Made by a program: the position numbers and the translations under genes
Source: Prevotella sp.
GTDB lineage: Bacteria > Bacteroidota > Bacteroidia > Bacteroidales > Bacteroidaceae
NCBI GenBank assembly: GCA_017477435.1
Contig: JAFUVV010000019.1
Coordinates: 1-37,831, forward strand
Direction: 5' to 3'
Length of the DNA stretch: 37,831 nt
Shown here: positions 1-37,831 of the stretch, one piece after another
Position numbering within the stretch: the stretch's first letter is position 1
Layout of the letters: each line of letters begins with the position of its first letter
Notes under the pieces: generated by a model
Told to the model about the DNA's origin: nothing
What the model saw: the letters and a program-made list of their open reading frames with translations, nothing else
The model's database searches: none

Positions 1-573
1 AAGGAAATATCTAAACTCTTCCTGGGCAACACCCTCACCACAGAGGCACAGGCCACGGGAAGCGAAGCCCTCGGCAATGTGCATAAGAAGGAGGAAGACC
101 AAATCCTGAAGGCAGATCAGAATTTTGTCCTCAACGTACTCAACTACGACATGGCCGATATCTTTGCGGCCATGGGCGTCAATACGCAGGGGGGTATGTT
201 CACCTTCCCCGAACCGAAATACATCGACCTCACCGCGAAGTCCAACATCCTGGTGCAACTCCAGTCCAACTTCCGGCTCCCCATCTCCGACGACTATCTC
301 TACGAGACGTTCGGCATCGAGAAGCCCAAGAACTACAACGAAATGAAACAGCAAATTGAGGACAATCATCTCCTCCAGCAGGTGCTTTCATCGCCTGGCA
401 TACAGTTCCATGAGGGCGATGATGACCAGGATGACGGACAGGAAGACCCGGAGGTTCGTAATGACGATAGAACGTTATCACGAAATCACGAGAAAAAGAA
501 GACCGTCAAAAACATACTGCGGAGTTTTTTCGCACGAGCCCCTCGCGACCGGGGGGCAGTTTTAGAATGGTAG
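1..573 (+). CDS. Mu-like phage portal protein (DUF935/gp29 type), C-terminal part
   Basis: The reading frame is open from base 1, so this is the last 190 residues of a longer protein whose start lies left of the window. The motif LGNTLTTEAQATGS near the start, followed by a segment of the type NVHKKEEDQI, is characteristic of the DUF935 family, the portal of Mu-like phages that forms the dodecameric DNA channel of the capsid. The tail is acidic (GDDDQDDGQEDPE) and then basic (HEKKKTVKN), a common low-complexity end in portals. The stop overlaps the start of the next gene by 7 bp (ATG at 567, TAG at 571-573), which indicates translational coupling. The family call rests on recognised motifs, not on a search. 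Confidence 0.8.
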   Translation, partial: KEISKLFLGNTLTTEAQATGSEALGNVHKKEEDQILKADQNFVLNVLNYDMADIFAAMGVNTQGGMFTFPEPKYIDLTAKSNILVQLQSNFRLPISDDYLYETFGIEKPKNYNEMKQQIEDNHLLQQVLSSPGIQFHEGDDDQDDGQEDPEVRNDDRTLSRNHEKKKTVKNILRSFFARAPRDRGAVLEW

Positions 574-1904
574 TCAACGACCTCTACTACGGTCCCGTAT
601 GGCGCGACACCATCGCGCCCATCAAGGCAGAGGCCTCTACGGTTTCCATCTCCGATGAAATCATAGCAGCAGCTCTCCGCAACATCTACCGACGCGATTT
701 CAACCCCCACGACGACATTGAACCGAACCTGTTCAATACCATCGCCCAAACCCTCGGTAGCGCCGTCACCGAAGGCTTCTCTGCAGGCAGCGGTTCCGCC
801 GCTGCCCCCAGCCTCGGTCAAGACCCATTCCTCCATGCCCTCCGCCATTCCACCGATGTCTTCGCAGCCTTCAAGACCCACCGGGCGCAGAACGACATGG
901 CCGCCCGTCTCCTCGATTCTAACGGCAATCTAAAGCCGTTCAAACAATGGAAGGAAGAGGTGCTCCCTATCGCCTCGCACCAGTGCAACAACTGGCTCGA
1001 AACGGAATACAACACGGCCGTACTCCGAGCACGTCAGGCCGCCAACTGGCAACAGTTCCAGCGTGAGAAGGACATACTGCCTAACCTCAAATGGCTACCG
1101 TCAACGTCGCCCAATCCGGGCGCGGACCACCGCCTGTTCTGGAACACCATCCTCCCCGTCGATCATCCCTTCTGGGACCAGCACCGACCCGGCGACCGCT
1201 GGAACTGCAAGTGTGACCTCACCTCCACCGACGAACAGCCCACCGACGTCCCGTCTGTTGCGACTCAGTCGCAACCCCAGAACACCCCTCAGTCCGGCCT
1301 AAAGAGTAACCCCGGCAAAACCGCCGAAGTATTCTCCGACGACCACCCCTATTTCCCCACAGACTGCCGCCACTGCGCCTTCTACAAGCCAGGCACCAAA
1401 GCCCGTCTGCAGAATGTGTTCACAGCTCGAGTAAAGGACTGTTACAACTGCCCGTATATCAATGGCTGCATTGGACGTGTTATGGAGAAAAAGCAGATAG
1501 ATGAAACCGCCTTTGCAAGGAAAAAAGAGGTGGAAGAACAGAACCTAATGTCCCTTCCTGTTGAGACAGACATTCAGTTTGAAAACATTTCTACGGGCAC
1601 TCTGCACCTATCAGGCAAGTCAAGAGGAAGGTTCTTAAAACACGCGCACCATGATTACGATGTAATCGCTGCTGTCTATGCGTGGAACCATCCAGAATCA
1701 CTTAGTTTCATAGAACCTTCTGCGCTGGGCGAAGGCAAAGACATGAACAATCCTGATGACGTGAGGAATATAAATAAAAAATGGAGGCGTGGCGTTAGGG
1801 GGTATCTTAAATATAGGCTCACCCACAACGGTAGAAATTTCATTATAAAGACTGAGAAGCTAAAGTGGGGAAACGAGCAATTCTACTCTATTATAGAGGA
1901 ATAA
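567..1904 (+). CDS. Mu F-like phage head morphogenesis protein with C-terminal putative PBECR-type nuclease domain
   Basis: The protein has 445 residues. Residues about 90-220 match the Mu F/SPP1 gp7 minor head protein family: YNTAVLRARQAANW, then HRLFW, and the hallmark HPFWDQHRPGDRWNCKCDL. This protein sits with the portal and is injected or packaged at capsid assembly. Residues 267-301 carry five cysteines in CxxC-x21-CxxC-x5-C spacing, possibly a metal site. Residues about 335-445 form a separate small domain (SGKSRGRFLKHAHHDYD, later NFIIKTEKLKWGNEQFYSII) resembling the phage Barnase/EndoU/ColicinE5-D/RelE-like nucleases known to be fused to F-like proteins. The DNA becomes clearly more AT-rich from about base 1490, in step with the domain change, suggesting separate acquisition of the C-terminus. 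The head-protein call is firm; the nuclease call is an inference from overall pattern. Confidence 0.82.
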   Translation: MVVNDLYYGPVWRDTIAPIKAEASTVSISDEIIAAALRNIYRRDFNPHDDIEPNLFNTIAQTLGSAVTEGFSAGSGSAAAPSLGQDPFLHALRHSTDVFAAFKTHRAQNDMAARLLDSNGNLKPFKQWKEEVLPIASHQCNNWLETEYNTAVLRARQAANWQQFQREKDILPNLKWLPSTSPNPGADHRLFWNTILPVDHPFWDQHRPGDRWNCKCDLTSTDEQPTDVPSVATQSQPQNTPQSGLKSNPGKTAEVFSDDHPYFPTDCRHCAFYKPGTKARLQNVFTARVKDCYNCPYINGCIGRVMEKKQIDETAFARKKEVEEQNLMSLPVETDIQFENISTGTLHLSGKSRGRFLKHAHHDYDVIAAVYAWNHPESLSFIEPSALGEGKDMNNPDDVRNINKKWRRGVRGYLKYRLTHNGRNFIIKTEKLKWGNEQFYSIIEE

Positions 1905-1973
1905 AAAAAGCCTACCTTGCCGACGATCCGAGACAGACCATTTCGATGTTACCATCTACTTCTGCAGGTAAGC
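1903..1973 (-). ncRNA. Candidate small RNA antisense between head protein and terminase genes
   Basis: On the minus strand a promoter matching TTTG-N19-TATATTTG (2005-2008 and 1978-1985) is followed 4 nt later by a 71-nt stretch whose first seven bases (GCUUACC, 1973-1967) pair with GGUAGGC (1916-1910), leading straight into a run of seven U (1909-1903). The middle holds a GAUG-GUAA-CAUC tetraloop hairpin. Thus promoter, closing stem and terminator are fitted to a single short transcript. The 3' end overlaps the stop codon of the head protein gene. No start codon followed by a useful frame is present. It resembles no RNA family I recognise; a role as a phage-encoded regulator or antisense RNA is speculative. 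The alternative is a plus-strand leader hairpin of the terminase gene. Confidence 0.55.
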
Positions 1974-1977
1974 GATG

Positions 1978-2008
1978 CAAATATAAGCATTTATTCTGAA
2001 ACAACAAA
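1978..2008 (-). promoter_or_regulatory. Promoter of the candidate small RNA
   Basis: Minus-strand TTTG at 2005-2008 and TATATTTG at 1978-1985 are separated by exactly 19 nt, matching the Bacteroidetes primary sigma consensus. It points away from the terminase gene and towards the 3' end of the head gene. Confidence 0.55.
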
Positions 2009-2023
2009 CAAAAAGAAGAAAAA

Positions 2024-3556
2024 ATGAAGCAAATAGACAAAAATGCACTCCTCGACTGGGAAAAATACAAGGAAGCCATCTATCGGTCAACACCAGTCGA
2101 TACATCGATGAGCCACGCCGAAAGGGAGAAACATCGTCTCTATCTGGAGGCACACCCCATCGAGTGGATTAAGTTCTTCTTTCCCGGCTATGCCAAATAT
2201 GAGTTTGCAGACTTCCAGAAACGGGCCATACGCCGCATCCTCGCCCACGACGAATGGTACGAGGTGCTGTCCTGGTCCCGCGAGTTGGCCAAATCGACCA
2301 TCACCATGTTCGTTGTCCTATTCCTGGCACTCACCGGGAAGAAGCGCAATATACTCCTCACGTCCAATTCCAGGGACAATGCCGTCCGTCTCCTCGCTCC
2401 CTATCGCGCCAACCTCGAAGCCAATGCACGCATAGAGGCATACTATGGCAAGCAGCCCTCTCTCGGCAACTGGACTGAGGATGAGTTTATCACCAAGGGG
2501 GGTGTGGCCTTCCGGGCCATCGGTGCCGGACAGTCGCCCCGTGGTTCCCGCAACGAGGCCATACGTCCTGACGTGCTGCTCGTCGATGACTTCGACACCG
2601 ATGAGGACACCAAGAACCCGGACATCATACAGAAACGCTGGGAATGGTGGGAACAGGCACTATATCCAACGCGCTCCACTTCCGAACCCACGCTCATCCT
2701 CTTCTGTGGCAACATCATTGCCAAGGACTGCTGCATCACCCGTGCCGGAGAGATTGCCGATCATTGGGATATCGTCAACATCCGCGACAAGAACGGACGC
2801 AGCACATGGCCGGAGAAGAACACGGAGGAGCATATCGACCGCACACTCTCAAAGATCTCCACACTCTCCCAGCAGCATGAGTATTTCAACAATCCCATCT
2901 CCGAAGGCGAGATATTCAAGGACGTGGTCTATGGCAAGATACCGGCGCTCTCCAAGTTCCGCGCACTGGTCATCTACGGTGACCCCGCACCGGGCGAGTC
3001 CAAGGGGAAGAAGGGAAAGTCATTCAAGGCGGTCATGCTCATGGGAAAAATCGCCGATAAGGTCTATGTCATCAAGTCGCGGCTCGCCCAGGCACTCAAT
3101 GCGGAGTTCATCGACTGGTATGTGCAGTTACTCCAGTTCGTAGCCGGGAGAAGCAATGTCTATTGCTACATGGAGAACAACAAACTCCAGGACCCGTTCT
3201 TCCAGCAGGTCTTCAAACCGCTCGTGCAAAAGGTCCGTAAGGAAAAGGGCATCGACCTCTATATCCGGGGCGACGAGGAAAAGAAGACGGACAAGGCTAC
3301 GCGCATCGAGGCGAACCTGGAACCCGTCAACCGCGAAGGCAACCTCATACTCAACCAGGACGAGCGCGACAACCCGCACATGGAGGAACTCGAAGATCAG
3401 TTCAAACTCTTCACCCTCAACCTCAAATACCCCGCTGACGGCCCGGATGCCGTCGAGGGTGGACTGCGCAAACTCAACGAACTGACAGCCTCCCTCGAAC
3501 CGCCGGTTAAGATCACGGCAAAAGACTTACGCACCAAAAACAAATACCGTATATAA
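2024..3556 (+). CDS. Phage large terminase subunit (ATPase-nuclease)
   Basis: The 510-residue protein has the two-domain structure of large terminases, the motor that packages phage DNA into proheads. The ATPase half has an atypical Walker A at residues 83-92 (SWSRELAKST), typical of phage terminases, and Walker B at about 183-191 (DVLLVDDFD). A coupling-type motif (LILFCGN) follows near residue 225. The nuclease half shows the three acidic clusters expected of the RNase H fold: YGDPAPG at about 318, YMENN at 382-386, and DGPDA at about 472-476. The start is ATG at 2024, preceded by an A/G-rich stretch but no clear Shine-Dalgarno. It is placed after the portal and F genes. Length is normal and there is no sign of decay. 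Confidence 0.92.
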   Translation: MKQIDKNALLDWEKYKEAIYRSTPVDTSMSHAEREKHRLYLEAHPIEWIKFFFPGYAKYEFADFQKRAIRRILAHDEWYEVLSWSRELAKSTITMFVVLFLALTGKKRNILLTSNSRDNAVRLLAPYRANLEANARIEAYYGKQPSLGNWTEDEFITKGGVAFRAIGAGQSPRGSRNEAIRPDVLLVDDFDTDEDTKNPDIIQKRWEWWEQALYPTRSTSEPTLILFCGNIIAKDCCITRAGEIADHWDIVNIRDKNGRSTWPEKNTEEHIDRTLSKISTLSQQHEYFNNPISEGEIFKDVVYGKIPALSKFRALVIYGDPAPGESKGKKGKSFKAVMLMGKIADKVYVIKSRLAQALNAEFIDWYVQLLQFVAGRSNVYCYMENNKLQDPFFQQVFKPLVQKVRKEKGIDLYIRGDEEKKTDKATRIEANLEPVNREGNLILNQDERDNPHMEELEDQFKLFTLNLKYPADGPDAVEGGLRKLNELTASLEPPVKITAKDLRTKNKYRI

Positions 3557-3588
3557 CAACTATAGCATCTATTACAACTATAGCATCT

Positions 3589-4206
3589 ATGACCCCACAA
3601 CAATTCACAGCGCTCGTAAAGGCCAAGGAAAAGGAAATACGTGACGCCATCCATCGCCGATTGCCTGTCAAGATTGGACGCATCGCTCAAGATCACTTCC
3701 AGGACAACTTCCGGCAGGGCGGATTCGTTGACGGAGGCCTGCATCCATGGCCCGTCACGCGCCGTCAAAGGCTACGGGTAGGCGATGGAACATCGGGAAT
3801 GCAAGCCGGGGGGAAATCGGCCAACTCTCAGTATGGTCCCCTGATGTCTGCCCGGAAGAACCTCTACGGATCCATCCGCTACGTCCCTGGTGACGCACAG
3901 GTGGTGGTAGGTACCAGTGTTCCTTATGCAGCCGTACATAATCAGGGAGCGACCATCACCTCTCATCCGCGGGTCACGCCGAAGATGCGGCGTTTCGCAT
4001 GGGCTAAGTTCTTCGCCAATGGTGGCGGTTCCACCGCCGCTAACCCGGAGGCAGACAAATGGAAAGCCCTTGCCCTCACTAAAAAGGAAAAACTGACTGT
4101 CACTTCTCGCATCCCAAAACGGCAGTTCATTGGCCCCTCACAGGAACTTAGCCAAAAAGTCAGTCAGGCTATCGAAAAAGAAATAACGAATATCCTCAAT
4201 AATTAA
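3589..4206 (+). CDS. Phage virion morphogenesis protein (Mu gpG / PF05069 type)
   Basis: The 205-residue protein begins with a basic helical region and contains the family hallmarks: an FxxGGxxxxxW pattern (FVDGGLHPWPVTRR), SARKNLYGSIRY near the middle, and VPYAAVHNQGATI, then a conserved C-terminal RIPKRQFIGPS before a terminal helix. Members act in capsid or tail completion of Mu-like and P2-like phages. It starts 32 bp after the terminase stop and is 3 bp before the next gene, so it belongs to the same late operon. Two short near-repeats (acaactatagcatctat-type) lie just before its start at about 3557-3588; they may simply be spacer. Confidence 0.85.
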   Translation: MTPQQFTALVKAKEKEIRDAIHRRLPVKIGRIAQDHFQDNFRQGGFVDGGLHPWPVTRRQRLRVGDGTSGMQAGGKSANSQYGPLMSARKNLYGSIRYVPGDAQVVVGTSVPYAAVHNQGATITSHPRVTPKMRRFAWAKFFANGGGSTAANPEADKWKALALTKKEKLTVTSRIPKRQFIGPSQELSQKVSQAIEKEITNILNN

Positions 4207-4209
4207 GAC

Positions 4210-4635
4210 ATGGAACAAATTCTCATTAACATCCTGAACCGTATCGATGATCAGGTCCCAGGACTTTCTCTCGTAGATGAAGACTACGGGCAACTCGAAT
4301 TCGTAGAAGATACTTATCCCGTTACTTTCCCATGCGTTCTCGTGGGGAACATCAATACAGATTGGGAGGGTACAAAGCAGGGATGCCAACGCGGAAAGGC
4401 AACCTTCACCACACGTCTTGCTATCGACTGCTACGACGATACGCACGTCTCATCTGGAACAACAGGGAAAATTGCAGAACGAATGGCACTCAAGAAGGCT
4501 GTTGTCAATGCACTGCAGGGCTTCATCCCTGATAACTGTGCAAGTCCGATGTTCCGGCAGAATTCAAGGGATTTCTCGCTCGCTGGAGGCATCAAGGTAT
4601 ATGAGACCACATTTCGTTTCTCCATCCACGATTGA
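4210..4635 (+). CDS. Tail-terminator-like phage structural protein (hypothetical)
   Basis: The 141-residue protein lies directly after the virion morphogenesis gene, the position where Mu-like phages encode small tail-terminator or gp37-like proteins. The layout fits that fold: an N-terminal helix (EQILINILNRIDDQV), a central strand-rich part with FPCVLVGNI, and a final beta segment (GIKVYETTFRFSI). I do not see a diagnostic motif, so the role rests mainly on position and shape. It ends 1 bp before the stop of a convergent gene. After it the expected tail genes (sheath, tube, tape measure) are missing. Confidence 0.6.
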   Translation: MEQILINILNRIDDQVPGLSLVDEDYGQLEFVEDTYPVTFPCVLVGNINTDWEGTKQGCQRGKATFTTRLAIDCYDDTHVSSGTTGKIAERMALKKAVVNALQGFIPDNCASPMFRQNSRDFSLAGGIKVYETTFRFSIHD

Positions 4636-4636
4636 G

Positions 4637-4909
4637 TCAGAAGTCTTCATCCATGAACAGACAAAGTTGCTGCTCCGTCAGACGAGGCTTCCTCACCTTG
4701 GGAACACCGCGCTTGACGATGGCATCTACTTCCTTGGCCTTCGTCCGGATAATCGACATGATGCGCTCTTCTGAGATGAAGAACTCGCGCTCTGACAACT
4801 GCTTCAGCGCGTCGTCATAGCGAAGTCTTTGCCGTTCGGTCCAATAATACCAGCGACGGCAAAGTGCATCATCACGTTTCTGAATCAGGCTCTTGTTTCT
4901 TCCCCTCAC
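4637..4909 (-). CDS. Small conserved protein associated with Bacteroidetes Mu-like phages, function unknown
   Basis: The product is about 90 basic residues rich in helix-forming segments, with recognisable core stretches RRWYYWTERQRLRYDDAL and LSEREFFISEERIMSIIR. I associate similar proteins with transposable phages of Bacteroidetes, but their function is unknown to me. The frame can be extended to TTG at 4933, but that codon lies inside a promoter -7 box (TACTTTTG, 4931-4938), so GTG at 4909 is preferred. It converges on the late operon with 1 bp between stops. The C-terminal basic stretch (VKRGVPKVRKPRL) could bind nucleic acid, which is speculative. Confidence 0.6.
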   Translation of the reverse strand: MRGRNKSLIQKRDDALCRRWYYWTERQRLRYDDALKQLSEREFFISEERIMSIIRTKAKEVDAIVKRGVPKVRKPRLTEQQLCLFMDEDF

Positions 4910-4930
4910 GTATCCAAAAAACCAATTATG

Positions 4931-4938
4931 CAAAAGTA
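4931..4938 (-). promoter_or_regulatory. Putative -7 promoter box for the small minus-strand phage gene
   Basis: TACTTTTG on the minus strand matches TAnnTTTG. A TTG lies about 18 nt upstream (4957-4959). It would give a leader of about 15 nt before the GTG at 4909. Confidence 0.35.
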
Positions 4939-5020
4939 ATAAATAATATTCAAAAACAACATCAAAATTGAATATTTTTACATCTTAAACACAAAAAACG
5001 CCCTTTACGCGTGTAAATAG

Positions 5021-5062
5021 TAATTGAAAAGTATACCACCATAATAATTGAAAAGTATACCA
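5021..5062 (+). repeat. Left-end doubled transposase-binding repeat of the IS21 element
   Basis: An 18-bp sequence (TAATTGAAAAGTATACCA) occurs at 5021-5038 and again at 5045-5062. The inner 12 bp recur, inverted, at the right end of the IS. Confidence 0.85.
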
Positions 5063-5130
5063 TGTGGGTCGTGGATTTTACGTTATAATAGTAGTTCACA
5101 AGAGTACTGTTTAGCGTACAAAGAGTAAAG

Positions 5131-6726
5131 ATGATCGACATGGACAAAAAAGAACAGATTCTACATTACCATCGCATTGATGGTTTGAGTTTACGGGAGA
5201 TTTCCCGCAGGGTTGGTCTTAACCGTAAGACCGTGACCCGCTACATCCGTGAGTATGAGGCTCAGGTGTTGTCTGACCCGGAAGAGGGTGCTGACATGTG
5301 CCTGGCAAGCAGACCTAAGTATCCGCCGCGCAAGGTAGAGCGCAGCAAGTTGACAGAAGCCGTCTGTGCGGAGATTGAGTACTGGCTATCGGAGAATGCG
5401 AAGCGCCGGCAGACAGGCATGAGGAAGCAGTGCCTGAAGCGACAGGACATCCACCGCGCCTTGGTAGAGAAGGGCTTCAGCATCAGCTATTCGAGCGTGT
5501 GCAAGTACATCCAGCAGCGCAAGGCGGAGAAGCGGAGCAAGCCCAAGGATGTGTTCATCAAGCAGTACTACGAGCCCGGCGAGGAGTGCGAGTTTGACTG
5601 GGGCGAGGTCAAGCTGCGCATAGCGGGCAAGCAGGTCACCTTCACGATGGCCGTCTTTGCCCTGTGCCACAGCGAGGGCCGCTGGGCCTACCTCTTCCGC
5701 CATCAGGACAACCTGGCCTTCATGGAGTCGCACCGCAACTTCTTCCACGACGTGCACGGTGTACCCCATATGATGGTGTACGACAACATGAAGGTGGCCG
5801 TCATCCTCAGGCCTGACGGCAAGCAGCCCACGGAGTCGTTGCTGCGCATGGAGGCCTTCTACGGCTTCTCGCACCGTTTCTGCAATGCCCGTGCAGGCTG
5901 GGAGAAGGGGCATGTGGAGCGCAGCGTGGACTTTGTCCGAGGACGCGCCTTCACCACGCGCGTCGACTTCGACTCCATCCAGAGCGCCCAGCAGTGGCTG
6001 AGCCGCATCTGCGACAACATCAACAGGGAAAGCGGCAGCATCGCCACGGGTGACAAGCGGCAGGCACTGCGCAGGGACATGGAGTGCATGCTCCACTTCC
6101 CCGGTGACTTCGGCTGCTTCGACCTGCTGCAGGCTACAGTGGACAAGCAGGCCACCATCTGCGTGAAGAACTCGCACTACTCCGTGCCCGACCACCTCGT
6201 GGGGCAGACCGTCATCGTGCAGCTCTACTCGGAGAAGATACGTGTCTATGATGCTGCACACAAGAAGATGGCCGAGCACGAGCGCAGCTACTCCTCCGGC
6301 TCGTGGACGTTTGACATCAACCACTATATAAACACGCTCATGAAGAAGCCCGGTGCACTGAAGGGCTCCGTAGCCCTCAGACAGATGCCCGAGAAGATGC
6401 AGGAACTCTTCCGCGTCCACTTTGCCGATAACGGGAAGGACTTCCTGCGACTGCTCAAGTACTGCAGGGAGAGGGGCCATGACTACAGGGACATACTCGA
6501 TGCCGTCAGGCAGATACGCGTGCGCGGTGCGCGGCACATCACCTCTGACCAGATAAAGGTGGCGCTTGAGACAAGGGATGCCGCACCGCTGACGTTTACC
6601 GACAGCCAGAAGACGGATGCCTTCCTGGAGATAGAACTCGGAAGTGAGGACGTGCTGGCACAGCTCGACGGCATCATGCAGGGAAGCAATAATGCCACTG
6701 GTACGGAAAGGAGGTGTACACCATGA
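5131..6726 (+). CDS. istA: IS21-family transposase IstA
   Basis: The 531-residue transposase has an N-terminal helix-turn-helix (about residues 18-40, LSLREISRRVGLNRKTVTRYI), an integrase-core (DDE) domain with catalytic Asp156 (EFDWGEVKL), Asp218 (VYDNMK) and Glu263 (EKGHVERSV), and a C-terminal beta-rich region ending about residue 410. It cuts and joins the IS ends with help from IstB. The frame is intact and the length is normal, so the element may be active. ATG at 5131 is used as start; ATG at 5140 is an alternative. Its stop TGA (6724-6726) overlaps the istB start, the usual IS21 coupling. Confidence 0.95.
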   Translation: MIDMDKKEQILHYHRIDGLSLREISRRVGLNRKTVTRYIREYEAQVLSDPEEGADMCLASRPKYPPRKVERSKLTEAVCAEIEYWLSENAKRRQTGMRKQCLKRQDIHRALVEKGFSISYSSVCKYIQQRKAEKRSKPKDVFIKQYYEPGEECEFDWGEVKLRIAGKQVTFTMAVFALCHSEGRWAYLFRHQDNLAFMESHRNFFHDVHGVPHMMVYDNMKVAVILRPDGKQPTESLLRMEAFYGFSHRFCNARAGWEKGHVERSVDFVRGRAFTTRVDFDSIQSAQQWLSRICDNINRESGSIATGDKRQALRRDMECMLHFPGDFGCFDLLQATVDKQATICVKNSHYSVPDHLVGQTVIVQLYSEKIRVYDAAHKKMAEHERSYSSGSWTFDINHYINTLMKKPGALKGSVALRQMPEKMQELFRVHFADNGKDFLRLLKYCRERGHDYRDILDAVRQIRVRGARHITSDQIKVALETRDAAPLTFTDSQKTDAFLEIELGSEDVLAQLDGIMQGSNNATGTERRCTP

Positions 6727-7475
6727 ACGAGAGGGACATCATAGATGCATATGCCAGGGAACTCAAACTGGCTGCTGTGAGGGAGAACGTGACGCTCCTT
6801 GCCGAGGATGCCGTAAGGGAGCAGTGGGGACACCTCACCTTCCTCCGGCGGCTGCTGGAGGAGGAAGTGACCCGACGGCGAGAGAGAAGTAAGATAACCC
6901 GCATACACAGGGCCGACTTCCCGCAGATGAAGTATCTTGAAGAACTCAAGAGGGAGGAGCTGCCGCTGGAAGGACAGATGATACTGCCGGAAGTCGAGAC
7001 GCTCGACTTTATCAAGGAGGGACGAAGCATCGTCATGTACGGAAATCCCGGAACGGGAAAGACGCACACTGCCATCGGACTCGGCATCAAGGCTTGTCTT
7101 GAGGGCTACTCTGTCTTCTTTACCTCTGTCCCGCACCTGCTGACTATGATCAGAGAGGCAAAGACGGAGAAGACGCTGAGGAATCTGGAAATCAAGTTTG
7201 AGCGCTATGATCTCGTCATATGCGACGAACTCGGATATGTCGGCTTCGACAAGGAAAGTGCGGAGATGCTATTCAATCATCTCTCGCTCAGAACTGGAAA
7301 GAAATCTACGATTATCACGACGAACCTGCCCTTTACTAGGTGGGAGGAGGTGTTAAAAGATAAGGTATTATGCTCAGCACTCGTCGATAGATTATGTCAT
7401 AAATCCTACCTCGTCAACATGACAGGAACATCATATCGGATAAAAGAAACAAGAAAAATTATCAACAACAAGTAA
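6723..7475 (+). CDS. istB: IS21-family helper ATPase IstB
   Basis: The 250-residue AAA+ ATPase has Walker A GNPGTGKT (residues 107-114) and Walker B DLVICDEL (163-170), and an R-rich end. IstB forms ATP-dependent clamshell decamers on target DNA and activates IstA. ATG at 6723 is chosen over the in-frame GTG at 6714 because a strong AAAGGAGG (6707-6714) sits 8 nt before the ATG, unusual in this SD-poor genome, and because ATGA overlap with the istA stop is standard for the family. The frame is complete. Confidence 0.95.
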   Translation: MNERDIIDAYARELKLAAVRENVTLLAEDAVREQWGHLTFLRRLLEEEVTRRRERSKITRIHRADFPQMKYLEELKREELPLEGQMILPEVETLDFIKEGRSIVMYGNPGTGKTHTAIGLGIKACLEGYSVFFTSVPHLLTMIREAKTEKTLRNLEIKFERYDLVICDELGYVGFDKESAEMLFNHLSLRTGKKSTIITTNLPFTRWEEVLKDKVLCSALVDRLCHKSYLVNMTGTSYRIKETRKIINNK

Positions 7476-7493
7476 TGTTTAACAAACTTTTTG

Positions 7494-7501
7494 TACCTTT
7501 G
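7494..7501 (+). promoter_or_regulatory. Possible outward promoter box at the right end of the IS21 element
   Basis: TACCTTTG matches TAnnTTTG and lies between the istB stop and the right-end repeats, pointing out of the IS. No convincing -33 element is visible. It would read antisense through the integrase remnant. Confidence 0.3.
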
Positions 7502-7517
7502 CAGCACTCAACCGAAG

Positions 7518-7561
7518 TGGTATACTTTTAGATTATTATCTGGTATACTTTTGCGTTATCA
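7518..7561 (-). repeat. Right-end doubled transposase-binding repeat of the IS21 element
   Basis: TGGTATACTTTT occurs at 7518-7529 and 7541-7552, inverted relative to the left-end pair. Confidence 0.8.
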
Positions 7562-8062
7562 TTTACACTCCAGGGCATAATCATCCCCGAACCTGACTTT
7601 TTGAAACATTTCAAAACGTCTGAGCATACGCATCATTGTCTCATAGTTTTTTTCATCAGTAGGAGAATAATTCTTCACATCAAGGAATTTCCTAAACCAG
7701 TAATAAAAATCCTTCTGATCTTTCCCTTCTTCCTCGTATTTTCCGGGATGAAGTTTCATGTCTATCAACTTCTCGAATCCCGCACTGGTCAGGGATTCTT
7801 TGTTCTTGGCATTTTCATACAAATCTATCAATAATGCTTTCCTTGCAGAAACGGCAAACTCTAACCTAGCCCTCTCGCTTGGACTGTACAGGATTTTGCC
7901 TTTGATACATTCTTTCTTGTCATCCCATGCGTCAGGATTAACAAGAAACTCAGATTTGTGAAATAACTGTATTTTTCGTCCATCTGATAACCGGAATCGT
8001 ATGAATACCTTGGAGTCCCGACTCCTTAAGGTTGTTCTTATGAATGCACGTACTGTTGCCAT
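7559..8062 (-). pseudogene. Tyrosine recombinase (integrase), N-terminal fragment cut by the IS21 element
   Basis: The 167-residue remnant has the start of a Bacteroidetes phage/ICE integrase: an arm-DNA-binding domain (about residues 1-95, VFIRFRLSDGRKIQLFHK, LVNPDAWDDKKECIKG) and the beginning of the SAM-like core-binding domain (about 104-165, KDFYYWFRKFLD, NYETMMRMLRRFE). The catalytic domain with its R-H-R-Y residues is absent. The frame ends at a TGA supplied by the IS end, and the last two codons also lie in IS sequence. The missing 3' half is not found on the other side of the IS, where Mu-like phage DNA lies instead. The fragment cannot recombine DNA. The start at 8062 lies about 50 bp after a good promoter. 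Confidence 0.85.
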
Positions 8063-8113
8063 ATCTGTTCAAGTTTGTTTTGTTTGTTCACCTAACTATC
8101 TCTTTTCGTTGTG

Positions 8114-8146
8114 CAAATATACAACATTTGCACAACATTTGCACAA
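8114..8146 (-). promoter_or_regulatory. Promoter of the integrase fragment, in tandem ACAACATTTGC repeats
   Basis: TATATTTG on the minus strand (8114-8121) matches the -7 consensus, with TTG at 8144-8146. The upstream sequence is an 11-bp direct repeat (ACAACATTTGC, at 8121-8131 and 8132-8142), possibly an operator or recombinase arm site. Confidence 0.45.
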
Positions 8147-8296
8147 CAACTATGAACAAATATAAACGCCGTTAAACATTTTTAAGAGTTCAAGAGTGTT
8201 CAAAAAAGTACTGAAATCCCTTTATATACGCTAATAAATGGCTTTTCTCCAAAAGGATAAAAGAACTTTTAACGACCTCCTACGAATGTTCACCTA

Positions 8297-8316
8297 TTCA
8301 AGTCCAGTAATCCCGA
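8297..8316 (+). other. Probable displaced tRNA 3' end (attachment-site relic, tRNA-Pro-like)
   Basis: TTCAAGT reads as a T loop (8297-8303), CCAGT as the 3' T-stem strand, AATCCCG as the 3' acceptor strand and A (8316) as discriminator; a strong terminator follows at 8327-8361. The 5' T-stem strand should be ACTGG but is ACCTA, so homology stops at the loop and no tRNA body is upstream. This is the form left at the far end when an element integrates into a tRNA 3' end. The G72-A73 end suits tRNA-Pro. The integrase fragment lies 235 bp away on the expected side. Confidence 0.4.
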
Positions 8317-8326
8317 CAGAGAGAAT

Positions 8327-8361
8327 CCAAGCCGCACAATTTTATGTGGCTTGGTTTTTTT
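8327..8361 (+). terminator. Rho-independent terminator downstream of the tRNA-like fragment
   Basis: A 9-bp stem (CCAAGCCGC / GTGGCTTGG with one G-U pair), a 10-nt loop and seven T (8355-8361). No protein gene precedes it on this strand, which supports its having served the displaced tRNA. Confidence 0.7.
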
Positions 8362-8414
8362 CGTTACCATTTCTTCCTTTTGCCGAATATGTGCCAGCCT
8401 ATGAGGGGAAGACC

Positions 8415-8618
8415 TCCAAAAATTGTCAGAAATAAATTCAGAAATTATATTTACGTTAAAGTCCTCCGACCATTGCCGACCATTTCCCGACCATCTAATG
8501 CTTTTAATCCTAAAGATATAGTTGTATGATAGTCGACGATAGTCGAAGGGAAAGGCTTCCAAAAATTGTCAGAAATAAATTCAGAAATTATATTTACGTT
8601 AAAGTCCTCCGACCATTG
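8415..8618. repeat. 61-bp direct repeat in two copies (8415-8475 and 8558-8618)
   Basis: The copies are identical over 61 bp and 143 bp apart. Each ends in tandem GACCAT-like words (GACCATTGCC, GACCATTTCCC, GACCATC after copy 1; ACCAT variants after copy 2). Sequence between the copies includes GATAGTCG twice, and a similar GATAGTCG follows copy 2, so the true unit may be about 143 bp. Confidence 0.85.
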
Positions 8619-8969
8619 GCAACCATCGGCCAACCATCATAAAAAGATAGTCGTGGGATAATCGCCGTTGGTCGGAGGGTGTTTCTCTTCTTGAGAGAGG
8701 GTGGGGAGGGGGCTTCTTACAGATTCTCTCCCTGTTTATCTGGGGTTGCTGAGAACTTAAAACAAATAACTGAAAACTTATAACCAAAACAGGCTTATAT
8801 GGACGCATTCCAGATAAGAAACACTGATTTTTGCCCTCAGACGCGTTTTTCGAGCATTTTGCCGATTTCAGCCACTTTTTCATGAAATCCTTCTAACTCC
8901 CTGTCATATATTCACTTGTCGCGATTCCCCTCCCCAGGAAGGGGTAAGGGGTGGGCCTCGCTTTCCCAT

Positions 8970-9061
8970 TAACCCAATGGGTTGACGTCGTCAAAGGGCC
9001 CAAGTAACAGTCTTAAAGGGCCCATCTAATGGCGTCAAAGGGCCCACTTATTGGCGTTGTT
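8970..9061. repeat. 22-bp-period intergenic array, GGGCCCA type
   Basis: GGGCCCA occurs at 8996, 9018 and 9040, exactly 22 bp apart. In an 11-bp register the words TAAC, GTTG, CAAA, AGTA, TAAA, TCTA, CAAA, CTTA alternate with 7-nt spacers, several neighbours being near reverse complements. It appears to be a degenerate member of the phased array family found at five other sites in the window. Confidence 0.6.
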
Positions 9062-9245
9062 TTTTCGTTTTAGGGTAGGAAAAATGTCTTTTTGGTCAGT
9101 TTTCATGTCCTTTTTGTCGGTTTTTGAGGCGTTTTTTGCTTGACGAGCCTTACCTCCGAAAATACCCTGAAATATTGCTTACGAATTGTTACTTTTTGTG
9201 TTTCTTGTGGCTTTTGTCGGGTGCATTTACCCAGGATACAACGCA

Positions 9246-9281
9246 AAAGGCTCCTCTGCCGGTTAGGGCAGGGGAGCCTTT
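9246..9281 (-). terminator. Terminator of the exported isomerase/oxidoreductase operon
   Basis: A 15-bp stem (AAAGGCTCCTCTGCC / GGCAGGGGAGCCTTT, one G-U) with a 6-nt loop ends in TTTT on the minus strand, 27 bp after the stop at 9309. Confidence 0.75.
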
Positions 9282-9308
9282 GGTTGTTTGTGGTTTCTTC
9301 TTAGGATT

Positions 9309-10220
9309 CTACACCTCGTCCCACTGTGTGCGAAGAAGGTTTACGGCATTTGTTACTGCCGTTGCTCTGTCTTCGCCTTTGAGTCCGCACTCGAAGCATA
9401 CGTATTTGTCGTAGCCTATTTCCTTGAGTGCTCGGAATCCGTCGCGATAGTCGTCGACGTCGCCATCTTCTCCAGGCATGTTTCTTGTTCCGCGGCTTGC
9501 CATGTGCACGTGTTGCAGGTATTTCTGTCCTGCAGCCCAGAAAGCGGCGTAGTCGGATGTTTCTTCCTTCATGTGCCAGAAGTCGCCCATGCACTTCACG
9601 CCTTCGCTCTGCGAATCGCGTGCGATGGCAGCGGCGTCGGCCACGAGGCGCATGTAGAAGCACTCGTCGCGGTTGAGCGGTTCGAGGATGACGGTAGTGC
9701 CCTGTGAGAGAGCATATTCGCCGAGCTCATGGAGCTGTTCGCAGAGATAGTTGCGTGTCTCCATGGTGTGAGGCTTGCATGGTTTCTGACCGTTGAAGGC
9801 CGGTACCATGACGACGCCTACCGATCCGAGTGCACCTGCTGCTGCGACGATTTCGCGCATGGTGGTGTCGAATTGTTTCTTCACATCGGGCTCTTCGGCG
9901 AGGATGAATCCGTCGAAGCCTGCGCAGATTGCCGACACTTTGATGTTGCGGCCATTGAGTGCTTTCTGTATTTCTTCTACTCGTCCTGCCAGTCCGCGTC
10001 CGCCGGGTTCAAAGCCTACTACGCCCAGATTCTCCATGAAGTCGAGCTTCTCGGCAAGTGTCTCGCCAGGGGCAATGCCTTCCTGGAACGACAGGTTGAG
10101 CACACCTTTTTTCTTGTCGCTCTTCTTGGTGCTTGCGCACGAGCTGAGCGTCAGCGATGGTGCTACGGCCAGTGTGGCGATGCCGGCGAGTGAACGCTGC
10201 AAAAATTGTTTTCTGTTCAT
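9309..10220 (-). CDS. Exported sugar phosphate isomerase/epimerase-like TIM-barrel protein
   Basis: The 303-residue protein has a Tat-like, lipoprotein-type leader (NRKQFLQRSLAGIA then LSSC with Cys28), so it is expected in the periplasm or on a membrane. The body is a xylose-isomerase-like TIM barrel (PF01261): likely metal ligands are Glu180 (ILEPLNRDE), Asp213 (GDFWHM), His239 (HVHMAS) and Glu277 (CFECG). The family includes isomerases, epimerases and 3-keto-sugar-processing enzymes; the substrate cannot be read from sequence. It is the last gene of the cytochrome-led minus-strand operon, 25 bp after the Gfo/Idh/MocA gene, and is followed by a strong terminator. Confidence 0.85.
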   Translation of the reverse strand: MNRKQFLQRSLAGIATLAVAPSLTLSSCASTKKSDKKKGVLNLSFQEGIAPGETLAEKLDFMENLGVVGFEPGGRGLAGRVEEIQKALNGRNIKVSAICAGFDGFILAEEPDVKKQFDTTMREIVAAAGALGSVGVVMVPAFNGQKPCKPHTMETRNYLCEQLHELGEYALSQGTTVILEPLNRDECFYMRLVADAAAIARDSQSEGVKCMGDFWHMKEETSDYAAFWAAGQKYLQHVHMASRGTRNMPGEDGDVDDYRDGFRALKEIGYDKYVCFECGLKGEDRATAVTNAVNLLRTQWDEV

Positions 10221-10245
10221 ATTAAGATAGATTTAAGGGTTTTTC

Positions 10246-11592
10246 TTACTCGCCGCCTGGCACGGGTACTGTGTACTTAGCGAGGTCGAGTGGGCCGAGT
10301 TCGAGCTTTGCCGGCATGTAGTCGAGCTCAGAAGCGGTGATTTCGTCCCATGTGACGGTCTTTCCAGTGTAAGCGGCTTCACGTCCCATGATACCTGCGA
10401 GAGTAGAGATGGCAGTAGCCTCCGACTCGTCGTGAGGTTCGCCCTTGCGGATGTGGTTCACCCAGTCGACATGCTCCAGCACGTATGGATTTTCCTGCTT
10501 GAACTCCTCGCGCATCTTGTCGTAGTCGAACTTCCAGATCACGTTGCCTTCGAGGTCGGTGATCTCGTCGGTTTCGCTCTTCCACATACCCTTTGTGCCC
10601 TGTACGTATTCGCCGATGTAGTTGCTGCATCCGTCGATCTGTCGGCACATGCTGTGGAGATGGATTCCGTTTTCAAATTCAAAGTCGACGCTGAAGTTGT
10701 CGTACTGGTCACCAGTCTTGCGGCGCTGGCGGCTACCGAATGCAGTAGCCTTGACAGGATGTTTGCCGAGCATCCAGAGGAACACGTCGATGTTGTGTAC
10801 GTGCTGCTCAACGATATGGTCGCCCGAGAGCCATTTCCAGTTCACCCAGTCGCGGATGTTCCATTCCATGTCGCTCCATCCTGGCTGACGGTCGCGGTAC
10901 CACAGCATTCCCTGATTCCAATATACGCATCCGCCTGTGATTTCGCCGATGAGGCCTTCCTGTATCTTTTCGAATGCTGCCACGTAGGGGCGCTCGTGGT
11001 GACGCTGTGTGCCGGTGACGACGCAGAGTCCCTTTGCCACTGCCTGCTTCGAGGCTGCCATGATGGTGCGGAATCCCTTTGGATCGACAGCAACTGGCTT
11101 CTCAAGGAAAGCGTGTACGCCCTTCTCTACAGCATACTGGAAGTGAGTTGGACGGAATGCTGGTGGTGTGGCGAGGATGACCATGTCGACCATGTCGATG
11201 ACTTTCTTGTAGGCATCGAATCCCACGAAGCATGCGTCGTCGGGAACGACCTGGTTCTTCTCTTCTGCGAGCATTTTCTTTGCATCGTTAAGGCGATCCT
11301 CAAACACGTCGCCGAGTGCTGCCACGGTGATGCCGTTGGCTGCTTCGAGGAGATCCTTCACTGCGCCTGATCCACGGCCGCCGCAACCTACGAGACCCAC
11401 TTTGAGCTCACGTCCGTCGATGGCCTTGTCGGGAAGCTCGGGCACGTAGTATTCGCCTTTCTTCTTAAGGGGCTTGCCACTCTTGTTGCCTCCTGCGCAT
11501 GAGGAGAGGATTGAAGAACTTACCACTGCGGTTGCACCGACAGCAGCTGAATAGCTTAGGAATTTTCTTCTGCTAATTTTGTTTTCGCTCAT
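10246..11592 (-). CDS. Tat-exported Gfo/Idh/MocA-family oxidoreductase
   Basis: The 448-residue protein begins with a twin-arginine signal (SRRKFLSYSAAVG) followed by LSSC (Cys32), implying folding with cofactor in the cytoplasm and export as a probable lipoprotein. The Rossmann motif GLVGCGGRGSG is at residues 66-76, the family lysine in EKP at 164-166, and a candidate catalytic histidine region at 259-269 (HIVEQHVHNID). Enzymes of this family oxidise or epimerise sugars with tightly bound NAD(P). Export suggests a retained cofactor that must be reoxidised in the envelope, for which the cytochrome encoded just upstream is an obvious candidate partner. It lies 54 bp after the cytochrome gene, in the same direction. 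Confidence 0.88.
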   Translation of the reverse strand: MSENKISRRKFLSYSAAVGATAVVSSSILSSCAGGNKSGKPLKKKGEYYVPELPDKAIDGRELKVGLVGCGGRGSGAVKDLLEAANGITVAALGDVFEDRLNDAKKMLAEEKNQVVPDDACFVGFDAYKKVIDMVDMVILATPPAFRPTHFQYAVEKGVHAFLEKPVAVDPKGFRTIMAASKQAVAKGLCVVTGTQRHHERPYVAAFEKIQEGLIGEITGGCVYWNQGMLWYRDRQPGWSDMEWNIRDWVNWKWLSGDHIVEQHVHNIDVFLWMLGKHPVKATAFGSRQRRKTGDQYDNFSVDFEFENGIHLHSMCRQIDGCSNYIGEYVQGTKGMWKSETDEITDLEGNVIWKFDYDKMREEFKQENPYVLEHVDWVNHIRKGEPHDESEATAISTLAGIMGREAAYTGKTVTWDEITASELDYMPAKLELGPLDLAKYTVPVPGGE

Positions 11593-11646
11593 AACTTTTT
11601 TATATTTAAATCAAAATTAATTTAGTTTTCTTTCTGTCCAGTTTTT

Positions 11647-13179
11647 TTATTTTGCGTTAACTCCTTCCGGCACTTCGCATACTACGCGGAATCCGATGCC
11701 CTTGATGTCGGAGTACCACCATATACTCTTCGGGTTCTGCGGGTCGGTCTTCAGCCATGCGTCGTGCTGTGTATGGCTACGTGCTGCGCAGCGCAGGTTG
11801 GCGGCATCGTCCATGTAGTAGCCTCCGCGCACCACATATTCATCGCCATCCTTGCAGATGGGGTCTTTGTCGCCGTCGTGCCACTTGCCGTAGGCGTCGG
11901 CGCTATATTTGTCGGCACAGTATTCCATTACATTGCCGAGCATGTTCTTCAGTCCGAATGGGTTTGCTTTCACCTTCGACGGCTCCTGTGTCTTGCCGTC
12001 GCTGTTGTTCAGATATACGATAAATCCGCTGATGGAGGTGGTGTCGACTCCGAATATCTTTTTGAAGAATCCCTCGTTGGTGAATTTCTTCGGGCTTCCC
12101 TCGAAGAAGTAAGGTGTCTCTGTCCCTCCGCGTGCAGCATATTCCCATTCGGCTTCTGTCGGCAGGCGATATTTCTTTCCTGTCTTCATTGACAGCCACT
12201 GGCAGAATGTCTCGGCCGCATAGTGGGTCATTGTTATAGCCGGTCGGTCGCCCATTCCCCATCCTTGGTCGGGAAATCCGAATGGTGGCGTAGGTCCGGA
12301 GATGGCATCTACGTCGGGCCGCGAGTTGTTGGCATAGACCACCGACGGCGGTGTGCGGCCTTCCGACATTGTCTCGTTGTAGAATGCCCAATACTGGTCC
12401 CATGTCACTTCTATCTCTGCCATGAAGAATGGCGATACCGAGATGTTTCTTTGCGGGGCTTCATCGTCTTTGTGGAATGGTTCGTTCTTCGGGCTTCCGA
12501 TGTTGAACTTGCCACCAGGCACAGCCACCATGTTTATCTTCACGGCAGTGCCGGGCACTGTCTCGGTGAAGTTCTTGAACTCTCTGACGGTTGCTGCCGA
12601 GTCGTATTTGATGCTATTGTTCACCACGGCGAGTCCTTCCATCTTGCCGTGCTTGTAGTTTGGATTGAAGTGTCCTGCGTCGAGGTGGCAGCTGATGCAC
12701 TGCAGTCCGAGTTTTTTCTCGTTTTCTTCGTAGTAGAGGTGAGCTTTCAGCCCGTCGTCCGACAGTTCCTTGGGGAAGAGGTTAGTGTGGCATTTCTTGC
12801 ACGACTCGTTGTATACGATCTTCTGTGCATATTCGAGTTCGCCTTTGCGTTCCCAGTTGATTTTCTCCTTGTCTTTTGTGATGTATGCCCAGATGTCTTT
12901 CATTCCCATTCTTGCCTTTGCCGTGAAGTGTGCCATCGTGCCTCGTGGCGGCAGGTGGCATTCGGCGCAGTCGGTGGTCACTCCGCTCTTGTTGTTGCTG
13001 CTGTGGTGCACAGACTGTTTCCAGGCGTTGTCGGCTTTCTCGTGGACATGGCATGCCATGCACGATTCGTTTGTCGACGTGCGTTCCCACATATCGTCGA
13101 AGGCGAGGGTGATGATTACTCCCACTGCAATCCATGCAATGGCAATCAGGAAAAATTTCTTTTTATTTGATTTCGACAT
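11647..13179 (-). CDS. NapC/NirT-type tetraheme cytochrome c fused to a SUMF1 (FGE-sulfatase-like) domain
   Basis: The 510-residue protein has one N-terminal membrane helix (about 9-27) and four CxxCH haem sites: Cys40-His44, Cys71-His75, Cys127-His131 and Cys161-His165, as in quinol-oxidising NapC/NirT/NrfH proteins. From about residue 216 a complete SUMF1/FGE-like domain follows (MVAVPGGKFNIGS; RLPTEAEWEYAARGG at 338-352; NPFGLKNMLGNVMEYC; RGGYY..RCAAR). The cysteine pair that binds copper in formylglycine-generating enzymes is missing (YYMDDAANLRC), so it is unlikely to make formylglycine. The frame is open back to 13266, but the promoter at 13227-13257 makes ATG at 13179 the start. It heads an operon with exported Gfo/Idh/MocA and isomerase genes and may carry their electrons to or from the quinone pool. 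Confidence 0.9.
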   Translation of the reverse strand: MSKSNKKKFFLIAIAWIAVGVIITLAFDDMWERTSTNESCMACHVHEKADNAWKQSVHHSSNNKSGVTTDCAECHLPPRGTMAHFTAKARMGMKDIWAYITKDKEKINWERKGELEYAQKIVYNESCKKCHTNLFPKELSDDGLKAHLYYEENEKKLGLQCISCHLDAGHFNPNYKHGKMEGLAVVNNSIKYDSAATVREFKNFTETVPGTAVKINMVAVPGGKFNIGSPKNEPFHKDDEAPQRNISVSPFFMAEIEVTWDQYWAFYNETMSEGRTPPSVVYANNSRPDVDAISGPTPPFGFPDQGWGMGDRPAITMTHYAAETFCQWLSMKTGKKYRLPTEAEWEYAARGGTETPYFFEGSPKKFTNEGFFKKIFGVDTTSISGFIVYLNNSDGKTQEPSKVKANPFGLKNMLGNVMEYCADKYSADAYGKWHDGDKDPICKDGDEYVVRGGYYMDDAANLRCAARSHTQHDAWLKTDPQNPKSIWWYSDIKGIGFRVVCEVPEGVNAK

Positions 13180-13226
13180 GAATATCTTTGTTAAGGTTTT
13201 TATGACTCGTTGGGCCATATTCCCTA

Positions 13227-13257
13227 CAAAATTACGAGAAAAAAGCGATACTGCAAA
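13227..13257 (-). promoter_or_regulatory. Promoter of the cytochrome-led operon
   Basis: Minus-strand TTTG (13254-13257), 19 nt, TAATTTTG (13227-13234): an exact consensus match. It fixes the start codon of the cytochrome gene at 13179, giving a leader of about 40 nt. Confidence 0.7.
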
Positions 13258-13272
13258 TTGAAACAAAAGAAA

Positions 13273-13332
13273 AAGCCTGCAGATTAAGCAATTTTAACAC
13301 ACTGTCGTGCTATTGCTTACGTCTGCAGGCTT
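13273..13332 (-). terminator. Terminator of the cytosolic oxidoreductase/isomerase operon
   Basis: A long interrupted stem (AAGCCTGCAGA with TCTGCAGGCTT; TTAAGCAA with TTGCTTA) is followed on the minus strand by GGCTTTTTCTTTTG. It separates the operon ending at 13358 from the cytochrome promoter. Confidence 0.75.
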
Positions 13333-13357
13333 GCTTTTCGGTTTTTATCCTTGACGT

Positions 13358-14524
13358 CTATTCTTCAACCCACTTCTGCCATTTTTTGTCGGTGGCTTGC
13401 GACGAGCGTACCATCGTTTCTATGAACTGCAGTCCGCGTACTCCGTCCTCCACGTTTGGGAAGTCGAGCATTTCTGCTGTCGGTGTCTCGCCTGCCTCTT
13501 TGGCCTGGACAGTCTTCACGAAGTTGCGATATATGTTGGCGAATGCCTCTATGTATCCTTCCGGATGTCCGCCTGGTGTCCGGGTGTTCCATTTGGCCAG
13601 CGATCCCATATAGCCGTTGCCTGTGCGTATGATTTCAGCGGGACGGTCGGCCCATCTCACAATCAGGGTGTTCGGTTCCATCTGGTGCCACTCAAATGTT
13701 CCTTTTTCTCCGGCGATACGTATTGCCAGCCGGTTTTCTTCGCCTGCCGACACCTGTGTTGCATGGAGCACACCATGCACGCCATTCGTGTAGTGGAGTA
13801 TTGCCACGGCGTCGTCGTCGATAGGACGTCCTTCGGCGAATGTGCTCAACTCAGCACATAGTTCGACGACTTTCTCTCCTGTGATATACTCCGACAGGTG
13901 CCATGCATGTGTACCTATGTCTCCCACGCATCCTCCTTTTCCCGACAGGCTTGGGTCGGTGCGCCATCCGGCGTTGTTTCCTCCCAGCAGTTCTATTCGT
14001 TGCGAGAGCCATCCCTGCGTGTATTCCACGTCGACGAGTCGTATGCGTCCCAGTTCTCCTGCTGCGATGCGCGATTTCATTTCCTTCACGGCGGGGTAGG
14101 CGGAATATGTGTGTGTCAGTGCCAGGGTGCGTCCTGTCTGCTCTACTTTTTCGCGTAGTTTCAGTGCCTCTTCCAGTGAGAAGGTCATTGGCTTGTCGAG
14201 CACTACGTCGAATCCCTTGTCGAGTGCGAGGGCTGCCTGTTCGTAGTGGGCTATGTTTGGCGTCACGATGGCTACGAAGTCCATGCGCTTCTCCTTTGGC
14301 AGTGCGGCCTCGCGTTCCATCATTTCTTTATAGTCGTGATAGATTCGTCCTTCGTCGACGTGCCACTTGCGGCCTGTCTCGAGCGATGTCTGATAGTTGC
14401 GGCTGAAGCATCCGCACACGAGTTCGATGTCATTCTCCATCAGTGCTGCCCGCAGATGGATAGGGCCGATCATGGCGTTGCCTCCGCCACCGACCATGCC
14501 CATTCTTAGTCTTCTGTTTGTCAT
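13358..14524 (-). CDS. Cytosolic Gfo/Idh/MocA-family oxidoreductase
   Basis: The protein is 388 residues counted from ATG at 14524; upstream frame to 14653 overlaps the preceding gene and has random composition. The Rossmann motif is GMVGGGGNAMIG (about 9-20), the family lysine is in LDKP (109-112), and GDIGTHAWH (201-209) supplies the usual Asp/His catalytic pair. No signal peptide is seen, unlike the exported paralogue encoded at 10246. The C-terminal half carries conserved pieces such as WNTRTPGGHPEGY that are common in Bacteroidetes members linked to sugar or inositol metabolism. It follows the isomerase gene by 14 bp and forms a two-gene operon with it. Confidence 0.9.
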   Translation of the reverse strand: MTNRRLRMGMVGGGGNAMIGPIHLRAALMENDIELVCGCFSRNYQTSLETGRKWHVDEGRIYHDYKEMMEREAALPKEKRMDFVAIVTPNIAHYEQAALALDKGFDVVLDKPMTFSLEEALKLREKVEQTGRTLALTHTYSAYPAVKEMKSRIAAGELGRIRLVDVEYTQGWLSQRIELLGGNNAGWRTDPSLSGKGGCVGDIGTHAWHLSEYITGEKVVELCAELSTFAEGRPIDDDAVAILHYTNGVHGVLHATQVSAGEENRLAIRIAGEKGTFEWHQMEPNTLIVRWADRPAEIIRTGNGYMGSLAKWNTRTPGGHPEGYIEAFANIYRNFVKTVQAKEAGETPTAEMLDFPNVEDGVRGLQFIETMVRSSQATDKKWQKWVEE

Positions 14525-14538
14525 GATATGGTTGTGTT

Positions 14539-15534
14539 TTATGATTTGATTGCTGCGTCGAATTTGATGTCGGAAGGTTTGAAGTCTATCTTTCGTACGA
14601 ACTCGCATGCCTCTCGTGCGCCGTATTCGCGGTCCATTCCTGAGTCTTCCCATTCCACGGAGAGCGGTCCTTCATAGTTGTAGGCGTTCAGCACGCGGAT
14701 GATTTCCTCGAAGTTCACGTCGCCGTGTCCCAGCGAGCGGAAGTTCCATCCTCTGCGCAGGTCGCCGAAGTCGATGTGCGAGCCGAGCAGGCCGTTGCGG
14801 CCGTTCAGAGTGACGGCGCAGTCTTTCATGTGGACATGATATACCCTGTCGATGAAGTCTTCGAGGAATATGTGTGGCGATATTCCCTGCCACTGGAGGT
14901 GGCTTGGGTCGAAGTTAAGTCCGAACTCTGGGCGGTCGGCCATCTTCTCAAGCAGGCGCTTTGTGGTCCAGTAGTCGAAGGCGATCTCAGCAGGATGCAC
15001 TTCGAGGCAATATTTTATCCCGTTCTCGCGAAAGACGTCGAGTATTGGCAGCCATAGGTCGCGTATCTCCTGGAATCCTTTCTCAATCATCTCTTCCGTT
15101 GTCTGTGGGAACGAGTACATGTATTTCCATATCGGCGATCCCACGAATCCCGTCACACAGTATGCCCCCAGCTTGCGTGCTGCCACTGCTGCGGCTTTCA
15201 TTGTCTCCACGGCCCATGCACGTATCTCGTCGGGCTTGTCGGCCAATGCCGCCGGGGCGAAGTTGTTCAGTCGCGGATCGTTGTAGTCGCCTACGCACTG
15301 GCTGGGCACGTGGGCACACAGTGCTTTCACGACAAGGCCGTGCCGCTTGAAGACCGACTTGATTTCTTCCACGTAGTTGTCGTCCTTTGCTGCGCGGATG
15401 GGGTCGAGGTGATTGCCCCAAATGGCGAGTTCGATACCGTCGTAACCCATGTCGGCTGCTTTGCCGCAGAGGGTGTCTAAATCCATGTCTGCCCATTGGC
15501 AGCTCATTAGTGTCACTAGTCTGGCATTTCTCAT
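14539..15534 (-). CDS. Cytosolic sugar phosphate isomerase/epimerase (xylose-isomerase-like TIM barrel)
   Basis: The 331-residue protein matches the PF01261 family throughout. Expected metal ligands are Glu178 (CLEVHP), Asp209 with His212 (NFDPSHL), His235 (YHVHMKD) and Glu294 (SVEWEDSG). The N-terminus (MRNARLVTLMSCQWAD) has no signal peptide, so it acts in the cytoplasm. Such proteins pair with Gfo/Idh/MocA oxidoreductases in pathways for inositols, 3-keto-sugars and other modified sugars, and here the partner gene is 14 bp downstream. It is the first gene of the operon, with a -7 promoter box about 50 bp upstream. The substrate is unknown. Confidence 0.88.
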   Translation of the reverse strand: MRNARLVTLMSCQWADMDLDTLCGKAADMGYDGIELAIWGNHLDPIRAAKDDNYVEEIKSVFKRHGLVVKALCAHVPSQCVGDYNDPRLNNFAPAALADKPDEIRAWAVETMKAAAVAARKLGAYCVTGFVGSPIWKYMYSFPQTTEEMIEKGFQEIRDLWLPILDVFRENGIKYCLEVHPAEIAFDYWTTKRLLEKMADRPEFGLNFDPSHLQWQGISPHIFLEDFIDRVYHVHMKDCAVTLNGRNGLLGSHIDFGDLRRGWNFRSLGHGDVNFEEIIRVLNAYNYEGPLSVEWEDSGMDREYGAREACEFVRKIDFKPSDIKFDAAIKS

Positions 15535-15582
15535 AGTTGTTTAAGATTTACAGTGTTTCAAATTATAATTTCCCATTGGCTA

Positions 15583-15590
15583 CAAAGATA
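15583..15590 (-). promoter_or_regulatory. Promoter box of the isomerase/oxidoreductase operon
   Basis: TATCTTTG on the minus strand fits TAnnTTTG, 49 bp before the start at 15534. A -33 element is not clear. Confidence 0.45.
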
Positions 15591-15638
15591 CACATTTTTT
15601 TAATAGGGTGTGCATCTTTGGTGCTAATTATTTTTTCG

Positions 15639-16739
15639 TCATACTGACTTCATTGCGGCTGCGATGGTGTCGTCCATATCGAGATAGCGGAACAGTCCGA
15701 GTCTGCCGCCGAGGATGATCTGGGGATACTTCTTCTGTGCCATTCTCACGTATTCGTTGTACATTCTCTCGCTTTCTTCCGTTCTGACCGGGTAGTAGGC
15801 TTCCATTCCGCGTCTCCATTGCTGCGGATACTCGCGGGTGATGATGGTTGTCTCCGTCGTCGGCATGTTGCCGGCCATGAAGTGCTTGTGCTCGATGGTG
15901 CGGGTGAAGTCTATGTTGCGTGCTGCCTCGTTCACCACTGCCTGTCCCTGATAGTCGCTCCTTGCTATGCTTTCCGTCTCAAATCTGAGGCTCCGGTAGG
16001 GCAGCTCGCCCAGGTTATAGTCCATCAGTTCGTCGATCATGCCCGTGAAGATTACCTTCCGGCCCATGTCCATCCAGTGCTCTCTCTCTCGGAGGAAGTC
16101 GACGCCTGTTCTTACCTCTATTCCGTCCAGCATCCGTTCCGTCATCTTGTAATATCCCTCCTTCGGGATGCCCTGGTATGTGTCGGAGAAATATCGGTTG
16201 TCGGCATTGCGTCTCACGGGTATGCGGGTTATGATATCTGCCGGCAGTTTGCGTGCATCGCAGCCCCATTGCTTCTCGGTGTATCCCTTTATGAGCAGGT
16301 CGTAGAGCCGCCGTCCTATCAGGTTCACGCCCTTCTCTTCCAGGTTTCGCGGCTCGGCGTAGTACTCCCGGCGGTGTTCTTCGGCAAGCACGGCGTCGAT
16401 GTCGTCGCTGCTCTCTATGCCATACACCTCGTGGAACGTACTGAGGTTTATCGGCATGTCGTAGAGCCGGTCGCCAAACCTTGTGCGCACGGTGTGGACG
16501 TAGGAGTTGAACTCGGCAAACCGGCCGACGAACCGCCACACTTCCTCGTCGCTCGTGTGGAAGATATGTGCGCCGTAGAGGTGAACGTTGATGCCCTCCT
16601 GCCACTTGTCGCGGATGTTTCCGCCCACGAGGCCTCTCTTCTCCAGCACAAGACACCGGAGTCCCCTGTCGGTGAGTATTCTCGCTGCGGTGGCACCATA
16701 GAGCCCGCCACCGACGATGATAAAGTCGTACTTGTTCAT
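15639..16739 (-). CDS. glf: UDP-galactopyranose mutase
   Basis: This 366-residue flavoenzyme interconverts UDP-galactopyranose and UDP-galactofuranose, supplying galactofuranose for surface polysaccharide. Visible features: an FAD-binding GxGxxG-type motif near the N-terminus (DFIIVGGGLYGATAARIL), LEKRGLVGGNI, the family signature HLYGAHIFHTSDEEVW, YTEKQWGCDA near residue 165, IPVRRNADNRYFSDTYQGIPKEGYYKM, and a C-terminal RLGLFRYLDMD. The start is ATG at 16739; an earlier in-frame Met at 16772 lies upstream of the promoter box (16760-16767). It is a single gene here, not flanked by glycosyltransferases. Confidence 0.95.
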   Translation of the reverse strand: MNKYDFIIVGGGLYGATAARILTDRGLRCLVLEKRGLVGGNIRDKWQEGINVHLYGAHIFHTSDEEVWRFVGRFAEFNSYVHTVRTRFGDRLYDMPINLSTFHEVYGIESSDDIDAVLAEEHRREYYAEPRNLEEKGVNLIGRRLYDLLIKGYTEKQWGCDARKLPADIITRIPVRRNADNRYFSDTYQGIPKEGYYKMTERMLDGIEVRTGVDFLREREHWMDMGRKVIFTGMIDELMDYNLGELPYRSLRFETESIARSDYQGQAVVNEAARNIDFTRTIEHKHFMAGNMPTTETTIITREYPQQWRRGMEAYYPVRTEESERMYNEYVRMAQKKYPQIILGGRLGLFRYLDMDDTIAAAMKSV

Positions 16740-16759
16740 GTTTTCTTGCGTATCTGCCG

Positions 16760-16790
16760 CAAAGATACTCATACAATGTCAATCCTGCAA
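16760..16790 (-). promoter_or_regulatory. Promoter of glf
   Basis: Minus-strand TTG (16788-16790), 20 nt, TATCTTTG (16760-16767). The leader before ATG at 16739 would be only about 15-20 nt. Confidence 0.6.
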
Positions 16791-16850
16791 GCCTTCGACC
16801 CGATATTTTTCCATACAAGTTCCGCACTATGCCGCTTCGGCCGACTTTAG

Positions 16851-16931
16851 TACATGGCTTTTGTACTCGCAGTACAAAGCCCATGTACTCGCAGTACAAA
16901 CGTCATGTACTCGCAGTACAAAGCCCATGTA
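16851..16931. repeat. Phased TACA/TGTA array (8 half-sites, 11-bp steps)
   Basis: Half-sites start at 16851, 16862, 16873, 16884, 16895, 16906, 16917 and 16928, alternating TACA and TGTA without a mismatch. Spacers are 7 nt; three are CTCGCAG and two are AAGCCCA (TGGGCTT on the other strand). It lies between the divergent glf and GH76 promoters. There are no unique spacers or cas genes, so it is not a CRISPR array. Confidence 0.9.
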
Positions 16932-17045
16932 CTTGCCCCTTCAGCATGCTATGAAACTAACAAGTTGACATGTCGGTAAAAATAAAAATACGGGTTGTTC
17001 AAATACTTTAACGTTAAAAGTTTCGCCGATTGAAATATTAATTGC

Positions 17046-17053
17046 TACTTTTG
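17046..17053 (+). promoter_or_regulatory. Promoter box of the GH76 gene
   Basis: TACTTTTG fits TAnnTTTG, 78 bp before the ATG. The leader between holds a GC-rich hairpin around CGCCCGTAGGCGGCGGGG. Sequence 16968-17045 shows nothing else recognisable. Confidence 0.45.
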
Positions 17054-17130
17054 CAGGTGTAAATTGGTAACTATGCGCTTTTCGCCCGTAGGCGGCGGGG
17101 AGCCGTGAATAACATCAGAACCTGAATTAG

Positions 17131-18630
17131 ATGAAAAAGAGAATCCTGACTGCGGTCGTTGCAGTCGTTGCATTTGCAGGAGTTCATGCCCAGAGCGGGC
17201 TGACGAGTGAGGAAATGGCAGTGAGAAACCTACAGCGCGCCATCGAACTGACCGACGGCATCTTCGACAAGATGTTCACCGTGAGCGGCGGTAAGCTGGC
17301 GTTCTACTATAACGCCACCACGGGCAAGGCATCCGACATCGTGTCGGTGTGGGAATACACGAGTGCGCTCGAGGCAACTAATTCGGTGCTCGAAGGCCTG
17401 ACGGCGCTAAAGGAGTCGCAGCCAGAGATATACGAAGCCAACTACGACAGATATGTCAAGCGTTTCAACGACCTGTACAGAGGCCTGCAGTATTATCGCG
17501 GAAAGTATACAGACAGTAAGCCGCTAATCTCATACACCGGCCCCAATGCGTGGGCAAATGTCTACGGTGTACACCGCGCCAACAGCATGGGAGGAGCAAA
17601 CGTGCAGGGAATAGAAAACGTGTACGACGACCAGATGTGGATCATCCGCGAACTCCTTCGCGCCTATAAGGTGACGGGAGTGGAGAATTATCTCAATATG
17701 GCTGAGAATCTCGCGGCCTATGTGCTCGACGGATGGGACTGCAACCTCAAGGCCGACGGCACAGAATACGGCGGCATCACATGGGGCCCAGGCTACACAT
17801 CGAAACACTCGTGCAGCAACGGACCGCTTATCTCACCGCTCGTATGGCTCAGCGAAATCTACAGCGAGGGAGAGAGAGCCGACGCCGATGTGACCTACTA
17901 TGCTCTCGACAAAGACGGACGACGCTACGAGGTGACAAAGAAGAAAGGAGAGTACTACCTCGACTTCGCCCGCAAGGTGTTCGACTGGCAGTACAACACC
18001 CTTCTCGACAGCGGGACAGGTGTGTTCTGGGACGCTGCATGGGCATCGACCGGCGACATTACCTACAGAGAGATCGACGGAGTGAAATACCGCGTACATC
18101 TCGATGTCGGAGGTGGCGGCGGCGACAAGTGGACCTACAACACCGGCGTGATGCTCTCAGGAGCCGCCGACCTCTATCGCGTCACCGGAGAGCAGACATA
18201 TCTGTTGAAACTGAAAAACATGAGCCTCAGAGCCCACGGCAATTTCTCGAGAGTCGTACGCGCTGACGGAGTGAGATACACACAGATGCTCTACGCCAAG
18301 AACAACTCTACGGGATGCAACGGCACACCGTGGTTCAACGATGTGCTCGAGCGAGGATACATAGCAGGAGCGGAATTTGTTGAGACAATGAAGGGCTACG
18401 TGGAAGAAGAGCAGAAATGCCTCGACTATGCCTACGACAACCATCAGATAGACGGCTTCATGCCCATCGACCTGATAAATGGATGGAACGACTCCGACGC
18501 ATCGAACCCCGAGGAGAATAAAATCCACGTGATGTACGCCCTGTCGCGCGCATCGGAATACGGCATGATGGTGAAATATCAGGCCGGTCTGACAGGCATC
18601 AAGGGCGTTGAGGCTGAAAAAAAAAACTAA
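17131..18630 (+). CDS. Secreted glycoside hydrolase family 76 (alpha-1,6-mannanase-like), sorting tail out of frame
   Basis: The 499-residue protein has a signal peptide (MKKRILTAVVAVVAFAGVHA) and the (alpha/alpha)6 barrel features of GH76: WEYTSALEA near 74, the catalytic Asp166-Asp167 pair in NVYDDQMW, and ITWGPGYTSKHSCSNGPL near 215-232. GH76 enzymes cut alpha-1,6-mannan backbones such as fungal mannan. The frame ends in a run of ten A (18617-18626). If one A is dropped, the frame continues to 18757 and encodes a tail (VDVYTVDGRHVR...GRGLYLVDGEKVAVR) closely like the C-terminal sorting tail of the next gene. So the tail is either lost by a frameshift, made by slippage on the A tract, or masked by a sequencing error. 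Confidence 0.9.
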   Translation: MKKRILTAVVAVVAFAGVHAQSGLTSEEMAVRNLQRAIELTDGIFDKMFTVSGGKLAFYYNATTGKASDIVSVWEYTSALEATNSVLEGLTALKESQPEIYEANYDRYVKRFNDLYRGLQYYRGKYTDSKPLISYTGPNAWANVYGVHRANSMGGANVQGIENVYDDQMWIIRELLRAYKVTGVENYLNMAENLAAYVLDGWDCNLKADGTEYGGITWGPGYTSKHSCSNGPLISPLVWLSEIYSEGERADADVTYYALDKDGRRYEVTKKKGEYYLDFARKVFDWQYNTLLDSGTGVFWDAAWASTGDITYREIDGVKYRVHLDVGGGGGDKWTYNTGVMLSGAADLYRVTGEQTYLLKLKNMSLRAHGNFSRVVRADGVRYTQMLYAKNNSTGCNGTPWFNDVLERGYIAGAEFVETMKGYVEEEQKCLDYAYDNHQIDGFMPIDLINGWNDSDASNPEENKIHVMYALSRASEYGMMVKYQAGLTGIKGVEAEKKN

Positions 18631-18757
18631 CGGCCAGGTAGACGTCTATACCGTCGACGGCCGCCACGTGCGCTCAAGTGTCAGTCGCCAAGACGCTACC
18701 GACGGACTCGGACGAGGACTGTATCTCGTCGACGGAGAGAAGGTAGCCGTCAGATGA
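18617..18757 (+). other. Out-of-frame C-terminal sorting tail of the GH76 gene after an A10 tract
   Basis: In the frame reached by removing one A from the ten-A run at 18617-18626, codons continue to TGA at 18755-18757. The encoded 40-residue tail matches the end of the neighbouring endonuclease (VYTVDGRHVR vs VYTADGRIVR; GLYLVDGEK vs GIYVVNGRK), the pattern of type IX secretion or surface tails in this group. The reading frame is conserved in sense, so the tail has not decayed beyond the single shift. Confidence 0.8.
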
Positions 18758-18861
18758 TGAAAACGGGAACGGAAACGTTAACGATAACGAAAGGACAAGT
18801 CCGAAGAGGCGATAACGATAGCGACTGCTAAATACGGAGAACGAGAAAATAATATATAGAA

Positions 18862-20628
18862 ATGAAAAGAATACTGACCTCTACAATCATTGCAATCTTT
18901 GTATCCCTCACTATATCGGCGCAGGGACCAAACAACACAGGCACCTACTACAAGAGTGCCAACGGAAAGAGCGGTGCAGCGCTGAAGACAGCCCTGGCCG
19001 GAATCGTCAACGGTGAGTACAATGGCACCAAATTCGCCCAGATGGAGTATGGCTCTGGCCGCCTGAACGGCGTCTGGGGAGCCTTCGCAACGACCGATGT
19101 GTTGTCCAACGGCACAACAATCCGCGACCGCTATTCGAACATTACGAAGTATACGGTGGGCGACGACCAAGGCTCAAGCAGCAGCACCGAGGCAACAGGC
19201 GGCTACAACCGCGAACACTCGTTCCCGAAGAGCTGGTTCGGAGGGAGCACTGCCAAAGGGCCGGGCACCGACTTGTTTCATATCTACCCGACAGACGTAT
19301 GGGTGAACAACATGCGCGGAAACCTTCCCTTCGGCGAAAACAAGGGAGAGGTAGGTCATTCCAGTGGTTATTATAGTAAGGTGGGCGAATGCACCGTCGA
19401 GGGTTCTGGCGGCGTGAGATGCTTCGAACCAAACGATGAATGGAAAGGTGACTTCGCAAGAGGCTATTTTTACATGGTCACTTGTTACGAGAGTAGTCTC
19501 GTTTCGTGGGGAAAGGCAGGCTCTACCATCAACGGAACCACATATCCCTCGTTCACAACATGGGCACTGAACATGCTGCTGAAATGGTCGAGAAACGACC
19601 CCGTCAGCGATATTGAGCGCGCCAGAAACGAAGCCGTGTGCCTGAAACAACACAACCGCAACCCGTTCATCGACTACCCGGGACTGGAAGAATATATCTG
19701 GGGAACAAAGACGTCTGTCGCATTCTCCTACGACAACTATGCCGAAGGCGGCGATACAGAAACACTCGTGGCTCCAACGTTCTCGCCAGCCGGAGGAACA
19801 TACTCGTCGACTCAGACCGTGAAGATAACTACACCAACCACCGGAGCCGAGATATATTACTCCGTCGACGATGAAGACTTCGAGCTCTACACCGAGCCGC
19901 TGACCGTCGCGAGCAGTTGCGTCCTGACAGCATTCGCACGTAAGGATGGAAAGAACAGCACCGTCGTGACTGAGGAATACGTCATCACCGGCGGCGGCGA
20001 TACACCCCCTCCGACAGGCAACACCTATGTGCTCGTCGAATCCGACGCCGACCTCACCATCGGTGGCGAGTATCTCATCGTCTGTGAAGGTTACAACAAG
20101 GCGCTGGCGGCCGCAAATGGTGATGTGCGTAAAGATGCCGACGTGACCATCACCGACAAGAAGATAGAGACAGAGACAGGCGGCATTCTGCCGCACAGAC
20201 TGCTTCTTGGCGGAACTGCAGGGGCTTATACTTTCCTAGACCAGGAGGATAAGACCTATCTGGCACTTACTTCCGACAAGAATAAGTTGGAGTCTGCATC
20301 TACGTTGTCCGATAATACGAGCTGGACAGTAGATATTAATGGCGGTGTTGCTTCAATATCAAACAAAGTTTATCCGAAACGGAGTATCAAGTATAATGCC
20401 GATTTTCCTCGCTTTGCTACATACATTACAGGGCAGCAGAGCGTCTCGCTCTATAAGCGTACGGGCAGCACAGGCATCGCCGACGTGGTGGGCGACGGTA
20501 TGAAAAAGGTGAATGTATATACCGCCGACGGCCGCATCGTTCGCAGAGGCGTGAAGGCACAGGACGCCATGCAGGGACTGAAGCCTGGCATATATGTCGT
20601 CAACGGACGTAAAATTCTGAAAAGATAA
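18862..20628 (+). CDS. Secreted endonuclease I-family nuclease with chitobiase-like domain and sorting tail
   Basis: The 588-residue protein has a signal peptide (residues 1-20). Residues about 25-290 match endonuclease I (EndA/NucM): NREHSFPKSWF with His119 as likely general base, GTDLFHIYPTD at 135-145, and NNMRGNLPFGE (149-159) providing metal ligands. A CHB_HEX-type beta domain follows (about 302-375, APTFSPAGGTYSSTQTVKI), then a strand-rich module (about 388-532) and a C-terminal sorting tail (VNVYTADGRIVRRG...GIYVVNGRKILKR). It degrades extracellular DNA or RNA, presumably at the cell surface. Bases about 20230-20450 are more AT-rich than the rest, matching the last module. It is preceded by a 104-bp gap with AACG-type short repeats. 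Confidence 0.9.
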   Translation: MKRILTSTIIAIFVSLTISAQGPNNTGTYYKSANGKSGAALKTALAGIVNGEYNGTKFAQMEYGSGRLNGVWGAFATTDVLSNGTTIRDRYSNITKYTVGDDQGSSSSTEATGGYNREHSFPKSWFGGSTAKGPGTDLFHIYPTDVWVNNMRGNLPFGENKGEVGHSSGYYSKVGECTVEGSGGVRCFEPNDEWKGDFARGYFYMVTCYESSLVSWGKAGSTINGTTYPSFTTWALNMLLKWSRNDPVSDIERARNEAVCLKQHNRNPFIDYPGLEEYIWGTKTSVAFSYDNYAEGGDTETLVAPTFSPAGGTYSSTQTVKITTPTTGAEIYYSVDDEDFELYTEPLTVASSCVLTAFARKDGKNSTVVTEEYVITGGGDTPPPTGNTYVLVESDADLTIGGEYLIVCEGYNKALAAANGDVRKDADVTITDKKIETETGGILPHRLLLGGTAGAYTFLDQEDKTYLALTSDKNKLESASTLSDNTSWTVDINGGVASISNKVYPKRSIKYNADFPRFATYITGQQSVSLYKRTGSTGIADVVGDGMKKVNVYTADGRIVRRGVKAQDAMQGLKPGIYVVNGRKILKR

Positions 20629-20657
20629 TTGTACCAATATAAATTAATTGTACTGAA

Positions 20658-21164
20658 ATGAAAGGAAGACATTTTGCAATCGCGATTGCTCTCGTTGCAA
20701 TCATCATGGCGGCATGCTCCACCTCGAAGCTTACCCCAGAGGAAAAGGCCGCACGGAAAATGCAGGTGGCACAGGCTGTGGCATCGGCCATCGACAACCG
20801 ACGCTTCAAGGTAGAAGTAAACTATATGAAGCCATTCCGCGGTCCTAACCGGCACCTGTCGTTCGGATACGAGATTCGGGTGTCGGGAGATACACTCTAC
20901 TCCTACCTGCCTTACTTCGGCGCAGCATACAATGTGCCCTACGGAGGCGGCAAGGGACTCAACTGGGAAGCACCGCTCACAGGGTATGAAGTGTCGGAGG
21001 GACGAAAGGGAGCAACCATCGTAGACATGACTGCCTACAACGGAGAAGATTATTTCCTCTACTCGCTCGAACTGATGCCCGACGGATCGGCATACCTCAA
21101 TGTGCGCTCACGCGACAGAGAACCAATATCATTCTCAGGTGACTTGGATCTTAGATATGAATAA
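20658..21164 (+). CDS. DUF4251 lipoprotein
   Basis: The 168-residue protein has a lipoprotein signal (IALVAIIMAACS, Cys20) and the Bacteroidetes DUF4251 pattern: an N-terminal helix (TPEEKAARKMQVAQAVASAIDNRRFKVEV is split here by family strands), NYMKPFRGPNRHLSFGYEIRV, SYLPYFGAAYNVPYGGGKGLNW, and a beta-rich end. Members are envelope proteins of unknown function. The stop (21162-21164) overlaps the start of the TonB_C gene by 8 bp, so the two are probably co-translated and may act together. Confidence 0.85.
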   Translation: MKGRHFAIAIALVAIIMAACSTSKLTPEEKAARKMQVAQAVASAIDNRRFKVEVNYMKPFRGPNRHLSFGYEIRVSGDTLYSYLPYFGAAYNVPYGGGKGLNWEAPLTGYEVSEGRKGATIVDMTAYNGEDYFLYSLELMPDGSAYLNVRSRDREPISFSGDLDLRYE

Positions 21165-22341
21165 GTCGCACGTACATATCCTCGCCCTCCTTCTCCTCTG
21201 CTGCGCCCAAGCATTCTCACAGGAGAAGAAGACCATCGTGGCCGACGGACTCTACTACTCTCCGCAGCCCGAACAGATCCATCATGGCATCTCGCATGTG
21301 AGCTATTTCAAGGAACACCTCTACTATCACCTCGGCGACGAACTGAACGTGATAGACATCGACGTGGAATGGCCCGACAAGGTCGACGGATCACTTGTCC
21401 GACCACTGCAGCATTTCCTGGCAGAGAAAATATTTAAAGTCGACGCCGACAACCTCACCGATGCCTACACGAAAATGAAAGCCCGATACGGCGAGCCCGT
21501 AAGGGAAAAGTTCAAGACCCTGCCCGACGACAGGAAATACTGCCACGTATCCTACGAACTGAAAGAGATGGGCTACGAACCTTCGAAGTACGTCTCCTAC
21601 ATCCTAACGTCTATCTCAGAGCCAAAAGAACTGTCGTCGCAAAAAGGCGACACCACCATCATGCTCCTCACCTACGACCTCGGACGACAGACAGTGCTCA
21701 CCATCGATGATATCATCCGCCGCTCACGCCTCGAAAGCAGCAACTACAGACGGCCATTCCTACGCATGCTCATCAACGGAGTAGGGGAGGAAGTGGAAGG
21801 AAATTACAACGCCATTCAGGTGATCGACGGATGCATCTCGGGAGAAGACATCCTGTTTAAAACCCTCTGGACAGGAGACAAGGACACCGTTTCCGTCGTC
21901 TCGGCAATACCATGGAACTGGTTGAAAGACTATCTCGACAAAAACCTGTATAAACAACTGCGCCGTCCCGCCGCAGCCATCGCCGACGAACCATACATCC
22001 TTCCGAAAGAGAAAGACGGACGACCCATCTACGTCGCCGTCGACCAAAATGCAGAATATCCGGGAGGACACGAAGCAATGATGAAATACGTCAGCTCCAC
22101 TATCGTCATCTCCGACGATGCACGGCCGAAGAAGAAACCCATAAGGTGCATCGCTACATTTATCGTCGACGAGAACGGACGCATCAGCGACGTGGCTGTC
22201 ATCAGTAAGGCAAATCCCGAGATCGACCGCGCCGTTGTCACTGCAATAAAGTCAATGCCACTCTGGAAACCAGCACAAGTAGACGGAAAAGCCGTAAAGC
22301 AACGCCTGAGCATCCCCATCCAGTTCCAACCCGAGAGATAG
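21157..22341 (+). CDS. Exported protein with C-terminal TonB_C domain
   Basis: The 394-residue protein begins with a cleavable-looking signal peptide (HILALLLLCCAQAFSQ). Residues about 40-300 show no family I recognise. The last about 90 residues are a TonB_C domain (EYPGGHEAMMKYVSS, CIATFIVDENGRISDVAVIS, DRAVVTAIKSMPLWKPAQVDGKAV). Unlike TonB it has no uncleaved membrane anchor and no proline-rich spanning segment, so it is unlikely to energise receptors directly; many Bacteroidetes proteins use this domain as a secreted module. Start ATG at 21157 is preferred over 21100, which would overlap the previous gene by 65 bp and place residues before the signal peptide. Confidence 0.82.
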   Translation: MNKSHVHILALLLLCCAQAFSQEKKTIVADGLYYSPQPEQIHHGISHVSYFKEHLYYHLGDELNVIDIDVEWPDKVDGSLVRPLQHFLAEKIFKVDADNLTDAYTKMKARYGEPVREKFKTLPDDRKYCHVSYELKEMGYEPSKYVSYILTSISEPKELSSQKGDTTIMLLTYDLGRQTVLTIDDIIRRSRLESSNYRRPFLRMLINGVGEEVEGNYNAIQVIDGCISGEDILFKTLWTGDKDTVSVVSAIPWNWLKDYLDKNLYKQLRRPAAAIADEPYILPKEKDGRPIYVAVDQNAEYPGGHEAMMKYVSSTIVISDDARPKKKPIRCIATFIVDENGRISDVAVISKANPEIDRAVVTAIKSMPLWKPAQVDGKAVKQRLSIPIQFQPER

Positions 22342-22352
22342 CCTGCTTGCAG

Positions 22353-22484
22353 TATCAGGTACGGATAGCAATGGTATCTGGGCTTGATACTGGTAGTATC
22401 TGCGTCTGATACCGACACTATCTGGGCTTGATACTACAGTTGTCGTGCATAGATAGTCGCACTATCAAAACCTGATAGTTGCAG
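22353..22484. repeat. Phased TATC/GATA array (12 half-sites, 11-bp steps)
   Basis: Six 22-bp units start at 22353, 22375, 22397, 22419, 22441 and 22463. Each has the form TATC-N7-GATA-N7 (one unit TGTC-N7-GATA). Two units use the spacer TGGGCTT, the same 7 nt found in the TACA/TGTA arrays. It lies between convergent genes, before a shared terminator. Confidence 0.88.
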
Positions 22485-22504
22485 CGAGAGATAATAATAT
22501 AAGT

Positions 22505-22545
22505 AACACCCCACTCTGTCGGTTGTGTCGGCAGGGTGGGGTGTT
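22505..22545. terminator. Bidirectional terminator-like hairpin between convergent genes
   Basis: A 14-bp stem AACACCCCACTCTG / CAGGGTGGGGTGTT with a 13-nt loop. Flanks are only moderately T-rich, so termination strength is uncertain. Confidence 0.6.
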
Positions 22546-22571
22546 ATCGTTGTTAGTTATTTGTTATGATG

Positions 22572-23324
22572 TCAGATGTCGAGGGTGAGTTCGACGGGGC
22601 AGTGGTCGGAGCCGAGGATGTCGGTGTGTATCTTCGCGTCTGTGATGTTCGGTCTGAGGTTGTCCGACGTGAGGAAATAGTCTATTCGCCATCCTGCGTT
22701 CTTTTCGCGGGCGTGGAAGCGGTAGGACCACCATGAGTATGTTTCTTGGTCGGGGTGTTTCCATCGGAAGGTATCGGTGAATCCGCTGCCGAGGAGTGTG
22801 GTCATTTTCTGTCGCTCTTCGTCGGTGAAGCCGGCGTTGTGGCGGTTGGCTTTCGGGTTTTTGATATCGATTTCCTCGTGTGCCACGTTGAGGTCGCCGC
22901 ATACGATGACGGGTTTTTTCTCGCTGAGCTGGAGGAGGAACTGTCGGAAGTCGTCTTCCCAGCGCATGCGATAGTCGAGTCGTCGCAGGCCGTCTTGTGA
23001 GTTTGGCGTGTAGACGGTGACGAGGTAGAACTGCGCCATTTCGAGGGTGATGATCCTGCCTTCGTGGTCGTGCTCGTCTATTCCCATTCCGAGTTTTACG
23101 CTGAGCGGTGTGTGGCGGGTGAAGATGGCTGTGCCGGAGTAGCCTTTTTTGTCGGCGTAGTTCCAGTATGACTCGTAGCCGTCGAGGTTGAGCGACAGTT
23201 GTCCTTCCTGCATCTTTGTCTCCTGCAGGCAGAAGAAGTCGGCGTCGAGAGAAGTGAAGGCATCAGTGAATCCTTTGCCGACGCACGCTCTGAGTCCGTT
23301 GACGTTCCAAGAGATGAATTTCAT
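22572..23324 (-). CDS. xth: Exodeoxyribonuclease III (AP endonuclease, ExoIII family)
   Basis: The 250-residue protein is a full-length ExoIII-type enzyme for base excision repair, cleaving DNA 5' to abasic sites. Visible catalytic residues: Asn7 in WNVNGLRA, Glu in CLQETK (about 35), Tyr in TVYTPN (about 105), GDLNVAHEEIDI (Asp/Asn near 143-145), and SDHCPVEL at the C-terminus with the catalytic His. The DNA-binding loop WWSYR is present. The start ATG at 23324 is the only sensible one. Monocistronic by layout, with a shared terminator downstream. Confidence 0.95.
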   Translation of the reverse strand: MKFISWNVNGLRACVGKGFTDAFTSLDADFFCLQETKMQEGQLSLNLDGYESYWNYADKKGYSGTAIFTRHTPLSVKLGMGIDEHDHEGRIITLEMAQFYLVTVYTPNSQDGLRRLDYRMRWEDDFRQFLLQLSEKKPVIVCGDLNVAHEEIDIKNPKANRHNAGFTDEERQKMTTLLGSGFTDTFRWKHPDQETYSWWSYRFHAREKNAGWRIDYFLTSDNLRPNITDAKIHTDILGSDHCPVELTLDI

Positions 23325-23483
23325 TTTAAATGAAGAGTAAATGTTGAGGGATGAAGATTAAAGATTGAGGTATGCTTTTAGCCACTCCTCTGAGGAGGGA
23401 ATTTTTTTGAGCAGCGTCCGCGAGGGATGTCTCCTCTCGCTGACGGTATTTCCTCTCCTCAGGGCTGGCTTTGGGAGCGTTTT

Positions 23484-24122
23484 TTACTTCTGTCCTACGA
23501 CGAGGAATGGTATTGGCTCGATGGCGTATGTCTGCTGGTTGACGGTTACGCTTCCGATGGGCAGATATCCGTTGGCTCCTCCTCGGTCATATACTCCATA
23601 GGAAACGACGTTGAGTGTGTAGAAGTAGCTTGCCGATGTTGTGAACTTGACTTCTACTTCGTAGGTCTGATCTTCGTATGCGCATGTGAACTTCAGGTAT
23701 GATGCTGGGTAGAGGTAGTATCCGTATGTTGTCGAGCTGTTTTCTCCGTAGATGTCGTTGAGCAGTATCTTGAATGTCACTTTCTTTGGTCCTGCATTCT
23801 TGAGTGCTTCGATGAGTTTTGTGTCGCTCTTGTCTCTTACGGCGTAGCTGAGGAAGCTGACGGGCAGGTTTACGGTGAGCAGTGAGTCGCGTCCGCTTAT
23901 TGAGAATGTTGTCTCGGTGGAGTCGCTTTTCACTTTGTAGTCTTCGTTGTAGAAGGCGTAGGCTTTTCCTTGGTATGTGCCGTTCATTATGTTCAGGCGA
24001 CGTGCTGCTTCTTCTGGGGTGACGGTGATGTTATCCTCGTCGTCGTCGAGACATGATGTGAAACTTGTTGCAACGAGTGTGCAACCTACTAATACCATGA
24101 ATAGATTTCTTAAATTTTTCAT
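23484..24122 (-). CDS. DUF4840-like lipoprotein
   Basis: The 212-residue protein has a lipoprotein signal ending TSFTSC (Cys24) followed by an acidic stretch (LDDDEDN), a common surface-export pattern for Bacteroidetes lipoproteins. The body (NGTYQGKAYAFYN, LLTVNLPVSFLSYAV, GYYLYPASYLKFTC, PIPFLVVG) is beta-rich and resembles DUF4840 envelope proteins, an uncertain assignment. Function is unknown. It follows folE by 71 bp on the same strand and may be read from the same transcript. 23325-23483 shows only short G/C-rich inverted bits near 23390-23400. Confidence 0.75.
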   Translation of the reverse strand: MKNLRNLFMVLVGCTLVATSFTSCLDDDEDNITVTPEEAARRLNIMNGTYQGKAYAFYNEDYKVKSDSTETTFSISGRDSLLTVNLPVSFLSYAVRDKSDTKLIEALKNAGPKKVTFKILLNDIYGENSSTTYGYYLYPASYLKFTCAYEDQTYEVEVKFTTSASYFYTLNVVSYGVYDRGGANGYLPIGSVTVNQQTYAIEPIPFLVVGQK

Positions 24123-24193
24123 TTTCTTTTTAATTTTAAGTCTTTATTTAATGGTTGATGTTTTATGATTGATGTTTTTATTTTTCTTCTTTT

Positions 24194-24778
24194 TTAGAAC
24201 TCACCTCGCAGTAGGTTCATGAATTCTTCGCGTGTCTTTGCCTGGTTGAATGCTCCGCTGAAGTCGCTGGTTGTAGTGATGGCGTTTTGTTTCTCCACGC
24301 CTCTCATTTGCATGCACATGTGTTTTGCTTCGATTACGACCATCACTCCTAGGGGATGCAAGGTTTCCTGTATGCAGTCTTTTATCTGTTGTGTCAATCG
24401 TTCCTGCACTTGCAGTCGGTGTGAATATATGTCTACTACTCGTGCTATCTTCGACAGTCCTGTGATGTAGCCGTTAGGTATGTATGCCACGTGTGCTTTT
24501 CCGTAGAACGGAAGCATGTGGTGTTCGCAGAGGGAGAAGAAGTCGATGTCTTTGACGATGACCATCTGGCTGTATTTTTCTTCGAAGAGGGCGTCGGTGA
24601 GTACCCGGTGAGGGTCTTGCTGATATCCGCGTGTGAGTATCTGCATGGCTTTTGCCACTCTCATAGGTGTCTTCTCGAGTCCTTCGCGCGTTGTGTCTTC
24701 GCCGAGCAGTCGGATTATTTCTTTATAATGTGCTGCTATTTCTTCGAGTCCTTCTCTGTATTCTGTTTCCGGGCTCAT
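24194..24778 (-). CDS. folE: GTP cyclohydrolase I
   Basis: The 194-residue enzyme converts GTP to dihydroneopterin triphosphate, the first step of folate or queuosine-type pterin synthesis. Zinc ligands are visible as Cys84 and His87 in [10 protein letters not shown] and Cys155 in [31 protein letters not shown] and the end segment [17 protein letters not shown] are family hallmarks. It ends a minus-strand run after the SPOR-domain gene (37-bp gap). Confidence 0.96.
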
Positions 24779-24815
24779 TATGTTGTATGTTGCTTTTAAG
24801 TTGTTGTCTTTTTGT

Positions 24816-25433
24816 CTATTGCACGGTGATTTTTCCTTTCACTATGCTTGCTTCGGTGTATCCCATTGCTTTTATTTCGCGGAGTACTTGGCTTGCTTCC
24901 TCGTATGTGCGGTAGTTTCCGATGCGACATGTCCATCGTGGGGAGTAGAAATGCACGTAAACGGGTTGGCTTGGGAAGCGTCGTTTTATGGCGTCGCCTA
25001 TTTCGCGGGCTTTGTTTTTTGCTTCTCTGGAGTTTCCTCCCGAGAATGCCTGAACGCGGTAGCCTGTGATTTTGTATGATCCACGCATCAGTTTCCGCGA
25101 TGTATCGACGGTGGTGTTTGCTTCGTCGGTCTCAGTGGCGACGGGGTCGGCCGGGCGTGTCTCGACTGTCCGTTTTGTTGTCTCGGCCTCTTTTAGTGTG
25201 CTGATGGCGGGTTTTGTCTCGGTCTTCGCCGCAGTCTTTTCTGTTTCAGCCTTGGGTTTTGCCGGCTCGGCAGCTGGTGTTCCATTCACGAGATCGTCGA
25301 TCTCCTTGCTTTGCGTGATGGTCAGATGACCTTGTCCGGGAACATCCTTCCGGAGTGTTTCCAGATAAGTCTGTGCATGGCAGCCTGCTGAGGCTGCAAT
25401 GGCGAATAGTGTAAAGACGACGATTCGTTTCAT
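24816..25433 (-). CDS. Exported SPOR-domain protein
   Basis: The 205-residue protein has a signal peptide ([20 protein letters not shown]), a low-complexity K/E/T/A-rich linker (about 50-115) and a C-terminal SPOR domain ([50 protein letters not shown]). SPOR domains bind peptidoglycan stripped of stem peptides, often at the division site. The start ATG at 25433 is used because the upstream frame to 25475 precedes the signal peptide. The gene sits between tpiA and folE, an order I associate with Bacteroidales. Confidence 0.88.
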
Positions 25434-25518
25434 ATTCTTGTGTTGTTTTTTTGAAAGAAGAGTGGGGGAGTGCATGGCTTTTGTCCTTCACTCCCACGCT
25501 CTTCTGCCGGTTTGCTTT

Positions 25519-26277
25519 TTATTTCCAAGCGTCGATTATTCCTTTGAAGTCAGGAGCTTTCAGTGAAGCACCTCCGATGAGTCCGCCGTCGATGTCGGGT
25601 TTAGCGAACAGTTCGGGTGCGTTGCTTGCCTTGCAGCTTCCTCCGTAGAGTATTGTGGTGTCGTCGGCGACCTGCTTTCCATACTTCTCGGCGATGATTG
25701 AGCGTATGTAGGCGTGTATTTCCTCGGCCTGTTCGGCTGTAGCGGTCTTGCCTGTGCCGATTGCCCAGATGGGTTCGTAGGCGATGATGATGTTTTTGAA
25801 TTCTTCTTCGCTGAGGTTGAACACGCTGCCTTCGAGTTCGGCTTTCACCACTTCGTTCTGCTTGTTGGCTTCACGCTCCTCGAGTGTTTCTCCGATGCAG
25901 AAGATCACTTTCAGTCCGTTCTTCAGTGCGAGGAGCACTTTTTCCTTCAGGATCTCTGGTGTCTCATTATAGTATTGGCGACGCTCGGAGTGGCCCAGTA
26001 TGACGTATTGTGCGCCTGTGCTCTTCACCATCTCAGCGCTCACTTCGCCTGTGTAGGCACCCTTTTCCTTGTCGGCACAGTTTTCGGCGCCGAGTCCGAT
26101 GACGTCCTGGTTGAGGAACTGAGCTATGCTTGCCAGGTGGATGAACGGTGTGCAGATTACTACACCGCAGTTTGGCTTTTCAGTTGTAAGTGTCTCGTTG
26201 AGTTCTTTGGCAAGTGCCACTCCGTCTTGCAGGCTCATATTCATTTTCCAGTTGCCTGCTACAATCTTTTTTCTCAT
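25519..26277 (-). CDS. tpiA: Triosephosphate isomerase
   Basis: The 252-residue glycolytic enzyme interconverts dihydroxyacetone phosphate and glyceraldehyde 3-phosphate. Catalytic residues are Lys11 (GNWKMN), His96 (LGHSERR) and Glu168 ([14 protein letters not shown]); the phosphate loop [10 protein letters not shown] is present near 210. Length is standard. It lies 20 bp after the DoxX-like gene on the same strand. Confidence 0.97.
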
Positions 26278-26297
26278 TTTGTTTTTTTAATTAATGT

Positions 26298-27635
26298 TTA
26301 ACTATGTTGTTGTCTTCTTCGTCTGATATGTTTTGTCCATGCCCAGAGTCTGTCGCTGATGGTGAGTACAATGAGCGACAGTACGAACCACATGAGCAGT
26401 GTCACCAGTGTCTTTGCGCTCTGTGTCTTGTATTCTGTCGGCGCGGCATTGCTGAATATCTTCTTGTCGTTGCCGTTGTCGAGCTTGGGCATGTCGTTGT
26501 GACTCCACTTGCCCAGTATTTTTCCTTTCTTTATCAGCAGCAGTCCCGGGTTACTTCGCACGATTGTCTTGAGTGTGGTCTCGTCGGTTGTTGCTATCTG
26601 ATACTCGGCTCCTGTGGCGTCGCGCCAGTCTTCGCGTGCTTTCTCTCCGCTCGATGTCAGGCAGATGAACTTATGTCCGTGTTCGAGGCAGTATTCGTAG
26701 ATGTGGTCTATGTCTCCGAAGCACGATTCTGCTGCCTTTTCCAGCCGTGGCGATATGAGCAGGAATGTGAATCCGTCGTCGTCGAGGGTTGCTTCGGTCA
26801 TGTCGTTGCCGTCGTCGTCGGTGATGCTGAAGTCGTGGATCGGAGGCACGTAGCCTGGGCTTATCACTTTGTCGTGTCGGTCGACGAATGTCCATGTGGA
26901 GTCGGGGTAGTTGTCGATGTTGAACTCGCGTTTCTCGCCGTTTTTCTCCATTATGAATGTCTGCTCGATCACTGGCGTGGGTGCTCCTTCGGGTATCTCC
27001 ATACCTTTTTTGATGTCGGCGTCGATGTGATATGGCCGGAAGTCGATGAGTGGCAGGTAGTGTATGCAGTATAAGCTCACGGCTATGATGAACAGCGGTG
27101 TGAAGTTTTCCACTATCCACTGGGTCGACTCCGATATTATCCTTGGCATCACCGTGGCCCATTTTGCTGTCACTGCGGCGCAGATGAGCAGCACGATGTT
27201 CTTTGCCAGTGTCTGTGCGTTGGTGAGTTTGAGTGCGTCGCCGAAGCATCCGCAGTCGCTTATGGGGTTTGCTGCGACGAGCCATATCGCCACCACTGTC
27301 ATTGCTGCCATGAGCAGTAGTGCCAGTCGCGATGCTGCGCGGCGCTGTATGGCGAAGAGGATTAGTATTCCCAGTGTGAACTCCACCGTTGCGAGTGCCA
27401 CTGATGCTACGAGCGACAGCCAGTCGGTGAGGATTCCATGCAGGCCGATGGCAGAGAGATAGTCTTCTATCTTGTACTGTGTGCCTACGGGGTCGACAGC
27501 TTTCACGAATCCCGAGAAGATGAGTGTGGCTGCGAGTATGAGTCGGCAGATGTTCACTCCCATGCCCAGCAGTATGCGCCTCTTCTTCGGGCTATTGCTG
27601 CTGTTCTCGGTCGTTGCGGTTTTTTCTTCTTCCAT
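26298..27635 (-). CDS. DoxX/MauE-like membrane protein with periplasmic domain (BT_3928-type)
   Basis: The 445-residue protein has about four N-terminal membrane helices of the DoxX/MauE type (RLILAATLIFSGFVKAVDP; a central NPISDCGCFGDA cysteine motif), another helix near 178-193, a large soluble domain (about 200-410) with thioredoxin-like features (FTFLLISPRLEKA, FICLTSS, NPGLLLIKKGKILGKW) and a last membrane helix (LLMWFVLSLIVLTI). The soluble part lacks a CxxC. The order DUF1599, this protein, tpiA, SPOR, folE is one I associate with Bacteroidales. A role in envelope thiol-redox is plausible but unproven. Confidence 0.82.
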   Translation of the reverse strand: MEEEKTATTENSSNSPKKRRILLGMGVNICRLILAATLIFSGFVKAVDPVGTQYKIEDYLSAIGLHGILTDWLSLVASVALATVEFTLGILILFAIQRRAASRLALLLMAAMTVVAIWLVAANPISDCGCFGDALKLTNAQTLAKNIVLLICAAVTAKWATVMPRIISESTQWIVENFTPLFIIAVSLYCIHYLPLIDFRPYHIDADIKKGMEIPEGAPTPVIEQTFIMEKNGEKREFNIDNYPDSTWTFVDRHDKVISPGYVPPIHDFSITDDDGNDMTEATLDDDGFTFLLISPRLEKAAESCFGDIDHIYEYCLEHGHKFICLTSSGEKAREDWRDATGAEYQIATTDETTLKTIVRSNPGLLLIKKGKILGKWSHNDMPKLDNGNDKKIFSNAAPTEYKTQSAKTLVTLLMWFVLSLIVLTISDRLWAWTKHIRRRRQQHS

Positions 27636-27665
27636 CGCGTGGTAGTGGCTCTTTCGGCTGTGGCC

Positions 27666-28211
27666 TTAGTCTTCCTTCAGTTTTATTGCTCCGAACACGG
27701 AATAGTTGATGATGTCCATGTAGTTGGAGTCGATACCTTCCGATACGATTGTCTTTCCGCCGAGGTCTTCTATTTCCTTTATGCGGTTGAGTTTTGTGAG
27801 GATGAAGTCGGTGTATGAGCTCACGCGCATTCCTCGCCATGCCTCGTCGTAGTCGTGGTTTTTTCGTATCATGAGGTTGAGAGCCTCGTCGGCATATTTA
27901 TCGTAGAGTTTTAGAGCCTCGTCGGCTGTCTTGTCGACGTTGTCGGCGAATCCCTCTTCGAGTTGTATGAGTCCGATGATGCCGTAGTTGATGAGTCCGA
28001 TGAATTCGGGTCTTATTCCTTCTCCCACGAGCGATTCTTTCTTCATCTCGAGTGAGCGTATGCGTTTTGCCTTTATGAACAGCTGGTCGGTGAGCGACTC
28101 GGGTCGGAGTATGCGCCACGATGCTCCGTAGTCGTGGAGTTTTTTTGCAAATATCGATCGGCTCTCGGCCATCACGCTTTTAAACTGTTCGTCGGTCTTG
28201 CTTGTGTTCAT
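27666..28211 (-). CDS. DUF1599 family protein
   Basis: The 181-residue protein contains two similar halves, each with a KxHDYGASWRxxRPxS-like block: KKLHDYGASWRILRPES (about 22-38) and RKNHDYDEAWRGMRVSS (about 115-131), each followed by a matching helix (IKAKRIRSLE; LTKLNRIKEIE) and a GLINYGIIGLIQL / DIINYSVFGAIKL segment. This internal duplication is typical of DUF1599, a helical family with a proposed link to nucleotide modification. The true start is ATG at 28211, overlapping the preceding lipoprotein stop by 4 bp (ATGA), implying coupling; the longer upstream frame is antisense-like noise. Confidence 0.88.
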   Translation of the reverse strand: MNTSKTDEQFKSVMAESRSIFAKKLHDYGASWRILRPESLTDQLFIKAKRIRSLEMKKESLVGEGIRPEFIGLINYGIIGLIQLEEGFADNVDKTADEALKLYDKYADEALNLMIRKNHDYDEAWRGMRVSSYTDFILTKLNRIKEIEDLGGKTIVSEGIDSNYMDIINYSVFGAIKLKED

Positions 28212-28639
28212 TCTTTGTTTATGTTTACAGAGTCCTTTCCTTCGTTTTGTTTCACGTGTATTATTCTCACCACTCCGCACATTGCTTCGTATCTTGCTTT
28301 CAGCGAGTCTCGCTTTGCCCGGAGCATGTTTGCTGTGTATAGGTCGCTGGTGCGTTCTATCTGTTCGAGTGTGGCTTGCAGTGCCGAGTCGGTCTTTGCG
28401 ATGTCCTCCTGTGCGTTTTTCAGCGATGCCTCTTGCCATATGGCGAGCGCTCTCTTGCGCGATTCCACTGCCCGCGGGTGCTTGTCGCGCAGCGAAACGA
28501 TGGAGTCGAGCACCTCGTGGTACTTCCCTTCGCTGTAGAGTTGTTCGATGCACTGCATCAGCGGAGCTGCCTTCTCGTCCTCGGTTTTCTCGCATGAGGC
28601 GAGCACTGCAATAGCGATTATAATCCAGATGTGTCTCAT
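28208..28639 (-). CDS. Small helical lipoprotein, function unknown
   Basis: The 143-residue protein has a lipoprotein signal (IIIAIAVLASC, Cys16) and is otherwise almost all helix, with a long charged segment (about 60-125) likely to form a coiled coil (ASLKNAQEDIAKTDSALQ, NMLRAKRDSLKARYEAM). No enzyme motif is visible. It is the first gene of the minus-strand run lipoprotein-DUF1599-DoxX-tpiA-SPOR-folE and overlaps DUF1599 by 4 bp. A strong promoter lies 9 bp upstream of the start, so the leader is very short. Confidence 0.82.
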   Translation of the reverse strand: MRHIWIIIAIAVLASCEKTEDEKAAPLMQCIEQLYSEGKYHEVLDSIVSLRDKHPRAVESRKRALAIWQEASLKNAQEDIAKTDSALQATLEQIERTSDLYTANMLRAKRDSLKARYEAMCGVVRIIHVKQNEGKDSVNINKE

Positions 28640-28647
28640 ATTGACTG

Positions 28648-28679
28648 CAAAGTTAGTGAAAGCTGAGAGTAAAACAAAA
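28648..28679 (-). promoter_or_regulatory. Promoter of the lipoprotein-DUF1599-tpiA-folE run
   Basis: Minus-strand TTTTG (28675-28679), 19 nt, TAACTTTG (28648-28655): near-perfect consensus. Confidence 0.7.
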
Positions 28680-28734
28680 GAATTTATTCTTTTTTTTACC
28701 GAGGCGCATCCTAACTTCTTGTCCCAAAGGGAGA

Positions 28735-28855
28735 AAAAGTTAGTGCAAACCGAGGACAGAACAAAATAAATTTATTTATTTTTTATGTTGATGCGCAGCC
28801 TAACTTCTTCGTCTATGTGTGGAAAAGTTAGTGCAAACCGAGGACAGAAACAAAA
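28735..28855 (-). repeat. Two degenerate upstream copies of the promoter module
   Basis: TAACTTTT boxes at 28735-28742 and 28823-28830 (minus strand) are preceded by TTTTG at 19 and 20 nt, in a duplicated block sharing GTTAGTGCAAACCGAGGACAG. CTAACTT further left pairs with AAGTTAG, so each copy can also form a hairpin. The last base of the -7 box is T in place of G. Confidence 0.6.
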
Positions 28856-28977
28856 GACGTGTTGTTGGGAAAAGCGCAGATATTCACTGCGGATTATTGC
28901 CGTCGGCAGGCCTGCACGGCTTTCTTCCTTAGCTGAAAAAGCCATGTCGGGATGTCAGGTGGTTGGGTCGGGCGGAG

Positions 28978-29065
28978 TACATGGGCTTTGTACTCTCAGT
29001 ACATTGGCCTTGTACTCGGAGTACAAGAACGTTGAACTTGCAGTACATGGGCTTTGTACTGCGCC
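28978..29065. repeat. Phased TACA/TGTA array (8 half-sites, 11-bp steps)
   Basis: Half-sites start at 28978, 28989, 29000, 29011, 29022, 29033, 29044 and 29055; seven fit TACA/TGTA exactly and one is TGAA. TGGGCTT fills the first and last loops. It lies between divergent genes, 155-245 bp before the aldo/keto reductase promoter. Confidence 0.88.
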
Positions 29066-29195
29066 CGTCAGTTTCCCTTGGCGACGGAGGGGGATAGACT
29101 GACCGCAGCCGACTCGGCATGTTGCTCGTCGGTCTCGGGCTTGGCGGTAATCCATAAAAACGGAAATTTTTGAAAAAATAACCGCAGTTTTGGTT

Positions 29196-29226
29196 TTTGA
29201 GAATGGTGTTTTTTGTCGTAACTTTG
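29196..29226 (+). promoter_or_regulatory. Promoter of the aldo/keto reductase operon
   Basis: TTTG (29196-29199), 19 nt, TAACTTTG (29219-29226), 31 bp before the ATG. Confidence 0.7.
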
Positions 29227-29257
29227 CCGTCGGAACAATCTAAAACATAATAAAATC

Positions 29258-30097
29258 ATGAAAGAGGTAGTTTTGAATAATGGAGTGCGTATGCCGATTC
29301 TCGGCTACGGAGTATATCAGGTGGACCCTCGTGAGGCCGAGCGTTGCGTGAGTGATGCCCTCAGCGTGGGCTACAGAATGATTGACACTGCCCAGGCCTA
29401 CAACAATGAGGAGGGTGTGGGCAATGCTGTCAGGAAAAGCGGACTGCAGAGAGACGAAGTCTTCCTCGTCTCGAAGGTGTGGATATCAAATTATGGCTAT
29501 GAGAAGGCAAAGGCGAGCATCGACGACAGCCTGCGCCGGTTGCAGACCGACTACATCGACCTCATGCTCCTTCACCAGCCTTTCTGCGACCGCTATGGTG
29601 CCTACCGCGCACTGGAAGAGGCCTACGGCGAAGGCAAGCTGAGGGCCATCGGAGTGTCGAACTTCTATCCCGACCATCTGATTGACTTGGCCATGAACGT
29701 CGACGTACGCCCGATGGTGAATCAGGTGGAGACCCACGTGTTCAACCAGCACCGTCAGGACAGGAAGTTCATGGAAGAACTCGACTGCCGCATCATGTCG
29801 TGGGGACCGCTTGCCGAAGGACGCAACGGACTCTTCACCAACCCCGTGCTCGCCGAGATAGGAAACGCGCATGGTAAGTCGGTGGCACAGGTGGCACTGC
29901 GATTCCTGCTCCAGGACGGAGTGATAATCATACCGAAGTCGGTGCACAAGGAGCGCATGGAGCAGAACCTCAGCCTTTTCGACTTCGAACTCACGGCCGA
30001 CGAAATGGCACGGATAGAGACGCTCGACACTGCGAAGAGCCTGTTCTTCGACCATCACGACGGAGAAGTGACGAAGATGTTCATGGGATGGAGATAA
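29258..30097 (+). CDS. Aldo/keto reductase
   Basis: The 279-residue protein is a standard NAD(P)H-dependent aldo/keto reductase of the 2,5-diketo-gluconate reductase type. The catalytic set is visible: Asp and Tyr in MIDTAQAYNNE (about 42-52), Lys in FLVSKVW, His in LMLLHQP. IGVSNFYPDHL and the C-terminal IIIPKSVHKERMEQN form the cofactor-binding part. No signal peptide. It opens a tight plus-strand operon with a flavodoxin lipoprotein (33 bp) and a CMD-cupin protein. Confidence 0.93.
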   Translation: MKEVVLNNGVRMPILGYGVYQVDPREAERCVSDALSVGYRMIDTAQAYNNEEGVGNAVRKSGLQRDEVFLVSKVWISNYGYEKAKASIDDSLRRLQTDYIDLMLLHQPFCDRYGAYRALEEAYGEGKLRAIGVSNFYPDHLIDLAMNVDVRPMVNQVETHVFNQHRQDRKFMEELDCRIMSWGPLAEGRNGLFTNPVLAEIGNAHGKSVAQVALRFLLQDGVIIIPKSVHKERMEQNLSLFDFELTADEMARIETLDTAKSLFFDHHDGEVTKMFMGWR

Positions 30098-30130
30098 TTC
30101 AATAGGAAGACATATAAAAACGAGAAACTT

Positions 30131-30757
30131 ATGAAGACATTTTTATTAGCCGCACTGACCATGCTCTTCAGCATGTCGTGCAACGGAAACAACAGCGGCG
30201 AGACATCGAAAGCCGAAACGGCTGCCGCTCCCGAGACAGCTGCAGCAAAGGGAAAAGCGCTGATCATATACTTCTCACATGCCGGCGAGAACTACAGTGT
30301 TGGCAACATCGAGGTGGGCAACACAAAGATTGTGGCCGACTATATCAGCGAGATTACCGGCGCTGACCAGTTCGAGATTGTCTGTGAGAAAGACTACGAC
30401 ATGCCTTACGACAAACTTATCGAGGTGGCTAAGAAAGAGGCAAACGACGGTGAACTGCCTGCTTACAAAGGCAAAGTGGAAAACCTTGGCGACTACGACA
30501 CTGTGTTCATCGGTGGCCCGATATGGTGGGGAACCTACCCTCAGGTGATGTTTACCTTCTTCCGCGACAACGATCTCAGCGGCAAGACAATCTTCCCATT
30601 CACCACTCACGAAGGCAGTGGACTCGGATCGACGGTGAAAGACCTGAAGAAAGCTTATCCGAAAGCCGATATCAAAGAAGGATTCTCGATGTATGGTCAC
30701 GACGTGAGAAAAGGTCGCGACAGAGTGGAGAAATGGCTGAAACGGATTGGTTTTTAA
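30131..30757 (+). CDS. Flavodoxin-family lipoprotein
   Basis: The 208-residue protein has a lipoprotein signal (LLAALTMLFSMSC, Cys17), a Ala/Glu-rich linker, and a flavodoxin-like domain: IIYFSHAGENYSVG (FMN phosphate loop) at about 45, VFIGGPIWWGTYPQVM near 130, and FPFTTHEGSGLGST near 157. The lipid anchor outside the cytoplasm is unusual for classic flavodoxins but common for this Bacteroidetes subfamily, suggesting a flavoprotein reductase in the envelope. It lies 11 bp before the CMD-cupin gene. Confidence 0.88.
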   Translation: MKTFLLAALTMLFSMSCNGNNSGETSKAETAAAPETAAAKGKALIIYFSHAGENYSVGNIEVGNTKIVADYISEITGADQFEIVCEKDYDMPYDKLIEVAKKEANDGELPAYKGKVENLGDYDTVFIGGPIWWGTYPQVMFTFFRDNDLSGKTIFPFTTHEGSGLGSTVKDLKKAYPKADIKEGFSMYGHDVRKGRDRVEKWLKRIGF

Positions 30758-30768
30758 GCAGATAACAA

Positions 30769-31872
30769 ATGAAAAGAATAATCCTCAGCCTGGCAGCAGT
30801 ACTCATGTTGTCGGGCTTTCAAGCTAAAGCACAAGAAATGATGAAGTTATCCGAACGACAGAAATCGCTTGTGGCAATTGCTGCCATGGAAGCGAAAGGC
30901 AATATCAATGGTCTGAAAACAGCTCTTGACCGCGGTTTTGACAACGGTCTCACGGTGAGCGAGGCAAAAGAGGCACTCTCGCAACTATATGCTTATACAG
31001 GTTTCCCACGCTCTCTAAACGCTTTGGGCGCACTCCAGCAGGTGCTGGCAGAGCGGCGTATGGCAGGTAAGACAACAGATGAGGGACGCGAGGCAAACCC
31101 TGTTGCGCCCGACTACGATGCACTTAAGCAGGGCACCGAGGTGCAGACACGGCTCTCGGGGGCTCCATTTAACTACACATTCGCACCGCAAACCGACTAT
31201 TATCTGAAGGCTCACCTCTTCGGAGACATCTTTTCGCGCGACAATCTATCGTTTGCCGACCGCGAGATAGTCACCGTCAGTGCCATCTCCGCACTTCCCG
31301 GATGCGAGCCACAACTGTCGGCTCACGTCAGAGGAGCAGTGAACATGGGCGTCGACCCTGATCAGCTGCGCGAGATACCCGCCGTGCTCAGCGAGCGAGT
31401 GGGAGAGGAGGAAAGTGTCCGTGCTGCAAAGGCAGTGGCAGCATTCTTCGGAGAGAAAGCCGACGGCGTGGCCACAGTCGACTTCACAGTGTGGCCAAAA
31501 GGCGAGCTGAACACCGCCTACGCGCAGTATTTTATCGGCAACAGTTATCTCTATCCCCTTTCAGCAGAGCAGGGTGGGCCAGTGAATGTGACGTTTGAGC
31601 CACGTTGCCGCAACAACTGGCACATCCACCATAGCCAGGTGCAGGTGCTCGTATGTGTGGCAGGGCGTGGATGGTATCAGGAGTGGGGCAAGGAGCCGAT
31701 TGAACTGAAGCCAGGCACTGTCGTAGCCATACCTGCCGAGGCTAAGCACTGGCACGGTGCGGCACGCGACTCATGGATGCAACATCTCACCTACCACACG
31801 CATGTCGAGGCTGGTGCATCGAACGAGTGGCTCGAACCTGTTGGCGATGACATATACGACAGACTGCCATAG
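30769..31872 (+). CDS. Exported carboxymuconolactone decarboxylase-cupin fusion protein
   Basis: The 367-residue protein has a signal peptide (MKRIILSLAAVLMLSGFQAKA), two CMD/AhpD-like helical repeats (about 28-100, QLYAYTGFPRSLNALGALQQVL; about 145-230, ADREIVTVSAISALPGCEPQLSAHVRGAVNMG) and a C-terminal cupin (about 265-355) with metal-binding histidines in NNWHIHHSQVQVLV and KHWHGAARDSW. The AhpD-type CxxC is absent; only one cysteine is near the second repeat site. Such proteins are often annotated as cupins linked to quinone or thiol chemistry. With the aldo/keto reductase and flavodoxin it suggests an envelope detoxification or redox operon. Confidence 0.88.
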   Translation: MKRIILSLAAVLMLSGFQAKAQEMMKLSERQKSLVAIAAMEAKGNINGLKTALDRGFDNGLTVSEAKEALSQLYAYTGFPRSLNALGALQQVLAERRMAGKTTDEGREANPVAPDYDALKQGTEVQTRLSGAPFNYTFAPQTDYYLKAHLFGDIFSRDNLSFADREIVTVSAISALPGCEPQLSAHVRGAVNMGVDPDQLREIPAVLSERVGEEESVRAAKAVAAFFGEKADGVATVDFTVWPKGELNTAYAQYFIGNSYLYPLSAEQGGPVNVTFEPRCRNNWHIHHSQVQVLVCVAGRGWYQEWGKEPIELKPGTVVAIPAEAKHWHGAARDSWMQHLTYHTHVEAGASNEWLEPVGDDIYDRLP

Positions 31873-31948
31873 GCGGGATGTAGTAAAAGATTAATATCTC
31901 GGATATGATTTTTCGTTATATTTATTAGGTAGTATCGATAAATCTTAT

Positions 31949-31956
31949 TAATTTTG
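31949..31956 (+). promoter_or_regulatory. Promoter box of the M49-like lipoprotein gene
   Basis: TAATTTTG, 67 bp before the ATG. It is followed by CACGCG, the same 14-base run (TAATTTTGCACGCG) as in front of the CCA gene. No clear -33 box. Confidence 0.45.
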
Positions 31957-32023
31957 CACGCGCTTATTTAAAGCATGCAAAAAGTCGATGAACGGATAAG
32001 ATTACGATAACACTTTTAACAAT

Positions 32024-33628
32024 ATGAAAAAGACATTATTTATCTCTGCCATTGCTCTGCTGGCAATGGTTTCATGCAATCAAAAGCAGACATCTCCATT
32101 TGAATGGAACACCTCTAAGTATGATGTAGTGGATATTGAAGTCCCCGACCTTAGCGGTATTTCAGACAATGGCAAGGAGGTGCTTAATCTGTATCGTTTC
32201 GCTGCCGATGAGGTAAACGATATCTATTGGAAACAATATTTCGGTGACAAGACATCTCTCTTAGAGAATATCACCGACTCTGTTGAGAAGACATTTGTCG
32301 AAATCAACTACGGTCCTTGGGATCGTCAGACAGGAAAGGCATTTGTCGGTGGTTACGACGACCGCACCCCGGGCGCTGGTTTCTACCCTGCTGACATGAC
32401 TGCCGAGGAGTTCGAAGCCTACAACAACCCCGACAAGAACAGCCCATACACGTTGATACGCCGTGCTGAAGACGGTTCTTTGCAGACAGTGTGGTATCAC
32501 GAAGCTTTTGCTGAGAACATAGAGAAGATTGCCAACTATCTTAACGCAGCTGCGGACATCACCATCAAGCCCAGTGTGAGGAACTATCTGCTGAGCAAAA
32601 TCGAGGCTCTCCGCACCGACAAATATTACGACAGCGGCATCGCATGGCTGGATATGAACGACAGCAAGATGGACTTGGTAATCGGTCCTAACGAAGCTGC
32701 TGACGACCAGTTGATGGGACTCAAGCGCTCTTACGAGGCATTCGTGCTGCTCAAGAACGAAGCTCGCACCAACGAACTGATGGAGTTTGTATCACGCATC
32801 GGCGATTTCCAGAATGATCTCCCAGGCGAAGAGGCTTACAAAGCCTTCCAGCCAGGCGCAGGTTCGAACATCTTCTCATGCGACGCACTCTACTATGCCG
32901 GCAAGGCAAATGCAGGCGTGAAGGTCATCGCGCTCAATCTTCCATTCGATACCGACGTGCAGCGCGATAAGGGAACACGCACTATCCTCTTGGATAATGT
33001 CATTAAGGCAAAGTACAACAACATCATAGTTCCTGCCGCACAGGTGCTGCTCAATAACGAAGCAACCGAAAGCCTGTTACAGGAAGCCTTCTACTGGAAC
33101 ATCGTGTTCCGCGAGGTGGCCCATGGACTTGGCGTTAAGGAGACCGTCAACGGCAAGGGTAGCGTAGAGAAGGCACTGGCAGGTGCTGCTCCTACTCTCG
33201 AAGAAGTAAAGGCCAACACAGCCGGTGTGCTGCTCGTATGCCAGCTGCAGAAGCACTTCGACATACATCACATCTTTGCCAAGAAAGAGGCTCTCACCAC
33301 ATACTTCGTATCTCTCGTGCGTTCGGAGCGCTTTGGCGAAGGCTCATCGCTGGGTCGTGCCAACATCATTATCTACAACTACCTTAAGGAAGCAGGTGCT
33401 TTCGAGCGCAAAGTGTCGGGCAAGTACACCCTCAATCTCGAGAAGATGGAGCAAGCACTCTCTGACCTCACCGCCCTTGTGCTCAAGATACAGGCAACAG
33501 GCGATAAAGTAGCTGCTGATGAACTGGAGGCTAAATACTCCAAGATGTCTGCCGATACTGAGGATGATATGAGAAATCTCGTTATCGGTAAAGTGCCATA
33601 CGACATCCGCTTTAACTTCAAGAAATAA
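32024..33628 (+). CDS. M49 (dipeptidyl peptidase III)-like lipoprotein lacking the first zinc histidine
   Basis: The 534-residue protein has a lipoprotein signal (LLAMVSC, Cys18). The body follows the M49 plan seen in Bacteroidetes: NYGPWDRQTGKAF near 95, FQPGAGSNIF near 276, an NIxxREVAHGLG block where HExxH is expected, then LEEVKANTAG (about 392-401), equivalent to the EECRA-type third-ligand motif. Here the first His of HExxH is Arg363 (codon CGC); Glu364, His367 and Glu393/394 remain. Without that ligand zinc binding and peptidase activity are doubtful. It is monocistronic, with a strong terminator after it. Confidence 0.8.
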   Translation: MKKTLFISAIALLAMVSCNQKQTSPFEWNTSKYDVVDIEVPDLSGISDNGKEVLNLYRFAADEVNDIYWKQYFGDKTSLLENITDSVEKTFVEINYGPWDRQTGKAFVGGYDDRTPGAGFYPADMTAEEFEAYNNPDKNSPYTLIRRAEDGSLQTVWYHEAFAENIEKIANYLNAAADITIKPSVRNYLLSKIEALRTDKYYDSGIAWLDMNDSKMDLVIGPNEAADDQLMGLKRSYEAFVLLKNEARTNELMEFVSRIGDFQNDLPGEEAYKAFQPGAGSNIFSCDALYYAGKANAGVKVIALNLPFDTDVQRDKGTRTILLDNVIKAKYNNIIVPAAQVLLNNEATESLLQEAFYWNIVFREVAHGLGVKETVNGKGSVEKALAGAAPTLEEVKANTAGVLLVCQLQKHFDIHHIFAKKEALTTYFVSLVRSERFGEGSSLGRANIIIYNYLKEAGAFERKVSGKYTLNLEKMEQALSDLTALVLKIQATGDKVAADELEAKYSKMSADTEDDMRNLVIGKVPYDIRFNFKK

Positions 33629-33661
33629 AGAATCATTCGCCATATAGCGATTAAATACCAG

Positions 33662-33701
33662 TACGAGGGGTATGCACGAACAAGCATACCCCTCGTATTT
33701 T
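33662..33701 (+). terminator. Terminator of the M49-like gene
   Basis: A perfect 14-bp stem (TACGAGGGGTATGC / GCATACCCCTCGTA), 8-nt loop, then TTTTATT. Confidence 0.85.
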
Positions 33702-33795
33702 ATTCACCTACCTGCTACACACTACTCCCTCACACCGTGCTTGGGCGCCCAATGCTGCATCATCTTACGGCAGCAAGGAAGAAGCACAACGAAAA

Positions 33796-33876
33796 AATTT
33801 GCTAGCAAAATTTCCATTAACTGGGCACTTTATTGGCATTAAAGAGCCTCTTTATTCGAAATTTTGCTAGCAAAAT
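33796..33876. repeat. AT-rich phased array with GCTAGC ends
   Basis: In 11-bp steps the words AATT, AAAA, TAAC, TTTA, TAAA, TTTA, TTTT, AAAT alternate with 7-nt spacers (TGCTAGC, TTTCCAT, TGGGCAC, TTGGCAT, GAGCCTC, TTCGAAA, GCTAGCA). The spacers TGGGCAC and TTGGCAT resemble those of the arrays at 8970 and elsewhere. Both ends hold the palindrome TTTTGCTAGCAAAA or a close variant. Confidence 0.5.
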
Positions 33877-33920
33877 TATCAGCCAGACAATGGCAGGGGG
33901 ATTGTTGGCAAGGGTTTTTC

Positions 33921-34769
33921 CTATTTCATGCGGTAGGTTAAGTGCCAAACGGGTGAGATGTCGATGACGATGTCGCCGTTAATCATGTACGTCTTCCAAG
34001 GCTTTATCTTCTTCAGCGCCTTCTCCATGTCGGATGCTATTGCGCGGTGAGCGGTGCCCTTCTTCTTATCAGTGAATGGGGTAGCGATGACTTTGCACGA
34101 AAGCAGTTCGCCTTTCTTGTTGAACTTCATGCCTTCTATCTTGAAGTCAACGCGGTCGCATCCTTTCAGATTGGCATACTTCTCGGGATGTATGTCGATT
34201 TTTTTCCACAGGTCATCGTATTTTGTACCTCTAATGGTGAACCCATTGGTTAGCATGCTGTTGTTGCATCGCTGCATCTTCACCACCTCTCCGTTCTTCA
34301 CGTCGATGACGATCTCGTGCTCTAAGTAGCGATAAAAAGCCGAGTGTTCGTAGAGGAGTGTCTTCCCATTTGCAGCCCTGACGGTGCCTGAAAACCACGA
34401 AGCGACCACATTGTCGGCAGTGGTGTATTTGGCGAAAATGTCGTCAATGACATCCTTGGCGACCTTCTCTGTTTTATACTCGCCGCGTTTATCGGTGTAC
34501 ATTTCCACTATCATGCTGTCGAGCACGAGCTTATTCGCTTTTATGCTCCAGCATCCGATGAGCCCATCCCAGTTGGCAGTGCTCTTTACTCTTTTCTCGG
34601 GCAGCATCGAAAGCAGTCGTTTGCCGTCGATAGCCTTGTTGGCAGCTGGGCGTGCAAGGAGTTCCATTTTCACGCCGTCGATATATATAATGTCACCTTC
34701 CTGCCCTGTTGCCCAAGAGGAAACTGTGGAGAGGAGTATGAGTGAAATAAAGGAAATAATCTTTTTCAT
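33921..34769 (-). CDS. Exported protein of unknown function
   Basis: The 282-residue protein has a signal peptide (MKKIISFISLILLSTVSSWA). No family is recognised. The middle part is beta-rich (GLIGCWSIKANKLVLDSMIVEMY; HEIVIDVKNGEVVKM), and the C-terminal segment (GELLSCKVIATPF, AIASDMEKALKKIKPWKTYMINGDIVID) has the strand-helix-strand look of a TonB_C-like module with the PWK position, a tentative comparison. It converges with the M49-like gene. Codon use is similar to neighbours. Confidence 0.7.
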   Translation of the reverse strand: MKKIISFISLILLSTVSSWATGQEGDIIYIDGVKMELLARPAANKAIDGKRLLSMLPEKRVKSTANWDGLIGCWSIKANKLVLDSMIVEMYTDKRGEYKTEKVAKDVIDDIFAKYTTADNVVASWFSGTVRAANGKTLLYEHSAFYRYLEHEIVIDVKNGEVVKMQRCNNSMLTNGFTIRGTKYDDLWKKIDIHPEKYANLKGCDRVDFKIEGMKFNKKGELLSCKVIATPFTDKKKGTAHRAIASDMEKALKKIKPWKTYMINGDIVIDISPVWHLTYRMK

Positions 34770-34943
34770 AATGGTAGTTTTTTGACGAATTTACGAATTA
34801 ACGGATTAACAAAATAACGAGCGCGTGGAGGTTAGATGTCTTGCAACTCCCTTAACTCCTTGTCTTCTCGTCATCTTCAATTTGCAAAGTTATTTTTATT
34901 TTTATATATCTACAAATGTTTTTATCATTTTTATACCTTGATT

Positions 34944-34976
34944 TTTGTGATTTGCCGGCAAATAGTGCTATTTTTG
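34944..34976 (+). promoter_or_regulatory. Promoter of the CarbopepD_reg-like gene
   Basis: TTTG (34944-34947), 21 nt, TATTTTTG (34969-34976). It lies within the frame extension upstream of ATG 34985, so the shorter start is right and the leader is almost absent. Confidence 0.6.
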
Positions 34977-34984
34977 CATCGGAT

Positions 34985-35914
34985 ATGAAGAGTAAGGTAA
35001 TCAGAACGATAGTGTTGTGTCTGTCGCTGATATCGTGGGCGCTTTGCGTTGATGCGCAGCGTAGGATAGAGGTGAGGGACAGTGTGACGGGTGAGCCGAT
35101 ACCATATGCAAGTGTTTACTTTGGCAATCGGTCGGGGAGTTACACTGATGTTGACGGTGTGGTGGAGATACCTGTCGATGCTTCTGAGATGCGCCTTTCG
35201 CATATAAGTTATGAGACAAAAAGCCTCGCGGTTGCATCATCGGAAGACGATGTGGTACGGATGGCTCCAACGAGTGTCACGTTAAGCGAGTTGAGTGTTG
35301 ACGGCAAGGCTCCTAAGAGGATTTCGACGGAGAGTGTGGGGAATATGAAAGCGAAGACGCACACCGTGCATAAGGGTGCCAACGGGTTCGAGATGGCATT
35401 GTTTATCCCATACGACAGTGCCTGGACAGAGCCGCCTTACATCCACTCCATACTGGCAAGCCTCGACTACTCAACCCGTTGGTTGGTTTTCAGAGAGATA
35501 GAGAAGCCGATTTATGCGACGCTGCGATTCGACTTGCGCTTGCCCGATGCGGTGACAGATGCACCTTGCGCTGAGTCGTTGATAGGTGGCGGAATACTTA
35601 AGGAAGCAGGGGAAAGAGTGGATAAGAAAGGCGTGAGTCTGGTGAGGCCTATTCCTTTTCCCACCACGGGCGTATTCGTTGTGGTGGAATGGATTACGAC
35701 AGCTCGGGTGTCGGAGTCGGAGAGTCTGGTCCCATCGCTTGGCATGACTCTTGATGGAACAGGAGGCACTACGTGGAACAAAAAGACTTTCATGGGTATG
35801 GGTTGGATGATGGAGCAGAATGAGCCGATATATAGCGACGGATACACGCAGGAACTCTACAAATGGCGCACTCCATCGGCTAAGCTCGGGCTGGCGATTT
35901 CGAGGAAGAAATGA
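34985..35914 (+). CDS. Exported carboxypeptidase-regulatory-like domain protein
   Basis: The 309-residue protein has a signal peptide (VIRTIVLCLSLISWALCVDA) and an N-terminal CarbopepD_reg_2 domain (about 26-105): RRIEVRDSVTGEPIPYASVYF, GSYTDVDGVVEIPVDA, MRLSHISYETKSL. The rest (about 110-309) is a beta-rich domain also seen after this module in Bacteroidetes envelope proteins (IPYDSAWTEPPYIHSI, LVRPIPFPTTGVFVVVEW). It is far too short to be a SusC/TonB receptor, of which this domain is usually the N-terminus. Function unknown. Start chosen from the promoter position. Confidence 0.82.
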   Translation: MKSKVIRTIVLCLSLISWALCVDAQRRIEVRDSVTGEPIPYASVYFGNRSGSYTDVDGVVEIPVDASEMRLSHISYETKSLAVASSEDDVVRMAPTSVTLSELSVDGKAPKRISTESVGNMKAKTHTVHKGANGFEMALFIPYDSAWTEPPYIHSILASLDYSTRWLVFREIEKPIYATLRFDLRLPDAVTDAPCAESLIGGGILKEAGERVDKKGVSLVRPIPFPTTGVFVVVEWITTARVSESESLVPSLGMTLDGTGGTTWNKKTFMGMGWMMEQNEPIYSDGYTQELYKWRTPSAKLGLAISRKK

Positions 35915-35951
35915 TTCGTATGGCGGTGACATCTATCTCATCTGCCTGCAG

Positions 35952-36039
35952 TATATGGGCTGTGTACTGGCGATACATGGGCTTTGTACTGGTGGTACAT
36001 GGGCTTTGTACTGGCAGTACATGGGCTTTGTACTGGCGA
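35952..36039. repeat. Phased TACA/TGTA array (8 half-sites, 11-bp steps)
   Basis: Four 22-bp units start at 35952, 35974, 35996 and 36018, of form TACA-TGGGCTT-TGTA-CTGGCAG with small changes (first half-site TATA). It is the most regular copy of the family. It is followed at 36046-36080 by 8-bp (A/G)TTAACGG-like words. Confidence 0.9.
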
Positions 36040-36134
36040 CGGACGAAACGGATTAACGAGTTAACGGATTTACGGATTAACTTAATATGAAGACATAAAG
36101 ACTGCCTGTGGTGTCTAATCTCAAAAAATAATTG

Positions 36135-36142
36135 TAATTTTG
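36135..36142 (+). promoter_or_regulatory. Promoter box of the CCA nucleotidyltransferase gene
   Basis: TAATTTTG, followed by CACGCG, 51 bp before the ATG. The -33 element is not clear. Confidence 0.45.
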
Positions 36143-36193
36143 CACGCGGATTATAAAACGGTGTTTTTAGGACACATCTGACTCTATTTACTT

Positions 36194-37654
36194 ATGCGAC
36201 AACTTTCGGATGCCGTTCTGGCACAGATACTCGATTGCGAACCGTTCAGGATGATTGGTTCCGTAGCCGATGAGCAGGGCGTGGAGTGCTACGTCGTGGG
36301 TGGCTACGTGCGCGATCTGTTCCTCGAGCGGCCGTCGCAGGATATCGATGTGGTGGTGGTCGGCAGTGGCATCGCTGTGGCCGAAGCACTGAAGAAGCGG
36401 CTCGGGAGGAAGGCCCATCTGTCGGTGTTCCGCAATTTCGGCACGGCGCAGGTGAAGTGTGGCAATCAGGAGATAGAATTTGTCGGTGCACGCAAGGAGA
36501 GCTACAGCCACGACTCACGCAAGCCGGTGGTGGAGAATGGTACGCTGGAGGACGACCAGAACCGCCGCGACTTCACTATCAATGCCCTCGCTGTCTGTCT
36601 TAATGCCGACCGCTATGGCGAGCTTGTCGATCCCTTCGACGGGCTCTACGACCTCGAGGATGGTATCATTCGCACGCCGCTCGATCCCGACATCACCTTC
36701 TCCGACGACCCCCTGCGCATGCTCAGGTGCATAAGGTTTGCCACGCAGCTGTGTTTCTATATCGACGACGAGACCTTCGAGGCCCTCGAACGCAATGCCG
36801 AGAGGATAAAGATAGTGAGCGGCGAGCGCATATCGGTGGAACTCAATAAGATAATGATGGCGCGTTGCCCGAGCCGCGGATTTGTCGATCTGCAGCGCGC
36901 AGGGCTCCTGCCGATTATCATGCCCGAGCTCTCCGCGCTTGACATTGTAGAGAATCGTGGCGGCAGAGTGCATAAGAACAATTTCTATCACACGCTTGAG
37001 GTGCTCGACAATGTCGTGCGCACAAGTCTTGAGGCAGGCATGAGCCCAGAGCAGTCGCTGTGGCTGCGATGGGCAGCACTGTTGCATGATATCGGAAAAG
37101 CACGCACAAAACGCTGGGACAACAACGTGGGGTGGACTTTCCACAACCATAACTTTGTCGGCGCGAAGATGGTGCCGGATATTTTCCGCAGATTGAAGCA
37201 ACCGCTCGATATGAAGATGAAATACGTTCAGAAACTTGTCGACCTGCACATGCGTCCGATAGTGATTGCCGATGAGGAAGTGACCGACTCCGCTGTGCGT
37301 CGTCTGCTCAACGATGCCGGTGACGATATCGACGACTTGATGCTCCTCTGTGAAGCTGACATAACAAGCAAGAACTATGTGCGAAAATCACGTTTTCTGG
37401 AGAATTTCCGCCTTGTTCGCAGAAAAATCGTCGACCTTAAAGAGCGCGACTACAAGCGACTGCTGCAACCGGTGATAGACGGAAATGAAATCATGCAGAT
37501 GTTCTCGTTGAAACCTGGTCGTGAGGTGGGAGAACTGAAGAAATTCCTGAAAGACGCCGTTCTCGACAATAAGGTCGCCAACGAACGAGAGCCGCTGATG
37601 ATACTTTTACGCGAAAAAGCAGCCGAAATGGGATTCACTTCAAAAGACGAATAG
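36194..37654 (+). CDS. cca: CCA tRNA nucleotidyltransferase with HD domain
   Basis: The 486-residue enzyme adds or repairs the 3' CCA of tRNAs. Visible motifs: GGYVRD (36-41), the metal-binding DID (50-52), RRDFTINAL (124-132), DDPLRMLRCIRFA (about 171-183), and an HD phosphohydrolase domain with HTLEVL (266-271) and LLHDIGKAR (296-304). The class II fold with a C-terminal HD region fits bacterial CCA enzymes of Bacteroidetes; a poly(A) polymerase is the alternative but the neighbours give no support for it. Confidence 0.95.
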   Translation: MRQLSDAVLAQILDCEPFRMIGSVADEQGVECYVVGGYVRDLFLERPSQDIDVVVVGSGIAVAEALKKRLGRKAHLSVFRNFGTAQVKCGNQEIEFVGARKESYSHDSRKPVVENGTLEDDQNRRDFTINALAVCLNADRYGELVDPFDGLYDLEDGIIRTPLDPDITFSDDPLRMLRCIRFATQLCFYIDDETFEALERNAERIKIVSGERISVELNKIMMARCPSRGFVDLQRAGLLPIIMPELSALDIVENRGGRVHKNNFYHTLEVLDNVVRTSLEAGMSPEQSLWLRWAALLHDIGKARTKRWDNNVGWTFHNHNFVGAKMVPDIFRRLKQPLDMKMKYVQKLVDLHMRPIVIADEEVTDSAVRRLLNDAGDDIDDLMLLCEADITSKNYVRKSRFLENFRLVRRKIVDLKERDYKRLLQPVIDGNEIMQMFSLKPGREVGELKKFLKDAVLDNKVANEREPLMILLREKAAEMGFTSKDE

Positions 37655-37712
37655 TCGAAGGAGTTTGTAGCAGATATGATAAAATGTTTATTCAACTTTC
37701 GCAAGTAGGAGT

Positions 37713-37831
37713 TAACGGGAGTTAACGGGAGTTAGCTCGCTGCGCTCGCCGGAGTAAACGGACAATAGAATTGCATATGTCTGTTAACTCCCGTGGTCGA
37801 AGACCACTAACTCCCGATAACTCCCATTAAC
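37713..37831. repeat. GGGAGTTAAC / GTTAACTCCC inverted short repeats
   Basis: GGAGTTAACG occurs twice in direct 10-bp steps, followed by GGAGTTAGC; from 37780 onward the inverse words TTAACTCCC, TAACTCCC and TAACTCCC appear at 10-bp or longer steps. Between them GTGGTCGAAGACCAC is a perfect hairpin. The repeat runs to the window edge. Confidence 0.7.

Follow-up and report, generated by a model that had tools for sequence, protein, structure and literature searches.

Intergenic arrays of four palindromes in register with a 22-bp rhythm of the surrounding genes in a Prevotella genome

The genome of Prevotella sp. GCA_017477435.1 (G000 below) contains dozens of repeated intergenic blocks, nearly always consisting of four copies of a 22-base palindromic unit, and these blocks are in register, on average, with neighbouring blocks, and also with a 22-bp rhythm that extends for kilobases through the surrounding DNA. 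Among the titles and abstracts listed by searches of the open-access PMC literature, none was recognised as describing such arrays or a kilobase-coherent 22-bp register, and the earlier remark that no named element has this form stands within the searches made. That the blocks keep time with this faint rhythm of 22 bases suggests that the DNA may be packaged at regular intervals in a manner particular to bacteria. Whether bacterial sequence carries a packaging code is an old open question, as the known 11-bp bias is described as short-ranged and is hard to tie to any element; a discrete and countable element (four palindromes, eight half-sites) in register with a kilobase rhythm in genes makes the question testable.

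Arrays of four palindromes at a 22-bp pitch

The DNA analysed (the window) is a stretch of 37,831 nt on the forward strand of contig JAFUVV010000019.1. The original prediction described three places in it where TACA and TGTA alternate at 11-bp steps, and re-reading confirmed all three arrays, with eight half-sites each (Table 1). The alternation holds in positions and steps, with the exceptions of one TGAA for TGTA in array 2 and a TATA for TACA at the start of array 3; the half-site, described as 4 nt long, is corrected to six letters (AGTACA/TGTACT). A three-word pattern has 14 matches in the window, as against a mean of 0.01 (maximum 1) in 100 dinucleotide shuffles, and a genome-wide search with a four-word pattern gave 405 (overlapping) matches versus none for a reversed-pattern control.

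Table 1. Arrays and lattice stretch located in the window.
Feature	Position	Strand	Composition	Setting	Lattice register
TACA array 1	16849..16933	.	AGTACA-N7-TGTACT palindrome in four copies separated by N3 spacers	between a divergent pair of genes, one UDP-galactopyranose mutase-like, the other GH76-like	exactly on decoded lattice, array masked
TACA array 2	28976..29060	.	four palindromic units with damage to a single half-site (TGAACT)	neighbouring genes divergent; downstream, an aldo/keto reductase gene	exactly on decoded lattice, array masked
TACA array 3	35950..36034	.	four palindromic units, beginning with AGTATA as half-site	both neighbouring genes on the + strand; downstream, a polyA-polymerase/tRNA nucleotidyltransferase-like gene	exactly on decoded lattice, array masked
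STATC-N7-GATAS six-unit array	22351..22479	.	22-bp pitch	between convergent genes	decoded offset (0), by hand, array unmasked in decode; separate flank-only prediction weak (shift 1, margin 2.2)
Two AAAATTTGCTAGCAAAATT-type palindromes flanking two ATTAAA-type units	about 33794..33878	.	pitch 22		decoded offset 3, by hand, array unmasked in decode
Degenerate four-unit array	about 8968..9052	.	ATTAAC/GTCAAA/CTTAAA arms, GGGCCCA loops, pitch 22		decoded offset 15, by hand, array unmasked in decode, last unit by eye
Continuous 22-bp lattice stretch	15218..37831	.	TACA arrays masked		offsets 20,21,0,1,2,3,2,3

A census of 1,126,416 bp (49% of the assembly, window included; a non-random sample, as the first stretches were taken from contigs listed with matches) identified 84 TACA-type arrays, in which the AGTACA-N7-TGTACT palindrome recurs every 22 bp exactly. 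Arrays were counted if they had four or more good arms, and chains with fewer were excluded (seven such in the first 754 kb). Eight half-sites, i.e. four palindromes, are present in 81 of the 84 arrays, with five in two arrays and ten in one. A scan for shape alone, assuming no word, recovered 38 palindrome chains at pitch 22 in the first 410,674 bp, and zero or one chain at each of eight other pitches in the same DNA.

None of the 84 arrays extends more than 20 bp into a predicted gene (gene calls being those of a home-made script), and the proposal that all copies are intergenic holds for the arrays of the census; they are extragenic repeated palindromes, as in REP-like elements, of which a linked RAYT transposase is a further mark. 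Of 322 intergenic regions measuring 150 bp or more, 80 contain one array and none contains two. For the 81 arrays with both neighbours in view, 44 lie between a gene start and a gene end, 23 between two starts, and 14 between two ends, compared with 250, 77 and 63, respectively, for the full set of intergenic regions 100 bp or longer. Proximity to gene starts therefore describes the three arrays of the window and not the family, and a role as a promoter element only is rejected by the arrays located between convergent gene ends.

A 22-bp register through neighbouring genes

The suggestion that all half-sites face one side of the DNA is supported and can be extended, as the genes around the arrays carry an 11/22-bp lattice of matching register. 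Pyrimidine-purine (YR) steps and G+C both keep the 22-bp (11-bp) register of the arrays through adjacent genes. At a period of 22.0, YR steps are phase-locked to 81 arrays with z = 22.3 at 0–215 bp beyond the array, and in coding DNA only with z = 13.9 (about 0.2–0.9 kb), 8.2 (0.9–1.9 kb) and 3.9 (1.9–3.4 kb), z-values that assume independent positions. At periods of 21.9 and 22.1 there is no lock to these arrays from 0.2 kb outward, and beyond about 3.4 kb the pooled signal at fixed period is gone. A raw windowed YR power spectrum of the genome has no 22-bp peak, unlike the anchored tests. Among codon steps, the lock is strongest for 2-3 (z = 9.8) and 3-1 (z = 9.3), as against 2.7 for 1-2, and the lattice in genes lies mostly at synonymous sites.

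The register of an array can be predicted from DNA at a distance. With the lattice profile trained on array flanks and the array in question left out, flanks 200–1500 bp away gave the exact register for 58 of 81 arrays, whereas random intergenic anchors (20 sets) gave a mean of 3.4 and a maximum of 8. Flanks 1000–2500 bp away gave 37 exact and 66 within 1 bp, as against a mean of 10.6 and a maximum of 18 within 1 bp for random anchors. These leave-one-out and random-anchor tests are the held-out ones; the decode, the test of arrays with other words, and the G+C phase bins reuse the G000 profile. Neighbouring arrays (46 pairs, 2.9–32 kb apart) are coherent on average at a period of 22.007 with a mean cosine of 0.593, compared with a maximum of 0.438 in 1000 sets in which arrays were moved inside their own intergenic regions.

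With the TACA arrays masked, decoding of five contigs or parts of contigs stayed on a single offset over as much as 17 kb and matched 22 of 26 eight-arm arrays exactly; for the continuous stretch of the window, the profile was learned from the flanks of all arrays, including the window's three. Arrays built of words other than TACA, which were unmasked in the decode, occupy the lattice register exactly in 13 of 23 cases and within 1 in 18 of 23. The lattice period is 22.00/11.00 in G000 and 10.96–11.02 in congeners. Periodicity at the protein level is rejected as the cause of the rhythm by synonymous-codon shuffling in G016, G393 and G313, which cuts the 11-bp G+C power from 5.75 to 1.28 in G016 and from 6.15 to 1.87 in G393; 17 coding windows of G010 have no peak at 11.0.

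Explanations of the arrays and the lattice

In our judgement the chances are even that the arrays serve as high-affinity nodes for a putative DNA-bending nucleoid protein that lies as a regular lattice on the chromosome, a reading drawn from sequence. The lattice would comprise one dimer per 22 bp, i.e. two helical turns of 11 bp. At a node each dimer would read one 19-bp palindrome via its pair of half-sites, which lie 11 bp from each other on the same face, and four adjacent dimers with eight DNA-binding domains would form a unit of about 85 bp, which would account for the fixed count of four palindromes. From the node the register would extend weakly into the neighbouring DNA, where bendable YR steps and alternating G+C-rich and A+T-rich faces would favour the same setting, mostly in synonymous positions. 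In this reading a single protein would make the lattice, bind the arrays and wrap the DNA, with the nodes nucleating or anchoring the lattice. More tentatively, much of the chromosome may be a regular nucleoprotein fibre with a two-turn repeat, its register written in the DNA (in genes, in synonymous codons), set by intergenic four-dimer nodes and kept in phase for at least 10 kb. If so, selection would act against small insertions and deletions except those that keep the register, and the lattice would constrain both the choice of codons and the insertions or deletions tolerated in a way that gene-based models omit.

Alternatively, though we consider it unlikely, the rhythm may be passive in naked DNA, reflecting helically phased curvature under negative supercoiling or a helical-face mutation bias, with the arrays as sites of a multi-dimer regulator that work only where the local rotational setting matches. 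Rhythms of about 11 bp in third codon positions are described for bacteria (PMC4132750), and E. coli has a weak 11-bp signal of like kind (arrays were unmasked in the E. coli/G000 spectrum comparison and masked in the survey of congeners). Several congeners have a strong kilobase-coherent 11-bp rhythm, and none is present in pooled relatives. The strongest is in G016, which is consistent with a passive origin in that it has no palindrome chain in 100 kb and in that the amplitude of its G+C rhythm differs little between coding and intergenic sequence. Conversely, G385 and G404 have palindrome chains (6 and 5) without the rhythm. Lattice and arrays are separable in these genomes, which tells against the node reading.

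The node reading is supported by a second species, G313, whose 24 arrays have the same G+C phase (R 0.83, angle 0.1 bp) as the 84 arrays of G000 (R 0.64, 0.2 bp). Against it, the YR pattern near the G313 arrays differs, with steps 7 bp apart rather than the 9 bp of G000 array flanks, and stretches of G313 and G028 score poorly against the G000 profile. No significant register was found for the arrays of G028, G385 and G078 (n = 8, 5 and 4). A passive rhythm with a local regulator leaves unexplained both the register between arrays many kilobases apart and the presence of an array in a quarter of intergenic regions in any gene orientation, and the YR register is one of two turns (22 bp), not of 11 bp alone.

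It is distinctly improbable that the arrays are ordinary operators of a global transcription factor with a large regulon, the long-range register being secondary. They do have an operator-like appearance, which would also suit nodes bound by dimers: they are intergenic, their arms are near-invariant (55 deviations in 2544 letters of 53 arrays), and the palindrome centre is palindromic yet weaker than the arms, like the operator of a dimer. Lrp-like proteins are also described as binding palindrome clusters with a spacing of two or three turns (PMC2995911). However, the arrays between two gene ends and the orientation classes, which follow those of all intergenic regions, fit a regulon poorly, and it predicts neither different words on one register nor a rhythm in genes.

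Mobile or copied repeats, such as a MITE of the BrickBuilt kind or a REP-like element, are a very improbable source. The arrays are dispersed and intergenic with tandem units inside, units within one array resemble each other more than random units do, and there is an outer dyad (YGGCNGC...GCNGCCR), albeit short and weak (about 7 bp). Mobile copies nonetheless fit poorly because the arrays share neither flanks nor unit order: no flank homology was found beyond this dyad and the lattice, and loops of the same index in different arrays are as similar (3.57 of 7) as those of other index (3.50). The closest array pair agrees at 32 of 37 variable positions, as against 28–33 in shuffles, and a copy-and-paste origin is rejected as there is no copy signal between arrays. 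Mobility also does not account for the register with distant DNA, and no exact two-unit AGTACA match was found in viral contigs.

That the units act as four tandem RNA hairpins, hairpins being the alternative offered by the original prediction, is hardly credible. In favour, a unit could fold into a stem of 6 bp closed by a loop of 7 nt, array families with different arms retain complementarity, and in 19 of the 55 arm deviations a G-U wobble is left (for the one strand examined, recounted by hand). Against it, arm changes are rarely compensated (two deviations, in one unit) and 34 break the pair. In TATC family arms the second base covaries equally across N7 and across N3, and the first bases are anti-complementary and pair less often than by chance. 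The window has no match to Rfam families at gathering score, and a register shared with coding sequence is a property of the DNA itself.

Candidate proteins and known systems

A nucleoid protein with four-dimer nodes could be sought with the node itself as bait, and the lattice predicts its DNA contacts to the base. For two familiar families considered as the lattice protein, no presence link was found. Gene counts of the HU family (DNABII, PF00216), whose members (HU/IHF) introduce kinks 9 bp apart, a distance that YR steps have in G000 flanks but not near G313 arrays (7 bp), have no link to arrays. Lrp/AsnC (PF01037) genes are present in all 32 genomes checked, with one to three in each, also with no link to arrays; one of three AsnC genes in G000 has an array upstream, within the one-in-four base rate. 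By analogy, the right geometry would be that of four Lrp/AsnC-type dimers joined in a tetramer, or of a multimer like phi29/GA-1 p6.

Genomic 11-bp periodicity (class A flexible patterns, cyanobacterial structural code) is described as fuzzy at 10–12 bp and lost beyond about 70–100 bp (PMC1242344), or as about 100 bp long (PMC4132750). The G000 lattice differs, with a period of 22.00/11.00, kilobase coherence and a tie to nodes. The BrickBuilt MITE of Porphyromonas gingivalis is intergenic and dispersed with tandem 23-nt units in 19 copies (PMC4596501), but as described there it consists of direct repeats of unrelated sequence with a leader, a tail and IS-like terminal repeats, and has no fixed count of four palindromes; in the arrays, a comparison of flanks and copies for features of this type found only the weak dyad. 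RemA forms an octameric ring that binds poorly conserved repetitive DNA, with wrapping around the octamer proposed (PMC8481266); its action, in that account, is at biofilm promoters in Bacillus.

Lrp/AsnC-type proteins bind, as multimers of dimers, to groups of palindromic sites that share one face and are spaced by two or three turns, in one case with about 100 bp wrapped around three dimers (PMC2995911), and the octamer consists of four dimers (PMC8481266). The arrays share this form of operator cluster (palindromic sites, one helical face, two-turn spacing), although no link between these genes and arrays was found in the 32 genomes, and we saw no chromosome-wide sequence register reported for the family. 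In the p6 complexes, DNA wraps around a multimer that recognises a bendability pattern and has nucleation sites, with a phi29 p6 dimer every 24 bp and a GA-1 p6 monomer every 11 bp (PMC10899789). By our arithmetic the latter corresponds to a dimer every 22 bp, similar to the pitch of the arrays. Whereas p6 organises a small phage genome with few recognition regions and no specific sequence, the arrays have conserved four-palindrome words. The sequence register seen here would be compatible with a geometry of one dimer per two turns along long DNA.

Anatomy and gene setting of the arrays

The window contains the three TACA arrays of the original prediction, which had described eight TACA/TGTA half-sites at 11-bp steps, and a three-word form of the pattern matches 14 times there against 0.01 in shuffles. 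The unit is restated here as AGTACA-N7-TGTACT, a 19-bp palindrome plus a 3-bp spacer, such that the pitch is 22 bp and a half-site recurs every 11 bp. Across the whole assembly (G000; 78% complete, 2.32 Mb in 62 contigs) a four-word pattern has 405 overlapping matches and its reversed control has none. A census of 1,126,416 bp, a non-random 49% of the assembly, counts 84 TACA arrays that have four or more good arms, and exactly eight half-sites are present in 81, five in two, and ten in one; chains with fewer than four good arms are excluded (seven in the first 754 kb).

The seven central bases of the unit follow W-R-R-N-Y-Y-W, and constraint is loose in the three-base spacer, where G and C predominate. 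A weak dyad (YGGCNGC before, GCNGCCR after) immediately flanks the arrays, beyond which there is only the lattice, the 22-bp rhythm of the surrounding DNA. Comparison of the G000 arrays revealed no unit order or flanks common to different arrays, and no pair closer to each other than shuffled arrays; loop similarity is 4.10/7 for units of one array versus 3.58/7 for random units. Among 2544 arm letters in 53 arrays there are 55 deviations: a single compensated pair accounts for two, 34 disrupt pairing, and 19 still allow a G-U wobble (wobbles and breaks recounted by hand). Folding of each unit as an RNA hairpin, offered as an alternative to half-sites sharing one DNA face, is unlikely, and the DNA-face reading stands.

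All 84 arrays lie outside predicted genes, allowing an overlap of up to 20 bp. The proposed location near gene starts is wrong for the family as a whole, as the 81 arrays whose neighbours on both sides are visible lie in tandem (44), divergent (23), and convergent (14) settings, close to the distribution for every intergenic region of 100 bp or more (250, 77, and 63). The 322 intergenic regions that reach 150 bp include 80 with one array and none with two.

A word-free scan of G000 shows STATC, ATAA, ATTAAA, and other arms chained on the same 22-bp pitch. In the TATC arrays the first base of an arm tends not to face its Watson-Crick partner, whether within a unit or between units, with G opposite T and A opposite C (pairing 39% within and 25% between units, expected 51% and 49%; 114 units, 91 neighbour pairs). 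A palindrome scan also found a small repeated element with AATTTTGCTAGCAAAATT palindromes near ATTAAA-type units at pitch 22, which could represent either a distinct type of node or something MITE-like. A sequence of ~50 bp (AACTTCTT...AAAAGTTAGTGCAAACCGAGGACAGA) is seen by eye twice in the window, with similar letters at two other loci.

Coordinates of arrays, related elements, and lattice-free stretches (L-numbers are loci examined)
Location	Position	Feature
Window	16849..16933	TACA array
Window	28976..29060	TACA array
Window	35950..36034	TACA array
L190	6189-6273	TACA array ~165 bp upstream of Lrp/AsnC-type gene
L111	12347-12453	TATC array, G000
Window	33794-33878	AATTTTGCTAGCAAAATT/ATTAAA element
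L122	~17352	AATTTTGCTAGCAAAATT/ATTAAA element
L124	~12913	AATTTTGCTAGCAAAATT/ATTAAA element
L142	~13404	AATTTTGCTAGCAAAATT/ATTAAA element
Window	28700-28860	AACTTCTT...AAAAGTTAGTGCAAACCGAGGACAGA, two copies
L109	near 2427	Letters similar to AACTTCTT...AAAAGTTAGTGCAAACCGAGGACAGA
L107	19541	Similar letters, directly after array
L127	~10007	TTACA array, G003
L128	~9977	TTACA array, G026
L031	16851-17060	Tandem hairpin array, other pitch
L046	18064-18120	Tandem hairpin array, other pitch
L026	4273	Tandem hairpin array, other pitch
Window	1-8700	No decodable lattice
L110	1-15000	No decodable lattice
L138	1-14000	No decodable lattice

A 22-bp register in the DNA around the arrays

The earlier observation is confirmed and enlarged. 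Pyrimidine-purine steps persist in the array flanks at fixed residues of a 22-bp register. Anchored on 81 arrays, their excess at period 22.0 reaches z 22.3 in the first 215 bp outside the array. With the count restricted to coding DNA, z falls from 13.9 (~0.2-0.9 kb) to 8.2 (0.9-1.9 kb) and 3.9 (1.9-3.4 kb); farther out the excess is lost (z -0.6, 1.9, and -2.3), and periods 21.9 and 22.1 give no anchored signal from 0.2 kb outward. When a dinucleotide profile from the other 80 arrays is used to predict the register of the held-out one, flanks at 200-1500 bp give the exact register for 58 of 81 arrays, and flanks at 1000-2500 bp are exact for 37 and correct to within 1 bp for 66. Twenty sets of random intergenic anchors average 3.4 exact (maximum 8) for near and 3.5 (maximum 7) for far flanks, with 10.6 (maximum 18) within 1 bp for the latter.

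Neighbouring arrays 2.9-32 kb apart (46 pairs) are coherent at period 22.007 with a mean cosine of 0.593, against a maximum of 0.438 in 1000 sets with arrays shifted inside their own intergenic regions. Decoding of five contigs or contig parts of G000 with TACA arrays masked stays on a single offset over as much as 17 kb, shifts one base at a time, and lands exactly on 22 of 26 eight-arm arrays, whose flanks are included in the profile; non-TACA arrays are in register exactly in 13 of 23 cases and within 1 bp in 18. The decode score per kb is +1.7 to +9.2 for six G000 loci, -1.4 to -2.6 for eight control loci of relatives, and -1.4 to +0.3 for five loci of G028 and G313. In G000 coding DNA lying over 1 kb away from every TACA array, the top autocorrelation lags include 44, 66, 88, 110, and 132 bp, and also 14 and 21 but not 22 itself; multiples of 22 are missing from the pooled relatives. 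Some stretches decode poorly, among them the first 8.7 kb of the window and the opening ~14-15 kb of contigs C2 and C4; those tabulated as having no decodable lattice are perhaps horizontally acquired.

The lattice is written in DNA and not in protein. Codon steps 2-3 (z 9.8) and 3-1 (z 9.3) show it strongly and step 1-2 (z 2.7) weakly, and shuffling synonymous codons reduces G+C power at 11 bp (G016, 5.75 to 1.28; G393, 6.15 to 1.87; G313, 4.02 to 1.52; G004, 1.91 to 1.26; G000, 1.28 to 0.99); in this test 17 coding windows of G010 have no 11.0 peak, nor has G001. The array element and its register are established by sequence statistics with controls.

Arrays and 11-bp rhythm in other genomes

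A five-word TACA pattern matches in 56 of 398 genomes of the genus including G000, with no reversed-control match in any row, and the arms are species-specific (e.g. TTACA, CTACA, GTACA). In an earlier set of 60 genomes there are matches in G000, in three of the 35 other members of the genus, and in none of 24 outside it. G003 and G026 each have one TTACA array at a matching place with nearly identical loops, just upstream of what is presumably an NqrB-like gene, and this array is conserved between the two species. Shape-only chains with other arms number seven in G393, six in G385, and five in G404, and the single chains in G001, G004, and G010 could be chance. In 1.2 Mb of named relatives (80 loci) there are no 22-bp chains and one to three at each other pitch; tandem hairpin arrays at 18, 21, and 26 bp are carried by relatives.

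Once arrays are masked, an 11-bp G+C rhythm that stays coherent over kilobases is clear in G016, G393, G313, G004, G010, G028, and G000 (periods 10.96-11.02), suggested near 11.03 in G003 and G026 (20 kb each), doubtful in G078, and absent from G001, G385, and G404. The 4-kb-window signal is 12.6 versus 0.9 in G016, 2.97 versus 0.84 in G000 (2.45 versus 0.80 with arrays masked), and weak in 200 kb of E. coli K-12 (1.93 versus a background of 1.18). Pooled 3-kb loci of the genus show the rhythm, whether their genomes have TACA matches (14 loci) or lack them (19), and six loci of other genera of the order do not; 77 pooled loci of named relatives also lack it (mean 1.01 at 11.00; top single z 3.4, an Alistipes locus). 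G016 (L286-L290), a single-contig assembly, has the strongest rhythm seen and no shape-only palindrome chain in 100 kb.

The G+C phase at arrays is common to G313 (n=24), G393 (n=5), and G000 (n=84), with R of 0.83, 0.81, and 0.64 and angles of 0.1, 0.1, and 0.2 bp; arrays of G028 (n=8), G385 (n=5), and G078 (n=4) have no significant register, and the G000 pyrimidine-purine pattern is not reproduced in G313. Since some genomes share this phase and others have only rhythm or only arrays, the two are phase-linked where this is demonstrable, but either can exist without the other.

A proposed wrapping protein and known systems

Ordinary genomic 11-bp bias is described as fuzzy and lost beyond 70-100 bp (PMC1242344) and as ~100 bp long with third codon positions preferred (PMC4132750). 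Some chromosomes carry it over their whole length (PMC3431218), which differs from the keeping of phase. BrickBuilt MITEs (PMC4596501) are unlike the arrays in sequence and structure, and searches of open-access papers yielded no recognised description of such nodes or of a register kept over kilobases.

The simplest reading that would join the four-palindrome node, the 22-bp pitch, and the long register is a DNA-wrapping nucleoid protein, with one dimer bound per two turns (22 bp) and four dimers per node; we infer the protein, the wrapping, and the function. HU-family genes (30 of 30 genomes) and Lrp/AsnC genes (32 of 32) are present with no visible link to arrays, and the array just upstream of one of the three AsnC genes of G000 is unremarkable given a base rate of one in four. 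The HU/IHF family PF00216 has 17 matches in G003 versus two in G000. Two known systems share the geometry of the proposed dimers. Lrp/AsnC proteins form octamers of four dimers (PMC8481266) and use palindromes on one face two or three turns apart (PMC2995911). Phage protein p6 places one dimer every 24 bp in phi29 and one monomer every 11 bp in GA-1, reads bendability, and starts from nucleation sites (PMC10899789).
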